Below are positions 1 to 55,352 of a stretch of 55,352 bases of DNA, piece by piece (positions within the stretch are counted from its first letter, which is position 1; each line of letters opens with the position of its first letter). The translations under genes were made by a program, and so were the position numbers. The notes under the pieces are model-generated. The model did not search any database. It worked only from the letters and a program-made list of their open reading frames with translations, and was not told the DNA's origin. Location of the stretch: the IMG/VR virus record IMGVR_UViG_3300015360_002570, positions 1 to 55,352 of that record; one strand, 5' to 3'. Source of the stretch: a virus.

Positions 1-1157
1 AAGGAGACCCCGCCTTGGGCGGCGATGAAGGCGACGTGGGGGCCAGTCGTGATGATTGAGCGGTGGGCGAAATGATGGCCGAACATGATCTGGCCGGTGG
101 GGAGAACGGTGGAAACGGCACTACTACGAATGGGTTGGAGGTGAAGCGTGTTGTTTTGACGGGGGCCGGTTGGGTAGGTGCGGGTTGCGCGGGCCATGCC
201 GCTAGCGATGCCAGCAGGTACGGGGACGACGGTGGCTTCGCCTTCGTCGGGGATAACCCTAGTGTTTGGGACTGCGTTGGTGAGAGCGCCGGGGCGGAAG
301 GTGCCGCCAAGGGGAGAGGCGTTCGCGTACCAGATGTCGTGGAGCCATGCGTCATGGCCTTGGACGTAGAGAGGGGTGCCGCTGTTGTTGGAGGAGATCG
401 AGATTCCGGCCTGGCAGTTGCCTTGGGTGGATGCGGTGGTGTTGCGGATGGCAGTGCCGGTGGTGCCTGCGACGGTTATGGCGACGGCGACAGTAAAGGT
501 TGTAGAAGAAGGAACGGTGACGACGGTTTGAGCGCCGTTGAGGGTGTCGGTGCTGTTTGTACCGGCGAGCAGGAGGACGTTGCCGACCTCGAAGCCGTGG
601 GCTACGGAGGTTGTGACGAGAGCGGTGGAGGCGCCACCGTCGGCGATAGAAGTGATGGTGCGAGAGGTGTTCTCGGTTTGAGTGTCGTTGGTCCAGCATA
701 GGGCACGCCACTGTGTGTTGAAGAGGGAGGTGTCGAACTGCCCGAACTCGTACATATTTGTGACGGCGGCTGGGTAGGTGAGACGAAATTGGGCGCGGGT
801 TGAGGATTGTACCTTGCCGGAGAGGCCGGTGGCGGAGAAGGGGCGAAGGATGCCGGGGTTGCCTGTGGAGGTGCTGATGCGACCGCAGCCGAGAGGGAAG
901 TTGATGCCCATTACGGGGGCGATGGAGCCGCTGTCAATGTGTTCGCCCGTGGTCGCGTCTGTTTCACATAAAGAACTTGGACCCATGCCCCACTCGGAGA
1001 AGCCGCTGTCCATTGCACAGCGGGCCATAGCGCGGGCGAAGCCGGAGAGGGAGCGGTTGGTGTTGGAGTTGCCAATGCCAGTGATGAGGACTCGCTGGGC
1101 CTTCATAAGGCCCACGAAGGCGGCGGCAGCGGTTGGGTTTACGATAGAGCTTGGCAA
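1..1157 (-). CDS. Fibre/esterase-like protein, N-terminal part (continues at right edge)
   Basis: The frame is open to the left edge and continues in phase at 55352, giving about 486 residues (385 here plus a split codon). The TTG at 1157 is chosen because GGAG lies 7 nt upstream; it overlaps the nuclease stop by 19 nt. ATG 1106 is the alternative. A GxGNSNT segment at residues 27-33 and a DSVHL segment at 427-431 on the right-hand part are reminiscent of blocks I and V of SGNH hydrolases; that is an inference. Between them lies a T/S/V-rich module (about 170-225, with VAHGFEVG and SSTTFTV) that recurs near 365-408 across the window cut. Such modules are common in fibre proteins. A carbohydrate-active virion protein is possible, although the neighbours are replication genes. 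Coding is certain; function is tentative. Confidence 0.75.
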   Translation of the reverse strand, partial: MPSSIVNPTAAAAFVGLMKAQRVLITGIGNSNTNRSLSGFARAMARCAMDSGFSEWGMGPSSLCETDATTGEHIDSGSIAPVMGINFPLGCGRISTSTGNPGILRPFSATGLSGKVQSSTRAQFRLTYPAAVTNMYEFGQFDTSLFNTQWRALCWTNDTQTENTSRTITSIADGGASTALVTTSVAHGFEVGNVLLLAGTNSTDTLNGAQTVVTVPSSTTFTVAVAITVAGTTGTAIRNTTASTQGNCQAGISISSNNSGTPLYVQGHDAWLHDIWYANASPLGGTFRPGALTNAVPNTRVIPDEGEATVVPVPAGIASGMARATRTYPTGPRQNNTLHLQPIRSSAVSTVLPTGQIMFGHHFAHRSIITTGPHVAFIAAQGGVS

Positions 1158-1699
1158 GAGGGAACTCCAGGGGGGGGAAGGCTGGAGTGTAGGGTGGCGG
1201 TGATGAGGAAGGAGGCGGCCCAGGAGGCGGCGGTTTGGCGGTCGCGAAGGCTGTGGGCACGGAAGGTGAGGAGGGGGATGCGGCGCGAGATGACGAGGGC
1301 CAGGAGCATGTCGCGGACGGCGGCGGGCGGGTGGGCGGGTCGGTTGTCGCCGGGGGGTCGGCGGATGGCCGCGAAGCAGGAGTCTTCGAGGAGGAGAAGG
1401 GGGGCGGAGAAGGTGGAGAGGCGGTCGAGTTCCGCGAGGAAGTTGAAGCGGCCCGTGGGTGTGCAGAGGTTGCCCATGAGTTCGGTGAGATGGGCCTTGC
1501 GCTCGATACAGCCGAAGGTCTCGAAGCCTTCGAGGACGTAGTCGCCGGTCAGGAGGTGGGACTTCTTGACGGTGAGCTTTAGGGACTGGAGGCGGGGGGA
1601 GTCCGCGGACGCGCTGGGCACGAAGTAGGGAAGGTAGTCCGGGAAGGGAAGCGGGCGCTTCTCCCGCAGGTCCTGAAGGATGGTGTACTCACGAAGCAA
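1139..1699 (-). CDS. ERCC4/XPF-type nuclease
   Basis: A predicted structure-specific endonuclease of 186 residues, likely acting on branched DNA during replication or recombination. The ERCC4 nuclease pattern is visible: an LREYTILQDLREKRP start with D10/R12/E13/K14, then LLTGDY (D53), then CIERKAHL (E66-R-K68), then RFNFLAELDRL and LLLLED. These match the D-E-ERKxxxD-type catalytic core; the usual D-T-R-E is D-L-R-E here. No helix-hairpin-helix region is obvious, as in other small phage members. TTG 1699 is chosen because AGGA lies 6 nt upstream; an in-frame TTG at 1759 would add 20 residues that look non-coding. It overlaps the stop of the preceding gene by 11 nt and the start of the following one by 19 nt. 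Confidence 0.8.
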   Translation of the reverse strand: MLREYTILQDLREKRPLPFPDYLPYFVPSASADSPRLQSLKLTVKKSHLLTGDYVLEGFETFGCIERKAHLTELMGNLCTPTGRFNFLAELDRLSTFSAPLLLLEDSCFAAIRRPPGDNRPAHPPAAVRDMLLALVISRRIPLLTFRAHSLRDRQTAASWAASFLITATLHSSLPPPGVPSCQALS

Positions 1700-1973
1700 G
1701 AGGGGTCCTGGGACGGCAGAGGTGAAAGGTGACGGGGCCGTAGCGGGCCGTGCCGTCAAGGAAGGAGAGAGCGGCTTCGAGCGGAGTCATCGAATAGAGC
1801 GGGACGGAGGGGTCGGTGCCGGAGCGGACGAGGACCCCCCTCTCCCAGTCTTTGGTGAGAAACGAGGAATAGGCGCAGGAGGGGGGACAGAAATCGTTGG
1901 GGTAGGGTTCGGCGCGGAGCTGCGTGGGAGACGTTTCGAGGACGCGGAAGAATCCGGGGAGGGAGCGGCCCAC
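1689..1973 (-). CDS. Hypothetical protein, 94 aa
   Basis: Not recognised. The protein has mixed composition with a C-x3-C pair (DFCPPSCAY) and conserved-looking aromatic residues, unlike the Pro/Ser-rich shadow frames around it. The GTG at 1973 is chosen because AAGGA lies about 10 nt upstream. The frame stays open further upstream (GEVRSFKDCHIV also reads well), so the true start could lie up to about 40 nt earlier, close to the stop of the preceding gene at 2002. It lies between a small Cys-rich gene and the ERCC4 nuclease in one tight leftward run, which suggests a role in DNA metabolism, but nothing specific is visible. Confidence 0.6.
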   Translation of the reverse strand: MGRSLPGFFRVLETSPTQLRAEPYPNDFCPPSCAYSSFLTKDWERGVLVRSGTDPSVPLYSMTPLEAALSFLDGTARYGPVTFHLCRPRTPLAS

Positions 1974-2001
1974 GATATGGCAGTCCTTGAAGGAGCGGAC
2001 T

Positions 2002-2289
2002 TCACCGGGGAAGATGGGGGTTGGGGGTGACGACGGGAGGGGGGGTGATTTCGTGGTTGCAGGCGGTGCAGAAGAGGGGGCAGGAGGCGATCCAGAGGTC
2101 GCGCTGGGACTGGAGTTTGGCGAGGATTTGGTCCTGGGTTTTCGGGTTGCCAAAGGCGTCTCGATTCTGGGGATGGAGGGTCTGGGAGAAGAGACGGCAC
2201 CGGGTGGTTCGACGTTTGCAAAGGGTGCAACGGCCCTTTCGGCGGCCACGAACAACGATCTCGGGGATGACGGGGTGGGGGTGGTGCAT
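2002..2289 (-). CDS. Small zinc-binding-like protein
   Basis: About 95 residues with two CxxC pairs (CTLCKRR and CPLFCTACNH) separated by roughly 45 residues, a His-rich N-terminus and a basic stretch (VVRGRRKGR). The arrangement suggests one zinc site, as in HNH-like or zinc-ribbon proteins, but no HNH catalytic pattern is clear. ATG 2289 is taken as start; an in-frame TTG at 2325 is possible, and neither has a good ribosome site. The stop overlaps the region that may hold the start of the next gene. Confidence 0.6.
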   Translation of the reverse strand: MHHPHPVIPEIVVRGRRKGRCTLCKRRTTRCRLFSQTLHPQNRDAFGNPKTQDQILAKLQSQRDLWIASCPLFCTACNHEITPPPVVTPNPHLPR

Positions 2290-2346
2290 AGGTGGATGGG
2301 AACAAAAACCCCAGCCCTCTGACAAGGAGGGACGGGGCGTGAAGGG

Positions 2347-2670
2347 TCAGGGGGTGGATGTCTTGATGCGCTGGATGAGGCGGCGGATGTTGACGGGGGA
2401 CTGGCCGTAGAGCCGGGCCACGTTCTCGATTCGGAGGCCGCAAATGACGAGGGCACGGATGATCTGGCCTTCGAGTTTGGAGTTAGGCAGAATGGAGGGG
2501 TTGGTGGGAAGCTTGTACTTGGCGACCAGCTCGTAGAGGTAGCGGTTGGAGACGTTGTGTTTGCGGGCGGCCTCCGCGATGGAGAGTCCGTTGGCGCTGA
2601 TGTCGATGCGGAGGGCGCGGGTGCGGGCGGCGCCGCAAAGGGTCTTGGTCTTGGTCTTGGGGGAGGGCAT
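2347..2670 (-). CDS. HTH DNA-binding protein
   Basis: A 107-residue basic protein. The segment GLSIAEAARKHNVSNRYLYEL (about 29-49) has the spacing of a helix-turn-helix of the transposase/terminase-small-subunit type. A second HTH-like segment, RIENVARLYGQSPVNIRRLI, lies near residues 80-99. It may be a regulator or a small-terminase-like DNA binder, though it is far from the large terminase. AAGGA sits just upstream of ATG 2670. It is transcribed just after the DNA polymerase and a small conserved gene. Confidence 0.7.
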   Translation of the reverse strand: MPSPKTKTKTLCGAARTRALRIDISANGLSIAEAARKHNVSNRYLYELVAKYKLPTNPSILPNSKLEGQIIRALVICGLRIENVARLYGQSPVNIRRLIQRIKTSTP

Positions 2671-2723
2671 GGGGTTCCTTAGAGAGGGTCAGAAAGGAAC
2701 GATAGGTGTGTCCCCCTCTCCCG

Positions 2724-2906
2724 TCAAATGGAGGTTGGGTCGAAGAGCCCGTGGAGGACGGACCAGCGGATCAGTTCGGCGAGGATGGCGGGATTGAGGT
2801 ATACGACGGGCTCGGAGGTGTGGGAGCCCAGACGCAGTTCGATGGTGCCGTAGCCGGGAGAGGTGGCATAGACGCCGTCGCCCAGGTACGTGGGGGGTGT
2901 GGTCAT
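2724..2906 (-). CDS. Small conserved phage protein (YLGDGVYA family)
   Basis: 60 residues with the pattern YLGDGVYA-x8-IELRLGS-x5-PVVYLNP-x4-LI, a short acidic-start protein type often seen in phages, function unknown. A paralogue lies at 48182-48370 with the same order of motifs. The start ATG overlaps the stop of the DNA polymerase (ATGA), so the two are probably translationally coupled. Confidence 0.75.
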   Translation of the reverse strand: MTTPPTYLGDGVYATSPGYGTIELRLGSHTSEPVVYLNPAILAELIRWSVLHGLFDPTSI

Positions 2907-5194
2907 GGGAAGGGTCCGAGGGTCTTGAAGTCGAGGACGAGGGGGACGAAGTGGCCGTAGTGGGCGGAGAGGAGGTGCCAGTAGCCAATGTCCTGGACGT
3001 AGGTGACGGCGTCGCGGAGGAGGCGGGAGGCCAGGAGGGCGTAGGCGGGGGAGCGGCAGTCGATGCGGAGGGCGTCGTAAACGTCGAGGACGGGGAGGAT
3101 GGAGGACTGGACGCGGGGAGAGCGGAGCAGGAGGGTGTGCATGAAGCGGGCGTGGATAGAGATGAGAGTGTTGCCCGCGATGGTCTGGATGGGGAAGTTG
3201 CAGATTTCGTTGATGTCGTAGAGGGTGCCGCCGAACTGACGGGACTGGCCGGTAATGGGAAGGACGAGGGAGCCGGTCGAGTGGGCGGTAGCGATGAGGG
3301 ATTCCTGCCACTGCCAGAGGAGGGGCGTGTCGGTGGACATGTTGCGCGTGAACTTCTGGAAGACAGGGAGGGGGATCAGCTCGCCGATGTCTTCATAGAC
3401 GGAAGACTGAATCTTGTCGGGTCCGGCGCGGTATCCGCGGGCGAAGTTGCCACGCTTGCCGACTTGGCGCTCGCGGGCGTCGAAGGCAGGACAGGTTCGT
3501 TTCCAACGGGAGAGGGGGACACCGGATAGAGAGGGGTATCGCGCAAGGAGGGTGGGGAGGTCCCAGAAGAGGAGGGCGGTGGCGGTGTGCATGTCGTCGC
3601 CGCGGATAAAGGCGTTGACGTAGGAGGGCTCACCGCTTGTGATGGCGGGGACTCGGAGTTCGATCTGGGAGGCGTCGGCGGAGAGGATGCAGCCCGAGTG
3701 CCAGCGGGAGCGGACGCAGGCTTGGATGGGCGGGGGGTCGGTCTGGTGGGCACCGTCCTTGGGAGTGCGGCGGCCCTGCTTCGTACCGCCCTCGCCTCCC
3801 TGACCATCCTTGAAAGCGGATGGCGTGATGAACCAGGAGGTGTGGGAGAGCCAGACATCATGGTTTGTCCTCGTAGTCAGATTTGAGGACCTCGGTGCGA
3901 ATGTATTGGAAGATGAAAAGGAGGAGCCCGGAGGAGAGGAAGAGCCACCAGCCGCGGAAGAGGGGGTTGGTGGCGTCAAAGAAGTTTCGGAGGGCGATGA
4001 GAGTGCAGATGATGATGAAGGATTCGAGGATGCGCAGTCCGAAGGAACGTAGGAGAGAAGGCATGGGGGAGGCTCCGGGAGGGGGGGAAAGGGCAGGCCG
4101 GACTGGGGAGTGAGGATGGACTTGCGGGAGCGGACGCCGGAGGAAAGGCGGCGGGAGCCCCAGAGGAGGGGGAAGCAGTAGGTGCCCAGGAGTTTGTCGG
4201 CGCGAGAGAAGGAGTCCCAGTGGCGGGCCACACGGGAGAGGGGGGAGGTGGAGGGGAGGTAGGTGGAGATGAAGGTGCGGTTGGCCTCGGTCACTTGGAG
4301 GCGGTTCTTGATGGCGGAGTAGCCGACGAGGGGGTGAGAGCGGAGGTCGATGGAGGAGGCGTCCAGCATGGACTCCATGAAGGCGAGCTTGGAGGACTCG
4401 GAGCCAACGCCGGAGAGTTGGAGGCCCGCGGCGAGACAGCGGGCGGAGTGATAGGAGGCCGCCCGGTGCAGGCGGGACGCAAAGGAGAGGAGAGAGGGAC
4501 GGTGGAAGGGGACGCCGTTCTCGGACATCTGGACGCAGGACCAGAGATTGTCGGAAAAGAGCTGGAGGGTGAAGGCGCCCAGGTGGGGAGAGAGGAGGGG
4601 GTTGCCGAGAATGCGGCGCGCCATTGTGGAGGTGAGGATCAGGGAGCCGTGGGTGTCCTGGGCGCAGTAGGAGAGGACGGCGGCGGGGTCCTTGAATCGG
4701 TGGCCGGAGGCCGAGGTCTCGGAGTAGGCGGCGATCCCCAGGGCCAGGAGAATGGATTTGAGGGATTTCTCGGGGCGGGAGGGGTTCTCCAGGAAGCAGA
4801 GGTGGGAGGCATCGACGAGGAACTGGCGGGCGGGAGAGAGGGCGGAGCGGAAGAGGGGGGAAGCTGCGCGGAGGAAGGTGAGGTCGAACTGAAGGTTGAA
4901 GCCGGTAAGGGTGCGCAGGTGGCGAAGCCAGAAGAGCAGGTGGCGCTGGTCGGAGGCAGAGGACCAGTCGAAGACCAGGGTGGGTCCGGGCACCATCGAG
5001 GCAAGGTCAGACAGGGACGGGAGAGGGGGCAGGGGGGAGGCGGGGAGGGTGAGAGAGACGCAGTTGATGAGGGAGGAGAAGGGGGGCCGGTCCACGAAGA
5101 GACAGCGGCGGGGCGAGAAACAGGTCTGGGGCACGCTGCCTTCGAGGATGCCGTACGTCTCGATGTCGAGGGATGCGAAGGTCGGATCAGGCAT
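2903..5194 (-). CDS. polA: Family A DNA polymerase with 3'-5' exonuclease
   Basis: The replicative polymerase, 763 residues. A DEDD exonuclease start is seen at SLDIETYG (8-15). The polymerase has motif A ILSADASQIELR (about 503-514), motif B RQVGKRGNFARGYRAG (about 571-586) and motif C DVYDALRID (about 702-710), where the usual HDE is YDA. A GGT-x-QGR segment and QTDPPPIQACVRSRW before motif A are typical of phage enzymes. Residues about 362-445 form a Ser/Pro-rich stretch unlike a polymerase; this is where a separate two-helix ORF lies in another frame. A copy of the GGGAGAGGGGG motif stands about 12 nt before the ATG and may serve as ribosome site. The stop overlaps the next start. Confidence 0.93.
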   Translation of the reverse strand: MPDPTFASLDIETYGILEGSVPQTCFSPRRCLFVDRPPFSSLINCVSLTLPASPLPPLPSLSDLASMVPGPTLVFDWSSASDQRHLLFWLRHLRTLTGFNLQFDLTFLRAASPLFRSALSPARQFLVDASHLCFLENPSRPEKSLKSILLALGIAAYSETSASGHRFKDPAAVLSYCAQDTHGSLILTSTMARRILGNPLLSPHLGAFTLQLFSDNLWSCVQMSENGVPFHRPSLLSFASRLHRAASYHSARCLAAGLQLSGVGSESSKLAFMESMLDASSIDLRSHPLVGYSAIKNRLQVTEANRTFISTYLPSTSPLSRVARHWDSFSRADKLLGTYCFPLLWGSRRLSSGVRSRKSILTPQSGLPFPPLPEPPPCLLSYVPSDCASSNPSSSSALSSPSETSLTPPTPSSAAGGSSSPPGSSFSSSNTFAPRSSNLTTRTNHDVWLSHTSWFITPSAFKDGQGGEGGTKQGRRTPKDGAHQTDPPPIQACVRSRWHSGCILSADASQIELRVPAITSGEPSYVNAFIRGDDMHTATALLFWDLPTLLARYPSLSGVPLSRWKRTCPAFDARERQVGKRGNFARGYRAGPDKIQSSVYEDIGELIPLPVFQKFTRNMSTDTPLLWQWQESLIATAHSTGSLVLPITGQSRQFGGTLYDINEICNFPIQTIAGNTLISIHARFMHTLLLRSPRVQSSILPVLDVYDALRIDCRSPAYALLASRLLRDAVTYVQDIGYWHLLSAHYGHFVPLVLDFKTLGPFP
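3858..4064 (-). CDS. Two-helix membrane protein nested inside polA
   Basis: 68 residues in a different frame within the polymerase gene. Two hydrophobic segments are plain: ILESFIIICTLIALRNFF (about 12-29) and GWWLFLSSGLLLFIFQYI (about 38-55), followed by a charged tail ending YEDKP. GGAG lies 8 nt upstream of the ATG. The polymerase frame over the same bases is low-complexity Ser/Pro and lies between parts of the polymerase that normally adjoin, so this frame looks like the selected one here. Size and topology would fit a class II holin or small inner-membrane protein, but that is only a guess. Confidence 0.6.
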   Translation of the reverse strand: MPSLLRSFGLRILESFIIICTLIALRNFFDATNPLFRGWWLFLSSGLLLFIFQYIRTEVLKSDYEDKP

Positions 5195-5241
5195 GGGTGG
5201 AGTCCCCCCCTCTCCCGTCAGGGGGTTTGGTGGGAGAGTGG

Positions 5242-5472
5242 TTAGGGGAGGGTGTAGGGGAAGAGGGCCTGGGCTTCGCCGCGGACGATGGGGCGGACGG
5301 GAGCGAACTCGCGGAAGGGTGGGGCGCAGGTGCCCAGGAAGAAGGAGGCGGAGGGGCCGGTGCCGTACTGGTGGAGTTGGTGGCGACCGATGCAGTGGAA
5401 GAGGAGGAGGGTGGAGGGGGGCCTGGGGAGAAAGACTTGGGAGAAGAGGACGGGAGGGGGGGGAGGAGGCAT
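5242..5472 (-). CDS. Hypothetical protein, 76 aa, starting at a terminator
   Basis: Not recognised. It starts with a run of prolines and then reads as a normal mixed protein (LFSQVFLPRPPSTLLLFHCIGRHQ, then FREFAPVRPIVRGEAQALF). It reaches its stop 47 nt before the polymerase ATG. The ATG follows directly on the T-run of a terminator hairpin (5473-5503), so it has no ordinary leader or ribosome site. The same arrangement occurs at 50041. Confidence 0.55.
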   Translation of the reverse strand: MPPPPPPVLFSQVFLPRPPSTLLLFHCIGRHQLHQYGTGPSASFFLGTCAPPFREFAPVRPIVRGEAQALFPYTLP

Positions 5473-5503
5473 AAAAGACCGCACGGACGGGTAGCCCGTG
5501 CGG
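5473..5503 (-). terminator. Intrinsic terminator abutting a start codon
   Basis: On the minus strand an 8-bp stem (CCGCACGG/CCGTGCGG) is followed by TCTTTT and then at once by the ATG of the 5472 gene. It would end transcription of the 6340-5591 gene. Confidence 0.75.
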
Positions 5504-5590
5504 CCCGAAAGGCTCGCCATCCGACTGCGGTTGGGTGGCGGGGCATGGTTAGGAGGCTCACTCATGCCTGGAGCAGAGAAGGGGGGAGAA

Positions 5591-6340
5591 TCAGTCGGGC
5601 GAGGGAGTGTCGGAGGCGACGGTGCCCTTGATGGCGCTCAGGATACGCCCACCCGCTTCGGTGGAGGAGAGGAGGGCGGTGGCGAGAGAAGCCCGGACCT
5701 GGCGACCCAGGGCGGGCAGGTTGGCAAGGGCGCGGCGACGAGTTTTGATGTCGTTCTCGACGGAGGCGATGGAGGACGCGATGTGGTCACGTTTCTTGAG
5801 AAGGTCGGTGATGGAGGGGGGGAGGGGCTGGTTGACGGACTTCTCGTGGGAGCCGACGCCGTTGATGCGGGCCACGGGATGGACAGAGGCGGTGACACGG
5901 ATGGTGCCGTCGGATTCGCACAGGACGTTTTCGGCGGTGACGGGGAACTTGACGCCGTAGAAGTCGAAGAGGGAGGCGGCGAGGGAGTTGCTGATGGAGG
6001 AGAGTTCGGGGGGGAAGGGGAAGGCGGTTACGGCCTCGGTGATGGAGACGTGGACCTCGTTCGAGGAGGTGCCGAGGGCGGCGCGGGAGGTTTGGAGGGC
6101 ACGGATTTCCGAGTTGAGGCGGGCCTCTTCGGAAGCCGTCTTGATGGCGATCAGGTCCTCATTCGTGACTTTGATATCCATGCCCGCGTCCTGCATGGTC
6201 TGGGCCAGCTCGTTGCGGAGGGGGGCGGGCGCCGGGAGGTTAGCGAGAGGGGTGGGCTGGGGGGATACCTGCAAGTAGAGAGACGTCGGAGAAGGCGTCG
6301 GGGAGGTGGTGGGAGAGGGGGTACTGGGTGCTGAGGTCAT
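5591..6340 (-). CDS. Hypothetical protein, 249 aa, coiled-coil ends
   Basis: Not recognised. It has a Ser/Thr/Pro-rich N-terminus (1-40), then a helical, charged segment (RNELAQTMQDAG, EEARLNSEIRALQTSR), a beta-like middle (GVKFPVTAENVLCESDGTIRVTASV) and a long basic helix (LLKKRDHIASSIASVENDIKTRRRALANL). AAGGA stands 7 nt before ATG 6340. Its first 100 nt overlap the end of the preceding gene out of phase. A terminator follows it. Confidence 0.75.
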   Translation of the reverse strand: MTSAPSTPSPTTSPTPSPTSLYLQVSPQPTPLANLPAPAPLRNELAQTMQDAGMDIKVTNEDLIAIKTASEEARLNSEIRALQTSRAALGTSSNEVHVSITEAVTAFPFPPELSSISNSLAASLFDFYGVKFPVTAENVLCESDGTIRVTASVHPVARINGVGSHEKSVNQPLPPSITDLLKKRDHIASSIASVENDIKTRRRALANLPALGRQVRASLATALLSSTEAGGRILSAIKGTVASDTPSPD

Positions 6341-7430
6341 GGATTTCCTTAGGAGAGGGGCGAAGTGCCCGGATGAAACGAGAAACGGAGAAACACAATG
6401 AGAGACAGTTGGGACGGAAGGTGCTGGTTTCGTAGGCGGCGACGGGGAAGACGGCTTCTCCCATGATATACCTTATTGTAGGAAGGTAACGGGAGAAGGC
6501 AAAGAGGGAGGTGAGGATTTCGAGGCGGTGTTTGGGGGCGAGGCGTTCGGGGCGGGGGTCGGAGGGGCGGGGGGTGGAGGTGAGGTATTGGAGGAAGGGG
6601 CGGCAGGCGAGGAGGTCGGAGAGAGCTTCGGCGGCGTTGGAAAGGGAGTAGTTGAAGGTGGAGAAGGGGAAGTTCTGGGTGGAGAGCCAGCGGGGTTCGG
6701 GGAGAAGGAGGGAGGTGATGGAGACTTCGGAGATGGCGGAGTGGGTGCGGGGGGGTTGGGTGTGGTTGGCGAGGAGGAAGAGGCGGGTGCGGCGGAAGGA
6801 GGCGACGGCGTTGGTGACGGATTGCTGGAGAACGGGAGAGGGGGGAATGGAGAAGCTGAGGGGGCGGGGCCTGCGGGCGAGGGCGCGGGTGTGCCGGAGG
6901 GCGTGGCGACCGAGGGGGTCGAGGGAGGCAATGGGGAAGGGGCCGGGGTAGAGAGGCTTGACCTGGAGGTACACGTCGGAGGGAAAGGAGGGATGGGGGT
7001 TGTAGGGGCGGAAGCCGGACTTGTTGAAGCTGCCTTGGATGAAGGGGCAGGCGAGGTTGCCGAAGCGGCGGCACAGGTCGGAGAGGTCAATGGGGTCAGA
7101 GCCGACGAAGAGAGGGCTGTGGTAGACGAGGACGCCGTCACTCCAGGAGCCGCCCGAGACGGAGGTGACGGGGATTTTCTCGTTGGTGCCCGCGGGAAGG
7201 CGGACGACCAGGAGGTGGGAGAGGAGGTAGTGGGGAGAGGGGTGGCGCTCGGCGAGGAGGGCGAGGCAGGCGGAGCAGGAGTCGGCGATGATGGCGTCGT
7301 CCGGGGGATCGGTGAGGAGTTGGGGAGTTTCGGAAAGCCACCGCCAGATCGAGTGGGTGGATTCGGAGCGGACGGGTACGAGGAAGAGGAGAGGGAGATC
7401 GTCCTCGAAAACGGGAGAGGGGGGAGGCAT
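6240..7430 (-). CDS. Hypothetical protein, 396 aa
   Basis: Not recognised. An early-region protein rich in aromatic, Pro and Arg residues without obvious enzyme motifs; one segment (ADSCSACLALL) has a C-x2-C. ATG 7430 is used, although the frame is open back to 7613 and the 64 nt between the preceding stop (7495) and this ATG could be coding from a non-ATG start. Its last 101 nt overlap the next gene in another frame. The position after the glycosylase operon suggests DNA metabolism or takeover. Confidence 0.65.
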   Translation of the reverse strand: MPPPSPVFEDDLPLLFLVPVRSESTHSIWRWLSETPQLLTDPPDDAIIADSCSACLALLAERHPSPHYLLSHLLVVRLPAGTNEKIPVTSVSGGSWSDGVLVYHSPLFVGSDPIDLSDLCRRFGNLACPFIQGSFNKSGFRPYNPHPSFPSDVYLQVKPLYPGPFPIASLDPLGRHALRHTRALARRPRPLSFSIPPSPVLQQSVTNAVASFRRTRLFLLANHTQPPRTHSAISEVSITSLLLPEPRWLSTQNFPFSTFNYSLSNAAEALSDLLACRPFLQYLTSTPRPSDPRPERLAPKHRLEILTSLFAFSRYLPTIRYIMGEAVFPVAAYETSTFRPNCLSLCFSVSRFIRALRPSPKEIHDLSTQYPLSHHLPDAFSDVSLLAGIPPAHPSR

Positions 7431-7494
7431 GGATCGGTCTCTCGGGGTGAGGAGGTCGTTGCGGATTTGGCGACAGACAGCCTTGTCGAAGGGC

Positions 7495-7746
7495 TCATTG
7501 GTCGGGGATGAGGGTGGCGCGGCAGCAGGCGGTGATGAGGTCGGTGGCGGGGATGGTGAGTTCGAGGTCGGCGCCGGAGATGAGGCTCTTGAGAAGGGCC
7601 GCGGAGATTTCAAGCCGGATCATGGTGGGGTCGGCGGTGGAGCGGACCCACAGCCAGGAGTAATCGGCGGCGGAGAGGACGGGCTTGGAGGCGGAGATGG
7701 CGTCGGAGGCGCAAATGCGGAGGGCGGTGACTGTGTGGTCAATCAT
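7495..7746 (-). CDS. Hypothetical protein, 83 aa
   Basis: Not recognised. A well-mixed small protein (MIDHTVTALRICASDAISAS start; RLEISAALLKSLISGADLEL in the middle). The ATG overlaps the stop of the uracil-DNA-glycosylase-like gene (ATGA), so it is probably co-translated with it. Confidence 0.75.
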   Translation of the reverse strand: MIDHTVTALRICASDAISASKPVLSAADYSWLWVRSTADPTMIRLEISAALLKSLISGADLELTIPATDLITACCRATLIPDQ

Positions 7747-8438
7747 GGGTTGGGGCTCCGGGGGGGGATGATGGAGGGGCGGGAGGGGACGGGGGTATGG
7801 CCGCGGAGAGCGGAGGCCAGAAGGGAGAGGTGGTCGGACATCGAGTGGATGTGGCGATTCTCGCGGGCCAGGAAAGCGGGGTGGTAGGTGGAGTAGACGC
7901 GGGCGCAAACAGAGTTGGAGAAGGTGAGGAGGGTGCCCTGGGTCGCCAGGCACTTGGTGAGGGAGGGAGAGCCGAGGCCCGCGAGAGCGTAGACGTGGGA
8001 AGCGGCTTCGGCGCCAAGGGTAAGAATGAAGATCGGAGAAGACCCCCTCTCCCGTAGGTTCAAGAGGTCGGAGAGGAGGTGGGGGCGGCAGGCCACGAAG
8101 GAGCGGCGCGGGGGGGCGTCGCCGTCGCGGTGGTAGCAGCGGCAGATGTTGGTGAGGTAAATGGAGGAGAGGATGTGGAGGCGGGCGCCGGGGATGAGGG
8201 CGTGGAAGAGGACGGAGGAGGTGGGGCCGGTGAAGGGGATGCCGGAGGCGTCCTCGGAGTAGCCGGGGTTGCGCCCGACGATGAGAAGGCTTGGAAGGCC
8301 CGGAAGGGGCGATGTCAGGCTGTATGTGGGGGCGCAGACGGTGCGCGCGACGGTGTGCAGGGGGCAGAGGGTGCAGACACCCACGGAGGGATGCGGAAGA
8401 GGGCAGGAGAGGGGAGAAGGGAAGAGGGGGAGCTGCAT
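7743..8438 (-). CDS. Uracil-DNA glycosylase superfamily protein (Fe-S type)
   Basis: 231 residues. It carries CTLCPLH (Fe-S type CxxC), then LLIVGRNPGYSEDASGIPFTG (the GxxPG-x-ED-x-x-G-x-PF-x-G motif of family 4/5 enzymes, with R-N instead of E-A), then YLTNICRC, LTLGAEAA and the substrate-binding STYHPAFLARENR. Such enzymes remove uracil, or act as single-strand uracil-DNA binding proteins (UdgX-like). In a phage it may serve repair or tolerate host deamination. The start overlaps the preceding stop (TGATG); the stop overlaps the next start. Confidence 0.85.
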   Translation of the reverse strand: MQLPLFPSPLSCPLPHPSVGVCTLCPLHTVARTVCAPTYSLTSPLPGLPSLLIVGRNPGYSEDASGIPFTGPTSSVLFHALIPGARLHILSSIYLTNICRCYHRDGDAPPRRSFVACRPHLLSDLLNLRERGSSPIFILTLGAEAASHVYALAGLGSPSLTKCLATQGTLLTFSNSVCARVYSTYHPAFLARENRHIHSMSDHLSLLASALRGHTPVPSRPSIIPPRSPNP

Positions 8439-8938
8439 CAGTTGCCCTTGTTGAGTTCGTCGATACGGGTCGCTCCCTTCGTACAATCCAACGTCTCCCA
8501 GTCGGGGCCGGTCGTGTCGATCCTGGGGAGTTTCTCCTTCGCTGCGAGGGCGGCGGTGAGGTCCGCGGCGATGTTCACTGCGTTGTATTCGGCGATGATG
8601 GCTGCGAGTTTGGCTCCGATTTCCGCGGAGGTGCCCGTAACGATGATCTCGGTGATTTTGGCTCCGATCTCCGCGGCGATGCTCGATGTGATCGCTGCGA
8701 GGGCGGCGGTGATCGCGGCGGATTCGTTCGCCCGGACCATCGGCTCAAAGTCGGGACACGGACTCCACCACTCGCACTCATTTGGGAGGCAACATATTCC
8801 GTCCGCGCCGATGTCGTTTGGCGTGCCGATGTAGGGCGGTTCGTGGGAATCGCACACGCCGGAATCCCACCAGCAGACCACGCCGTAGTCTTCGTGGTAC
8901 TCGGAACGGGGGCGGAGCTTTGTTTCGGTGGGGTTCAT
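8438..8938 (-). CDS. Cys-rich then Ala/Ile-repeat protein, 166 aa
   Basis: Unknown function. Residues 20-65 hold several Cys and Trp (CWWDSGVCD, ICCLPNECEWWSPCPD), suggesting a metal site or disulfides. Residues 70-140 are an Ala-rich amphipathic region with the repeated phrase AEIGAK. The C-terminal DELNK phrase recurs in the protein at 10637-11239, so the two may share an origin. It belongs to the set of Ala-rich accessory proteins at 8.4-14 kb. Confidence 0.7.
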   Translation of the reverse strand: MNPTETKLRPRSEYHEDYGVVCWWDSGVCDSHEPPYIGTPNDIGADGICCLPNECEWWSPCPDFEPMVRANESAAITAALAAITSSIAAEIGAKITEIIVTGTSAEIGAKLAAIIAEYNAVNIAADLTAALAAKEKLPRIDTTGPDWETLDCTKGATRIDELNKGN

Positions 8939-9240
8939 GGGAGGGGCTCCAGGGAGAAGGGGCAGATGGAGGAGACAAGGGGGCAGGGAGGGGGTGGGGG
9001 GAAGCCCGCGGCCAGGGCGATGGAGGGGGGGATCAGGGAGAAGGGGTAGAGGGTGATGTTGATGATGGAACAGGTGGGAGGGAAGGGGGGCGGGAGAGAG
9101 GTGGAGAGGCAGAGCCAGGGAAGCTCAATAGCCTCGATGCGCCAAAGGTGGGCGTGGAACGGAGGGGTGTAGAGGGAGAGGTAGTCCCCGACGCGGAGAG
9201 AATCGAGGGGGGGACGGGGTGGGAAGGGTGTGGGAGCCAA
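8935..9240 (-). CDS. Hypothetical protein, 101 aa
   Basis: Not recognised. It reads as a small beta-rich protein: LRVGDYLSLYTPPFHAHLW, then LPWLCLSTSL, then a hydrophobic stretch (CSIINITLYPFSLIPPSIALA) and a Pro-rich end. The best start is TTG 9240 with AAAAGG 5 nt upstream. It overlaps the preceding gene by 208 nt out of phase and the following ATG by ATGA. Confidence 0.6.
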   Translation of the reverse strand: MAPTPFPPRPPLDSLRVGDYLSLYTPPFHAHLWRIEAIELPWLCLSTSLPPPFPPTCSIINITLYPFSLIPPSIALAAGFPPPPPCPLVSSICPFSLEPLP

Positions 9241-9425
9241 GGCAGCCTTTTGACGTGGGGGTGGCCCGCTTCAGCGATGAGGAGGGCGAGGGATTCAAGG
9301 TTGGCCACAAGTGTAGGTGGAGTAGAGGAGGAGCCTTCGAGGTAGAGGGGGGTCAAGAGGGCGGAGATGGCGGTGAGGAGGAGCTGGCAGTCGCAAGGGG
9401 GAAGGGTGAAGGAGATGGACGGCAT
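9033..9425 (-). CDS. Hypothetical protein, 130 aa, long C-terminal overlap
   Basis: Not recognised. The first 60 residues read as real protein (MPSISFTLPPCDCQLLLTAI; LVANLESLALLIAEAGHPHV). The remainder runs Pro/Ser-rich through the next gene in another frame until 9033. GGAG is about 9 nt before ATG 9425. The tail may be a by-product of the high-GC frame lacking stops. Confidence 0.6.
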   Translation of the reverse strand: MPSISFTLPPCDCQLLLTAISALLTPLYLEGSSSTPPTLVANLESLALLIAEAGHPHVKRLPWLPHPSHPVPPSILSASGTTSPSTPLRSTPTFGASRLLSFPGSASPPLSRPPSLPPVPSSTSPSTPSP

Positions 9426-9459
9426 GGTTGCTCCGTGATGGGAGAGGGGGGGGGGAGGG

Positions 9460-9855
9460 TCAAATTTCAATCCCGGCACGGGCTGCGAGAACCCGCGCCG
9501 TTTCTTCAAACCCGAACCAGGCTAACAGGTTTTGGTTGACAACATCAAGCGCGAATGGATCGTCGGTGTCCCAACGCTCGGCCCCGAAGAGTTGGGCCGG
9601 GCTGTCTGCGCTGGTCGATTTCATTTGCTCCGAGACCAGTGCGCAGATTTCGCGTCGGTGGCGTTTGTAGAACGGCACACTATCTTGTGTGTAGATGAGG
9701 TGGGAGACGATCCCGGATTCCCACCCGTGCTGCAAATCTTTCAGGAGGCCGGGTAACCCTGTGGTTTTGTAGTATTTGGCTTTTCTGTTCAGCGAGCGCG
9801 CTACGGCGCGTTCAAGGGGGGTCTGTGGGGTGAGTTTTTGGGCGGGTGCGTTCAT
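9460..9855 (-). CDS. DUF7222-like protein
   Basis: 131 residues. The segments HGWESGIVSHLIYTQDSVPF, YKRHRREICALVSEQ and NLLAWFGFEETARVLA resemble the uncharacterised DUF7222 family of phage and mobile-element proteins; the match is from memory. The leader AGAAAAGGATAAACG-ATG has a good ribosome site and is shared with the 11239 gene, so the leaders were duplicated. Base composition is more balanced than in neighbouring genes, suggesting later acquisition. Confidence 0.75.
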   Translation of the reverse strand: MNAPAQKLTPQTPLERAVARSLNRKAKYYKTTGLPGLLKDLQHGWESGIVSHLIYTQDSVPFYKRHRREICALVSEQMKSTSADSPAQLFGAERWDTDDPFALDVVNQNLLAWFGFEETARVLAARAGIEI

Positions 9856-9926
9856 CGTTTATCCTTTTCTGCGTTGCGAACAATCCGACAAGCCCACCCG
9901 CCTGCGCAGGTCAGTCGCACAGCCGT

Positions 9927-10157
9927 CTACCAACCAACTTCTTTGCTGAGTTGTGAGTTCCACCCGCCGTATTTTTTCCAGGCCTCCTCGAACTGTGCGT
10001 GCAGTGCGGACCCTCGGATGAACACAGGATGTCCCGGCGGTGCGAAGCGGTACAACCGGGCGAGATCAGTGTGGGAAGCCTTTGACAGCCGCGCAGACCA
10101 CATCGTATCTTGCTCCACTGTGGCCTTGGCATCAGTGTCATCGGCATTGTGTGTCAT
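9927..10157 (-). CDS. Hypothetical protein, 76 aa
   Basis: Not recognised. A soluble, mixed-composition protein: MWSARLSKASHTDLARLYRF, then PGHPVFIRGSALHAQFEEAW and KYGGWNSQLSKEVGW. It is preceded by a small hairpin (CCCGG/CCGGG) whose 3' arm runs into the ribosome site GGGAGAAGGA, an arrangement repeated before two other genes here. Confidence 0.75.
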   Translation of the reverse strand: MTHNADDTDAKATVEQDTMWSARLSKASHTDLARLYRFAPPGHPVFIRGSALHAQFEEAWKKYGGWNSQLSKEVGW

Positions 10158-10158
10158 T

Positions 10159-10186
10159 GTTGATCCTTCTCCCGGCGTTGCCGGGT
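10159..10186 (-). promoter_or_regulatory. Hairpin fused to ribosome site
   Basis: On the minus strand CCCGGCAACGCCGGG is followed directly by AGAAGGATCAACA-ATG. The stem abuts the ribosome site of the 10157 gene and may shield it. Copies lie before the 10537 and 12568 genes. On the plus strand the same hairpin is followed by a T-run, but no plus gene ends here. Confidence 0.5.
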
Positions 10187-10204
10187 ATTTTTTCGACCGT
10201 TGAC

Positions 10205-10537
10205 CTACAGACCAACCTGTTTCGCGATGGCCGCGACCGCGTGGCCGTCCCAGTCATCCAATAAGTGCCGTCCCTCTACCGCACAACCCTTGAGCAGGGC
10301 GTCGAACACGCTCATGTCGTGGTTGTAACTGGTCTGTCGCAGTGAAGAGAGGGTGTCATCTGGCATGAGCGTGCAGGCGACGCCATGCCTCCACCGCACG
10401 GCTCCTCCGCAGAGCGACTCCTGGCCCGCGAATGCGTCACAAATGAGGTGCCGTTTGCCTTGGTACTCAATAATCGCGTTGCACCCCACGAAGTCGTAGT
10501 CGCGGGTGACGGTTTCTTTTTCGATCAGTGTTGCCAT
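10205..10537 (-). CDS. Hypothetical protein, 110 aa
   Basis: Not recognised. It opens MATLIEKETVTRDYDFVGC, then IIEYQGKRHLICDAFAGQESLCGGAVRW, and ends with a helical segment (HLLDDWDGHAVAAIAKQVGL). ATG 10537 follows the GGGAGAAG site of the repeated hairpin leader. An upstream in-frame start at 10612 would cover the leader and is not favoured. Confidence 0.7.
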   Translation of the reverse strand: MATLIEKETVTRDYDFVGCNAIIEYQGKRHLICDAFAGQESLCGGAVRWRHGVACTLMPDDTLSSLRQTSYNHDMSVFDALLKGCAVEGRHLLDDWDGHAVAAIAKQVGL

Positions 10538-10540
10538 TTG

Positions 10541-10640
10541 CGGGACTTCTCCCGGCGTTGCCGGGTCTGTCAAACTACCCCTGTGTACGCTGGGGGCTTG
10601 CGTTGCGAACATTTCGAGAAGCCCCCCCCCCTGCTTTCAT
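10541..10640 (-). repeat. Duplicated gene leader, copy A
   Basis: About 90 bp shared with 12571-12680: a CCCGG hairpin at 10551-10565, a second hairpin with GTGTACGC loop (10577-10596), and the string ATTTCGAGAAGCCC. Part of it also recurs at 11250-11300. The copies show that gene-plus-leader cassettes were duplicated. Confidence 0.65.
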
Positions 10641-11239
10641 GGGGTCGGGTCTTTGGGGTCTTTGGGGGCCTTGGGAGCGTTGAAGGTGAACCCAGCGGTA
10701 GTGATGTCAGGCACTTTGGCGGCTTCGGTGGCTTCGGCGTCGGTTTCGCCCAGAAAATAATATGAGTAGCGGTCGGACACCCGCTTCTTGTTAAGTTCGT
10801 CGGCGTACTCCATCGCTTCATCTTCATAGCCATACCCATAATGGGAGACCGCGTCTTTCGCTTCAATGGCCCACCAACCACCGTGGTCTGGATGAGAGGG
10901 GGAAGTGAGAGAGGGGTAGAGGGCCTCTCGGGCGGCGTCGATATCCGCGATGATGCTTGCGGCGATACTCGCAGCAAGCATCGTTTCCCAGCGGGCATTC
11001 GCAGGCTTGTTTGCGGCGATGGCGGCGAGGGCGGTCGCCGCGCTAAACACCGTTTCCCAGCGGGCTTTCACCGACTTGTACACGGCGATGGCGGCGATGG
11101 CGGCGTCGATCTCGGCTGTCACCGTAGCGGCCTCGGGCATGATGCTCTCGGCGACGATACTACAGGGCCTGGCTTTGACGAGCAGGGCGGTAAGCTGTAC
11201 GTATGTCGGCGAGGTGGAGGGGTCTGGCTGTGCGTTCAT
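10637..11239 (-). CDS. Ala-rich repeat protein, 200 aa
   Basis: Unknown function. Residues 30-110 are Ala-rich helices with an internal duplication (VKARWETVFSAATALAAIA and NARWETMLAASIAASIIA). The C-terminal half is Tyr/Glu-rich (GGWWAIEAKDAVSHYGYGYE) and then Pro/Lys-rich (APKAPKDPKDP). The leader before ATG 11239 (GGGATAAACG-ATGAACGC) is near-identical to that of the 9855 gene. It may be helical coiled-coil material; no motif links it to a known family. Confidence 0.7.
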   Translation of the reverse strand: MNAQPDPSTSPTYVQLTALLVKARPCSIVAESIMPEAATVTAEIDAAIAAIAVYKSVKARWETVFSAATALAAIAANKPANARWETMLAASIAASIIADIDAAREALYPSLTSPSHPDHGGWWAIEAKDAVSHYGYGYEDEAMEYADELNKKRVSDRYSYYFLGETDAEATEAAKVPDITTAGFTFNAPKAPKDPKDPTP

Positions 11240-11311
11240 CGTTTATCCCTTAAGGTGTTGTGAACATTCCGAGAAGCTCTGCCCACGCTGGTAAGCGGGG
11301 AGCGGGGTGAG

Positions 11312-12568
11312 TCATTTTTCTACCAACTGTCCGGCAACACATCGGTACCATGTATCTGCTTTAACCCCGTTCTCCCCGATGTATCCGACCACGCCGCGGT
11401 ATCGTTTTTCCGCCGCGACCCACTCTGTGACGAAAATACATCCCAGCGGCCCGGCCTTGACCCAAGTTTCACATCCACAAGCGGCGGCAATACCAGAGGT
11501 GCCGCTGCTCGACGCTGAGCTGTAGTCGCCGCTGCTCGACGCCGAGCTGCAAGCGCCGCTACTCGACGCCGAGCTTGAGTCTCCGACACTCGACGCTTTG
11601 CTGGAGATGCCGATACTCGATGCCGAGCTTGAGTCTCCGATGCTCGCGGCTTTGCCGAAGGCGCCGCCGCTCGCCGCCGTGCTGAATTTGCCGATACTCG
11701 CCGCCGAGCTGAATGTGCCGATACTCGCCGTTTTGGTGTAGTCGCCGCTGCTCCCGGCTTTGCTGGAGTCGCCGCTGCTTGAACTTTTGCTGAAGTCTCC
11801 GCTGCTCGTGGCTCTGCTGGAGGTCCCGCTGCTCGCCGCTAAGCTGGAGGCCCCACTGCTTGTTGCTTTGCTGGAGTCGCCGCTACTCACGGCTGAGCTG
11901 TATGTGCCGCTACTTGTCGCTTTGCTGGAGGCTCCGGTATTTGTTGCTGAGCTGTAGTCGCCCGATGCGATCTTTTTGTCGTTTGGCTGCGGATATCCCG
12001 AATCAAACACGATTCTCGTGATCGCCTCGGCCATGTTGTCGTAGACGGCTACTACGTTGCATCTTGGAAATTTCACCTTGCCGTCAAGGTCAATGCAGGT
12101 GGCAGGGTCAACTTCACAAACGAGCCACTTTGCGTCCCTCTCTTTAGAGAGATGTGCGCTACTGCCGTTGGCCCACAGCAGGCCGTGCAATCCGTTTCCG
12201 CAGATTGGCTTTGAGCCCCAGACGGGCGCGGAAACCTCACCGCTTGTGGGCCATTGAAAGCCCCCGTAGCTTTGCATGTTTTTATCGCACGTGCGAAGCA
12301 CGAGAGCAACCGCTGCTTTCGCCGGGGGTGGGGGTGCGGCGGCGATGTCCGCGGCGGTGGCGGCGGCGACAAGGGCATCGCTGGCCGCAGCCTCCGCGGC
12401 ATATGCCGCTTTCAATGTGGCGGCGGCGGCGTAAGTGGCTCTGGAATCGGCATTGGCCGCAGCGACAAGAGCAGCCGCCGCGGCATAGGCCGCTGCCTCG
12501 GCACGGGCTGCGACATTGGCCGCGTCATTGGCGGCGGCGACAAGGGCGGCGGCGTTGTTGTGTGTCAT
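11312..12568 (-). CDS. DUF7666-like protein with 18 nine-residue repeats
   Basis: 418 residues in three parts. Residues 1-85 are almost pure Ala-rich helix. Residues 90-200 form a globular domain (VLRTCDKNMQSYGGFQW; GNGLHGLLWANGS; AKWLVCEVDP). Then come 18 repeats of G-x-S-S-x-A-x-S-S, and a C-terminal cap (GPLGCIFVTEWVAAEKRYRG; GENGVKADTWYRCVAGQLVEK). The layout matches phage proteins of the DUF7666 type, in which repeats resembling ATGxxGAAS probably form a beta-solenoid. A paralogue follows at 12688-13419. Role unknown; a surface or carbohydrate-binding function is possible but unproven. Confidence 0.8.
   Translation of the reverse strand: MTHNNAAALVAAANDAANVAARAEAAAYAAAAALVAAANADSRATYAAAATLKAAYAAEAAASDALVAAATAADIAAAPPPPAKAAVALVLRTCDKNMQSYGGFQWPTSGEVSAPVWGSKPICGNGLHGLLWANGSSAHLSKERDAKWLVCEVDPATCIDLDGKVKFPRCNVVAVYDNMAEAITRIVFDSGYPQPNDKKIASGDYSSATNTGASSKATSSGTYSSAVSSGDSSKATSSGASSLAASSGTSSRATSSGDFSKSSSSGDSSKAGSSGDYTKTASIGTFSSAASIGKFSTAASGGAFGKAASIGDSSSASSIGISSKASSVGDSSSASSSGACSSASSSGDYSSASSSGTSGIAAACGCETWVKAGPLGCIFVTEWVAAEKRYRGVVGYIGENGVKADTWYRCVAGQLVEK
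11477..11962 (-). repeat. 18 x 27-bp coding repeats
   Basis: Eighteen units of nine codons, each starting with Gly (first unit GDYSSATNT, last GTSGIAAAC). The units have diverged from each other but keep exact period and frame. Confidence 0.85.
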
Positions 12569-12570
12569 GT

Positions 12571-12680
12571 GATGTCCTTCTCCCGATTGTCGGGTCTTTG
12601 TGAAACACCCCCTGTGTACGCTGGGGGTTTGCGTTGTCTGCGATTTCGAGAAGCCCGGCCCACGCTGGTAAGCGAGGGCA
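12571..12680 (-). repeat. Duplicated gene leader, copy B
   Basis: The homologue of 10541-10640: hairpin CCCGACAATCGGG fused to the GAGAAGGA ribosome site of the 12568 gene, the CCCCC/GGGGG hairpin with GTACAC loop (12606-12626), and TTTCGAGAAGCCC. Its distal end (CCCACGCTGGTAAGCG) is also present near 11290. Confidence 0.65.
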
Positions 12681-12687
12681 GGGTGAT

Positions 12688-13419
12688 TCATTTCTCTACC
12701 AACTGTCCGGCAACACATCGGTACCATGTATCTTCTTTCACGCCGTTTTCGCCGACGTGCCCAACCACGCCGCGGTATCGGTTTTCTGCGGCGATCCACT
12801 CGGTGGCGAAAATGCAGCCCAGCGGCCCGGCCTTGACCCACGAGTCACTCCCACAAGCCGCAGCAATACCAGAGGCACCGCTACTTGAAGCAGTGCAGGA
12901 GGCGCCGATGCTTGTTGCTGAGCTTGAGTCTCCGACACTTGCCGCTAAGCTTGAGTCTCCAACACTTGAAGCTTTGCTGGAGATGCCGATACTCGATGCC
13001 GAGCTGGATTCGCCGATGCTCGACGCCGAGCTGGAGAGGCCGTTGCTTGACGCTGTGCTGGATTCGCCACTACTTGAAGACTTGCTGGAGGTGCCGCTGC
13101 TCGATGCCGAGCTGAAGTCTCCGATACTCGAAGATGAGCTGGAGAGGCCGATACTTGAAGATGTGCTGGAGAGGCCGACACTTGAAGCTGAGCTGGAGGT
13201 GCCGCTGCTCGATGCCGAGCTTGAGATGCCGCTACTTGCGGCTTTGCCGAAGAGGCCGATACTCGACGCCTTGCTGGAGGCCCCGGTACTCGACGCCGTG
13301 CTGAAGTCTCCGACACTCGAAGATGTGCTGAAGTCTCCGATACTCGTGGCGGCGATGCTCTTTTCCCACTTGGCCTTGGCATTAGTGGCGTTGGCAGCGG
13401 CGGCGTTGTTGAGTGTCAT
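12688..13419 (-). CDS. DUF7666-like paralogue without the globular N domain
   Basis: 243 residues. A short Ala-rich N-terminus (MTLNNAAAANATNAKAKWEK) is followed directly by 18 nine-residue repeats and a C-terminal cap nearly identical to that of the 12568 gene (GPLGCIFATEW; WYRCVAGQLVEK). The 110-residue globular domain of the larger copy is absent. AAGGAG stands a few bases before ATG 13419. The frame is open upstream to 14022, but that part is a Pro/Ser shadow. Confidence 0.8.
   Translation of the reverse strand: MTLNNAAAANATNAKAKWEKSIAATSIGDFSTSSSVGDFSTASSTGASSKASSIGLFGKAASSGISSSASSSGTSSSASSVGLSSTSSSIGLSSSSSSIGDFSSASSSGTSSKSSSSGESSTASSNGLSSSASSIGESSSASSIGISSKASSVGDSSLAASVGDSSSATSIGASCTASSSGASGIAAACGSDSWVKAGPLGCIFATEWIAAENRYRGVVGHVGENGVKEDTWYRCVAGQLVEK
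12853..13338 (-). repeat. 18 x 27-bp coding repeats, second paralogue
   Basis: Eighteen nine-codon units beginning GDFSTSSSV and ending GASGIAAAC. The number equals that of the first paralogue although the unit sequences differ. Confidence 0.85.
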
Positions 13420-13474
13420 GTGTACTCCTTCTTTCGGCGGGGCCGGTGGGGGGGCGGCGTGGGAGGGTGTTGGT

Positions 13475-13843
13475 CTAGACCACTTTGCTTTCGGCGATGG
13501 CCTCGGCGGCTGCGGCGTCCTCGTACGTGACCCTGGCATTGTCCTTGTCGGCAGCCTTGGTCTTGGTGTAGGCCGCGTCCAAGACCAAGGCCGCAGCCAA
13601 TGCCTCGGCGGCGGCGGCGGCGCGGGGGGAGTCGGGGTTCTGGAGGAGGAGGTCGAGCTGGGAGGAGAGAGTGAAGTGGGCGTGGTGAGCGCGGTCGAGT
13701 TCGGCGTGGAGGACGGCGTTGGTGTCGAGGACGAAGTTGGCCAGGCGCGTGGTGATCCGAGACGATTCGAGGAGGGTCTGGAGGAAGGCGTGGAGTTCGT
13801 TGAAGCGGTCTTCCCAGGTGGGGGCGGGCGGAGAGTCGGGCAT
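13475..13843 (-). CDS. Helical Ala-rich protein, 122 aa
   Basis: Unknown. It begins MPDSPPAPTWEDRFNELHAF, then a long amphipathic helix region (LQTLLESSRITTRLANFVLD; LHAELDRAHHAHFTLSSQLD) and an Ala-rich C-terminus (AAAAAEALAAALVLDAAYTK). Probably a coiled coil. GAGG lies shortly before ATG 13843. Confidence 0.7.
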   Translation of the reverse strand: MPDSPPAPTWEDRFNELHAFLQTLLESSRITTRLANFVLDTNAVLHAELDRAHHAHFTLSSQLDLLLQNPDSPRAAAAAEALAAALVLDAAYTKTKAADKDNARVTYEDAAAAEAIAESKVV

Positions 13844-13977
13844 GTGGGGCCTCGGGGGTGGAAGGGGGGTGGAAAGAGGAGGAGGAAGCGGCCCAAAAGG
13901 GAGGGAGGTAGGGGCAGGAAGGGGCGGGAAACAGGTAGGAAAGGGGGACAGGGGAGAAAGCGAGTAACTGGGACGGG

Positions 13978-14013
13978 AAAAAAGGACCGACATCCGGTTA
14001 GGGATGGCGGTCC
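13978..14013 (-). terminator. Intrinsic terminator
   Basis: On the minus strand GGACCG...CGGTCC with inner CATCC/GGATG pairs is followed by TTTTTT. It ends the unit of the 14844 gene. The bases after it (CCCGTCCCAGTTAC) are repeated after the terminator at 15087. Confidence 0.8.
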
Positions 14014-14034
14014 AAGAGTCAAATGGTAGAGGGA

Positions 14035-14844
14035 TTAGGTGGAGGGGGCGGGGATGGTGCCGAGGGCGATGTCCTCGGTGGTGGGGGCGCGGTCGGTGAT
14101 GCGGAAGGGGATGTCGGAGGCGGCCAAGGCACGGTAGCCGTTCATTACGGCTACGGCACCTGGAGTGACGGCGTCGGCTTCAGCGGGCGTGGTGGAGGGG
14201 TGGGCGGTGATGGTGCGGCGGAGGAACTCTCCGCGGCGGTCGATTCGGTCCTGGATGGAGGTGGGGTCGGCGAGATCGCCTGTGGTCAGGTCCATCGCTG
14301 CGTTGATGAAGCACATGCCCGAGAGGGAGATCAGCCGCTTTTCGCCCGTGACGGGGTTGGTGACCCAATGCTCGGCATACGAGTTGTTCACGAATGTCCG
14401 TCCCACGACGAGGTTGGCGATGGGCTTGCCCTCCCTCGTGGTGATGGCCTGAAAAGGCCGTGCCTTGTCGGGAACGACCATTGGAAAGAGAACGACTGGA
14501 ATGAAAGCCACTGGCCCGTCGAAGGCCGTGGCGCCGTCCATCGAAGCCTTCAATTGCGAGGCGAGCGACTCGATGGAGCGGGCGACGATGATGTCCATGC
14601 CGCCGTCTCCGGGGAGACATGTGGCGTTGTTGCCCAGTCCAATGGTGGTCTGGATACATCCATCGGCGAGATCTCGGGCCCGAAGGGCGGCTGTGGCGCC
14701 GGATGCTTCGCGGCGGGCCGCGAGAACCTCGGCTTCGAGACTCTCGAAGCGGCGAAGGCGGGCCATCATTTCTGTGGAGACGCCGGAGCCCAAGAGGGCG
14801 GCGAACTCATCGGTGGTGGTGGTGGAGGGGGAGACGGTTGACAT
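14035..14844 (-). CDS. Hypothetical protein, 269 aa
   Basis: Not recognised. The N-terminal 60 residues are helical (LLGSGVSTEMMARLRRFESL; EAEVLAARREASGATAALRA). The rest is a globular domain (GCIQTTIGLGNNATCLPGDG; VAFIPVVLFPMVVPDKARPF; ANLVVGRTFVNNSYAEHWVT; LISLSGMCFINAAMDLT). It stands alone between two terminators, so it is its own transcription unit, consistent with a strongly expressed early protein. AGGAG lies 8 nt before ATG 14844. Confidence 0.75.
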   Translation of the reverse strand: MSTVSPSTTTTDEFAALLGSGVSTEMMARLRRFESLEAEVLAARREASGATAALRARDLADGCIQTTIGLGNNATCLPGDGGMDIIVARSIESLASQLKASMDGATAFDGPVAFIPVVLFPMVVPDKARPFQAITTREGKPIANLVVGRTFVNNSYAEHWVTNPVTGEKRLISLSGMCFINAAMDLTTGDLADPTSIQDRIDRRGEFLRRTITAHPSTTPAEADAVTPGAVAVMNGYRALAASDIPFRITDRAPTTEDIALGTIPAPST

Positions 14845-14895
14845 GGAGGAAACTCCTGAAAAGAAGGAAAGGAGGAAGAAATAAAGATGATGAGG

Positions 14896-14933
14896 GGTGG
14901 GGTGCCCGGACGCCCTGCGGCGGGCACCCCACC
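14896..14933 (-). terminator. Long hairpin, probable terminator
   Basis: A perfect 12-bp stem (GGTGGGGTGCCC/GGGCACCCCACC) with a 14-nt loop, followed on the minus strand by a weak T-rich stretch (TCATCATCTTTATTTC). Confidence 0.6.
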
Positions 14934-14941
14934 ACGGAAGA

Positions 14942-14986
14942 TCAGTGGGAAGAGGAGGGAGAAGGAGGGGAAGTGGCAGGTGTCAT
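14942..14986 (-). CDS. Possible 14-codon peptide gene
   Basis: MTPATSPPSPSSSH, with AAAGG 5 nt before the ATG, the repeated TTCATTTACTTTT leader element upstream and a strong hairpin directly downstream. The unit looks like a tiny gene or a leader peptide. The composition is uninformative. Confidence 0.3.
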   Translation of the reverse strand: MTPATSPPSPSSSH

Positions 14987-15020
14987 GGGGGCCTTTCTGA
15001 AAAAGTAAATGAACAGGTGA

Positions 15021-15062
15021 GAAAGCGAAGAGAAGAAAGCGAAGAGAAGAAAGCGAAGAGAG
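15021..15062. repeat. Tandem 14-bp repeat x3
   Basis: Three units of GAAAGCGAAGAGAA (the last ends AG), lying between a terminator (15087-15125) and the leader of the tiny peptide. Confidence 0.8.
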
Positions 15063-15086
15063 GGAGGGGTGGGTAACTGGGACGGG

Positions 15087-15125
15087 AAAAAAAGGTGGCC
15101 GCCCGCATGAAGCGGGGCGGCCACC
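15087..15125 (-). terminator. Intrinsic terminator
   Basis: A stem of about 13 bp (GGTGGCCGCC.../...GGCGGCCACC) followed on the minus strand by TTTTTTT; it ends the 15707-15141 gene. Confidence 0.85.
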
Positions 15126-15140
15126 GACACAGGGAAGGGG

Positions 15141-15707
15141 TTAGAGGGGGCGGGGACGGACGAGACGGGAGACGGGGTCGGCGGTGAAGTCAGTTTCTGA
15201 GTAGATGGTGGGAGGAGTAGAGGGGGCTTCCATCTCGGCGGCGTAGGTGCCGTTGATGACGGCGGGAGGGATGACAACGGAGTGTCCGGGGACTGCTGTG
15301 CGTGTGGAGAGGACGGCGGCGGCTACCACCTCGGTGGGGACGGGGACGGGAGAGGTGATGCCGGTGTTGGCTTCGCGGCGGGCTTGGGCGAGGAGGGCGT
15401 TCTCGGCGGAGGCGGGGCCGATCTGCCGGAGGTTGCAAGAGGCTAAGAGGGCGGAGATCGCCACTGCGACCACATCGCGGGGTTTTCCGTCTAAAATCAT
15501 CCCGATGATGGCACGGGCCCGGCGATGGGCTTCGGGCCGGAAGGCCGTGGGGACGTAGTAGGAGACTCGGTCCGAGGGTGAGACCCCGTGGTCGATGATG
15601 GCCATGTTGGCGTCCCCCTGAACGAAGAGAGCGAACTGGGCCGCGTGGCGGGTGGGTTGGAGAGGGGCCGAGCGAAGAATTGAAGAGGGGATGGGTGAGG
15701 TTGACAT
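15141..15707 (-). CDS. Hypothetical protein, 188 aa, duplicated start region
   Basis: Not recognised. After a Ser/Pro-rich start it reads AAQFALFVQGDANMAIIDHG, DRVSYYVPTAFRPEAHRRAR, AIIGMILDGKPRDVVAVAIS and LIAQ-type Ala-rich helix segments. ATG 15707 has AAAGGCTTGCTCC before it. The same 20-nt leader precedes an in-frame ATG at 15809, which would add 34 residues; the start region is tandemly duplicated and either start may be used. Confidence 0.7.
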   Translation of the reverse strand: MSTSPIPSSILRSAPLQPTRHAAQFALFVQGDANMAIIDHGVSPSDRVSYYVPTAFRPEAHRRARAIIGMILDGKPRDVVAVAISALLASCNLRQIGPASAENALLAQARREANTGITSPVPVPTEVVAAAVLSTRTAVPGHSVVIPPAVINGTYAAEMEAPSTPPTIYSETDFTADPVSRLVRPRPL

Positions 15708-15846
15708 GGAGCAAGCCTTTCGGGAAAGAGGAAAGAGGGTGGTCTTCAAGTAACTGAACAGGAGACCGGAACGAAGGACACCAGAGCGGAGAAGTGAAGA
15801 GGGAGACATGGAGCAAGCCTTTCGGTAAGAGGGAAGAGAGAGAGGG

Positions 15847-16029
15847 TTAGAGGTTCTTGCGGGCGGGGGGGACTGGGGGAAGGGCATCGGCACTGATAAT
15901 GAGGACAAGGGCAGCCGCCGCTGCGGCAAAGGCATCGACCGCCGCACAGCGGACCTCCAACGCGGCTGCTGCTTTGGCGGCAGTGGCAAGGTAGTTGGCT
16001 TTAGCGGCGTCGATTTGTGTCTGTGTCAT
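15847..16029 (-). CDS. Small Ala-rich protein, 60 aa
   Basis: Unknown. MTQTQIDAAKANYLATAAKA followed by an Ala-rich, partly hydrophobic helix (FAAAAAALVLIISADALPP). It could be a single weak membrane helix or a helical bundle member. The leader carries the repeated TTCATTTACTTCTTAAGAAAG element. Confidence 0.65.
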   Translation of the reverse strand: MTQTQIDAAKANYLATAAKAAAALEVRCAAVDAFAAAAAALVLIISADALPPVPPARKNL

Positions 16030-16121
16030 GGTGAGTCTTTCTTAAGAAGTAAATGAACGGAAGGAAGGACGCGAAGACGGTGCATCCGGTGTCCCGAGAT
16101 GCACGGCAGAGGGAGGGTGGG

Positions 16122-16463
16122 TTAGGCGTGTTGGTGGTCGGGGACAACGGCGGCCTGGATGTGGTTGTTTATCCACCGGGCAATGTGGTCACAGTGGCAG
16201 TTGGCGGGCTTGCACCAACAGCCCAAGCGGAGGGGAGCGTCGAAGGCCCGGTTGTAGAGCAGACGGAGTGCCAGGGCTTGCATGTCGAGTGCGGCTGGTG
16301 TGGTGCCCGTGAACCACAGTCCGAACATCTCAGCGCACTCACCGGCGGGGGCGTCACGACCGACAACGAATGGGTTTCCCAGTCCGAGGCCGATGTGCTG
16401 GCCCGATGATCGTCCGCCGTATACGTCGTATGGGGAAACGCGAAGATTGACAACGATTACCAT
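16122..16463 (-). CDS. DUF4326-like protein
   Basis: 113 residues. VGRSSG-type start, LGNPFVVGRD, MQALALRLLYNRAFDAPL, and the signature LGCWCKPANCHCDHIARWIN. The pattern N-P-F-x(n)-L-G-C-W-C-x-P-x-x-C-H is that of DUF4326, a short phage family of unknown biochemical role with a probable metal site. The repeated leader element precedes ATG 16463. Confidence 0.85.
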   Translation of the reverse strand: MVIVVNLRVSPYDVYGGRSSGQHIGLGLGNPFVVGRDAPAGECAEMFGLWFTGTTPAALDMQALALRLLYNRAFDAPLRLGCWCKPANCHCDHIARWINNHIQAAVVPDHQHA

Positions 16464-16474
16464 ATAACACGATC

Positions 16475-16497
16475 CTTTCTTAAAAGTAAATGAACCT
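16475..16497 (-). promoter_or_regulatory. Repeated early leader element
   Basis: GTTCATTTACTTTTAAGAAA on the minus strand, just upstream of the DUF4326-like gene. Close copies lie near 16036-16058, 16615-16637, 14990-15014 and (weaker) 15733-15750, each before a start codon. Confidence 0.55.
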
Positions 16498-16545
16498 GAG
16501 AGCGATACAAAGCAGGCACGACACGGGTGGGGGCGGGCGAGCGGG

Positions 16546-16599
16546 TTAGAGGGGGTTGCGGAGAGAGTGGACTCTTCTGAGGTATGCGAATGCGGACAT
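16546..16599 (-). CDS. Possible 17-codon peptide gene
   Basis: MSAFAYLRRVHSLRNPL, downstream of a copy of the repeated leader element (16615-16637) that also precedes clear genes. There is no strong ribosome site. It may be a leader peptide or chance. Confidence 0.3.
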   Translation of the reverse strand: MSAFAYLRRVHSLRNPL

Positions 16600-16639
16600 G
16601 CGGAGTTTCTGTTTTCTTTCTTAAAAATAAATGAACCAA

Positions 16640-17197
16640 AGTCTACACGCAAATCTTATCGGACCAGTACCCTTTCCGATCCAGGACCGTACGGGGGTAA
16701 CATTATGGGACGGGGCTCGGCACCTGGCTCATCTGGCACAGGCTGGCACAGGCCCGTTATCGGGCTTTGGCGTCATGCTTTCGTTCAGTGTGTTTCCGGC
16801 TTCTGTACGAGTCACGCTCAACGGCTGATTTTGGGTCAGTCTTTGGGGTTCGTAGGAGGCTTGGCCCCCACTTGGGTTTCGTCTGTTATTGTATAAACAC
16901 CGTCCGCTTACAAAAATCGGTGCCATTCCGACGTTCGTGCCCCGTACGGTACCCAGCACCCTTCTGTGCCACTTCTGAGCCCGATACCCTGGCTCAACTT
17001 GGGCCGTCATTTACCGCTTTTTCTGCTCACTGAGCCATATGAGCCAAGACCCTTCTCTAAATAAAGTAAAGTTGTTATTGTATATATAGATAGGAAGTCA
17101 ACCTAGGCTCACTCGTCTCACTCTTCCCGCTCCCTCCTTTTTCCGCCTCCTCCCCCTAACCCGAACACCCCTCCCCGATGGGAGAGGGGGGGTCCCA
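16640..17197. other. Intergenic region, AT-rich in part; candidate origin/control region
   Basis: No convincing gene was seen in about 550 bp. It holds three forms of the GGCTCA element (16725-16740, a partial one near 16990, and 17031-17046), a TGGCACAGGC direct repeat (16735-16754), a small GCCCG/CGGGC hairpin near 16753, and an AT-rich stretch (17049-17098) with TATATATA. Close to the helicase stop, CCCCTCCCC-GAT-GGGAGAGGGG forms a hairpin that may end helicase transcription. It lies near the divergence of the two transcription blocks, so replication or control functions are plausible. Confidence 0.5.
17031..17098 (+). repeat. GGCTCA/TATATA element, copy 1
   Basis: TGAGCC-AT-ATGAGCCAAG, then TTCTCTAAAT, then TGTATATATAGATAGG. 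An inverted homologue lies at 46831-46895 with the same order of parts. Confidence 0.65.
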
Positions 17198-18634
17198 TTA
17201 GTCCTCTCCCTGCTTCAGGAGGCCCAGACCCACCAGCCCTCGCACCTGGCCGCCCTCCACCCGGACCCGGTTCTTCTTCAGGCTCCAGCTTGTCTCTGTC
17301 ACGAGCGTCACCGGCAGCATGTTCCTTGGAACATCATCCTTGATCTTGTTCACCCTCCTGTACTCCTGCCACGTATCCCACAGCGTCTCGTTCGTGACAA
17401 ACCCATCATCCTTCTTCTCGAACCGGGCCTGCAAGAACTGGTCGTACGGATTGTTCAGCGCCCTGTAAGTGTCCGCGATCTCCTTCGCGCTCTTCAGCTC
17501 AGGCCACCCCAGCCCCTTTTGAAGGTCGCAGGCTCCCCGTACCGCCCAGGCCGCGATTCCCGCCGCCTCCTTCTTCAACTTGTCCTCCAGGTCCAGCTCG
17601 GGCTTCTCCCTGAAGCTCTTCACGAAGGGCAGAATCACCATCTTGCTGCCCATGCTGTCCCCATCATTCGCCATTGTGGGAATCCGGTTGCTGCTCAGCA
17701 CCACCATCGCCCCGCACGTCACGTTCTTCACCTGTCTCTGGTACTTGATGTTTACCGGAAAACTATCCCTGCCCACAATATTCTTCACGATCCCCGTAAA
17801 CTTCTGGTTGCTCACCCAGTCCTGGCCCACCAGCTCGCTGATGCTCAGCACCCTTGCAAACTCGCACCCGTCCAGCCCGAACGTGTCCGTCAGGCTGCTC
17901 ATCGTGCTGCTCATAAAGCACACGTCCCCCAACAGCATCTGGATCATCCTGACATTCACGCCTTTGCCGCCCCTCGTGGCCCCGAACAGCAGCGGAATCT
18001 TCGCGTGCCTCCTGTTTCCCGTAATGGCTGCCCCGAAAATCCTCTGATCCAGCACCTTCCACTCGGGCTCCGTGGCCCACTCATTCAGGCACTTCATCCA
18101 CCGGGGACACTGCGCCCCCTCCTCATACGCGCAGGGCATGACTCCCGGATCAAACCACGTCTCATCCCTCACCACCGTCCTCACTTCCCCCGTCTCGACG
18201 CTCAGCACTACGTCCTCGAACCCCACACAGTGCTCAGGATTGAACCTTTGCTCCGCCTCTTCCGTCCACGCGGGCGCGTTCACCCAGTTCCCGGTTCTCA
18301 GCGCCGCGATGGCCGCCACCACGTCCTCACACTTGTTCTTCGTGGGGCTCCACCTCTTCGCGCTCATGCCGCCCCCCACCGGCACCCAGCAATGCACGTT
18401 CTCGCCCCACCTGAACACATGATCCGTCAGGGCCTGGCGCCCCCTCTTAACCCACCTTCCCTTATACCACACCCAGAACTCGTCCCTCCAGCACCATAGG
18501 CCCACCCTCCCGTTCTCCGTGGCCATCTCGCTCCTCAGAAACGCCCGCGCCAGCCCCATGCTCTCCATCAGCATGATCGGCCTTGCCAGCGTCCCGTCCC
18601 CGTCCTGTATCACATCACTCTTCACTTCACTCAC
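17198..18634 (-). CDS. D5/P4-type SF3 helicase (primase C-terminal type)
   Basis: 478 residues. The superfamily 3 core is clear: Walker A LLFGATRGGKGV (about 216-226), an acidic Walker B-like SISELVG (264-270), and the sensor strand VVLSSNRIPTM (311-321). Upstream lies the D5_N-type region (WYKGRWV; FDPGVMPCAYE). An archaeo-eukaryotic primase domain is not seen, so it is probably the replicative helicase alone. GTG 18634 is chosen because AAAGGAG precedes it by 6-7 nt. Its start is only 14 bp from the divergent ATG at 18649. It is the first gene of the leftward block. Confidence 0.88.
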   Translation of the reverse strand: MSEVKSDVIQDGDGTLARPIMLMESMGLARAFLRSEMATENGRVGLWCWRDEFWVWYKGRWVKRGRQALTDHVFRWGENVHCWVPVGGGMSAKRWSPTKNKCEDVVAAIAALRTGNWVNAPAWTEEAEQRFNPEHCVGFEDVVLSVETGEVRTVVRDETWFDPGVMPCAYEEGAQCPRWMKCLNEWATEPEWKVLDQRIFGAAITGNRRHAKIPLLFGATRGGKGVNVRMIQMLLGDVCFMSSTMSSLTDTFGLDGCEFARVLSISELVGQDWVSNQKFTGIVKNIVGRDSFPVNIKYQRQVKNVTCGAMVVLSSNRIPTMANDGDSMGSKMVILPFVKSFREKPELDLEDKLKKEAAGIAAWAVRGACDLQKGLGWPELKSAKEIADTYRALNNPYDQFLQARFEKKDDGFVTNETLWDTWQEYRRVNKIKDDVPRNMLPVTLVTETSWSLKKNRVRVEGGQVRGLVGLGLLKQGED

Positions 18635-18636
18635 GC

Positions 18637-18648
18637 TATACTCCTTTC
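18637..18648 (+). promoter_or_regulatory. TATACT box 6 nt before ATG (leaderless type)
   Basis: TATACT (18637-18642), CCTTTC, then ATG 18649. The same bases read on the minus strand supply the AAAGGAG ribosome site of the helicase. Confidence 0.5.
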
Positions 18649-19107
18649 ATGCTCGGTCCTTCAATCGACGACAACCCCTACCCCGCCCGCACCTCTCCCG
18701 ACGCCCAGGACATCCTGACCCGTCCCGGCCTCCACCCCAATATGCGCGCCCTCCGGGCCAACGTTTCTCGCCGCGGCGAATCCGCAGTCCGCTCCACCCT
18801 CACCAAACGCTACGGCGCCTCGGACGCCTCCGCCTACCTCGCCCGCCTTCTCAACGTGCCCGAACACTCCTCCCTTGAGTCCGACGTCGATGCCGTTTCT
18901 TACCGTACCCGCACGCCCACGCACCCCCCCTTCAATGCCCCCCGCCGCCCCAAGCCCCGGTACCGCTACCAAGGCCCCCCCTTCAACGATCCTTCCGACT
19001 TCGGCCAGGACGGGAACCAGAACGACTTCCAGAAGTTCATGGAGGGCAATCCCCCCCCGCGCCGGAAGAACGTCGATATAATCGACCCTGGCTACCGCTT
19101 TTCCTGA
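18649..19107 (+). CDS. Hypothetical protein, 152 aa; first rightward gene
   Basis: Not recognised. It starts MLGPSIDDNPYPARTS; the middle is helical (MRALRANVSRRGESAVRSTL; ASDASAYLARLLNVPEH) and the C-terminus is Pro/Arg/Asp-rich and probably disordered (APRRPKPRYRYQGPPFNDP). A TATACT box lies 6 nt before the ATG and there is no ribosome site. As first gene of the packaging/head block it may be a DNA-packaging accessory. Confidence 0.7.
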   Translation: MLGPSIDDNPYPARTSPDAQDILTRPGLHPNMRALRANVSRRGESAVRSTLTKRYGASDASAYLARLLNVPEHSSLESDVDAVSYRTRTPTHPPFNAPRRPKPRYRYQGPPFNDPSDFGQDGNQNDFQKFMEGNPPPRRKNVDIIDPGYRFS

Positions 19108-19113
19108 AAGCAT

Positions 19114-19129
19114 AGGCTCATCAGGCTCA
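19114..19129 (+). repeat. GGCTCATCAGGCTCA element
   Basis: AGGCTCATCAGGCTCA, 22 bp before the ATG of the 19152 gene. The spacing suggests an operator or other protein-binding site; copies stand at 16725, 17031, 46808 and 46880. Confidence 0.55.
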
Positions 19130-19151
19130 CACTTCTCATCCGACCCTCTTT

Positions 19152-19718
19152 ATGGAAGAAAATCTACGAAGTATTTCGTTTCCCTTTACGGTCAACCGGC
19201 TCTACGAGGAAACCCACATGCTCGCCGCCCTCGCGCCCTTGGGCTTCACCAAACGCACTTTTCGGGCCTTCCTCGCCTCCCTCTGCGTTCCCTACCTCGA
19301 AGTGGGAACGCACCGCTTCATCGACGCCCTCTCCCTCTCCATCGGTCTCCGTGCCATCATGCGGGTGGGCCGCAAGCCCTTCATCACATCCACAGCACCG
19401 GCCCGCCGCAAGCACGGCTCCCGCGCCCTCTCCTCCTCCTTCGAGACCCAGCTCGATCCCGCCTACGTCGAGCGCAACCTCAACTCCCTCCTGCTCGAAG
19501 TGATCGGGGCCGCCGAACTCAAGACCCACACCAAGATCGACTCGGCCATCAAAAAAGCCTGCCTGCTCGCGGCCCGCCGCATGGCCATGTCCTCCGTCGA
19601 TCACCTGAACCGCTCCGACCAGCACGCTTCCGCCCGGCTCCGCGCCCGCCTCATCGAAAAATATTCCGTCTTTGCCGACCAGCTCGAACCTCCTACCCCC
19701 CGAAAGAAACGTGACTGA
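19152..19718 (+). CDS. Putative HTH protein upstream of terminase
   Basis: 188 residues, basic. A possible helix-turn-helix lies at LGFTKRTFRAFLASLCVPYLEVG (about 30-52), followed by a helical middle (YVERNLNSLLLEVIGAAELK; SAIKKACLLAARRMAMSSVD) and a basic C-terminus (PPTPRKKRD). The position shortly before the large terminase and the HTH-like start would suit a small terminase or regulator, but similarity to a known family was not recognised. It overlaps the next start (GTGACTGA). Confidence 0.65.
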   Translation: MEENLRSISFPFTVNRLYEETHMLAALAPLGFTKRTFRAFLASLCVPYLEVGTHRFIDALSLSIGLRAIMRVGRKPFITSTAPARRKHGSRALSSSFETQLDPAYVERNLNSLLLEVIGAAELKTHTKIDSAIKKACLLAARRMAMSSVDHLNRSDQHASARLRARLIEKYSVFADQLEPPTPRKKRD

Positions 19719-20226
19719 CCATGTAGCCTTCGATCCCGTTGATCCCGCCGACCTCGTCCTCGCCCGCCGCGGCGAGAGAGCCGCCATCAGCATGTTCTCC
19801 TTCGACGGTATCGGTCAGGCCGTCGAAGCCAACGCCTTCACCCAGGAGGAACTCGTCTCTGGCATGATCGACCGCATCAGAAGCCCCAAGGCCGAGATCG
19901 CCCACGCCGCAGCCGCCCTCTTCACCAAGTACACCAGGGAAGTCCTTGAGCTCAGCGGTCGCATCGGAAAAGCGACCATCACCAGGAAAGAAAATGACAA
20001 TCAACAAACCATCAGCACTCAAAGCATCATCCCTTCCTTCGACGCCGATTCGCTCGCCGTCGCCGGTAAAACCTTTATTCCCCCCCTCTCCCATCCACCT
20101 CTCTCTGGAGGACCACCTGAAGGACTCCCGGCGTCGCCTGGAGCACCTCTCTCTCCAGGACATTGCCCGCCTGGTCTCTCCCCTCTTCCAGGACCTGGGA
20201 ATCCCGGACCCCTTCCGGTGGTTTGA
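19711..20226 (+). CDS. Hypothetical protein; small-terminase candidate
   Basis: 171 residues from GTG 19711. The N-terminal 95 residues are well formed and helical (FTQEELVSGMIDRIRSPKAE; AAAALFTKYTREVLELSGRI); the last 70 are Pro/Gly/Ser-rich because the frame runs on through the next gene for 233 nt. The helical core with a repeated acidic/basic pattern could be a small terminase oligomerisation domain; this rests mainly on position before the large terminase. Confidence 0.6.
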   Translation: MTDHVAFDPVDPADLVLARRGERAAISMFSFDGIGQAVEANAFTQEELVSGMIDRIRSPKAEIAHAAAALFTKYTREVLELSGRIGKATITRKENDNQQTISTQSIIPSFDADSLAVAGKTFIPPLSHPPLSGGPPEGLPASPGAPLSPGHCPPGLSPLPGPGNPGPLPVV

Positions 20227-20638
20227 GGCCCACCTCGGCTTCGTCGCGCTCATCCCGGCCTCAATCGACTGGCGGGGCGGCTGCGCCAACGAGTGCCTCA
20301 ACTACACCCACGTCGGCCCCGGCGATCCCCTCATCATCCTGCTCCGGGCAGCGGCCCTCTCCCTCTACCTCCGGTGCGTGAACCCCCCATGCGAAGTCCC
20401 ATCCCCATCCCCCGCACCGGAAACCCCAACTATCCCCTCCCCGCTGACTACTACGAACTCACCCCCGAAGGAGCCCGACAGGCCCGAGTCAACGCCTGCC
20501 GACAATGGCTTATTCCAGGAAACCCCATTGAAACCGGAGACCGTCGCGTCGCCTCCACCTGGTTCTTCGACCGATACTACCTCCACCCCGACCCACAAGG
20601 GGACTTCGACCCAGGCTTCTACGACGACCCCCCGCTAG
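19994..20638 (+). CDS. Hypothetical protein with long overlap into terminase
   Basis: 214 residues from ATG 19994 (AGGAAAGAAA before it). Residues 30-135 read as real protein (HLSLEDHLKDSRRRLEHLSL; DIARLVSPLFQDLGIPDPFR; NECLNYTHVGPGDP). The last 80 residues are Pro/Thr/Ser-rich and lie out of phase over the first 250 nt of the terminase gene. Unknown function. Either the tail is tolerated disorder or one of the two annotated ends is wrong. Confidence 0.6.
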   Translation: MTINKPSALKASSLPSTPIRSPSPVKPLFPPSPIHLSLEDHLKDSRRRLEHLSLQDIARLVSPLFQDLGIPDPFRWFEAHLGFVALIPASIDWRGGCANECLNYTHVGPGDPLIILLRAAALSLYLRCVNPPCEVPSPSPAPETPTIPSPLTTTNSPPKEPDRPESTPADNGLFQETPLKPETVASPPPGSSTDTTSTPTHKGTSTQASTTTPR

Positions 20639-22341
20639 AAACCCCTTCTCTCCACTGGGATATGTCCCGCCAGTGGGCTCTCTACCGGATGTCCGTGACC
20701 AAAGCCCCCCGCGGCTGCGCCAAGTCCACGCACTGCCGCAAGGACATGCTTATGTGCATGGTCTCGGCTCCCAGATACTCCTTCGCGTACGCCACCTCCA
20801 CGCACGACAACGCCAAGTTCACCGGCCAAGTCCTCCGCGACCAGGGCTTCAACAACCGCCGCATCAATGACGACTTCTGCCCCGACTACGACCTCGCCTC
20901 CCTCAAACCCGTACGCGGTTCCAAGCCCACGGGCGTCGAGTTCTTCTTCCTCAACAACGGCTCCTGGGTCCGCTCCGTCAGCGCCCAGTCCCGTCTACGC
21001 GGCCTGCGCCCCAAGAAGTTCCGCCTCGACGACCCCGAGTACGACGAGCACAAAACCACGTCCATGCAGGACATCCGCGACTACATGGACCGCCTTCTTT
21101 TCAAGATTGCTCTTCAGATGGTCCTCCGCGCCGGGGCCGGTATCGACTGGGTCGGCACCTTTGTCTCCAAGCGACACTATCTGTGGCACGCCCTCTCCAC
21201 CATCAAGATGCCCGACGGCACCGTTCGCGCCGAGGACTCCCGCTTCGACCACTGGGCACGCCTCTCCCTCAACGCCGCCTACGAAGGACCCGACGGCTCC
21301 CTGATCTCCGTGTGGCCCGATATGTGGCCCTCCACCATCGCCGAGAAAGTCCGTCTCAACAAACTCAACCGCGTCTCCATCGAAGAGATGCCCTCCATCA
21401 TGGGCGTAGCGGCCTTCAACGCCGAGATGATGGACCGCCCCGGCTCCGCCGATGACGAAGCCTTCTTCAAGTTCGACCCCTCCTCCCACGGCCCCCACGC
21501 CTACTGGTACGAGGACATCGACACCTTCTTCCCCAACAGCCCCTGGCGCACCACCACCTTAATCTGCTACCTCGATCCCAAAACCAAAGCCACCGTCCGC
21601 ACCCCCCTGCCCGAGTTCCTCGCCTCCTGCCGCCTCTTCATCACCATCGACACCGCCTACACCGAAAAAGCATCCTCCGACCGCCGCTGCTGCACCCAGC
21701 TCGCCCAGGCACCCGGCAACATTCTCTTCGTCCTCGACATGTGGAGCGACCGCAGGCCCGACTCCGTTCTCGAACACCAAGCCTTCGAGATGGCCCACCG
21801 CTGGCGATCCCCTGTCATCTACATCGAAGTCGTCAAGGAATCCTTCAAGGTCTACGCCCGCTTCGTGTCCTCCGTGCAGACCCGCATGGCCGACAACCTC
21901 GTCGCCTCCTCCTCCCACATCCCCTCCATCAAGCCCCTGCGTCCGGGCCTCATCTCCAAGCTCGACAAGATCGCGGGCCTCGACACCCGCTTCGAGCACT
22001 CCCTCATCAAGATTCCCATCGACCGCCGCATGGGCGCCGGTTCCTGGTCCCGCCTTATCGAGCAGATCGAAGGCTTCACGCCCGAGTCCCAGACCCTCCC
22101 CAAGGACGACGAGATCGACACCGTCTCCATGTCCATGTTCGTCCTGAAGGGCCGTCGCGCCCTCCCCCTCTCTCAGGGCTCCGCCTACGAACCCGTTGAC
22201 CCCGTCGCCCTCCTTGAATCCGGCCAGACCCACTGGCTGGGTATGCCCATCGTCGGCGGCCTCGACATCAACACCGTTCCCCACCACCTCATCCAGGCCG
22301 CCATGTCCGCCGCCTCCTCCTCCGGAGAATCCAAGATATGA
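20389..22341 (+). CDS. terL: Terminase large subunit
   Basis: 650 residues. The packaging ATPase has Walker A KAPRGCAKST (about 105-114) and Walker B FRLDDPE (211-217), with the coupling region near SKRHYLWHAL. The C-terminal RNase H-like nuclease starts at FITIDTAYTEKASSD with the first catalytic Asp, followed by LFVLDMWSDRR. Protein-like sequence begins right after ATG 20389 (NPNYPLPADYYELTPEGARQ), which supports that start over later ones despite the overlap with the preceding gene. The stop overlaps a 14-codon ORF (ATGA). Confidence 0.93.
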   Translation: MRSPIPIPRTGNPNYPLPADYYELTPEGARQARVNACRQWLIPGNPIETGDRRVASTWFFDRYYLHPDPQGDFDPGFYDDPPLETPSLHWDMSRQWALYRMSVTKAPRGCAKSTHCRKDMLMCMVSAPRYSFAYATSTHDNAKFTGQVLRDQGFNNRRINDDFCPDYDLASLKPVRGSKPTGVEFFFLNNGSWVRSVSAQSRLRGLRPKKFRLDDPEYDEHKTTSMQDIRDYMDRLLFKIALQMVLRAGAGIDWVGTFVSKRHYLWHALSTIKMPDGTVRAEDSRFDHWARLSLNAAYEGPDGSLISVWPDMWPSTIAEKVRLNKLNRVSIEEMPSIMGVAAFNAEMMDRPGSADDEAFFKFDPSSHGPHAYWYEDIDTFFPNSPWRTTTLICYLDPKTKATVRTPLPEFLASCRLFITIDTAYTEKASSDRRCCTQLAQAPGNILFVLDMWSDRRPDSVLEHQAFEMAHRWRSPVIYIEVVKESFKVYARFVSSVQTRMADNLVASSSHIPSIKPLRPGLISKLDKIAGLDTRFEHSLIKIPIDRRMGAGSWSRLIEQIEGFTPESQTLPKDDEIDTVSMSMFVLKGRRALPLSQGSAYEPVDPVALLESGQTHWLGMPIVGGLDINTVPHHLIQAAMSAASSSGESKI

Positions 22342-22382
22342 ACCTAAGCGACATCGTCTCCCTCGAAGGAAAACTACCATGA
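22338..22382 (+). CDS. 14-codon ORF linking terminase and next gene
   Basis: MNLSDIVSLEGKLP. Its ATG overlaps the terminase stop (ATGA) and its stop overlaps the ATG of the next gene (ATGA), while GAAGGA inside it can serve as ribosome site for that gene. It looks like a coupling peptide that carries ribosomes from terL onward. Confidence 0.4.
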   Translation: MNLSDIVSLEGKLP

Positions 22383-22669
22383 ACGCCACCCCCTCGGGCG
22401 TCACCGTGCCCGTCTCCCTCTTCACCGCGATGGCCTCCTGCTACTACGGCACCGGCCCCCGCCTGCACGAAGCCCGAGAGTCGCCCCCTCTCCCGCCGTC
22501 GTCCCCGGACCAACGGGAGAGGGGGTCCGAACCCTTATTGAATCAGGAGATCGCCGACCCCGAGACCCTCGAAGCAATCTCTTCTCACTCCCGGTGGACG
22601 CCTCTCGGCTGCGCCGCCAAAGCCCGTCATCCCGCTGCATATCCTACAGTCGTACCCAAGGAGCAGTAG
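22379..22669 (+). CDS. Hypothetical protein, 96 aa
   Basis: Not recognised. MNATPSGVTVPVSLFTAMAS start, then an inserted-looking Pro/Ser/Glu stretch, then NQEIADPETLEAISSHSRW and a basic C-terminus. The middle is encoded by two copies of the GGGAGAGGGGG motif in opposite orientation (22484-22494 and 22521-22532), which form a perfect hairpin inside the gene. It lies between terminase and portal and ends 3 nt before the portal ATG. Confidence 0.65.
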   Translation: MNATPSGVTVPVSLFTAMASCYYGTGPRLHEARESPPLPPSSPDQRERGSEPLLNQEIADPETLEAISSHSRWTPLGCAAKARHPAAYPTVVPKEQ

Positions 22670-22672
22670 TTC

Positions 22673-24667
22673 ATGCCGGTAGACACCTTCAACCTGACCA
22701 CCGACAAGGACGTGCTGCCCCAAATCCTCCATGCGCACTGCGTGAGGTCCGAATCCCAACTGATGATCCGCCGGGTGAACTGGCTCCTGGCCTGGTACTA
22801 CATGAACGGCTATCGCCGCTTCAACGTCTACGACCCCGTCTCCGGGATGATTTCACCCCAATACCTCACGACCGATCAGAAGATGGAGTACCAGTCCACC
22901 AAGCTCCTCTACGTCATCAACCAGATGGCGGGCCGCTTCCAGTCGATGGACTACCGACCCAGCGCCACACGCCAGGGCGGCTCCCTCGCCTCCATGCAGA
23001 ACAGGGCCGTTTCCCAGATCACAGCGGACGCCATCACGTCCACCAACCACATCGAAGAAGTGAAAGAGCACGCCTCCTACCTCCTCACCTGCCTTGGCTC
23101 GGTCGGTCTGTGCGGCCATCTCGTCGATCACCCGACCATCGGACTCACCTCTGACATCGAGGTCGTGCATCCCCGCGAACTCCTCCCCTTCCCCGTCCAG
23201 GGTCAGGACCACACGAAGGTGCGGGGCATCATCCGCCAGCGCATGGTCCCCCTCTCCTATCTGAAGGAGGTGTACGGGGCCAGACGCATCGAGGCCCGCC
23301 TCGACAACATGGAACGCTACCAAAGGGCGATAGGCGACGCCATGCTCGACGCCGACAACAACAACGACTCCAGCGCGTCGGGTGTCACCTGGTTCGACGG
23401 CAGCAAGGGCACCTCCACCCGCAAGTCCGGGGACACAACCCTCGAAGTGGCCCGCATCCGCGAACTCTGGCTCTACGGACCCAACGGCACAACCCGCCGC
23501 TACATCGCAACCTGCGGCATGGCCCTCCTCGACGACCAGGACCTTTCCGACGTGGAAGCCTACTGCCCCATCGGCTTTGCCCGCTTCCTCAACAACGGCA
23601 CCTTCCACGGCACCGGCATGTTCGACCTCCTCTTCTCCATCCACCGAGAACTCGAAACCCTCCAGAAGACCCTCTTCGACAACGTCCGCAACCTGGACCG
23701 CTACGGGATGCTCGTCATTCCCGCGGGCCAGATGAACCAGAACACCGTCCTGAAGGACGTGGGCCGCGGCCTCAAAGCCGTCTTCTATGAGCCCGACCCC
23801 ATCGCTGAAGGCTTCAACCCCTTCGCCATCCAACCCGTCACCACCGGCGACATGCCCGGTCGGGTGGCCGCCCACGCCTCCGAACTTATCGACGGCATCA
23901 ATCCCATCCGCGACCTGATCCAGGAGAAGGGCCGCGTCGATAGCGCGCCCGGCCTCGCCTTCCTCGACGAGCAGATCAACAGGGCCATCACGACGCCCTC
24001 CCTCAACATCCAACGGATGTGGGGCACCATGTACAAGTCGCTGGTCCAGAAAGCGGCTCAGAACCTGGCCGTCTCCAAGCGGTCCCTGCCCGTCGGCGAG
24101 CTGACCCTCGACCTCGCGGGCGCCATCATCGACCCGGCCACCGACTCTGTCTCCTTCGCCGACAACCCCCTGCCCGACGTATCCCGCATCAACTTCACGA
24201 TCCGGTCGGCCAGTCCCAAATCCGAAGTAGCCCTGAAGCAGGAGGCCATTGACCTCTGGGTCAAGGGCGTCGAGCAGGACCCCCTCAACTTCCGCCTCTA
24301 CTGCCTGAAGGCGGGTCTCGACATCCCCCTCTACATCGAAGACGACCGTGGCGCCTACCAGTCCACCATCCGCCTGATTCTCACCCTCTACAACGACGGT
24401 CAGGAACCCGGCTTCATCGCGCCCGCGCCCCACACCAGCAAGCCCGACCTGGCCCTTCGCATCCTCGCCGGTTTTATGACCAGCCCCGCGATGCAGGTCG
24501 CCTCGGTCGAAGTCGTCGATGCCTTCCTCGTCTTCCGCGAAACCCTGATGATGTTCGCCGGAATCTCACTGCCCCAGGCCGTGCCGAACCCCGACGACGC
24601 TGCTATGCTTAACGGCGCTCCCCCTCCCGGACTTCCCGGTGGAAGTCCCCAGTTGGCCCTCGCCTAG
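22673..24667 (+). CDS. Portal protein
   Basis: 664 residues. Assigned by size, position directly after terminase and before the scaffold and capsid genes, and portal-like segments: LLAWYYMNGYRRFNVYDPVS, MEYQSTKLLYVINQMAGRF, the helical VKEHASYLLTCLGSVGLCGH and PRELLPFPVQ, and a long helical C-terminal part (IRDLIQEKGRVDSAPGLAFL; QINRAITTPSLNIQRM). It would form the dodecameric ring for DNA entry and join the tail. AAGGAG lies 10 nt before the ATG. The type is close to podovirus-like portals. Confidence 0.85.
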   Translation: MPVDTFNLTTDKDVLPQILHAHCVRSESQLMIRRVNWLLAWYYMNGYRRFNVYDPVSGMISPQYLTTDQKMEYQSTKLLYVINQMAGRFQSMDYRPSATRQGGSLASMQNRAVSQITADAITSTNHIEEVKEHASYLLTCLGSVGLCGHLVDHPTIGLTSDIEVVHPRELLPFPVQGQDHTKVRGIIRQRMVPLSYLKEVYGARRIEARLDNMERYQRAIGDAMLDADNNNDSSASGVTWFDGSKGTSTRKSGDTTLEVARIRELWLYGPNGTTRRYIATCGMALLDDQDLSDVEAYCPIGFARFLNNGTFHGTGMFDLLFSIHRELETLQKTLFDNVRNLDRYGMLVIPAGQMNQNTVLKDVGRGLKAVFYEPDPIAEGFNPFAIQPVTTGDMPGRVAAHASELIDGINPIRDLIQEKGRVDSAPGLAFLDEQINRAITTPSLNIQRMWGTMYKSLVQKAAQNLAVSKRSLPVGELTLDLAGAIIDPATDSVSFADNPLPDVSRINFTIRSASPKSEVALKQEAIDLWVKGVEQDPLNFRLYCLKAGLDIPLYIEDDRGAYQSTIRLILTLYNDGQEPGFIAPAPHTSKPDLALRILAGFMTSPAMQVASVEVVDAFLVFRETLMMFAGISLPQAVPNPDDAAMLNGAPPPGLPGGSPQLALA

Positions 24668-24676
24668 GAACCCCAC

Positions 24677-25639
24677 ATGCCCCCTCGTTTCGGACAGCCC
24701 CTCTTCCAACTCACCGCTCCCTCCCTCGACGCCTCCTCCGCCGCTATCCCCAAGACGGGAGAGGGGGACACCAAGCCCTCTATCACGCCCGAGGAACTCA
24801 AGTCCCTGCGCGACCAAGCCTCGGAACTTACCGCCCTCCGCGCCAAGGCCGCCACCCTCGAAAACAACTGGAACGATGCCCAGGTCCTGATGAAGGGGGA
24901 CCAGTCCCCCGATGTCGTCGAGAGGTCATTCCGACGCGCCATGTCGGCAGCCGGTGTTCCCGCCGACCAGATTCAGGCCCAGCTTGACGCCATGAAGGAG
25001 GGCGACGAAGCCCCACCCACCGGCAAGAAAGCATCTCGCCAGGACGCCGACCCCGACCCCAACGACGAGGGGACCGAGTCCGAGCGCCGTCTGGAGGAAC
25101 TGGAGCGCCAGCAGGGCGAGACTGCGGCCAAGCAGGCCCAGGCCCGCAAGACCCAGCTCGAAACAATCGTGCGCGAAAGCGTGACGGCTTCTGTTGATCT
25201 CAACAAAGACCTGACTACTATGGTGAACCGTCTGGCATCCTTGACCGAGACGGGAGAGGGGGCCTCCGCCGACGAGGCGGCCAAAATCCGCAAGGCCATC
25301 ATCAAGGAAGAAGTCAGGGAGAAGACCCTGGACAACTTGCGGATCAGAAGGGCGAACCAAGGCCCCAATGCGTGGGAAGATAGTTGGATTGCCGAGGAAG
25401 CGACGAAAGCCGCTACCCAGGTCTTCAAGAAGTACCGTGCGGTAATCGGGGACCCCGCCAAGATCGGCAGGGCCACGGAAACAGACACGGGCGACATGCT
25501 GAGAGGACGGCCCGCCATCAAGCCACCGGAACATAAATCCGGGATGGACATGGGGACGACCTCCACCGAAGTCCGGAAATGGGCCACCGACTCCCTCCTT
25601 CGAGGCAGTACGTCTGGCGAAAACAAACTCAACTCATAG
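24677..25639 (+). CDS. Scaffold-like head assembly protein
   Basis: 320 residues, acidic and strongly helical. Coiled-coil segments are visible at LKSLRDQASELTALRAKAAT (about 40-59) and RLEELERQQGETAAKQAQAR (about 137-156). The centre is disordered (Asp/Pro-rich). The basic C-terminus would contact capsid protein, as in other scaffolds. The place between portal and major capsid is the classical scaffold position. Two GGGAGAGGGGG copies encode TGEG in this protein. Confidence 0.75.
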   Translation: MPPRFGQPLFQLTAPSLDASSAAIPKTGEGDTKPSITPEELKSLRDQASELTALRAKAATLENNWNDAQVLMKGDQSPDVVERSFRRAMSAAGVPADQIQAQLDAMKEGDEAPPTGKKASRQDADPDPNDEGTESERRLEELERQQGETAAKQAQARKTQLETIVRESVTASVDLNKDLTTMVNRLASLTETGEGASADEAAKIRKAIIKEEVREKTLDNLRIRRANQGPNAWEDSWIAEEATKAATQVFKKYRAVIGDPAKIGRATETDTGDMLRGRPAIKPPEHKSGMDMGTTSTEVRKWATDSLLRGSTSGENKLNS

Positions 25640-25696
25640 GCCCCCGTTCTGCCCCCCTCTTCGGGACGGGAGAGGGGGGCAGAAAGCAAGGGACTT

Positions 25697-27340
25697 ATGC
25701 CTGGTGGCAACACTGGACTTCTCCTCGACGCGAACACCGTCAAGGTCGAAGAAATCATCAACAAGAGCGTCGGAGTCTTTCTTCCCGCGATGGACCCCTT
25801 CTGGAAGGACCACATTGTGTCCAACCAGAGCATGTCGTCCAACGGCGAAATCGGCAAAGACTACAAGATTCTCAAAACGTTCCAGGGCGGCCTGACCGGC
25901 GTTATTGAACCGGGCGGCCCCAAGGCCGACTTCGGGCTTTACGGCGACGCCGCAACCGACTGGGGCTCCAAGATGTTCTCCCAAGGACTCACCCGGACCT
26001 TCCCGGACCCCCGCGGCGGCATGAACCAGAAGCCCTTCCGACTGGGCATCCCCCTGCGCACGATGAACGCCAACATCATGTTCACGCTGGGCGAACTCCA
26101 GATGGAGGCCACCGAGGCCGTCATCGGCGAGATCATCGCGCCCAAGCTGGAGGGCTTCTCCCGCAACATGGCTCTCTTCCTGGTCAACAGCTTCTGGACC
26201 TCCCAGAACAACAGTTACCAGTTGGCGACGGCCCGGACGGGCGGCTGGTCCTTCACCCTGGACACCAGCTCGACCCTGATGCTGGACCTCACCTACGACA
26301 ACTACGCCGTTGATCGGTTCCAGGTGGGCCAGCGCGTCGAGATCGGCACCCTCACAGGGACACCCATCACATTCACCCACGTGGTTACGGACGCGATGCA
26401 GACTGCGTTCGACCTGGGTTGGGTCGTCACCGCCGTCGATGAACTTTCCTGCAAGGTCTACTTCAAGGCGTTCAAGAAGTCAACGGGCGCCCTCCAGACC
26501 AGTCTGACGGGTCTCGACATCGCCGCGGGCGACATCGTGGTTCCCTTCGGAATCGTGGGTAACTCCTCGACTCCCTTCGCCAGCAACGCCGCCAACGTCA
26601 GCGCAACCGAATACTTCACAGGGATCGCGGGTATCCGGTCCTGGCTCAAGTTCGGAGACTCCAACGGAAGCACCACTTATGACGGGAACACGTTGCTTGG
26701 GGCCGAGTCGGATTCGGCCAACCGGATCAACGTGAATACGCATCCCGAGTTCCGTTCCATGCGGATCAACATGGCTAACCAGGCTCTTACCGAGCACAAG
26801 ATGCGGTCCATCCTGAGGCGGTGGCACATGGCCAAGCTCAAGTACGGCAAGACCATCGACTGCCTGGTGGCCTCCGACGGCGTCTGGCTCGCCTATGAGG
26901 CGACCAAGATCGGTCGTGAAATCCTCAACCGGACGGGCCGCCTTTCCGACGTGAGGAACGAGGGGTCCGGCGAGGGCTTCCGCTTCGAGATGGACGGGCG
27001 TAGCTATACCGGCTACACCAGCTCCTTCATCGAGAGCGGCACCGTCTACGGCTTCAAGAAGGGCTCCAACTGGAAGCGCTATGTGCCCAACGACCAGAAG
27101 GGCACGACTTCTTTCGGCAACAACGATGCCTGGATTCCCTTCCGGTTCGTGGCCCAGGCCCTTGGTATGCCCGGCACGAAGATTCCCATTTTCATGGGCG
27201 TCGGCTCCACTCCCAACATCTTCGGCGCCGTCACCGAGGGTGCCCAGATGCCCGGCTGGCTCCGTATGCAGCTGGTGCCCGAGCAGCCCGACGGCCTCCT
27301 GATCGAGAACGTCGCCGAGGATCGCACCTACAGCCTGTAG
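25697..27340 (+). CDS. Major capsid protein
   Basis: 547 residues. Identified by its place after the scaffold-like gene, before a strong terminator, and by its balanced, beta-rich composition (NANIMFTLGELQMEATEAVI; YAVDRFQVGQRVEIGTLTGT; TYDNYAV), with N-terminal NKSVGVFLPAMDPFWKDHIV. A domain insertion (about 200-300, with MLDLTYDN and VDELSCKVYFKAF) makes it longer than most HK97-fold proteins. The start is ATG 25697; a GGGAGAGGGGGG copy lies just upstream. Confidence 0.85.
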   Translation: MPGGNTGLLLDANTVKVEEIINKSVGVFLPAMDPFWKDHIVSNQSMSSNGEIGKDYKILKTFQGGLTGVIEPGGPKADFGLYGDAATDWGSKMFSQGLTRTFPDPRGGMNQKPFRLGIPLRTMNANIMFTLGELQMEATEAVIGEIIAPKLEGFSRNMALFLVNSFWTSQNNSYQLATARTGGWSFTLDTSSTLMLDLTYDNYAVDRFQVGQRVEIGTLTGTPITFTHVVTDAMQTAFDLGWVVTAVDELSCKVYFKAFKKSTGALQTSLTGLDIAAGDIVVPFGIVGNSSTPFASNAANVSATEYFTGIAGIRSWLKFGDSNGSTTYDGNTLLGAESDSANRINVNTHPEFRSMRINMANQALTEHKMRSILRRWHMAKLKYGKTIDCLVASDGVWLAYEATKIGREILNRTGRLSDVRNEGSGEGFRFEMDGRSYTGYTSSFIESGTVYGFKKGSNWKRYVPNDQKGTTSFGNNDAWIPFRFVAQALGMPGTKIPIFMGVGSTPNIFGAVTEGAQMPGWLRMQLVPEQPDGLLIENVAEDRTYSL

Positions 27341-27367
27341 ACTCCGGCCTTCACATCTGCTACTCTC

Positions 27368-27398
27368 AAGGGAACCCCACCAGCGGGTTCCCTTTTTT
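27368..27398 (+). terminator. Intrinsic terminator after the capsid gene
   Basis: AAGGGAACCC/GGGTTCCCTT stem with a 7-nt loop followed by TTTTTT. It should lower expression of downstream tail genes relative to capsid. Confidence 0.9.
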
Positions 27399-27420
27399 CA
27401 TTCCCCGGAGCCTCACCCCT

Positions 27421-27966
27421 ATGCCAACCCTTGAGATCGGATACGAACCTGTCGAGGCCGCGGCCCTCGCCCACCTCACTATTGGCGAGAACCACGAGAT
27501 TCTGGGCGACTTCGTGTGGCTGACGTGGCTCCGCAACACCATCAAGAACCCCCGCCTTGTCGTGGTCCACCACCGGCTCTTCGCCCGCTTCATTCTGGGA
27601 GTCTGGATTTACAGCCCCTCCGAACGGGAGCCCCCCATCCTCTGCGAACTGGAGAGCTTCGCGGGCAACCCGGCCTCCATCTGGCCCGCCGGTCTCTCCG
27701 AACCCGCCGACCTCCTCAACCGTCTCCGTCCCTACGACGAGGTGGCCACCGAACGCGAATCCCTCAAACGGGAAGCCGTCTACGCCAAGCGCAGCCAGAT
27801 CGAAGATAACTGGGCGGGCCGACAGGACGCCGCCACCATCCTGAAGCGCAAGGGTCTGGAGCAAGAAGCCCACAACATGCGGATCGGGGCCAGCCCCTAC
27901 CATCGCAGCAGCGAGAGCACAAAGCAGATCGCACGCGACCTCATCAAGGCGGCACGGAGACAGTAA
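27421..27966 (+). CDS. Head-tail region protein, 181 aa
   Basis: Not recognised. The N-terminal half is aromatic and globular (VWLTWLRNTIKNPRLVVVHH; FARFILGVWIYSPSEREPP); the C-terminal half is charged helix (VATERESLKREAVYAKRSQI; DAATILKRKGLEQEAHNMRI). Found directly after the capsid terminator and overlapping the next gene by one base. A virion accessory is likely. Confidence 0.7.
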   Translation: MPTLEIGYEPVEAAALAHLTIGENHEILGDFVWLTWLRNTIKNPRLVVVHHRLFARFILGVWIYSPSEREPPILCELESFAGNPASIWPAGLSEPADLLNRLRPYDEVATERESLKREAVYAKRSQIEDNWAGRQDAATILKRKGLEQEAHNMRIGASPYHRSSESTKQIARDLIKAARRQ

Positions 27967-29162
27967 TGGCGGCAACCGAATCAGCAATCGTTACAATCCT
28001 TGAGCGTCTCCGCACCTACCTCGACAGCAGCGACGTGGACGCCAAATACAGCAACACCTACATCCTGCGCAACGTGGTGCAGCCCACCCTCGTAGACATT
28101 CTCTCCCGTCTCAACAACGGGACCGCGGCTCCCATCTTCAACACGATCACGATCCCCCTCCGAGAGGGCCAGACCCTCTATAAACTGCCCCCCTGTGTCC
28201 AGGAGGTGTGGCAGGTGGTGGGCGTAGACAATGAGGGTCGCACCCTTTCTTCTTTCCTGCCCCGCAACCTTGGCTCTATGGAGGCCCTCTCCTGGAGCCT
28301 TGAGGGGTCCGGCGGCAACCTCGAACTCTACGTGCCCGTCACCGCGTGGGGACCCCGTTGCGCCGGGTCCCTCCAGGTCTGGTACGTCTCCAACGGCTCT
28401 TCCATGCTTCACTGGTGCGACGGCGCCACGGTGGGCGCCAACCTCGACAACTTCAGTTTCACGAGCGGCACCTGGAACAACACCACTCGTGCCCTCTCCA
28501 TCTCGGTTCCCACCAACTACGTGTGGGAACCCGGCGACCGCGTCACCATCACGGCGGGAAGTGGCGACATCATCCTGGGCGAATACGAAATCGAGGGGGC
28601 CACCTCCTTCATTCTTACGCTGGCCACCTCCCTCAAATCCGGTCTCACGAATCCCACCGGCATCGCGGGCCGCATCTGGCTCCGAAAGGCCGGTCTTTCC
28701 ACCGGCACGCCCACCATCGGAACCCGCGACCGCCGCCCTTCCTCCTACGTCGGTCAGACCCTCCGCATCATCCCCGAAAGCGACAGCGCGGTTATCTCCG
28801 AAGTCCTCATCGCCTCCCACTACCTTTCCGGCTCCCAGTGGTTCGTAACCACCCGCTCCCCCTTTGATCCCGGCCCCGCCCTTCCTCCCGGAGAAGCCCC
28901 CCGCGTCCCCTACGAGATCGTCTGCTCGGGCATGGAAGCCCTCATGGAAGCCGTGTCCGCAGGGTCCGCTATGCGCCTGGGGGCCGCCACCAAAATCACG
29001 AAGGGGAATCAGGACGCCATCCGCCTCCAATACCTCAGCGCCCTCAAAAGCGTCCTCGACAACCTCAACACCCTCCAGACCGCCGGGCTCAAGACATTTG
29101 GCGGCAACACAACGCCATACCAATCCAGCATGGGTCCCTCCTCCCAAGGAGAAATCCGGTGA
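27966..29162 (+). CDS. Adaptor-like head-tail connector, 398 aa
   Basis: Role inferred. The N-terminus is helical (ESAIVTILERLRTYLDSSDV; NVVQPTLVDILSRL), as in short-tail adaptor proteins, then a long beta-rich insertion (YVSNGSSMLHWCDG; FTSGTWNNTTRALSISVPTN), and a helical C-terminus (LMEAVSAGSAMRLGAATKI; NQDAIRLQYLSALKSVLDNL). Position between capsid and nozzle-like gene agrees with an adaptor ring that joins portal and tail. It overlaps the next gene by GTGA. Confidence 0.7.
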   Translation: MAATESAIVTILERLRTYLDSSDVDAKYSNTYILRNVVQPTLVDILSRLNNGTAAPIFNTITIPLREGQTLYKLPPCVQEVWQVVGVDNEGRTLSSFLPRNLGSMEALSWSLEGSGGNLELYVPVTAWGPRCAGSLQVWYVSNGSSMLHWCDGATVGANLDNFSFTSGTWNNTTRALSISVPTNYVWEPGDRVTITAGSGDIILGEYEIEGATSFILTLATSLKSGLTNPTGIAGRIWLRKAGLSTGTPTIGTRDRRPSSYVGQTLRIIPESDSAVISEVLIASHYLSGSQWFVTTRSPFDPGPALPPGEAPRVPYEIVCSGMEALMEAVSAGSAMRLGAATKITKGNQDAIRLQYLSALKSVLDNLNTLQTAGLKTFGGNTTPYQSSMGPSSQGEIR

Positions 29163-29389
29163 ACAACGTCGATACCATCGAACAAAGCCGTCTCCTCAAA
29201 GCCCAGTGGGTCTCCTCCTTCTCCCCGCGCCTCGGCCCCTCCACCTTCGCCACCTACCAAAGGAACTTCAACCAGGTGCGTATGCGGGGCGGCCCCTACT
29301 TCGACGTGCCCCTCGAACAACACCGCCGCCCCTCCGTGATCGACAAGGTGCCTGGTCCCTCCCGCGCCCTCAGCAACAGAACCAGATGA
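29159..29389 (+). CDS. Hypothetical protein, 76 aa
   Basis: Not recognised. A basic small protein (TIEQSRLLKAQWVSSFSPRL; YQRNFNQVRMRGGPYFDVPL) with GTG start overlapping the preceding stop and its own stop overlapping the next ATG. The chain of one-base overlaps indicates co-translation with its virion neighbours. Confidence 0.7.
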   Translation: MNNVDTIEQSRLLKAQWVSSFSPRLGPSTFATYQRNFNQVRMRGGPYFDVPLEQHRRPSVIDKVPGPSRALSNRTR

Positions 29390-30150
29390 GCATCAACGAT
29401 CCCTCCAAATACACCCGAACCCAGTTCACACGACGGTTCCAGCCCACCAAAGTTTTCGACCCCCGTCTCGAAAAAGGCTTCGGCCAAATCCCCATCCGCG
29501 TTCCCCCTGCCTTCGGTCTTCCCCTCTCCGACAACGGCGCCGACCGCCGCTTTGACCTCTACGCCCTCCTGCCCGACCATGAAGACGGCGGCGACGGCGG
29601 CGGCGGCAGCGGCGGCGACACCGACACCGACACCGGCCCTACATCCAGCGACACCACATCCGGCGGCGGCACATCCGCCGCCTCCTCCGTCGCCAGCTCC
29701 GACAGCGACACTACCGAAACCCCCACCTCCGCCACCGGCACAGCCATGACCACCACCACCGAAGACGGCAGCGACACCACCGGCGGTACCGACACCTTTT
29801 CCTGCGAAATACCGACACTGTGCGACAACCCCATCTTCTGCACACCGTCTGGGTGCAGCGACGCCTGCCTCTCGGTATTGGTTGCCTACACAAATGGCGT
29901 TGCTGCTTTTGACCTCGCCGTACTTTGCGCGTGTGCCAAGGACACGAGGTGTTATGACGACGGCAATTCTCTGGACTTGTGCCCCGTCTGTACCGACTGC
30001 ACAAACCCACCTCCCGACTTCCCCGGCTCTGTCTGCTGTCAGAACAATAGCGAGCCCCTACACTGCTGCCCCATTGTTAGCTATTGTTGTTACGACAACG
30101 GCGATGTCCGCACCGGCACTTCTTATTGTTGCTCTTGCGCAACGGCCTGA
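29386..30150 (+). CDS. Cysteine-rich virion-region protein, 254 aa
   Basis: Unknown function. Residues 1-65 form a short basic domain (TRTQFTRRFQPTKVFDPRLE). Residues 66-140 are a Gly/Asp/Ser/Thr linker of mucin-like composition. Residues 143-254 contain 20 cysteines, with several CC pairs (VCCQN, HCCPI, YCCYD, YCCSC) and CxxC units (CPVCTDC). The last part uses TGT, GTT and other AT-richer codons unlike the C-ending codons before it, suggesting separate origin. Disulfide- or metal-stabilised decoration exposed on the particle is possible. Confidence 0.75.
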   Translation: MSINDPSKYTRTQFTRRFQPTKVFDPRLEKGFGQIPIRVPPAFGLPLSDNGADRRFDLYALLPDHEDGGDGGGGSGGDTDTDTGPTSSDTTSGGGTSAASSVASSDSDTTETPTSATGTAMTTTTEDGSDTTGGTDTFSCEIPTLCDNPIFCTPSGCSDACLSVLVAYTNGVAAFDLAVLCACAKDTRCYDDGNSLDLCPVCTDCTNPPPDFPGSVCCQNNSEPLHCCPIVSYCCYDNGDVRTGTSYCCSCATA

Positions 30151-30156
30151 CCCCTC

Positions 30157-30831
30157 ATGGAACGAAAACCCCCCTCTCCCGAGACCGTAGCTTATCTTGA
30201 CCGCGAGAAGGAAATCGAGGCCAAGTGTCACCTGCGCCACAAGATGCAGTGCTCGGACCTCGACATCAACGTGGGCTGGTCCTGCGGCGTCACCCAGAAA
30301 ACCTGCCACGAGTGCCTCAGCCGCGGCGGCCCCGACAGCCCCGAGTCCATCGCCTTCCGCGACCAGATGGCCGCCTCCGTCATCGAAAAGATGTCCGATC
30401 CCGACCGTCTCTTCAAGGCGTCCGCCCACATCATCGAAGTGATGCTGACGGTCCACCTGACCCCCGTGGCCGCCCAAGCAATCCGCAACGACCCCGAGTA
30501 TCCCCTCGCCCTCACCAAGAAAGAAAGGTGGGACAAATCCAAGCCGTCCTGGGAGATGGCCGAGTCCTTCGTGCGGAGCATGGTCAGCCGGGGCCTCACC
30601 AACAAGTCCGTTTCTCTGCCCATCCTCCAGCAGCGCGTAGCCTCCTGCGCCGCCTGCCCCTCCCGCACCCCTAGTAAGGATGGGGTGCATCACTTTTGCG
30701 ACGACTGCGGGTGCGGCGACCGCAAGCTCGCTCTCCTCGACACCAAACCCTACAACAAACTGATGTATCCTTACCTGGAGTGCCCCCGTGCGAAAGAAGG
30801 CTTCAGCAACCACGTCCCCGCCCCCCAATAA
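30157..30831 (+). CDS. Zinc-ribbon-like protein, 224 aa
   Basis: Unknown function. Two Cys clusters: N-terminal CHLRHKMQC...WSCGV...CHECLSRGG (about 24-59), and C-terminal SCAACPSR, HHFCDDCGCGDRKL and LECPRAK (about 165-215), which have the form of CxxC zinc sites seen in several phage proteins of unknown role. The middle is helical (FRDQMAASVIEKMSDPDRLF). It overlaps the next gene by 44 nt. It is near the MptE-like/methyltransferase gene, so the two may work together. Confidence 0.75.
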   Translation: MERKPPSPETVAYLDREKEIEAKCHLRHKMQCSDLDINVGWSCGVTQKTCHECLSRGGPDSPESIAFRDQMAASVIEKMSDPDRLFKASAHIIEVMLTVHLTPVAAQAIRNDPEYPLALTKKERWDKSKPSWEMAESFVRSMVSRGLTNKSVSLPILQQRVASCAACPSRTPSKDGVHHFCDDCGCGDRKLALLDTKPYNKLMYPYLECPRAKEGFSNHVPAPQ

Positions 30832-32365
30832 GTGGGACTCCAAGATGCTGGAGGCCGCCCTGAGTGGTCGCCGCATCCCCCCTCTCCCGTCGGTGCTGCG
30901 GACATCGAACCTGTCCCCCGCGGACCTTCGCGGCATGTACCGGGGGGCCGCCGCCTTCCTTGTGTGCGGCGGCCCTTCCCTGAACCAGCTCGATCTCTCG
31001 AAGATGGGGGCGCGTGGCCTTCTCTCGATGGGCGTCAACAACAGCTGGTCGATCCACCGCCCGACCCTGTGGACCTGCGCCGACAACCCCCGCAAGTTCC
31101 TCCACGCCCGCTGGATGGACCCCTCCATCACAAAGTTCGTGCCCGTCGGCTACTGGCGCACCCGCCTCCGCGACCGAACGGGAGAGGGGGCCTTCTTCGA
31201 GTCTTCTCGCCGCGTCTTCGAGGCCCCCGCCACCTTCTTCTTCACGAGAGGTTGCCGCTTCAACCACACCACCTTCCTCGACGAACCCCTCATCAACTGG
31301 GGCCAGGGCGACAAAGATATAGACTCGGTGGGGGTCCGCGGCAAACGCTCCGTGATGCTCATCGCCGTCCATCTCCTGCACCTTCTGGGCGTCCGCACCA
31401 TCTACCTCCTGGGCTGTGACTTCAAGATGGGAGAGGGGGCGCACTACGCCTTCGAGGAAGACCGCACGCTCTCCAGCATCCGGGGCAACAACACCCTCTA
31501 CGACGCCTTGGGCGCCCGCTTCAAGGCGCTGCGCCCCCACTTCGAGGAGCGGGGTCTCACCGTTCTCAACTGCTCGCCGGGCAGCGCCCTCGAAGCCTTC
31601 GACCACATCCCCTTCGATCAGGCGGTAGCCGCCGCTTCCATGCCCGTCTCCGGCCCCACAAAGGGCTGGTATTCGGCCACCGTGGTGGCATCTCCCCCCC
31701 TCCCCCTGTCTGGGGCACGCGACCGCGAACGCCAGAAGTACGAGAAACTGGCCACTCAAAGGCCCGAATATGGAGGATGGTTGTTGGGTGCCCTTGTTCT
31801 TGACCACATCGTGACTTTGTGGAAGGCCAAAATGGTGGTTGACTTTGGCTGCTCTCGAAACCGTTTTATCAAAACACTTCGAGAAAGAGGGGTCGTCGGG
31901 ATGGGAGTGGACTTCGCGTTCCCCGAGGCCGACATCAAGGCCCCCATGCACGCCACCGGACTGGAGGGGGGGTGCGCCGACGTTGTGACTTCCTTCGACG
32001 CACTGGAGCATCTGCTGCCCGAAGAGGTGGACGAGGTTCTGGCCGAGATGCACCGGGTCGCCGCGAAAGGGGCTCGGTTCGCCTTCTCGATTTCGTACGA
32101 AAAAAGCCACCCCAGGTGGGGAGAAGAACTGCATATGACGGTGAGGCCGGAGCAGTGGTGGCTCGACAGGATCGGGAGGTGGGGAACCGTAACGGAAAAG
32201 GTGGGGAAGTGTCTCGTCGGGACTTTTGTGGAGACCCCTACAGTGGGGCCATGCCAGCATATATACAGCCCATCGAAACCAACTGGATCATCCCGACCGT
32301 CGAAACCACCTCGGACAAACATACATCTCGCCTCGGCATCAAGAACCCCGCCTCCCACGAACTGA
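30788..32365 (+). CDS. MptE-like domain fused to SAM methyltransferase
   Basis: 525 residues in two domains. The first (about 50-280) has AAFLVCGGPSLNQLDL, SMGVNNSW and IYLLGCDFKMGEGAHY, the pattern of the 6-hydroxymethylpterin pyrophosphokinase MptE-like/DUF115 family, which includes sugar-transfer proteins. The second (about 345-480) is a class I methyltransferase: MVVDFGCSRNRFIKTL, VVTSFDALEHLLPEEVDEVL. Codon choice changes near the join (about 31.7 kb) from C-ending to G-ending with AGG, as if fused recently. It may decorate a virion or host glycan. The last 115 nt overlap the next gene out of phase; the real end of the fold is earlier. Confidence 0.8.
   Translation: MRKKASATTSPPPNKWDSKMLEAALSGRRIPPLPSVLRTSNLSPADLRGMYRGAAAFLVCGGPSLNQLDLSKMGARGLLSMGVNNSWSIHRPTLWTCADNPRKFLHARWMDPSITKFVPVGYWRTRLRDRTGEGAFFESSRRVFEAPATFFFTRGCRFNHTTFLDEPLINWGQGDKDIDSVGVRGKRSVMLIAVHLLHLLGVRTIYLLGCDFKMGEGAHYAFEEDRTLSSIRGNNTLYDALGARFKALRPHFEERGLTVLNCSPGSALEAFDHIPFDQAVAAASMPVSGPTKGWYSATVVASPPLPLSGARDRERQKYEKLATQRPEYGGWLLGALVLDHIVTLWKAKMVVDFGCSRNRFIKTLRERGVVGMGVDFAFPEADIKAPMHATGLEGGCADVVTSFDALEHLLPEEVDEVLAEMHRVAAKGARFAFSISYEKSHPRWGEELHMTVRPEQWWLDRIGRWGTVTEKVGKCLVGTFVETPTVGPCQHIYSPSKPTGSSRPSKPPRTNIHLASASRTPPPTN
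32239..32250 (+). promoter_or_regulatory. TACAGT box 6 nt before ATG
   Basis: TACAGT-GGGGCC-ATG, inside the end of the methyltransferase gene. It belongs to the repeated TANANT-N5/6-ATG set. Confidence 0.45.
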
Positions 32366-34974
32366 TGGGCGTCGATGGCCTGGTGGAGGGCGGGCTGAGG
32401 CCGCACCCCGGCTTCATGTGCATCTATCGGTTTGATCTGGAGTCGTGGGGGGCCCACCACAACCAGACCAGTCGGATCATCGACTGCTTTCCCATCGTCT
32501 TCGTGATTGGGGAAGACGGTTACGGCTACGGCTTCGTGTACCGGGTGCGCCGGAAGGCCGTGGTCGATTTCCCGTTCCACGCCGACAACGCCGACATCTT
32601 CGTGGACTACTTTAATACGCAGACGGGCGCGTGGGTGAAGGGCGAGGTGATTTTGGAGGATGTCCCCCTCTCCCGTCGTGAGGTGGCGACCAACGCCGGG
32701 AAGCAGATGAGCGTGAGCGTCTTCGGGCGCTTCGTGTACATCTACCTGGAGGATAACGATGTCGCGGCCTTCTACACACTCTACGAGGACCCGTGGACCT
32801 ACACGCTGTTGACGAGTCCGGGGCCGGGCGCCAAGCCCGTGCTGAAGTCGCCCAAGGACTACACGCTGGTAACGCTGGGTGCGGTTGTGACGAGGGACGG
32901 AAAAGCCGGATACGGAAGGCTTGTCCTGATCGACATGCTGCCGTGGGAAACAGGTTTGTTCACGGGCCAGTTCGATCTGGACGGCACGCACCACACGGTA
33001 GGCAGCGCCGACGATTTTCCCTACCCCGACGACACCAGCCAGCAGACCAGGATCGCGCCCGGCGACTATGCGTTTTCCTACGTGCTGTTCAACAGCGAGA
33101 ACGGACGGCGCAGTGCCCTCAGCGACGTAGCGCCCCTACGTGCCCAGGACTTCGACGATCCGGCGACCCCGGTGACCCGCGAGAGCACCCCGCTGTTCGC
33201 AGCCATCGAGATCGCTTATGACGAGGCCCGGTACGATCAGGCGTACATCTATCGGAGCGTACGGGTGCAGAGTGCGGGCGGCACTTATATTGCTAGCATC
33301 CTCCAGTTGGACCGCATCATCACGCTGGCCGACTACAAGACCGTCAACAACCCGTTGGCTCCCGGTGAGGGCACCCATATTATCTATTGGTATAAGCTTG
33401 AAGATAAACAGTTGGTGTTCCAGGATGTGTTTTTGGACCGCAACGTCTTCGATGAAGAGCTGCCCAAGGGCGGATGCAGCCTCATCTACAACAACGTGAT
33501 GTTGGTGAGCAACATCAGCAACGCCAACACCAGCAGTTCGAGCGAGAACAGTCCGGGCGACGCCCTAAGAGGTCTGGGCGAGCTGAGGTGGAGCAGCCTG
33601 ACGGACGTGAGCCCCGAGCTGTTCCCTCCCCAGAACAGGTACGTGCCCAGCCTTCTCAACAACACCATCATTGCGATGGCCGAAGTCGGCCCCAACGCCA
33701 TCGGGTTCAGCCGGGACCGCCAGTACCATATCCGCATCGAGGCCAACTACATCAAGGTGCAGATGATGCACGAGGGTTACGGCATCGTGAACGAGAGGGC
33801 GATGGACACCGTGGGCTCCATGCTCTACTTCGTGAGCAGCAAGGGCATCAAGAGCGTGGACAGCATGGGCAGCCTGGACGACGTTCGCAACTTCAACACG
33901 ACCGTGATGGGCCGCTGGAAAGACACCCTGGGCAGCGTAAGCTGCGCCTACGACGGGCTGACCAGCAGCTGGACCGCCATGAACGGGGACCTGGGCGAGG
34001 CCGTCATCTTCTGGTTCACGACCGCGAAGATGACCGAGCTGTCGGACCTGCCCTTCACCCTCGTGCGCAGGGGGGCGTGGCCCGAGGGCGTCAACATAGA
34101 GACGCTTCCTGCATCGGAGAACTTCTTCAACCCCCTGGTGGAGCGGGCCATCTACGTGATGAACGCCCAGCGCGAGAACAACAACCGTGAGCCCATCACC
34201 GGCACCTACTTCGGCCTCTACGTCACCGACTCCAAACGGGAGAGGGGGGAATACGGTCTTGTGCAGGGGGGCGGCTGGATCGCAACAGTCGCCGCAGACT
34301 CCCTCTATTATTCTAACCTGACCGTTGACGCCACGGGGGTTGGGGGTGACGGCCTCGAACTTTATATCTTGAGGGCCGCGGACCCAACGATTGTGGGAAA
34401 GCACGTTACGATTGCCAAGATTCCGAACGCGGTTACGATCCAGCTCATCTATGATGACCTGCTACTCCCCGACAACGGGTTCGACCGGCTGGTGACGGGC
34501 GACATTGTGGGCGTGAGCCCTGTTATCTTCAGGTGGGTGGGCGCTCCGGTCGGAAGTGTGGAAGAGAGCCAGCAAATCTTTGGAGGGGGGACCACCGCCG
34601 AGAACTTCTTCAGGGTGAAGCAGATCAACAGCGTGACGGCCCACTTCACCGATGTCGGAGGCTTCGTCCCCGACGACTACCCGACCCTGTGCCGGTTCTC
34701 CGGGCTGGTGTACAGGGGGGACGCGACCGAACCCCATGCACGGGCCGAAACTCTCGATACGAACGGGGCGCCCGTCAAAAGTATTCTGGAGGACGAGGCC
34801 AAGTGGGCCGCCGCCTTCGGATCGGGAGAGGGGGCCGCGAAGTGGGGCGTTACGGGCGCGACCCTGGCGCCCGGCATCGAGATCGTGTGTCCGGGCCTGG
34901 ACTTCAAGATGTGCGGCGTCCTGGTCAGCGGGAAGTTGCTGTCCACCTTTTCACAGCAGAGGCGACCGCTATAG
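32251..34974 (+). CDS. Nozzle-like tail protein, 907 aa
   Basis: A large beta-rich protein. The repeated strand pattern with YIYRSVRVQSAGGTYI, WSSLTDVSPELFPPQN, NTIIAMAEVGPNAIGFSRD and MLYFVSSKGIKSVDSMGSL recalls beta-propeller-like nozzle proteins (T7 gp12 type) of short-tailed phages. Position after the adaptor-like gene supports this. The start ATG 32251 is preceded by a TACAGT box; protein-like sequence begins at once (MPAYIQPIETNWIIP). Assignment of nozzle is inference; structural role is very likely. Confidence 0.75.
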   Translation: MPAYIQPIETNWIIPTVETTSDKHTSRLGIKNPASHELMGVDGLVEGGLRPHPGFMCIYRFDLESWGAHHNQTSRIIDCFPIVFVIGEDGYGYGFVYRVRRKAVVDFPFHADNADIFVDYFNTQTGAWVKGEVILEDVPLSRREVATNAGKQMSVSVFGRFVYIYLEDNDVAAFYTLYEDPWTYTLLTSPGPGAKPVLKSPKDYTLVTLGAVVTRDGKAGYGRLVLIDMLPWETGLFTGQFDLDGTHHTVGSADDFPYPDDTSQQTRIAPGDYAFSYVLFNSENGRRSALSDVAPLRAQDFDDPATPVTRESTPLFAAIEIAYDEARYDQAYIYRSVRVQSAGGTYIASILQLDRIITLADYKTVNNPLAPGEGTHIIYWYKLEDKQLVFQDVFLDRNVFDEELPKGGCSLIYNNVMLVSNISNANTSSSSENSPGDALRGLGELRWSSLTDVSPELFPPQNRYVPSLLNNTIIAMAEVGPNAIGFSRDRQYHIRIEANYIKVQMMHEGYGIVNERAMDTVGSMLYFVSSKGIKSVDSMGSLDDVRNFNTTVMGRWKDTLGSVSCAYDGLTSSWTAMNGDLGEAVIFWFTTAKMTELSDLPFTLVRRGAWPEGVNIETLPASENFFNPLVERAIYVMNAQRENNNREPITGTYFGLYVTDSKRERGEYGLVQGGGWIATVAADSLYYSNLTVDATGVGGDGLELYILRAADPTIVGKHVTIAKIPNAVTIQLIYDDLLLPDNGFDRLVTGDIVGVSPVIFRWVGAPVGSVEESQQIFGGGTTAENFFRVKQINSVTAHFTDVGGFVPDDYPTLCRFSGLVYRGDATEPHARAETLDTNGAPVKSILEDEAKWAAAFGSGEGAAKWGVTGATLAPGIEIVCPGLDFKMCGVLVSGKLLSTFSQQRRPL

Positions 34975-34980
34975 TTGGGG
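34970..34980 (+). promoter_or_regulatory. TATAGT box 5 nt before ATG
   Basis: TATAGT-TGGGG-ATG, overlapping the stop of the nozzle-like gene. Confidence 0.5.
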
Positions 34981-35382
34981 ATGGTAACGTCCAGCGGTTT
35001 CAAGCCCAAGACCCCCTCTCCCGACCGGGGAGAGCTGGACGACTTTTTGGGTCTGGGCTCCCTTGACGGTATGAACCCGAGGGACAGGGCCGAGTATTAC
35101 TGGGACCCCATGAGCAAGATGTTCAAGAAAAACCCTACTCCTAGAATCAAAGGAGGATCGGGGTGGTTGGCGCCGGGCGCGACTACCACCACCCCTTTTG
35201 CGCCCCCGCCCGATCCGCTGGGAAACCCCAACAGTTCAAGGTGGCAGGGACAGGGCAATATGTTCGATCCGTTGGCGTATTCGGTGCAGGGCCAGATGAC
35301 AGGTCACGCGGCCCTGAACCGCAGCCGTATTAGAAGACCCGCGAGCAGCCGTCTTAGAAGAACCGCGAGAGGAGGATACTAG
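34981..35382 (+). CDS. Hypothetical basic protein, 133 aa
   Basis: Not recognised. A mostly disordered, Pro/Gly-rich protein with a central YYWDPMSKMFKKNPTPRI segment and an Arg-rich C-terminus (RSRIRRPASSRLRRTARGGY) that could bind nucleic acid. A GGGAGAGGGGG copy lies in codons 10-15. ATG 34981 follows a TATAGT box by 5 nt; two codons upstream the frame is also open from 34975. Confidence 0.65.
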   Translation: MVTSSGFKPKTPSPDRGELDDFLGLGSLDGMNPRDRAEYYWDPMSKMFKKNPTPRIKGGSGWLAPGATTTTPFAPPPDPLGNPNSSRWQGQGNMFDPLAYSVQGQMTGHAALNRSRIRRPASSRLRRTARGGY

Positions 35383-35383
35383 C

Positions 35384-36646
35384 ATGAGTGAGTTCGACGA
35401 CTTCATGGGAGGGGGGGTCAAGGCTCCCTTCAAGAGGAATCAGTGGGGCAACTGGGACCTGAAGGACGCCAACGGGCGCGACCCCTTTGACGACTACAAC
35501 AGGTCGCTCAGCGCCGGTTCTACGTACTCTCTCAATGAGGACGGGAGCGTGGGCGTCCAGAAGCATGATACTGCGGGCGGCGTGTGGGACGGGTGGCGCA
35601 ACAACCTTGCGCAGCGGATGTTCAGCTCGATGCTGGACGCCACGGGCGGTTATAAACCCCAACTGAACAACGACGGCTCTTTCTCGGCGGCGGGAGGCGG
35701 GGCCGGTGGTCCAATGGGCGGGATGCTGGGGGGCGCCCTGCGCCGGGATACCAATGCGATGCAGGGGGCCGCGGATCGTCAGTGGGGCCGCAACAACCAG
35801 CAGATTTGGGGGATGGCGGATTTCCTGGGGCACGGGCCAAGTGACATTATGGGGGTGGCGGGTCAGACCGCGGGGGTGATGGGCCAGCAGGCCAACGCGA
35901 TTGATCGGCACTCCGAGCGCGTGGGCGAGGGCGTCAACAGAGAGACGGATCGGATGGTGCAGGATGCGAGGGGCGGCGTGGGCGGAGTCAACAAGGACGT
36001 TGACGAGGCGTACCGGCTGGGAAACGAGGCCGTCGCCAAGTACGACCAGAGCATCAAAGAGCGGGAGGACATGAGCAACGAGCAGGCGTCTGTGACGGCA
36101 GCCGCGATTGCCCAGAGGGGCAGAGCGTTGCAGCAGCAGATGGGCGGCAAAACGAACCCGGACGGCACCCCCAAGACATCGGCTCAGGTTGCACAGGAGC
36201 AATATGAGGTATCTCAACAGGTTGGGCAGGAGACGCAGACCGCTATTACGCAAATCCACAGCCAGTTCCAGAACACAATGGCGGAGATGCAGCAGGGTCT
36301 GGCGCAGTTGAGGATGGGCAACGCGGGCATGAGGTTGCAGGGAGGCGCCCTGCGGCTAGACGCCACCAAGACTCTGGCGGGCGTGCAGCAGCAGAGCGTT
36401 GAGGACAAGCTGGCCGGTGAGCACAGCAGGCAGCAGTGGTCGCAGATCAGCCAGCGCTACCGGGAAATGGATACTCAGATCAGGAACGCGGGAGTGCTGG
36501 CCGCGACCCAACTGGAGTTCCAGGGCCGCACTGCGCTGGCGGACATGATAAGGCAGAATCCCGAGAGCGTCGTGAGTTGGTTCCAGGGTCTTCTCGCCAT
36601 GTACAGCGCTCAGAGCGCGGCAACCGGAGTGGCACGGGCTGCATAA
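35384..36646 (+). CDS. Internal virion protein-like, 420 aa
   Basis: Not recognised at family level. After a Gly-rich start (1-130) it is nearly all helix and Gln-rich (SVTAAAIAQRGRALQQQMGG; SQVGQETQTAITQIHSQFQN; NTMAEMQQGLAQLRMGN). Long Ala/Gln/Glu-rich helices are typical of internal ejection proteins of short-tailed phages. AGGAGG lies 8 nt before the ATG. It is first of a set of five such proteins. Confidence 0.65.
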   Translation: MSEFDDFMGGGVKAPFKRNQWGNWDLKDANGRDPFDDYNRSLSAGSTYSLNEDGSVGVQKHDTAGGVWDGWRNNLAQRMFSSMLDATGGYKPQLNNDGSFSAAGGGAGGPMGGMLGGALRRDTNAMQGAADRQWGRNNQQIWGMADFLGHGPSDIMGVAGQTAGVMGQQANAIDRHSERVGEGVNRETDRMVQDARGGVGGVNKDVDEAYRLGNEAVAKYDQSIKEREDMSNEQASVTAAAIAQRGRALQQQMGGKTNPDGTPKTSAQVAQEQYEVSQQVGQETQTAITQIHSQFQNTMAEMQQGLAQLRMGNAGMRLQGGALRLDATKTLAGVQQQSVEDKLAGEHSRQQWSQISQRYREMDTQIRNAGVLAATQLEFQGRTALADMIRQNPESVVSWFQGLLAMYSAQSAATGVARAA

Positions 36647-36655
36647 ACTGGTGGT
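36644..36655 (+). promoter_or_regulatory. TAAACT box 6 nt before ATG
   Basis: TAAACT-GGTGGT-ATG; the box overlaps the stop of the preceding gene. Confidence 0.4.
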
Positions 36656-38584
36656 ATGAGCCAGTTCAGCCAGCCGCTCCAACCCACGAACACCCCCTTC
36701 ATCGGCATCAATGTCAGTGGTGTTGATCCGTCACAGGCTATCAACACGATTGCGGGCGTGAAGCAGGGCGAACTCAACCGCGCCCACGAAGCAGGCGAGA
36801 ACGCCAAGAACCGTTCGGCGCAGGGCCGCGAGGGGGCAGCGAACCGGGCCGCGGGCGCCAAGGAAGCCACAGCCGACCGTGGCTTCCGGGCGGGAGAGGG
36901 GGAAAAGGATCGCGCCGCGGCGACCCAGCTCGCGGGGCAGGGCCAGGCGTTCCAGCAGCAGCAGGCGGACAAGCAGATCGCGGCCAACCAGGAAACCCAG
37001 ACGATAAATATGAAGGTGCAGTTGGCGATCTCGCAGTATCAAGCTGAACAGACGGCGCTGGACGCGGAGATCGAGCTGGCTGTTGCGCAGGGCAGGGTAG
37101 AGGACGCCGCCCAGAAGCAGGAGGAGATTCAAGAGTTTGAGAGAAAGATCGCGGACCTGAACGGGAAAGTGGCCACTTTTGGGGCACTGTCTGCGGGCTA
37201 TACGACAGATTTCAGTCCTACCAACCAGTCGGCCTTCATCGCGCACCTGACAGGCGCGGCGAGGGCGACCCTACAGACGAGGGCCAACGCCGTCAACACA
37301 AGTGCGGAGAACCTCAAGAAGTGGCTCATCGAGAGCAACGTCCTCGGTGGCAAGTCGGGAGATCACATTGTTGATCCGAAAGACCCGACGATAGTTTGGG
37401 TAAGAGAACCAGGCACGAAGGAGGGGGGGACTCAGGTGATTGTCGAGGATGGCCGTCTGATGTTAATCAAACCGGACGGGTCGCGGAGGCCGACCGGGAG
37501 TTCGAGTTACCAAGGACAGATGCGGTATTTGGGGTATCGTGCCGAAAAAATTACGGGAGGGTCTACGGCTTCGGGGAGGCAACTCCCTGTCGATGGGGGG
37601 TACGGGACGCTGATTCAGAGTCATTTTATGAACAGCGGGATTCAGATCAAGGACAGCGAGGCGAGCGCCATCGTCGCCGTGATGAACGCTGTGAGGATGG
37701 CGCCGCCGGACGGCAAGAAGCTGGCGGCGGCGGCGTTGGGGGACGTCGTGAACGGGATTGTGGCCTCGAACAAAGACCTCGTGAAGAGTGAAGTTAGCGC
37801 CAAGGTAGTGAGGCAGACGCTGGGTCAGCTCTTCGAGCTGACCGATCGTTTGACCAGTGGAGACTCCCAGGTGAAGGCCCAGGCGCTGACGGACATCAAC
37901 CTTACGGCGCTGCAAAATGGGCAGCCGCTGACAACGCTGAGCCCGATGGGAGAAGGCAGTGGGATTACGGGGGCCCAGAGTAAGGGTGAGGGGATGCTCT
38001 ACACCAAGGAGGCGGCAAGAAAGGAGATGTCCGAGCTCACCCGCTTTTTGGGAACTCTGCCTGACAACGAGGGTAAAGGGCGGTTGTTTCCGGGATATGG
38101 GACGCTGGGAAACCTCAGCGATCTTGTACACGGCGCCCCCGAGATGGAGGTGTTGGTGAAGGTCTTGCAGGACGTGCTGCGGACTCCCGACCTGGCGGGA
38201 GCGCTGGCCGACTTCACGGACCCCCAGGGCAACCCCCTGAATCCGGGAGGGAATGTCATCGCGCAGCGGCTGCTGCTGACCATGAAGCCCGAGCAGGTCG
38301 AGTGGCTGAAAGACGCCATGAGCAAGATCGTGAACCAGAGGCTGGCCGAACACAATGTCACCAGGAAAGAGATGGGAGAAGGGGAAGAGACTGATCCGGA
38401 GCTTCTTCAGAAGGCGGTCGAGGGCCTGATTGGGGAGAGGGATACGGTGTCCAAGAAGCACGAGCTGAAGAGCGCAGCCAGCGAAGCCGCCAAAAGACGG
38501 AAGGGTTTGGATGAGAAGAGGAAGGCGAGGAAAGGGTCGGACGACGAAATCGGAAGGCTTCTGGAAAAAGGTAGATATAAATGA
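36656..38584 (+). CDS. Internal virion protein-like, 642 aa
   Basis: Residues 30-175 are a long charged, Gln-rich coiled coil (HEAGENAKNRSAQGREGAAN; QADKQIAANQETQTINMKVQ; QKQEEIQEFERKIADLN). Then come a globular region (about 175-330, YTTDFSPTNQSAFIAHLTGA) and further helices. No enzyme motif is seen. Most likely an internal or ejection protein, judged from composition, size and neighbours. It overlaps the next gene by ATGA. Confidence 0.65.
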   Translation: MSQFSQPLQPTNTPFIGINVSGVDPSQAINTIAGVKQGELNRAHEAGENAKNRSAQGREGAANRAAGAKEATADRGFRAGEGEKDRAAATQLAGQGQAFQQQQADKQIAANQETQTINMKVQLAISQYQAEQTALDAEIELAVAQGRVEDAAQKQEEIQEFERKIADLNGKVATFGALSAGYTTDFSPTNQSAFIAHLTGAARATLQTRANAVNTSAENLKKWLIESNVLGGKSGDHIVDPKDPTIVWVREPGTKEGGTQVIVEDGRLMLIKPDGSRRPTGSSSYQGQMRYLGYRAEKITGGSTASGRQLPVDGGYGTLIQSHFMNSGIQIKDSEASAIVAVMNAVRMAPPDGKKLAAAALGDVVNGIVASNKDLVKSEVSAKVVRQTLGQLFELTDRLTSGDSQVKAQALTDINLTALQNGQPLTTLSPMGEGSGITGAQSKGEGMLYTKEAARKEMSELTRFLGTLPDNEGKGRLFPGYGTLGNLSDLVHGAPEMEVLVKVLQDVLRTPDLAGALADFTDPQGNPLNPGGNVIAQRLLLTMKPEQVEWLKDAMSKIVNQRLAEHNVTRKEMGEGEETDPELLQKAVEGLIGERDTVSKKHELKSAASEAAKRRKGLDEKRKARKGSDDEIGRLLEKGRYK

Positions 38585-39135
38585 CAGATGTGAAAACCAA
38601 GACAGCCGAGACAGTCGCGGCAGCCGCGAAAACCGCGGCAGCCACGACAACCGAGGCAGAGGCGAGAAGCGCGGCAGCAGCGGCTATGGGGAGGGCCATG
38701 GGGAAAACGGGGTTCATGGCGAAGGCCATGAAGTTCGGAAAAATGGGTCTGAAGATCGGGGGCGGGGCGCTGGGAGTAGCACTTCTGATCCCGACGATCC
38801 TGGACATTGCGGACAGGTTCGGCGCCGATATTTGGGGCGTCGAGAGGCGACGGAAGGGTCTGGTGGCCGACGACATCAGCGCGATGCTGGACAGCGACCT
38901 CGAAAGGAGGGCGGACAAATACCGGGAGCAGGAGGTGACACCGGCGGCCTTGGGGGCCGTGGGCCGGATGCACGACGGGCTGGCCCAAAGCACGGGGTTC
39001 GCGGAGGCCAACGCGGACCTCTCGTTTGAGAATCTGCTCAACAGCAGGGCGCAGAGGCTGGCCGCGGCCAGCGTGCCCCAGAGCCAACAGCCGACTCTCA
39101 CGGAGCTGGCGGCAAGGTTGGGTCTGCCCGTATGA
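38581..39135 (+). CDS. Membrane-segment virion-region protein, 184 aa
   Basis: An Ala-rich helical N-terminus (TAETVAAAAKTAAATTTEAE) is followed by one clear hydrophobic segment, LKIGGGALGVALLIPTILDI (about 60-79), then a charged helical domain (SAMLDSDLERRADKYREQEV). A membrane-inserting ejection protein or a lysis/membrane factor would fit. It overlaps neighbours at both ends by 4 nt. Confidence 0.7.
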   Translation: MTDVKTKTAETVAAAAKTAAATTTEAEARSAAAAAMGRAMGKTGFMAKAMKFGKMGLKIGGGALGVALLIPTILDIADRFGADIWGVERRRKGLVADDISAMLDSDLERRADKYREQEVTPAALGAVGRMHDGLAQSTGFAEANADLSFENLLNSRAQRLAAASVPQSQQPTLTELAARLGLPV

Positions 39136-39449
39136 AAATCAACTGGAAAGAAGTGACCCGACAGATCATGGCGGGCCTCGACAACTCCTACCGCTTCAAA
39201 ATCGTCTTCTCCCAGGCGGAAGAGGGGGTCTGGGTACCGCGGGGCATCTTCGTGGCCCAGAAGGGTCTCACCCTGAAGGAGTTGAGAAGGTGGTTGTGGG
39301 AGCAGAGAAAGTGCCGGTTCCTGGAAGAAAAGGGCGTGAGCCTGTGGGCCGTGAAGGACGATGACGGAACGGTCTATGTGGGATTCGCCCAGCAGGTGAG
39401 CGGGCGCGTGGCGGAGCGGTGGATCAGGATGGGCGGGCCGACCTTATGA
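39132..39449 (+). CDS. Small basic protein, 105 aa
   Basis: Not recognised. A compact, aromatic and basic globular protein (NSYRFKIVFSQAEEGVWVPR; TLKELRRWLWEQRKCRFLEE; VSLWAVKDDDGTVYVGFAQQ). It lies between two membrane-segment proteins with overlaps on both sides. Confidence 0.75.
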   Translation: MKINWKEVTRQIMAGLDNSYRFKIVFSQAEEGVWVPRGIFVAQKGLTLKELRRWLWEQRKCRFLEEKGVSLWAVKDDDGTVYVGFAQQVSGRVAERWIRMGGPTL

Positions 39450-40093
39450 GTATTATTCCAAAGAGAGTCCTCGCCTACCTAGAGGGAGCCTGGGCCAGCG
39501 CCCAGGCTGCGGCGAAGACGGGCGCCCGGTCTGCGGGGGCGGCGGGCGCCCAGGCTGTGGAAGCGACGGCGGGCGTCCGGTCTGCGGCGTCGGCGGGCGC
39601 CCAGGCTGCGGCGGCGGGAGCGAAGAAGGCTGCGGTGACGGTGGGCGGAGCCACGATGGCGGGCTTGGGCGTTCTCAAGAGGAACAAAGGGAAGATTGCG
39701 CTGGGGGCGGCGGCGGGCGTGGGTCTGACGTTCGCCGACGAGATCGCGGGAGGGGTAGCTGACGCGGGCGAGGGCGTGCATGAGGCGATAACGAACGCGA
39801 GATACGACGAACGACGGGGTGTGTTGAGGCAGGCCCGTCAGAACCAGATGCTCAGGGAGATCGAGGCCCGGAAGCAGGAACGGGCCGTCGCCATGAACAC
39901 GATGCGGTTGCAGCAGCTCGATCCCCACCTGTACGCCGAGATCAGCGCGGGACGCCAACTGGCGCGAGACTCCGTGCCGATTGGGGGCCGCAAGCGCGAA
40001 GACCTTCTGCGACAGGTCGCCCTCCAGATGAGCCAGGGCCGCTTCGGAGGTCCGCCCCCCGATACGGGAGAGGGGGCCTTCCTTGGACAGTAA
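39446..40093 (+). CDS. Ala/Gly-rich membrane-segment protein, 215 aa
   Basis: Residues 15-70 hold two duplicated segments (TGARSAGAAGAQAV and AGVRSAASAGAQAAAAG). A glycine-rich hydrophobic stretch (IALGAAAGVGLTFADEIAGG, about 85-104) could enter a membrane. A charged helix follows (LREIEARKQERAVAMNTMRL). It ends with a GGGAGAGGGGG copy encoding TGEG. Probable ejection or membrane-active virion protein. Confidence 0.65.
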   Translation: MSIIPKRVLAYLEGAWASAQAAAKTGARSAGAAGAQAVEATAGVRSAASAGAQAAAAGAKKAAVTVGGATMAGLGVLKRNKGKIALGAAAGVGLTFADEIAGGVADAGEGVHEAITNARYDERRGVLRQARQNQMLREIEARKQERAVAMNTMRLQQLDPHLYAEISAGRQLARDSVPIGGRKREDLLRQVALQMSQGRFGGPPPDTGEGAFLGQ

Positions 40094-41735
40094 CGTAAAT
40101 AAGATGCCCCCCGAACTGCGGATGGTGTCGCTGACAAAACACCTGAATCGTGTGCCTACGGAGGACCTCATTCGGGAGATCAGGGGGGAGCCCAACGCTC
40201 TCTTGAAGGAGCTGGCCGGACCCAAGCTGCTGAGGGAAGCGATGCAGGCGGAGCTGGCTGGAAGGATGCCGGAGAAGTGGAAGTTCGAGAGCCAGAAGCC
40301 GAACCCCCCCAGAAAAGGTCCGGGGGGCGCCAACACGAACAGGCTGATAGCGACTCCCAACGACAAGATTAATCTGGATGTCCCCCTCTCCCGTCCGGTG
40401 ATGGAGAAGATGTATGCGAGGTATCTAGAGGGGTCAACAAAGAGGACGGTGGATAAGGAGGATTTTCCGCGGCTGCACGCGGCTCTGGAAAAGACGGTCA
40501 GGACGGCCAAGGCACGGTCGATGCGGGGTCCAGAGAAGGAGCCCGAGAAGACGCTGAACGAACTGAAGCAGGAGAAGGAGGCCGCCTTCAGGGAAGACGA
40601 GCAGATGATGGAGGAGGAGCGCAAAGACAGGCGGGAGAGGAAGGCTGATGCCGAAAACAGGAAGGGGTTCGAGCATAAAAGGAGGGAGCCCGATCAGACG
40701 AGGTCGGGGTTCAGGCCCGGTGTGGATGCGTCCGTGCCCAAAGAGGTCGTGGATTTCAAGAAGAGCGCCAGGGAGATCAGCAATCCGTTGAAGCAAGGGA
40801 GCCTGAAGGAACGCATGAAGATGCTGGAGAGGGAACTGAACCACGCGATGCAGGACGTGAACCAGAAGTTCCCCCCCGACAATAAAGAGTCGTGGGACAG
40901 TCCGAAGAACAAGAAGATGTTCAAGGAACGGGTGTCCCGCCAGACGGACATTGTGCGGGCGACGGTTGAGGAGGGCAGCCGGTTCGCGGACGCCTCCGAG
41001 ATCAACAAGCTCGTAGCGCCACACCACAAACTGTTGGCGAACAGGCCCGAGTACTTTGCAAAGCAGGCATTAAACGACTTTAACGAAGCGAAGAAGGGGG
41101 GCGCCGACCCAGGCCTGGTTAAGAGGTTGGAGGAGTTGGCGGCGGGGCAGGCCGACGTGGTTGTTCATGTGAAGAGGGGGGAGTACACGCAGGCCCACCT
41201 GAAGGGGCTGGAGATGTTCAACCTGGAGCAAATGATGAAGAACCCCCGCAACCAAGAGGCGAGGGGACTCAGAGATTCCTACCAGCGGCAGTACTACAGC
41301 GTGGTGGATGGTGGGGGCCAGCGGTACACGAAGAGCCCCGAGTACGATGATGACGGGAGGCCCGTAACCACGGAAGGGCAGGACCGGTCCCGCAAGAAGC
41401 AGGAGAGGAGGGAGGACTGGAAAGCGAACACGGATCAGAACAGGGCGATTGCGCAGGACGCTGAGTGGACGACGGACCAGAAGGCGGCGGCAGGAAATCT
41501 TGGCAAGGCTGAGAAGGGTGGGGCAAGGGGGGGCAGCCCCATGCCGAGGGTGGGGCCGGGAGGCGCGAACGTGAACAGGCTGAGCGGCGAGGGGAGGCCG
41601 CCTGTGTTCAGCTGGAATCCGCCCATTAAGCCGTATGTGAAGCAGGTGGGCAGGCTGATGACCCCGATGGAGAAGAAAGCGGGGCTGATCTGGAAGATTT
41701 TGAGGCAGTTGGCGAGGCGGAAGTTGAGGCTATAG
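40083..41735 (+). CDS. Charged helical virion protein, 550 aa
   Basis: Very rich in Lys, Arg and Glu with long coiled-coil-like tracts (NELKQEKEAAFREDEQMMEE; ERKDRRERKADAENRKGFEH). A phrase GPGGANTNRL near residue 78 recurs as GPGGANVNRL near residue 495. TTG 40083 is listed because a GGGAGAGGGGG copy 6 nt upstream can act as ribosome site; ATG 40104 is the alternative and would start the protein at MPPELRM. AGG is the main Arg codon. Likely an internal protein that contacts DNA. Confidence 0.65.
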   Translation: MDSNVNKMPPELRMVSLTKHLNRVPTEDLIREIRGEPNALLKELAGPKLLREAMQAELAGRMPEKWKFESQKPNPPRKGPGGANTNRLIATPNDKINLDVPLSRPVMEKMYARYLEGSTKRTVDKEDFPRLHAALEKTVRTAKARSMRGPEKEPEKTLNELKQEKEAAFREDEQMMEEERKDRRERKADAENRKGFEHKRREPDQTRSGFRPGVDASVPKEVVDFKKSAREISNPLKQGSLKERMKMLERELNHAMQDVNQKFPPDNKESWDSPKNKKMFKERVSRQTDIVRATVEEGSRFADASEINKLVAPHHKLLANRPEYFAKQALNDFNEAKKGGADPGLVKRLEELAAGQADVVVHVKRGEYTQAHLKGLEMFNLEQMMKNPRNQEARGLRDSYQRQYYSVVDGGGQRYTKSPEYDDDGRPVTTEGQDRSRKKQERREDWKANTDQNRAIAQDAEWTTDQKAAAGNLGKAEKGGARGGSPMPRVGPGGANVNRLSGEGRPPVFSWNPPIKPYVKQVGRLMTPMEKKAGLIWKILRQLARRKLRL

Positions 41736-41760
41736 TTGGAGACACCCTGGAGACACGAAG
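41733..41760 (+). promoter_or_regulatory. TATAGT box with a leader
   Basis: TATAGT overlaps the stop of the preceding gene, but here the ATG follows 22 nt later, after a leader with two GGAGACAC repeats. It may be the leadered form of the same promoter type. Confidence 0.4.
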
Positions 41761-42330
41761 ATGAGTGGTCAGTTCCCGATGCCCGTTAAAGAGTTCAGCG
41801 ATTTCGAGGTGAAGACGAGGACGTTCGGGCCGTACGCGGCTGCGAACTTCGCCAGCACCGACAACGTGGTGCGCCTGCCCATCATGTTCGAGAGGGATGC
41901 AGTCGTGCATAAAATGAGCGTGCAGGCGGGCACGAGGAGCAGCGTGGACGATGTCGGCCTGACCCTGATGAAGGGGGCGATCAACGCGACCACGAAAGTG
42001 GTAACGGCGCACAGTGGTACGGTGGCCGCGAGTCCGAACAATCGGGTGAGCAGCACCCGGAATATCGGGGATGGGACCACAACCAACCAGGTGGGGATCA
42101 CGAACAATCGCAAGGAACAGGTCGAGCTTATCAAGGGGTTCGGGACGGGAGCCGCCATCGTGGTGCCGGGCGTCGAGCCGGGCGATCAGGTGTTCACAGG
42201 CGGCGTGGTCCAGGGGCCGTACGAAAACATTATTGAGGCGGGCAACGAACTGTACCTGCACACGGACCTGGCGGCGACGGACCTGGCGGGGCTCTACGTG
42301 CATCTGGTTATTGGGTACAGGAAGGCATAA
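41761..42330 (+). CDS. Decoration- or fibre-like structural protein, 189 aa
   Basis: Mostly beta-strand sequence with Gly/Asn turns (VRLPIMFERDAVVHKMSVQA; VDDVGLTLMKGAINATTKVV; GAAIVVPGVEPGDQVFTGGV; NELYLHTDLAATDLAGLYVH). The composition fits a head-decoration or small tail protein. It has its own promoter-like box and a strong terminator, consistent with high expression. The family is not recognised. Confidence 0.7.
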   Translation: MSGQFPMPVKEFSDFEVKTRTFGPYAAANFASTDNVVRLPIMFERDAVVHKMSVQAGTRSSVDDVGLTLMKGAINATTKVVTAHSGTVAASPNNRVSSTRNIGDGTTTNQVGITNNRKEQVELIKGFGTGAAIVVPGVEPGDQVFTGGVVQGPYENIIEAGNELYLHTDLAATDLAGLYVHLVIGYRKA

Positions 42331-42363
42331 CAAGGCGGATCGGGTGCGAGGACCCGGTAGGTG

Positions 42364-42396
42364 AAAAACCCCCTGGCGTGAGGCCGGGGGGGTTTT
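42364..42396 (+). terminator. Intrinsic terminator (probably bidirectional)
   Basis: AAAACCCCC/GGGGGGTTTT stem followed by TTTTATTT on plus; on minus A-rich bases give TTTTT after the stem, so it may also end the convergent 43034-42489 gene. Confidence 0.85.
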
Positions 42397-42488
42397 ATTT
42401 CATCTGTGGATAGGCGCGCCAAAGAGCTTCCAACCGATGATGATCCAGTAGAGAAATGAGATTGTCATGCGGGAGGGTAGAGCGTAAC

Positions 42489-43034
42489 TCAGCCCTTTGG
42501 AGACTCCGGGGGGTTGCCGTTGGCGCCTTCCCACTCGCGGGCGAACTGTTCGAGTACGAGGTACATCATGCGACCGATTTCGATCTGAGTGGTGGGCGTG
42601 CGCTGCGCGAGAAGGTGGAGGATGTCGAAGATGAGAGACACACAGATAGATGCGTTTGTGGTGTCCACTTCGTCCATGTCGTCGGGGGAAGAGGCACCCC
42701 CGTAGCCGCCAAGAGACTCGCCGATGGCGCGAAGTGCGCAGAGGGCGCGGGCCGCTCGCTCTTCCCCTTGTTTGGTTGCGACGTAGGCCCTTTCGAGGGG
42801 CGGCAGGGTGTCAAGCAAGGACGGGAGAGGGGGCAAAGGCTCGGCGTCGGTGAGGGGAACCGCGGTGAACGTGATGTCGGTGCAGCCTTCAACAGGAAGT
42901 GCGGATAAGGGCCAGATGCCCAGCTCTTTGCAGAGGAAGTTCCACGCTTTGTTACGATTCTCTTCGCCGAGGGAGGCGGCGGATGTGAGGTCGTAGGCTT
43001 GGAGGTTCGTGAGGGTGTACTGGGTGCGGGCCAT
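42489..43034 (-). CDS. Lone leftward gene in the virion block, 181 aa
   Basis: Not recognised. A soluble helical protein (TNLQAYDLTSAASLGEENRN; KAWNFLCKELGIWPL; SICVSLIFDILHLLAQRTPT; IGRMMYLVLEQFAREWEGAN) with a Pro-rich middle. It is the only leftward gene between 18.6 and 46.8 kb. Its ATG lies 19 bp from the divergent ATG of the 43054 gene, and it converges on the terminator at 42364. It may be a separately regulated early or accessory gene. Confidence 0.7.
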   Translation of the reverse strand: MARTQYTLTNLQAYDLTSAASLGEENRNKAWNFLCKELGIWPLSALPVEGCTDITFTAVPLTDAEPLPPLPSLLDTLPPLERAYVATKQGEERAARALCALRAIGESLGGYGGASSPDDMDEVDTTNASICVSLIFDILHLLAQRTPTTQIEIGRMMYLVLEQFAREWEGANGNPPESPKG

Positions 43035-43042
43035 GTGGTTCC

Positions 43043-43053
43043 TACAGTGGGGT
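43043..43053 (+). promoter_or_regulatory. TACAGT box 5 nt before ATG
   Basis: TACAGT-GGGGT-ATG, within the 19-bp gap between two divergent start codons. Confidence 0.5.
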
Positions 43054-46000
43054 ATGAGCAGGTACAGCGAGTTCAATATTTATGATGCGCCCAGCGCGAT
43101 TGCAGGTCAGGCCCTGAAGGGGCAGTTGAGCCTGAAGAACGCGAGGGACGCGGTCCTGAATCCTGAGAATCTGAGTCCCAGTGAGCGCCAGAACCTGTAC
43201 CAGACGCTGACGGGAGGGGGGTCGGGCAACCGGATCGTAGACACGCTGGGCAACATCGCCACAAGTCCGTGGCTCTACATCGCACTTCTTACGGGGCCGC
43301 TGGGTGTGGAGGCCCTGAAGGGCGGGAAGAGTTTGTTCATGCTGGCCGCGGCGAAGAACCCGATGGCCCGCAAAACCCTCACCATGTTGGAGAGCGCGGG
43401 TGTGATGGGGCTCAGCACCATGATGCCCAGTCACGCGGTACAGGCCGGACAGGACATGCAGGGCGTGATCGAGGAGGGGCTGGAGTTGGCGGCACGGATG
43501 GGGGCAAAGACGGAGGCGGCGCTGCGGGTGGCCATTGAAACGAGGTTGGCGGGAAAAGGCGTAATCGCCAAGATCACGACGCTTAATCCCGAAGACTACA
43601 AAGGGGTGGTTGGGGAAGAGGTAAACCGGGTGATGTGGGGAATCCGGGTCAGGGGGACCGGGCTGGATGACGTGGCGGAGACCTCGTACCAGAGGGGGAA
43701 GCTGAGCGGGTTTACGGTGACGGATCGGAACGGAAACGTGCTGACGCCCTCGGCCCTGCCCAAAGATTTGACGGAGGAGCTGGAGGCGCTGGAGAACGTG
43801 AAGGGCGCTCCGATGAAGACCTATACGAGCGCGGTTGAGGGCTTAAACAACAGGTTGGAGCAGAGGGCGGTCGCCGCGCAGCAGGCCGGGAACGCGGCGG
43901 GTTCGGTTCCCTTCCGTGTGACGATCAAAATGGAGGAAGAGACGCTGTTGAGGGAGAAGCGGGCCGCCTACTTCAATAAGGGGGATACGGACAGGTTGTT
44001 CGCGGAGTACCCCGAAGCGCTGGCACATGTGGAGATGATGGAGGACGTGGGGCGGATCGGGTACGTGAAGCTGGTGGGCGACGAGACCCGGATGCTCACG
44101 CCCCAGGGCGACCTGGTGCGGGGCGGAGCGTTTCATACGGACCAAGATAAGCTGGAGCGGTTGGCGGAGGTTCTCCGCCACCAGAAGTTGGGAGAGGGGG
44201 ACAATGAGGCAACGGGCGCCAAGCTGTTGGGCTGGATCGTGGGCCAGGATAACACCAGCGAGATGTGGAGACTGGTGAAGAAGGGGGATGCGGGAGCGAT
44301 TGCGCAGGCGAAGGCCATGCTCGACGCGAAGTTGAGTACGGAGTGGGGCCAGAAGTACGCGCCGAGGAATCTGATGAAGCCCGCGGAAGTGGTGGGCGTG
44401 GAGCTGCCGAAGGGGATGAGGGAACTAGAGGAAGACTATCACACGATGGCGGTGGGCGCGGGCCGCGTGATCCCGCGGACGGATGCGGTGCCCCTGTATC
44501 ACAATAAGGATATGGTAGATGCGGGCAAGCATTTTGGTCTGACGAAAGAGGGAATGGACCACATCAGTCTGGTGGACGAGGAGGCCGCCAAGGCTCTGAG
44601 AAGGGGGCGGGAGAAAGACGGGTTTAAGGAGACGCTGTCCACCCACTCGTTGAGACTGGAGGACAGTCATGCGAGGTATGTGGTCGAAGTCCATAGGGCG
44701 CACGCTCTCAACACGGCGGCGGTCAGCGACGCCGCGTACCGGCATGAGGCCCACAACGCGAGACAGGTGCCGACGGAAACCAGGCAGCGCCAGACTCAGC
44801 ATGGGTTCGGGGGCCCCAACCAGGGCTATACAAATCCGAACACGGGGGCGTCGCATCCGGGGATCAGCGTGCCCCTGGGAGAGCCATTGCGCGACGGGTT
44901 GAAATCGAGGGGGATCAAGGATACGAGTAACTACATGCTGCTTCAGAGGGCGCATGACGGGATGGTCGATCCCGCGAGGCAGGCGATGCTGCGCAACGTG
45001 CTGATTCCCAGCCTGGTGGGATCGTCGAATCATTCCCAGATGGCATACGCCGCGAGCATCGAGTTCCAGAAGTCGATGGCCGGTAAGTTCGCAAAGAGCA
45101 AGATCGGGAACATGGTGAGGGCGTGGGGCGGGAAGCACGGCGCCGCCTTCGTCGATGACATGGAGGAGTTCTCGAAGAAGGAGCTGAATCCCACGGGCAC
45201 ACAGACGATGAGCAGGCACCTGGCCAACTACCTGTTCGTGACACATATGGGGTTCAATGTATCAAGCGTGCTGGTGAACATGATGCAGCCGTTGACGCTG
45301 GCGGCAGGGGCTACGGGGCTGGGTGGGATTGCGAAGGGGTATGGGAAGGCCATCAAGGAGGTGTTTGGATATGTGGCGGAGCGGGTGGGCAGCGGCAAGG
45401 CGTTCGCAACGGACGTGGAGAGGGCCGCCCTCATCAAGAAGCACTTTAAGTGGGCCGACCAGGCCGGGATCACGCCCGACTGGATGCGTCTGGTTGAAGG
45501 AAGAAGCGGCGTGGACGGCTGGATGGGCAGGGCCAGCAAGCTGGCGATGAATCTGTTTGAGAAAAGCGAGTGGTTCAACAAGAGCGCGGCGGGGCACATG
45601 CTGGAACACGCCTACGTGAAGGCGGGCCGCAACGTGATGACCGACCCTCTCTTCAAGAGCGATATGAGAGGGTGGATCGCCAGCACGCAGTTCGCGCCCG
45701 ACAAGCTGTTCACGCCTCTGGTCTTTCTGGAGCCCGACAGCCAGATCAGGGGTGTTAAGATGCACGGATTGCTGTCGAACCCCCTCGTGAAGATGTTCAT
45801 GCAGTTCCCGGTGCGGACGGCCACGAACTTCTGGGCCATCCATCCCGATCTGGGAGGGGCGGAGGGCGTGGCCAGCAAACTGAAGTATTGGGGCCGGGCC
45901 TTCGCCATCAGCGCGGTCGTGAATGAGGTGGGAAAGGGGATACTGGGCGTGCATTTGAGCAGGGGCCTGGCGGCGAGCAGCGTGACCGACGTGATGGGCG

Positions 46001-46818
46001 GCAACAAAGTGCTGTACAACGATCAGTGGTATCCGATGCCGCCCGTGGTGAGGATGGCCACCAATCTGGTGAGGGGATTAGGTGGGGACACCACGGCGAT
46101 GGCCGACTTCCTGGCCACCAGCGTGCCGGGGGGCATCGCGTTGGGAAGGGCCGTTGGAGTTATGCCCCAACTGAGCCCGTTGATGGGCGCCGGGTTGCTC
46201 CAGAAGACATATGCGGATTATGGGAACATCCAGCCCGACGGCACGGTGCCCGTCTATAAGTGGGACGGCACGCTCATTGAGAACAAGACCCCGGCGGAGA
46301 TTGTGATGAGAGGTCTGGGCGTTGATCTGGGAAGCTGGGGCGAGCAGGGGGCCATTGATGGATACCTGATTAAGCAGAGGGCACGGATTCTCAAGTACAG
46401 GCACGAGTTTCTAAGGAGGCTCGCGGGCAACGACACGGCGGGCGCCGAAGCGATCAGGAGGGAGTTTGGCACAAAGTTCAAGGACCCCGTCAACGGCCAG
46501 CCCATGCCCCTTACGGTGACACAGCAGCAGGTCAAGAGCTACATGAGGGCCAGGGCGATGATGGGGCGTACGGAACGCATCCTGGACAGCCTGCCCGCCG
46601 ACGCCAGAAGCCAGTACGCCGCCTTCGCGGAAGGTGCGGGCGCCAGCAGGGGCATCGACCTCACGAGCGGCGCCACGGCCTCCACACGGGAGAGGGGGGA
46701 CACCACGATTCAGGATGATCGGATCAGGGAGTTGCAGAGGAGGGTGGAGGCGGTGGGACCGGCAGCCGCCCAGAAGACAGGGTTCGATAAGTTCGCAAGT
46801 TACTCGGGAGCCGGATGA
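43054..46818 (+). CDS. Very large internal virion protein, 1254 aa
   Basis: The largest gene. It is mostly helical with hydrophobic segments near the N-terminus (SPWLYIALLTGPLGVEAL, about 67-84) and centre (MGFNVSSVLVNMMQPLTLAA; AFAISAVVNEVGKGILGVHL). Size, last place in the head/tail block and membrane-like segments match the large DNA-ejection protein (gp16-like) of short-tailed phages; a lytic transglycosylase motif was not found by eye. AGG is the main Arg codon. Two GGGAGAGGGGG copies are within it. The stop codon lies in a GGCTCA element. Confidence 0.7.
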   Translation: MSRYSEFNIYDAPSAIAGQALKGQLSLKNARDAVLNPENLSPSERQNLYQTLTGGGSGNRIVDTLGNIATSPWLYIALLTGPLGVEALKGGKSLFMLAAAKNPMARKTLTMLESAGVMGLSTMMPSHAVQAGQDMQGVIEEGLELAARMGAKTEAALRVAIETRLAGKGVIAKITTLNPEDYKGVVGEEVNRVMWGIRVRGTGLDDVAETSYQRGKLSGFTVTDRNGNVLTPSALPKDLTEELEALENVKGAPMKTYTSAVEGLNNRLEQRAVAAQQAGNAAGSVPFRVTIKMEEETLLREKRAAYFNKGDTDRLFAEYPEALAHVEMMEDVGRIGYVKLVGDETRMLTPQGDLVRGGAFHTDQDKLERLAEVLRHQKLGEGDNEATGAKLLGWIVGQDNTSEMWRLVKKGDAGAIAQAKAMLDAKLSTEWGQKYAPRNLMKPAEVVGVELPKGMRELEEDYHTMAVGAGRVIPRTDAVPLYHNKDMVDAGKHFGLTKEGMDHISLVDEEAAKALRRGREKDGFKETLSTHSLRLEDSHARYVVEVHRAHALNTAAVSDAAYRHEAHNARQVPTETRQRQTQHGFGGPNQGYTNPNTGASHPGISVPLGEPLRDGLKSRGIKDTSNYMLLQRAHDGMVDPARQAMLRNVLIPSLVGSSNHSQMAYAASIEFQKSMAGKFAKSKIGNMVRAWGGKHGAAFVDDMEEFSKKELNPTGTQTMSRHLANYLFVTHMGFNVSSVLVNMMQPLTLAAGATGLGGIAKGYGKAIKEVFGYVAERVGSGKAFATDVERAALIKKHFKWADQAGITPDWMRLVEGRSGVDGWMGRASKLAMNLFEKSEWFNKSAAGHMLEHAYVKAGRNVMTDPLFKSDMRGWIASTQFAPDKLFTPLVFLEPDSQIRGVKMHGLLSNPLVKMFMQFPVRTATNFWAIHPDLGGAEGVASKLKYWGRAFAISAVVNEVGKGILGVHLSRGLAASSVTDVMGGNKVLYNDQWYPMPPVVRMATNLVRGLGGDTTAMADFLATSVPGGIALGRAVGVMPQLSPLMGAGLLQKTYADYGNIQPDGTVPVYKWDGTLIENKTPAEIVMRGLGVDLGSWGEQGAIDGYLIKQRARILKYRHEFLRRLAGNDTAGAEAIRREFGTKFKDPVNGQPMPLTVTQQQVKSYMRARAMMGRTERILDSLPADARSQYAAFAEGAGASRGIDLTSGATASTRERGDTTIQDDRIRELQRRVEAVGPAAAQKTGFDKFASYSGAG

Positions 46819-46822
46819 GCCA
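46808..46822 (-). repeat. GGCTCATCCGGCTC element
   Basis: A minus-strand copy of the GGCTCAT-NN-GGCTCA element overlapping the stop codon of the 1254-residue gene. Confidence 0.45.
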
Positions 46823-46830
46823 GGCCCAAA

Positions 46831-46895
46831 CCCCAAGATATATATACATTCTTTTCTCTAAATGTTTAGAAGGAGGGCTTGGCTCATCAGGCTCA
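46831..46895 (-). repeat. GGCTCA/TATATA element, copy 2 (inverted)
   Basis: Read on minus: TGAGCC-TG-ATGAGCCAAG, TTCTAAA...TTTAGA (a 6+6 bp palindrome), then ATGTATATATA. It has the same order of parts as 17031-17098 in opposite genome orientation. It lies where the two transcription blocks converge. No gene is seen between 46819 and 46981, apart from a start-less coding-like minus frame at 46893-46980. Confidence 0.6.
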
Positions 46896-46981
46896 GAGTC
46901 CCCCCTCTCCCATCTGGGCGAGGTAGTCGAGGCCGTCCTTGAAGTCACGGAAGAGGACTCGCTTCAGGGCGGGGGGGCTTC

Positions 46982-47275
46982 TTAATGGGCGATGAGATCG
47001 GGGGGAAGGAGGGTGGGGTCCTCGAAGTCTTCGTAGGGGTCGCCTTCGACCATTACGGCGAGTGGGACGAACCCGTAGAAGGGTTCGGAGCCGCTGTCGT
47101 CGATGTTGACGGCGCAGATCAGGGCGACCGGAGCGCCGTCGGACTTGCGGATGGAAGAGACAAGGGCAATGCGGATGGAAGAGACAAGGCCAACGCGGTG
47201 GGCTTTGGCGGCGGCCAGGAGGGTGGTGAAGTTGGCGCGATGGCCCTCGTGAAGAGCGGGAGGCGTGGCGGGCAT
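46982..47275 (-). CDS. DUF6117-like protein, 97 aa
   Basis: NFTTLLAAAKAHRVGLVSSI, DGAPVALICAVNIDDSG, and FVPLAVMVEGDPYEDFEDPT resemble the small DUF6117 family of mobile elements (recognised from memory). A tandem 24-bp duplication doubles the phrase LVSSIR. It is the last gene of the leftward block, 34 bp from the divergent ATG at 47310. Confidence 0.7.
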   Translation of the reverse strand: MPATPPALHEGHRANFTTLLAAAKAHRVGLVSSIRIALVSSIRKSDGAPVALICAVNIDDSGSEPFYGFVPLAVMVEGDPYEDFEDPTLLPPDLIAH

Positions 47276-47298
47276 AAGAGTTTCTTTATGGGCGAGGC

Positions 47299-47309
47299 TA
47301 CAGTAAGGG
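47299..47309 (+). promoter_or_regulatory. TACAGT box 5 nt before ATG
   Basis: TACAGT-AAGGG-ATG between two divergent genes; AAGG is too close to the ATG to be a good ribosome site. Confidence 0.5.
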
Positions 47310-47774
47310 ATGGAACACACACAGATGCTGATGACGTTGATGCAGATCGACATGACGGGGATTGCCGAGAGCGCCCCGGAGCTTATCAGGCCGGTTATCT
47401 ATGTGGGAATCCTTGTGTATCTGGGGCAGAAGCTGATGCCGTTGGGCCTTCTGGCCAAAGAGATGCTGGATAAGAGGATTTTGCTGGAGGCCGAGAAGTC
47501 GGCGGTCGAGCAAGCCCGCAACATGAGCGCTCAGACGGGCCTGGAGATGGTGAGGATCGTGAAGGACATGCAGTCGCATGTGCGCGAGACGCAGGAGAGC
47601 CAGGCAAAGAGCGTGGGGGACAACCTGAAACTCGCTACGGCGCTGAGGGATATGCAAACCTCGGCCAAATACGGCTTCCCCTTCGGCGTGGACGGGGCGC
47701 TGGTCAAGATTCAGGAAGGGCAGGCGACTCAAAGACCCGGTTCCCTCGTTCCCGACGCCACCGATTCTATCTGA
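47310..47774 (+). CDS. Single-helix membrane protein with coiled coil, 154 aa
   Basis: One hydrophobic segment, LIRPVIYVGILVYLGQKLMP (about 25-44), is followed by a charged helix (LDKRILLEAEKSAVEQARNM; VKDMQSHVRETQESQAKSVG). N-out/C-in topology with a long coiled coil would be possible for a holin, spanin-like or membrane-anchored factor. It is the only rightward gene outside the main block and has its own promoter-like box, so a separately timed function such as lysis is conceivable but unproven. Confidence 0.7.
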   Translation: MEHTQMLMTLMQIDMTGIAESAPELIRPVIYVGILVYLGQKLMPLGLLAKEMLDKRILLEAEKSAVEQARNMSAQTGLEMVRIVKDMQSHVRETQESQAKSVGDNLKLATALRDMQTSAKYGFPFGVDGALVKIQEGQATQRPGSLVPDATDSI

Positions 47775-47777
47775 ATC

Positions 47778-47841
47778 CTGCGGTGGCGTTGTGAGACACC
47801 ACCGCAGAAGTGTGTCCCCAGGGGAAGAATAAGCCCCTGGG
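47778..47841. terminator. Two hairpins between convergent genes
   Basis: CTGCGGTGG/CCACCGCAG (47778-47807) and CCCAGGGG/CCCCTGGG (47817-47841). Neither has a T-run, but they lie exactly between two convergent gene ends. Confidence 0.5.
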
Positions 47842-47863
47842 AGTCGTTCCAGCTTTCGCCGGT

Positions 47864-48178
47864 CTACTTGGGGGTGGGAGCCTGAAATCGGAATCGGATG
47901 GTGAGCGCACCGTCGTAATCGACGCTCACGAGGAACGAATCTGGGTAGGGCCGACCATTATTGATCGGAGTCATGGTGACGTATGCCGAACCCACACCAA
48001 CCGATGTGAGTTCGGCACTGAGGCCATCGGGCGCGGCGGCCACCGTGCATACCTCGGGGTTGCCGCTGGACCACGTTGGCGCTGAGTCCGGCTCGATCTC
48101 CATACCGTGTCGGTCGAACAGGTCGCCGAGGGCCATCTGCTTCTGTGCTGTCGTGAATTGCGTCTGGGTGTTGGACAT
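47864..48178 (-). CDS. Ig-like (Big_2-type) domain protein, 104 aa
   Basis: The segment TWSSGNPEVCTVAAAPDGLSAELTSVGVGSAYVTMTP follows the bacterial Ig-like group 2 pattern (W-x-S-x-N-x-x-V-x-V ... V-G-x-G-x-A-x-V-T). Such domains bind surfaces or decorate virions. An N-terminal helix (TQFTTAQKQMALGDLFDRHG) precedes it. AAAAGGA lies 8 nt before the ATG. Stand-alone expression from the early block is unusual for this fold. Confidence 0.75.
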   Translation of the reverse strand: MSNTQTQFTTAQKQMALGDLFDRHGMEIEPDSAPTWSSGNPEVCTVAAAPDGLSAELTSVGVGSAYVTMTPINNGRPYPDSFLVSVDYDGALTIRFRFQAPTPK

Positions 48179-48181
48179 GTG

Positions 48182-48370
48182 TTATTCCTTTTCCTCTTCC
48201 GAAGGAAGAACACCGACTTTGCGGGCGTACTCCACGAGTTTGCCCATCACATACGGGTCCAGGAAAACGACAGGTTCATCCTTGGGGCTACCCACCCGAA
48301 TCTCAATCGTGTCGTTGTAAACACTTGCGTAGACCTCATCGCCGAGGTGCTTAGTAGGCTTTTTGGCCAT
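48182..48370 (-). CDS. Small conserved phage protein (paralogue of 2724-2906)
   Basis: 62 residues: HLGDEVYASVYNDTIEIRVG, EPVVFLDPYVMGKLVEYARK, then an acidic tail. The same family as the 60-residue protein at 2724-2906. Function unknown. Confidence 0.75.
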   Translation of the reverse strand: MAKKPTKHLGDEVYASVYNDTIEIRVGSPKDEPVVFLDPYVMGKLVEYARKVGVLPSEEEKE

Positions 48371-48420
48371 GCTGCTTTCCTTTCCAGATGGGGGTAAGGG
48401 GGTAAGGGGGTAAGGGAAGA

Positions 48421-48449
48421 GCGGGGCACCATTCGTGACAGTGCCCCGC
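48421..48449 (-). terminator. Probable terminator
   Basis: A 9-bp stem (GCGGGGCAC/GTGCCCCGC) with an 11-nt loop, followed on minus by TCTTCCCTT; it lies after the 49643-48492 gene. Confidence 0.6.
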
Positions 48450-48491
48450 CAGAGGAGAGAGAGAAACAAAGGAAAGTCTAGGCTTCTTTGT

Positions 48492-49643
48492 TCAGGGCGG
48501 GGGTGTGGGGCGGGCGACGCAGAGTATCTCACGTTCGCAGATGAGGTAGCCGAGGTTGGTTTCGGTGTCCCGTACGAAGTGCAGGGGGCCGTCCTGTTTG
48601 GCGATGATGCCTTGGCGTGTTTTGTTCCCGTGCTGGAAACAGACGAGCTCGCCGATTTTCACGGCAGCAATGGCGTTGCTGTCGTAGTCCCACATATCAG
48701 GGCGGGCTTGTTGAGCATCACGCAGAGGTGGGTGAGGTGGAGAAGGGACTGGGGGTGCGATCAAAATCTTGGAGACGATTTGGGAACCTGGCACAATGGT
48801 GAGAGGGTCTTCGATGGCCCACAGCCCCGCGAAGGGTCCGACCTGAATCTGATGCTTGATGGTTCCTTCCACGGAACCCACACCAGGGGGCGTGGTGACA
48901 AAGCGGACACGGTCGCCCTTGTGGAGAAGGTCGTCCCACGAGGAACTGGAGAAGGGAGTGTCGGTGCGGTGGTGGGTAAGGAACTGGTTTCGGGGAACGA
49001 TACAGGCGAAGTCGTTGGTGCGGACGTTCCAGAAGAGGAGGGCGATGGCTTGGTTGAGAACAGGGCTGATGAGGCGACCGTGTTCGATGCGATTGTCCGG
49101 TCCCATGAAAGAGATTTCGTCTCCTGGCAGCGGCACCAGCTTAAGTGCAGGCGAGGGCGCGGACACCTTGCGGCGTTCATAGCGGCCTTGGGCGGCGTAC
49201 CCCAGCTTGGGTGCAGGCGAGGGCGCGGACTGCTCTGAGGGATGGGCGGGGACCGGCGCCGGAGTCCAAGACGGGAGGGGGGGTAGGGCGCTCTTCTTTT
49301 CCATGTGGCGGAGGAGAAGAAGGGTTGAGTAGCCCCAGAGGTCCAGGACGGTGTCGCGGGTGCGCTCGTCCGAGAGGTCGGCCACGCCCTTCACGATGGA
49401 GTTGTAGAGGCGGGTGATCTTGTCCATCAGGCGGACGAACATGCCCATCTCGGTGCTGATGTCGCCGCGTGTGAAGTCTTCGATGACGAAGAAGTTCTGG
49501 AAGACGCTATGGATGCCGTAGCCCTTGTTCTTGGCTTCGACGAGGGGGACGATCTCGGCGGCGAGCGAGCGGAGGAGAGCGAGAAGGTCCTCGCGGGTGG
49601 CGGCGCGGACGGAAGGAGGGAGCTGGGTGGGGGGTGGGGTCAT
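48492..49643 (-). CDS. DUF1599-like (nucleotide modification associated) protein
   Basis: 383 residues. The N-terminal 115 residues have VEAKNKGYGIHSVFQNFFVI, GMFVRLMDKITRLYNSIV and ERTRDTVLDLWGYSTLLLL, the pattern of the nucleotide-modification-associated domain 1 (DUF1599), found near base-modification genes. A Pro/Ala linker with a repeated APSPA-KL phrase follows, then a beta-rich C-terminal half with three similar strands sets (GDEISFMGPDNRIEHGRLIS; GDRVRFVTTPPGVGSVEGTI; GELVCFQHGNKTRQGIIAKQ) that look like small SH3-like repeats. Role probably in nucleotide pools or DNA binding. Confidence 0.75.
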   Translation of the reverse strand: MTPPPTQLPPSVRAATREDLLALLRSLAAEIVPLVEAKNKGYGIHSVFQNFFVIEDFTRGDISTEMGMFVRLMDKITRLYNSIVKGVADLSDERTRDTVLDLWGYSTLLLLRHMEKKSALPPLPSWTPAPVPAHPSEQSAPSPAPKLGYAAQGRYERRKVSAPSPALKLVPLPGDEISFMGPDNRIEHGRLISPVLNQAIALLFWNVRTNDFACIVPRNQFLTHHRTDTPFSSSSWDDLLHKGDRVRFVTTPPGVGSVEGTIKHQIQVGPFAGLWAIEDPLTIVPGSQIVSKILIAPPVPSPPHPPLRDAQQARPDMWDYDSNAIAAVKIGELVCFQHGNKTRQGIIAKQDGPLHFVRDTETNLGYLICEREILCVARPTPPP

Positions 49644-50041
49644 GGCGGGGTGTGTTCGAGGTTGACGTGAAGGACGGGCAGGTCGCCGGGGAGGGGTGTG
49701 AAGAGAGTGTAGTCGAGACGCCGGGGCGGAACCAGGAGGTTCGCTTGATACCGTGAGGAGAGAAGGGCCAGGTTGGGGTTGGAGAGGTGGATGCGGAGGA
49801 TGGAGACGGCGCCCGACTTGAGCAGCAGAATGTCGATGGAGCAGAGGGGGAAGCCCCCGGATGGTTCCTTCTGGGAGAGGAGCAGGGGAAGCAGGAAGGA
49901 GGTGGGGCTCGGGCGCGAGAGGATGTAGCCACAGAGGTTGCCGGTGGGTTGGAGAGGGGAGAGGCGGAAGTCGGGCCGGGTGAAGACCAGATCAATGGGG
50001 CCGACACAGCGACGCGGTCGGACCAGTGTGCAGGTGGGCAT
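49640..50041 (-). CDS. Hypothetical protein, 133 aa, starting at a terminator
   Basis: Not recognised. It reads as a beta-rich protein (CVGPIDLVFTRPDFRLSPLQ; FPLCSIDILLLKSGAVSILR; PNLALLSSRYQANLLVPPRR; LDYTLFTPLPGDLPVLHVNL). The ATG directly follows the U-tract of a terminator hairpin, as at 5472. The stop overlaps the next ATG. Confidence 0.65.
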   Translation of the reverse strand: MPTCTLVRPRRCVGPIDLVFTRPDFRLSPLQPTGNLCGYILSRPSPTSFLLPLLLSQKEPSGGFPLCSIDILLLKSGAVSILRIHLSNPNLALLSSRYQANLLVPPRRLDYTLFTPLPGDLPVLHVNLEHTPP

Positions 50042-50078
50042 AAAAAGAGCCAGGGGGCCGGTTGGGCCGTCCTGGCTC
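50042..50078 (-). terminator. Intrinsic terminator abutting a start codon
   Basis: GAGCCAGG/CCTGGCTC stem, then TTTTT, then ATG of the 50041 gene. It ends the 50741-50163 gene. Confidence 0.8.
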
Positions 50079-50162
50079 CGGGACGGGAGAGGGGGTTCCC
50101 GAAATGTAGGCAGAGATTAAAGGGAGATGAAGGGAAGATGAAGACCCTCAGAGAGATTCTTG

Positions 50163-50741
50163 TTATGGGACGGGAGCAGCCGACAGGTTGGCGACCAGGC
50201 TCTCGGAGCAGTAGGGCTTGTCCTTGTCCTTTGGGTTTTCCCGTTTGCTGACTTTGATCTGGACGGTAAGGGCCGAGGACGAGTTTTCGATGCGGTTTTT
50301 GAGGTTCTGGGCCGACCCCAAAACGTTCTGTTTGACCTCTTCGGCGGCCTTGTTGAGCATCACGCAGAGGTGGGTGAGGAAGCGGTTGGCCGCGATCTCG
50401 ATGCGCTGCACCTGATTGTGGGGGGCATCGGCGGGAACGGGCAGGAGTTGGAATCGCTCGCCCATGAACTCGTAGGAAGTGCCTTCCTTGAAGTCGGGGT
50501 CGTCTTTGGAGACGATACGGTTGTAGACGAAGAAGCAGTCGATACAGGGTGCTTTGCTCTCAACGTTCTGGCCGTTCTTGAACTTGAACTCGCCGGGCTT
50601 GAGAACCATGTTAACCACATCGCAGACGTGGGTGCCCTCCGGGGGCCACATGTTCGAGTTGACAGTGGCCTTCTGGAACTGGCCGTTGAAGGCGTTGAAG
50701 AGGGAAGCGACGGTGGGGTCGAGGGGGGCGACTTGGGTCAT
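50163..50741 (-). CDS. Putative ssDNA-binding protein, 192 aa
   Basis: A soluble protein with an N-terminal helical part, then strands (GTHVCDVVNMVLKPGEFKFK; PCIDCFFVYNRIVSKDDPDF; SYEFMGERFQLLPVPADAP) and a helical C-terminal part (NRFLTHLCVMLNKAAEEVKQ). It is transcribed directly after the Sak4-like ATPase gene, where a partner such as a single-strand binding protein (DUF669-like) usually lies. The assignment rests mainly on context. Confidence 0.6.
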   Translation of the reverse strand: MTQVAPLDPTVASLFNAFNGQFQKATVNSNMWPPEGTHVCDVVNMVLKPGEFKFKNGQNVESKAPCIDCFFVYNRIVSKDDPDFKEGTSYEFMGERFQLLPVPADAPHNQVQRIEIAANRFLTHLCVMLNKAAEEVKQNVLGSAQNLKNRIENSSSALTVQIKVSKRENPKDKDKPYCSESLVANLSAAPVP

Positions 50742-50814
50742 GGGAACGCGGCTCCGAAGGAAAAAGAAAAGGAAAAGAATGGAGAGAAAGAGGGAAGAGG
50801 GACGCGGTGCGAGG

Positions 50815-51777
50815 TCAGGGTGCGGGAACGACAGTGGACAGGTCGGGAGAGGGGGTCATGGCGACGACGACGGCGGCGGCGTAGGAGGACTCGAAGGCGG
50901 CCCAGCCGTCGGCCTTGGGGATTTCGGTGGGGCTGAACTGCGTGCGGCCCCCGGAAATCTTCGAGAACATGGGGGTGTCAACGGAGAGGAAGCGGCAGTC
51001 GGCGTTGTAGGACTCGGGTACCTCGAAGTAGGTGGTAACGCCGGAGACGGTGCGGGAACGACGGTTGACGCGGGAGCGGGGTACGAGGCGACGGTCCATG
51101 ATGGCGACAAACTCCATCAGGGGATAGAGGCGTTTCCAGAGGCCCGCGGACGCGGAGAGCGAAGGCTCGACCTTGAGTTCGTTCTCGCCCACAGCCACCG
51201 TGTCGTTCAGGACGTGGATGGCGGTGTATACGCCGTAGCCCGCGTTGTAGAGGGTGTTGATGGTGGAGACTACGAGAGAGAAAAGGGTGTCGTAGGCGGC
51301 GGGTCCGTGCAGTTGCTTCCAGTCGGTGCAGGGAGAGGCGGAAATGCGGAGGTCTTGGGCGTGGGCTGTGATCCAGGGCTGGAGCAGGCCGATCCACGTG
51401 GTCAGGGAGTCGAAGAAGATGATGCGGGGGCGGGGAGCGTTGGTACGGGCAAGGAAGAGGAGGGTGTCGATCTTGGACTGGCAAAGGTCCCAGGAGAGGA
51501 GGCCAGGGCCGTTGTCGAGAAGGCAGGCACCGGAGGCGTCCACAACCGGCCACATCACGGCGCGGGGCGAGGGGGATGTGGTGGATGAAAGGTCGAAGTT
51601 GAAGATGAAGCCGTCGCGGCAGGACTGGAAGAGGCAGGACTTGCCGACCTTGGGGAAGGAGGCGATCACGGCGCGGCATCGGTCGGCGGGCGCGATGGAG
51701 TGCCCGGTGAATCCGCCGAGTCCGGCGTAGCGGGCTGAACGGACTCGACCGAACTCAACGGTTTGCTCTGTGGACAT
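50815..51777 (-). CDS. Sak4-like RecA-fold ATPase
   Basis: 320 residues. Walker A is ASFPKVGKSCLF (39-50) and Walker B IIFFDSLTTW (119-128), the pattern of AAA_24/Sak4 proteins that act with a single-strand binding protein in phage recombination. Later strands (YGVYTAIHVLNDTVAVGENE; KRLYPLMEFVAIMDRRLV) complete the core. Neighbours (Cas4-like nuclease, possible ssDNA-binding protein) support a recombination module. Confidence 0.82.
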   Translation of the reverse strand: MSTEQTVEFGRVRSARYAGLGGFTGHSIAPADRCRAVIASFPKVGKSCLFQSCRDGFIFNFDLSSTTSPSPRAVMWPVVDASGACLLDNGPGLLSWDLCQSKIDTLLFLARTNAPRPRIIFFDSLTTWIGLLQPWITAHAQDLRISASPCTDWKQLHGPAAYDTLFSLVVSTINTLYNAGYGVYTAIHVLNDTVAVGENELKVEPSLSASAGLWKRLYPLMEFVAIMDRRLVPRSRVNRRSRTVSGVTTYFEVPESYNADCRFLSVDTPMFSKISGGRTQFSPTEIPKADGWAAFESSYAAAVVVAMTPSPDLSTVVPAP

Positions 51778-51920
51778 GGGTACTCACTGCGCCCGGCGGC
51801 GCGTAAAAGGGCATCGGCGATCTCGGCGAGGGCCGCCTGGATGGTGCCGGGGGCGGACGCCGGAAAGCGCTGGGTGGTGATGATGTCTGCCGCAATCGAG
51901 GCGGCAGTATAAGAGGTCAT
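51666..51920 (-). CDS. Hypothetical protein, 84 aa
   Basis: The first 45 residues are a plausible helical protein (TAASIAADIITTQRFPASAP; AALAEIADALLRAAGRSEY). The rest is Pro/Ser-rich and overlaps the ATPase gene by 112 nt out of phase. Start and stop of adjacent genes overlap at both ends. Unknown function. Confidence 0.55.
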   Translation of the reverse strand: MTSYTAASIAADIITTQRFPASAPGTIQAALAEIADALLRAAGRSEYPCPQSKPLSSVESVQPATPDSADSPGTPSRPPTDAAP

Positions 51921-52165
51921 TCGTCGTCTTCTTCCGGCTCTTCGTATTCCTCGTCGTCGTCGTCGTCATCGAGAAAGTCGTCATCATCGTCGTCGTCATC
52001 GTCGTCGTCATCGTCCTCTGCGGGGGGGACATCTGAAATGGGAACAAGGACGTTGCATTCAGAACAGAACCAGCCGGGCGGGGATACGTCGTTGTTGGTG
52101 GGATCGTTGTGGGCCGGTTCCCAGGTGAGGTCGGATTGGCAGGTGGTGTGTCGGGGAGGAGTCAT
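51917..52165 (-). CDS. Poly-Asp protein with a zinc site, 82 aa
   Basis: An N-terminal part with GWFCSECNVLV (CxxC) and a C-terminal half of almost only Asp and Glu (13 Asp in a row near residue 56). Such a tail imitates nucleic acid charge and could bind a basic host or phage protein. The ATG stands 2 nt after the 3' end of a tRNA gene, so mature tRNA cleavage would leave it leaderless. Confidence 0.65.
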   Translation of the reverse strand: MTPPRHTTCQSDLTWEPAHNDPTNNDVSPPGWFCSECNVLVPISDVPPAEDDDDDDDDDDDDDFLDDDDDDEEYEEPEEDDE

Positions 52166-52167
52166 AA

Positions 52168-52241
52168 GGGAAAGGGTGGGACTTGAACCCACGACATCCG
52201 ACTTAGAAGGTCGGCGCTCTAGCCAACTGAGCTACCTTTCC
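52168..52241 (-). tRNA. tRNA-Arg (TCT)
   Basis: A complete cloverleaf: acceptor GGAAAGG/CCTTTCC, D arm AGCTCAGTTGGCTAGAGC, anticodon arm CCGAC-CTTCTAA-GTCGG, T arm GTGGG-TTCAAGT-CCCAC. Anticodon TCT reads AGA (and AGG by wobble). No CCA is encoded. AGG is common in the 32-46.8 kb genes. Confidence 0.93.
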
Positions 52242-52271
52242 GAAGGAAGGAATCGCGTCCGGTCAAAAGGC

Positions 52272-52320
52272 CCCCTCTCCCGTGGAACGCATCCTTCGTT
52301 TCAAGACGCGGGAGAGGGGA
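52272..52320. repeat. Inverted pair of the GGGAGAGGGG motif between tRNAs
   Basis: CCCCTCTCCCG (52273-52283) and CGGGAGAGGGG (52309-52319) form an 11-bp stem with a 25-nt loop, located between the two tRNA genes. Confidence 0.7.
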
Positions 52321-52325
52321 TAAAA

Positions 52326-52419
52326 AGCCAGAGATGGGACTCGAACCCATGACTTCCGACGGGCCACCCGACCGAAGTTAGGAGGGACCGTCGGCTCGCT
52401 GCCGCTGCGCTACTCTGGC
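52326..52419 (-). tRNA. Abnormal tRNA with enlarged anticodon arm (possibly Arg CCT)
   Basis: Acceptor GCCAGAG/CTCTGGC, a D arm (GCGC...GCGA), T arm ATGGG-TTCGAGT-CCCAT and variable loop AAGTC are normal. Between the anticodon-stem halves CCGAC and GTCGG stand 29 nt instead of 7, containing CTCCTAA (a CCT anticodon loop) and an inner near-helix. I found no 5-7-5 arm. It may contain a 22-nt insertion or be degenerate. Confidence 0.6.
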
Positions 52420-52495
52420 TCCCGCGTGCGAAGCCTGGGCCGGGTAAGGGCGGCAGGGTGTTCTTCACAGAGGCAGGACAAGGCGGGGAGGGGGG

Positions 52496-53017
52496 TTAGC
52501 CCCTGATGTTTACGGTGGGGATGGGGTTGTTGGCGAAGTCGGCGGACGTCACGGCGGCGATCCCGCCGTCAAGGGCCGTGTTGCGGGGAGGCGTGGGACG
52601 GAAGACGCCGGGCGGCTCGGGCGGGAGAGAGGTGATGCCGATGAGGTCTTGGCCATAGAGATCGTGCGTTCCCTGGATGGGGGCGGGCGGAGCCTGGGGC
52701 ACGGGGTCTTCGATGCGGATGAGGGGCTTGTCGCCGAAGAGGGCGCCGAAGCCGATCTTGGAGAGGAAGGCCATGAGGCGGCTAGCCGGAAGTTCGGAAC
52801 CGTACTTCTCCTTGAACTTCTGAATGAGGTGGGAGCGGTTTCGGACGCCCTCGCGGAGGATGCCGGCGATCCGGGGCTTGAGGACGGACTGGAGGATTTC
52901 TTCCTCGAAGGGTTCGGTCCAGTGCATCTGCTTCTTCTTGGCCTTGGAAGCGGCGATGGAGAGGGAGGGGTCGGAGGGGGCGTCGTCGGGGTCGATGTCG
53001 ATGGAACTGGAACTCAT
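52496..53017 (-). CDS. Putative winged-helix-like protein, 173 aa
   Basis: Not recognised with certainty. The N-terminus is acidic and disordered; the centre (KKKQMHWTEPFEEEILQSVL; RIAGILREGVRNRSHLIQKF; ELPASRLMAFLSKIGFGALF) looks like a helical DNA-binding domain similar in pattern to phage transcription or replication accessories. The C-terminus is Pro-rich. It lies between the tRNAs and the Cas4-like nuclease gene. Confidence 0.65.
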   Translation of the reverse strand: MSSSSIDIDPDDAPSDPSLSIAASKAKKKQMHWTEPFEEEILQSVLKPRIAGILREGVRNRSHLIQKFKEKYGSELPASRLMAFLSKIGFGALFGDKPLIRIEDPVPQAPPAPIQGTHDLYGQDLIGITSLPPEPPGVFRPTPPRNTALDGGIAAVTSADFANNPIPTVNIRG

Positions 53018-53020
53018 GGG

Positions 53021-54292
53021 TCAGGGGTCCTTGATGGTGTCGGGGTGGGGAACAGGGTCTGAGGGAAGACGGGGGATCAGGTTGTGGGCCGAGATCAGGT
53101 TGTGCCACTCGGAGAGTGGGTTGAGCATGAAGTCGGCCCAGGGAGTCAGGTCGCCGTGAGAGAAGGCTTTGGCGGGATTCGAGAGGAAGTTGGAGGGGTG
53201 AGGATCACGGGTGGCGAGGTCGGACAGGTACTTCAGACGCGAATGGTAGGAGAGAAGGCCCGACGGGTCAAGCACACGGGAGAGGGGGGAACAGGAAATG
53301 TTGACGGGAGGTTCGGTGCGGGTCTCGGCAAGGTGGGTGTATTCCTCGGTGGCGAGAGCCCAGTTGGTGATGCGGCGGCAGTAGTTGGAGAGGGTGGGCT
53401 CGCCGAAGTATTCGTACTCGGTGCGCTCGATCCCCTTGTTCTTGCCGCGGGTGGGCGTGATGGTGACGGCGCGCTTGTCGCGGTCCCTGTAGCCGAAGAT
53501 GAGGTTGGGCTTCTGGAAGATGACGTGGACCATGCCATAAACGCCTTCGCAGGCACGCCCGTCGAGAAGGGAGTAGAGGCCGGTCCTGGTTTCGGTTTGG
53601 AAATCGCGGGCGGCGGTGTCGAGGTAGAGTTGAGTCTGGAACTCGACGGGGCAGATCGACATACGGACCAAGGGAAGTAAGCCGGTCGTCTTGTAGTCGA
53701 GGAGCCAGATGGTGTGGTGTTCGCGGTGGTAGAGGACCGCATCTATAAGGATGACGACGGGGTGGCCGGTGGGCGTGAGGCCGCGGACCTCGAACTCCTG
53801 GGCGAGAACGTCGAACTTGGAGGAGAGCCAGGATCGCCATGTTGGGGCGGCCTCCCCTAATCGACGGACTGGTAGGCCCGGACGGGAGAGGGGGACGCGG
53901 GCGGAGACGGTATAGCAGGCGAGGGCGGTGAGCGCCTCCTCTTCTTCGCGGCCCAGAATGCAGGCGAGACCGGGGGGCTGGATGCCGCGGTTTTTGGCGA
54001 TGGTGGTGAGTTCGGCCTGGCGGGCGCGGAGGAGGGAGAGGTAGGCGTCGGTGTGGCCGACGATTTCGGGATGCTGGTCGGGCGTGAGAAAGGTGTCGAG
54101 CTGGGCGGCGCGGTGGAACCACGAGCCGTGGGAGAGAACGCGGGACCAGGAGAGGGCGTTGTAAAGGCCCAGGCGCTGGGTGAGGTAGTAAATGAAGGGG
54201 TCGGAGAGGGCGACCGAATAGTGAGAAGAGCGGATGGGCGGAGAGGTGGCGCGGAGCCCCATCTTTTCGAGGAGGAAGGTGTCTGAGTGCAT
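53021..54292 (-). CDS. Cas4/RecB-like PD-(D/E)XK nuclease
   Basis: 423 residues. The nuclease core is visible as E166 (LAQEFEV), D184 (VVILIDAVLYHRE) and D199-Y-K201 (IWLLDYKTTG), followed by the helical QTQLYLDTAARDF with the usual Gln/Tyr. N-terminal helices (SDPFIYYLTQRLGL) and the C-terminal region (KPNLIFGYRDRDKRAVTI; SNYCRRITNWALATEEY) complete it; a Cas4-type Fe-S cysteine set is not evident. It should process DNA ends for recombination with the Sak4-like ATPase. ATG 54292 has AAGG nearby. Confidence 0.85.
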   Translation of the reverse strand: MHSDTFLLEKMGLRATSPPIRSSHYSVALSDPFIYYLTQRLGLYNALSWSRVLSHGSWFHRAAQLDTFLTPDQHPEIVGHTDAYLSLLRARQAELTTIAKNRGIQPPGLACILGREEEEALTALACYTVSARVPLSRPGLPVRRLGEAAPTWRSWLSSKFDVLAQEFEVRGLTPTGHPVVILIDAVLYHREHHTIWLLDYKTTGLLPLVRMSICPVEFQTQLYLDTAARDFQTETRTGLYSLLDGRACEGVYGMVHVIFQKPNLIFGYRDRDKRAVTITPTRGKNKGIERTEYEYFGEPTLSNYCRRITNWALATEEYTHLAETRTEPPVNISCSPLSRVLDPSGLLSYHSRLKYLSDLATRDPHPSNFLSNPAKAFSHGDLTPWADFMLNPLSEWHNLISAHNLIPRLPSDPVPHPDTIKDP

Positions 54293-54308
54293 AAGACCTT
54301 GGGGTGAA

Positions 54309-54346
54309 GAGGTGCGGACGCGACGCGAACGCGGCGTCCGCACCTC
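54309..54346 (-). terminator. Strong hairpin before the nuclease gene
   Basis: A perfect 13-bp stem (GAGGTGCGGACGC/GCGTCCGCACCTC). There is no T-run, so it may be a pause, attenuator or processing site between the small membrane protein and the nuclease. Confidence 0.55.
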
Positions 54347-54349
54347 GAC

Positions 54350-54457
54350 TCACGGACGGGGTGGGGTGGAGGTGCGGCCTTCGTGGCGACCCCAGAAGTA
54401 GCAGAAGATGCCGCATCCAAAAGCGATGACGAAGGAAAGGAAGAACTCAAGGCACAT
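54350..54457 (-). CDS. Small membrane protein, 35 aa
   Basis: It starts MCLEFFLSFVIAFGCGIFCYFWG, one strong hydrophobic helix, and ends with a basic, Pro-rich tail (RHEGRTSTPPRP). Three Cys lie in the helix. The ribosome site is weak (GGAATACC). It could be a small membrane factor such as a lysis or exclusion peptide; function unknown. Confidence 0.55.
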   Translation of the reverse strand: MCLEFFLSFVIAFGCGIFCYFWGRHEGRTSTPPRP

Positions 54458-54487
54458 GAGGTGGTATTCCAGGGCGGGTGGAGTGGG

Positions 54488-55042
54488 TTAGATGATGCGG
54501 CCAACGGTGAGGTATACGTCGATGGAGGTGACGGTGGTGAGGAGGATGGAGGAGAGGAAGAGGCGGCGTTTGGCGCGTTGGGGGCGAGAGGCGGGAACAG
54601 GGCGCACAACGAGGTCGCCATCGGTGATGGCGAGGGAGGGGGGGAGGGTGAGGGTGGTGACGGGGCCGCGGCCCATGAGATCGACCTTGTTGCCGAGGAC
54701 GGTGCCGGGAGTAGCGTCGGCGGAAGTAGACCTGTAGGTGACGATGGCGTTGTAGGAACCTGTGGTACCGTCCGAAGAGGTGCGGCGGCCCCCCGTGGAG
54801 TTGAAGTAGAGGTCGATGACGCGGGTGACGCCGTCGCCGGGGCCGCCGGGACCGTCAACGGATGCGAGCATGAGGCGGAGGGTGCCCGAACCTTCGACGT
54901 TGGTAGTCACGTCAACGGAGCAGCACTGGGAACCGGCGGAGAAGGGCTGGGGTTCGTCGCCGTCGTCGATGGGAATCTCGAAGGCGGCGGCGAGGCTGCC
55001 GAGGGCGGAGGCGGCGGCGAACGTCATCTTGTAGGTTTGCAT
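54488..55042 (-). CDS. Structural-like protein, 184 aa
   Basis: A beta-rich protein (CCSVDVTTNVEGSGTLRLML; RVIDLYFNSTGGRRTSSDGT; SYNAIVTYRSTSADATPGTV; TTLTLPPSLAITDGDLVVRP) with a hydrophobic C-terminal segment (LFLSSILLTTVTSIDVYLTV). It directly follows the fibre/esterase-like gene, so the two may form one attachment unit. A TATAGT box stands 5 nt before the ATG; there is no ribosome site. Confidence 0.7.
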   Translation of the reverse strand: MQTYKMTFAAASALGSLAAAFEIPIDDGDEPQPFSAGSQCCSVDVTTNVEGSGTLRLMLASVDGPGGPGDGVTRVIDLYFNSTGGRRTSSDGTTGSYNAIVTYRSTSADATPGTVLGNKVDLMGRGPVTTLTLPPSLAITDGDLVVRPVPASRPQRAKRRLFLSSILLTTVTSIDVYLTVGRII

Positions 55043-55053
55043 CCCGCACTATA
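55043..55053 (-). promoter_or_regulatory. TATAGT box 5 nt before ATG (minus strand)
   Basis: TATAGT-GCGGG-ATG on minus, within the palindrome CATCCC-TATAGTGC-GGGATG. It is the only clear minus-strand member of the TANANT set. Confidence 0.5.
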
Positions 55054-55352
55054 GGGATGTGCGCCCCCGACCGAAACCGACGTATGAGGAGGCCCTACCG
55101 GAACCAGAAGAAGAGGCGACGGCATCCATCATGTCGTCCCACATGGGCTTGAGGTACTCGTAGTAGCCGTCTACGGTGCCCCCGGTGGCGTCCGGGCTGG
55201 CGTTACCCGCGGCGGCAAGGTGAACAGAGTCGATGGTGCGAAGCGTACCGGCTGCGCCCGTGCCGATGGCAGTGGCAGGAGCCAAGATGCGAACTGTTGT
55301 GCTACTTGGGGCATCGACGATGGAGAAGATGCCGTTGATGGAGGGAGTTGCG
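55049..55352 (-). CDS. Fibre/esterase-like protein, C-terminal part (starts at left edge)
   Basis: The last 100 residues of the protein whose first 385 are encoded at 1157-1; the split codon (two bases at 2-1, one at 55352) gives Phe. Here lie the end of the second repeated module (NGIFSIVDAPSSTTVRI), the DSVHL segment (D427, H430) resembling SGNH block V, and a C-terminal helix (DGYYEYLKPMWDDMMDAV) followed by a Gly/Ser-rich end. Confidence 0.75.
   Translation of the reverse strand, partial: ATPSINGIFSIVDAPSSTTVRILAPATAIGTGAAGTLRTIDSVHLAAAGNASPDATGGTVDGYYEYLKPMWDDMMDAVASSSGSGRASSYVGFGRGRTSL

Follow-up and report, generated by a model that had tools for sequence, protein, structure and literature searches.

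A putative replication origin behind a D5-type helicase gene in an uncultivated tailed phage, and a similar array nearly opposite to it

Two similar, inversely oriented sequence elements lie near the two ends of the rightward gene block of an uncultivated phage, which raises the question of whether they serve as origins of replication, as operators or as sites of recombination. The window, i.e., the whole stretch of DNA that was analysed, corresponds to the record of an uncultivated phage and measures 55,352 bp, with 62% GC. Leftward genes, among them an A-family DNA polymerase, a uracil-DNA glycosylase and a D5-type helicase, extend from ~ 1.1 to 18.6 kb. They are followed between 18.6 and 46.8 kb by rightward genes, with the terminase (identified with PHROGs) first, then portal-, capsid- and other structural-type genes, the portal and capsid-type genes being in the usual order; beyond 47 kb, gene direction is mostly leftward again. 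In the nearest relative, G001, the genes of the right end of the window precede those of its left end, which makes the map either circular or circularly permuted. The closure is deduced from this gene adjacency, and terminal repeats of at least 10 bp were absent from the window ends. Neither megablast of the block nor tblastn of the terminase returned a match among annotated phage records, and the phage family is without a near relative among the records searched.

The earlier note had described the same order of TGAGCC-NN-ATGAGCCAAG, a TCTAAA box and TGTATATATA at 17031–17090 on the forward strand and on the reverse strand of 46831–46895, and our analysis reproduced it. In addition, both places carry a second, inverted arm, so that each element (A, 17031–17120; B, 46807–46895) has an AT-rich core of ~ 60 bp enclosed by tandem arrays that face inward (Table 1). 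Thus, over ~ 90 bp, each comprises a half-site pair, a T/A-rich box, the AT-rich TGTATATATA core and an inverted half-site pair, with B being the best-formed copy. No other 60 bp of the genome are as AT-rich as the core of A. The elements were said to lie near the divergence and at the convergence of the transcription blocks, which is accurate for B, located between facing gene ends; A is found 1.5 kb to the left of the divergence (18.6 kb), with the helicase gene in between, and lies 77 bp downstream of the stop codon of that gene. The distance between A and B is 29.8 kb one way and 25.6 kb the other way if the window closes on itself. Among the further single copies that had been listed, the pair at 19115 is exact and identical to one arm of B, the pair at 16726 has one mismatch, and the copy at 46807 turned out to be the inverted arm of B itself.

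Table 1. Coordinates of the two elements, of related half-sites and of the neighbouring helicase gene in the window
Feature	Coordinates	Strand	Description
A arm 1	17031..17045	+	TGAGCCATATGAGCC; two half-sites, 9-bp spacing
A AT-rich core	17046..17105	.	TCTAAA at 17056; TGTATATATA ending at 17088
A arm 2, inverted	17106..17120	-	GGCTCACTCGTCTCA; one of two half-sites degenerate
B arm 1	46807..46821	+	GGAGCCGGATGAGCC; overlaps the stop codon of gene 43054-46818
B AT-rich core	46822..46880	.	TATATATA at 46839; TTTAGA at 46865
B arm 2, inverted	46881..46895	-	GGCTCATCAGGCTCA
Outlying degenerate pair	16726..16740	-	GGCTCATCTGGCACA; in the 870-bp gap behind the helicase gene
Two facing single half-sites	16976..16996	.	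TGAGCC at 16976, GGCTCA at 16991; same 870-bp gap
Lone exact pair	19115..19129	-	GGCTCATCAGGCTCA; between two rightward genes, 22 bp before ATG at 19152
D5-type helicase (DUF5906 / SaPI5 Rep-like), proposed initiator	17198..18574	-	Profile and structure searches

Statistical analysis indicated that neither the half-sites nor the likeness of the two elements is expected by chance. At no more than two mismatches, TGAGCCNNATGAGCC occurs in 8 copies versus 1.9 expected, a count that none of 100 shuffles reached. Exact TGAGCC tandem pairs exist at three places in the genome (17031, 19115 and 46881), all with a 9-bp period, and none was detected in the window at the other periods from 6 to 15. When the cores of A and B were aligned in the orientation first proposed, their local alignment score was reached by 2 of 5000 shuffles, compared to 341 of 5000 for the opposite orientation; without gaps, A and B share 39 of 90 positions and differ outside the arms and boxes. 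The dispersed GGGAGAGGGG motif, considered as a further shared part, was rejected since its copies near both elements (17180 and 46902) stand at differing offsets. We also implemented a motif-blind scan, which accepts any 5-mer that occurs twice at 9 bp and whose reverse complement occurs twice at 9 bp, 50–110 bp further on, and applied it to six genomes totalling 297 kb (the window, G001, G003, G005, G007 and G009). With zero mismatches at the 9-bp period, the window yielded B, while G003, G005, G007 and G009 yielded the elements behind the helicase gene; no further places in the 297 kb passed, and ten shuffles per genome gave about 0 matches. A was recovered at one mismatch, a level at which a few low-complexity places pass as well, and the counterpart of A in G001 gave no match.

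Relatives were found via the portal (66% identity; L006 and L007) and via the helicase. In most of them, with helicases 33–49% identical, an element of like design is located at the same place behind the helicase stop codon, while the half-site itself is lineage-specific, being GTACC in most viruses, TGACC in L035 and L039, and of a TGCC type in L090. The L090 arms lie one small gene further on and were judged by eye, the motif-blind scan giving no match there; in L087 neither clear arms nor a scan match were found. The nearest relative, G001, has the AT-rich core, which is the most AT-rich 60 bp of its genome, and one clear arm with CTCA three times at 9 bp, the second arm not being evident. 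Across eleven distant relatives, the two arms of an element agree at 91% of half-site letters and at 43% of spacer letters. Matching half-sites with diverging spacers are expected of double-stranded protein-binding sites (iterons) and not of a hairpin. In an alignment across all relatives the arms align and the cores do so poorly across lineages. In distant relatives the T/A-rich box adjoins the helicase-near arm and in the window the arm farther from the gene; judging from the sequences, the element may thus have turned round once. The proposed comparison with relatives thus revealed that the design of A is kept at its place, in contrast to B, which is absent from the syntenic gaps of G001 and G002; B was accordingly rejected as a conserved element. 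No second site was detected by the motif-blind scan in those of the G003–G009 genomes that were scanned.

Arrays of the same half-site also occur in unrelated phages. When 2.9 million viral contigs were searched blindly for double arms of TGAGCC, four loci from two lineages were returned, neither lineage with detectable kinship to the genes of the window. In L082 and L083 the array is inside the 3' end of a Toprim primase gene accompanied by further replication-protein matches, and in L085, whose sequence is nearly the same as that of L084, it is inside the 3' end of an AAA_25 helicase-type gene. A search of viral contigs with the pattern of tandem half-sites plus TCTAAA gave only four unrelated matches, and this pattern was rejected.

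These observations bear on the possibility that the elements are operators, at which a phage regulator would govern promoters located in the AT-rich cores, together with the genes downstream of these, without taking part in replication. In accordance with such a function, the lone pair at 19115 closely precedes a start codon, leftward genes begin beyond the gap that holds A, and the array of relatives is followed by a conserved block, TTTTGATA..GGYCTTTC. However, no sigma-70-like promoter, the one promoter type scanned, was found in the region of A or of B, and B lies where genes end rather than begin. The arms around a ~ 60-bp AT-rich core tied to a helicase gene, as well as the fact that unrelated phages carry TGAGCC arrays within replication genes, fit an origin better, and we consider operators an unlikely explanation of the two elements. 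The lone pair at 19115, taken by its sequence, is a candidate operator or extra binding site.

GC skew provides a further line of evidence. The earlier note had proposed a check for cumulative skew extremes at about 17 and 46.9 kb, of which the first was found and the second was not: the window has a local maximum at 16,864 (16.86 kb), adjoining A, and the opposite extreme falls at ~ 32–35 kb. There is no change of skew at 46.9 kb, and skew was therefore rejected as support for B. A local maximum of cumulative skew is likewise present in G001 at 8,499, each maximum being within ~ 200 bp of the respective element. The flip is not explained by gene direction, as the leftward neighbours of the helicase gene are on the same strand as the gene itself. 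In four more distant genomes the skew is weak with extremes elsewhere, so skew is supporting evidence and not decisive.

The inverse orientation of A and B at the ends of the 17–46.9 kb block would also suit recombination sites that once inverted the block, or still invert it. G001 and G002, in which gene order and orientation of the block are the same as in the window, speak against such an inversion. Furthermore, no recombinase was found among the proteins scanned, a set with some but not all of the small genes, relatives have the design of A without B, the element at A stays put while its half-site changes between lineages, and the limited identity of A and B outside the arms and boxes speaks against a pair of recombining sites. 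With no skew change at B and an uninverted block in relatives, the recombination reading is unsupported, and we regard it as highly improbable.

Given the position of A, we compared the neighbouring helicase with known replication proteins. The profile of the helicase family matched the SaPI5 primase-helicase (7ola) with an E-value of 3.4e-15; DUF5906 was detected in 13 of 13 family members, D5_N in 7 and Pox_D5 in 3. The same structure, 7ola, tops the structure search with the AlphaFold model of the helicase, whose AAA+ core is of low confidence, so the model was used only as support for kinship. The SaPI Rep helicase reads, through its C-terminal domain, a short-iteron origin directly downstream of its own gene (PMC7581432, describing Ubeda 2007), and in the origins of E. 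coli PICIs an AT-rich region is invariably enclosed by two sets of iterons (PMC6092414). A resembles these systems in having a D5/Primase_Cterm-type Rep helicase gene beside it and in lying directly downstream of that gene, as do the elements of most relatives and unlike B. Two iteron sets around an AT-rich region are likewise present in A, in B and in the relatives, with one clear arm only in G001. In contrast to SaPIs and PICIs, the window represents a whole tailed phage, which encodes a DNA polymerase, a terminase and a portal of its own, and the presence of terminase, portal and capsid-type genes means that it is no PICI satellite. Its half-sites, moreover, have a 9-bp period in inward-facing arms, and a second complete copy exists at the opposite pole. 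A differs also from the origin of plasmid pRN1, an inverted repeat of ~ 100 bp that begins 54 bp downstream of the gene for a replication protein with an SF3 helicase, in which a stem-loop is needed and specific protein binding was not seen (PMC4234260). A showed no hairpin on folding (z -0.5) and its arms match mainly at the half-sites; a pRN1-like hairpin origin was thus rejected for A.

Based on its place behind the helicase gene, its arms and AT-rich core, the conserved design and the adjoining skew maximum, A is very probably the replication origin of the phage, and to this extent the earlier suggestion of origins is supported; for B it is plausible. We infer that the neighbouring D5-type helicase, which we hold with good confidence to be the binder of the half-sites, would bind the inward-facing, 9-bp-spaced half-sites, probably via its C-terminal domain. 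Two helicase assemblies would subsequently converge on the AT-rich core and melt it, whereupon replication would start in both directions. B would be a second binding array for the same initiator, serving either as an accessory origin or, where replication forks meet, as a barrier to them. This account of a rep-ori-like origin, a helicase initiator and a second array builds on the observed anatomy, place and conservation of the design, the kinship with SaPI5, the likeness of B to A and the half-site correlation described below, and we give it a probability of roughly 0.7. A itself joins a known kind of origin, from which the antipodal copy and the switching of half-sites set it apart. In this way, the origin layout of satellites of the SaPI/PICI type extends into a family of uncultured tailed phages.

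The role of B is less directly indicated. By its sequence, B is a lineage-specific second copy located nearly opposite to A, and it is likely to be bound by the same protein. Given that it is not conserved, coincides with no change of skew and can form a long hairpin (z -5.3) where two genes end facing each other, B could instead be a feature of transcription. The main rival reading for B is accordingly that A is the origin and B a hairpin, i.e., a two-way terminator or a protector of mRNA ends, with half-sites resembling those of A by descent or chance. The fold, which A lacks, agrees with this, as does the position of B, spanning the stop codon of the gene that ends there and preceding the end of the leftward gene. 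The loop, however, is nearly 50 nt long with no T-run typical of intrinsic terminators, the terminator scan gave no match at B, and the TCTAAA box and TGTATATATA, needless for a terminator, match A in order and spacing. We therefore consider this combination improbable and slightly favour B, by analogy, as a replication site of some kind.

Phages with two such sites offer a comparison for this preferred role of B in replication. Bacillus phage SPP1 has two origins, oriL and oriR, one at the initiator gene and the other distant in a non-coding gap, and its gp38 bound at oriR has been proposed to stall a fork and thereby trigger the switch to concatemers (PMC6316719). In anatomy alone, A and B are similar to these, with direct repeats and an AT-rich unwinding element at two sites, and by analogy with oriR, B may act as an accessory origin or an initiator-bound fork barrier. 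SPP1 uses gp38, a loader and a DnaB-type helicase, in contrast to the self-contained D5-type helicase proposed as initiator here, and its origins are about 13 kb apart, compared to 25–30 kb for A and B. In satellite phage P4, a single helicase-primase recognises repeats at two distinct sites in cis, ori and crr, a likeness to A and B at the level of general description. With an array at the opposite pole, the window allows the SPP1-type idea, in which an origin serves as a fork barrier, to be tested in a further group of phages.

Due to the differences in half-sites among relatives, the helicases of viruses with TGACC and GTACC were compared. The helicase of L039 (TGACC) is 89% identical to that of L044 (GTACC), and that of L035 (TGACC) is 80–83% identical to those of several GTACC viruses. 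Near the C-terminus both TGACC viruses have (S/T)KRTRGLRGL, and in GTACC viruses the same loop is glycine-rich, e.g., GGGKRGLRGL. This pattern, noticed post hoc in two TGACC viruses that may reflect one event, points to the loop as a putative determinant of half-site specificity. If origin address and helicase loop change together, close relatives would have mutually exclusive origins. A tentative and rather doubtful extension combines such co-change with a paired 'origin and anti-origin', in which B would halt or restart forks for the concatemer switch. The motif-blind rule of inward-facing, 9-bp-spaced arrays behind a D5 helicase gene is usable for finding origins in metagenomes, and L039 and L044, with nearly the same helicase and different half-sites and loop, constitute a natural experiment on origin choice by an initiator.

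A G-rich motif is scattered through all six family genomes examined (the window, its nearest relative G001, and the related viral genomes G003, G005, G007 and G009), with a variant that differs per genome: ACGGGAGAGGGGG in the window, ATGGGAGGGGGAC in G001 and AGTGGGGGGA in G003, G005 and G007. In the window, GGGAGAGGGG occurs in 40 copies, compared with about 5 expected under an order-5 Markov model. In each of the six genomes the G-strand of the motif is mostly the structural-gene strand (pooled, 91 versus 35). A Chi-like role or a function in packaging polarity can be offered as guesses. As to composition, the coding strand of leftward genes is strongly C-rich toward both ends of the window, with plus-strand GC skew reaching 0.53, whereas the late rightward genes lack this strong C-richness.

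Shortly past the second arm of the proposed origin lies a conserved block, TTTTGATA-N4-RRN-GGYCTTTC, in nearly all relatives whose like-built element behind the helicase gene carries GTACC or TGACC half-sites (loci L035, L037, L039-L041, L043, L044, L046-L049, L051 and L073). Weaker look-alikes occur in G001 and in the related locus L087. The block may be part of the origin, or it may be a promoter. L051 (PCCS01000007.1), the sole relative found in the bacterial genome collection, belongs to a Myxococcales metagenome-assembled genome (MAG), in which the contig that carries it is 22.8 kb long; this placement hints weakly at the host, or else a phage contig was mis-binned into that MAG.

Short imperfect tandem repeats cluster within and next to a leftward gene encoding a Ser/Ala-rich protein of 418 aa, whose PHROGs matches are families of unknown function; stretches of this region recur about 1.4 kb apart. 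The window has a single tRNA gene.

Positions of the features in the window
Feature	Position	Strand
G-rich motif, examples from the 40 copies	2713, 3508, 5019, 22515, 24757, 40066, 53884	
C-rich coding strand of leftward genes	1-10000, 47000-55352	
Late rightward genes	about 32 kb onward	
Tandem-repeat cluster	11312-13400	
tRNA-Arg, anticodon TCT	52168-52241	(-)
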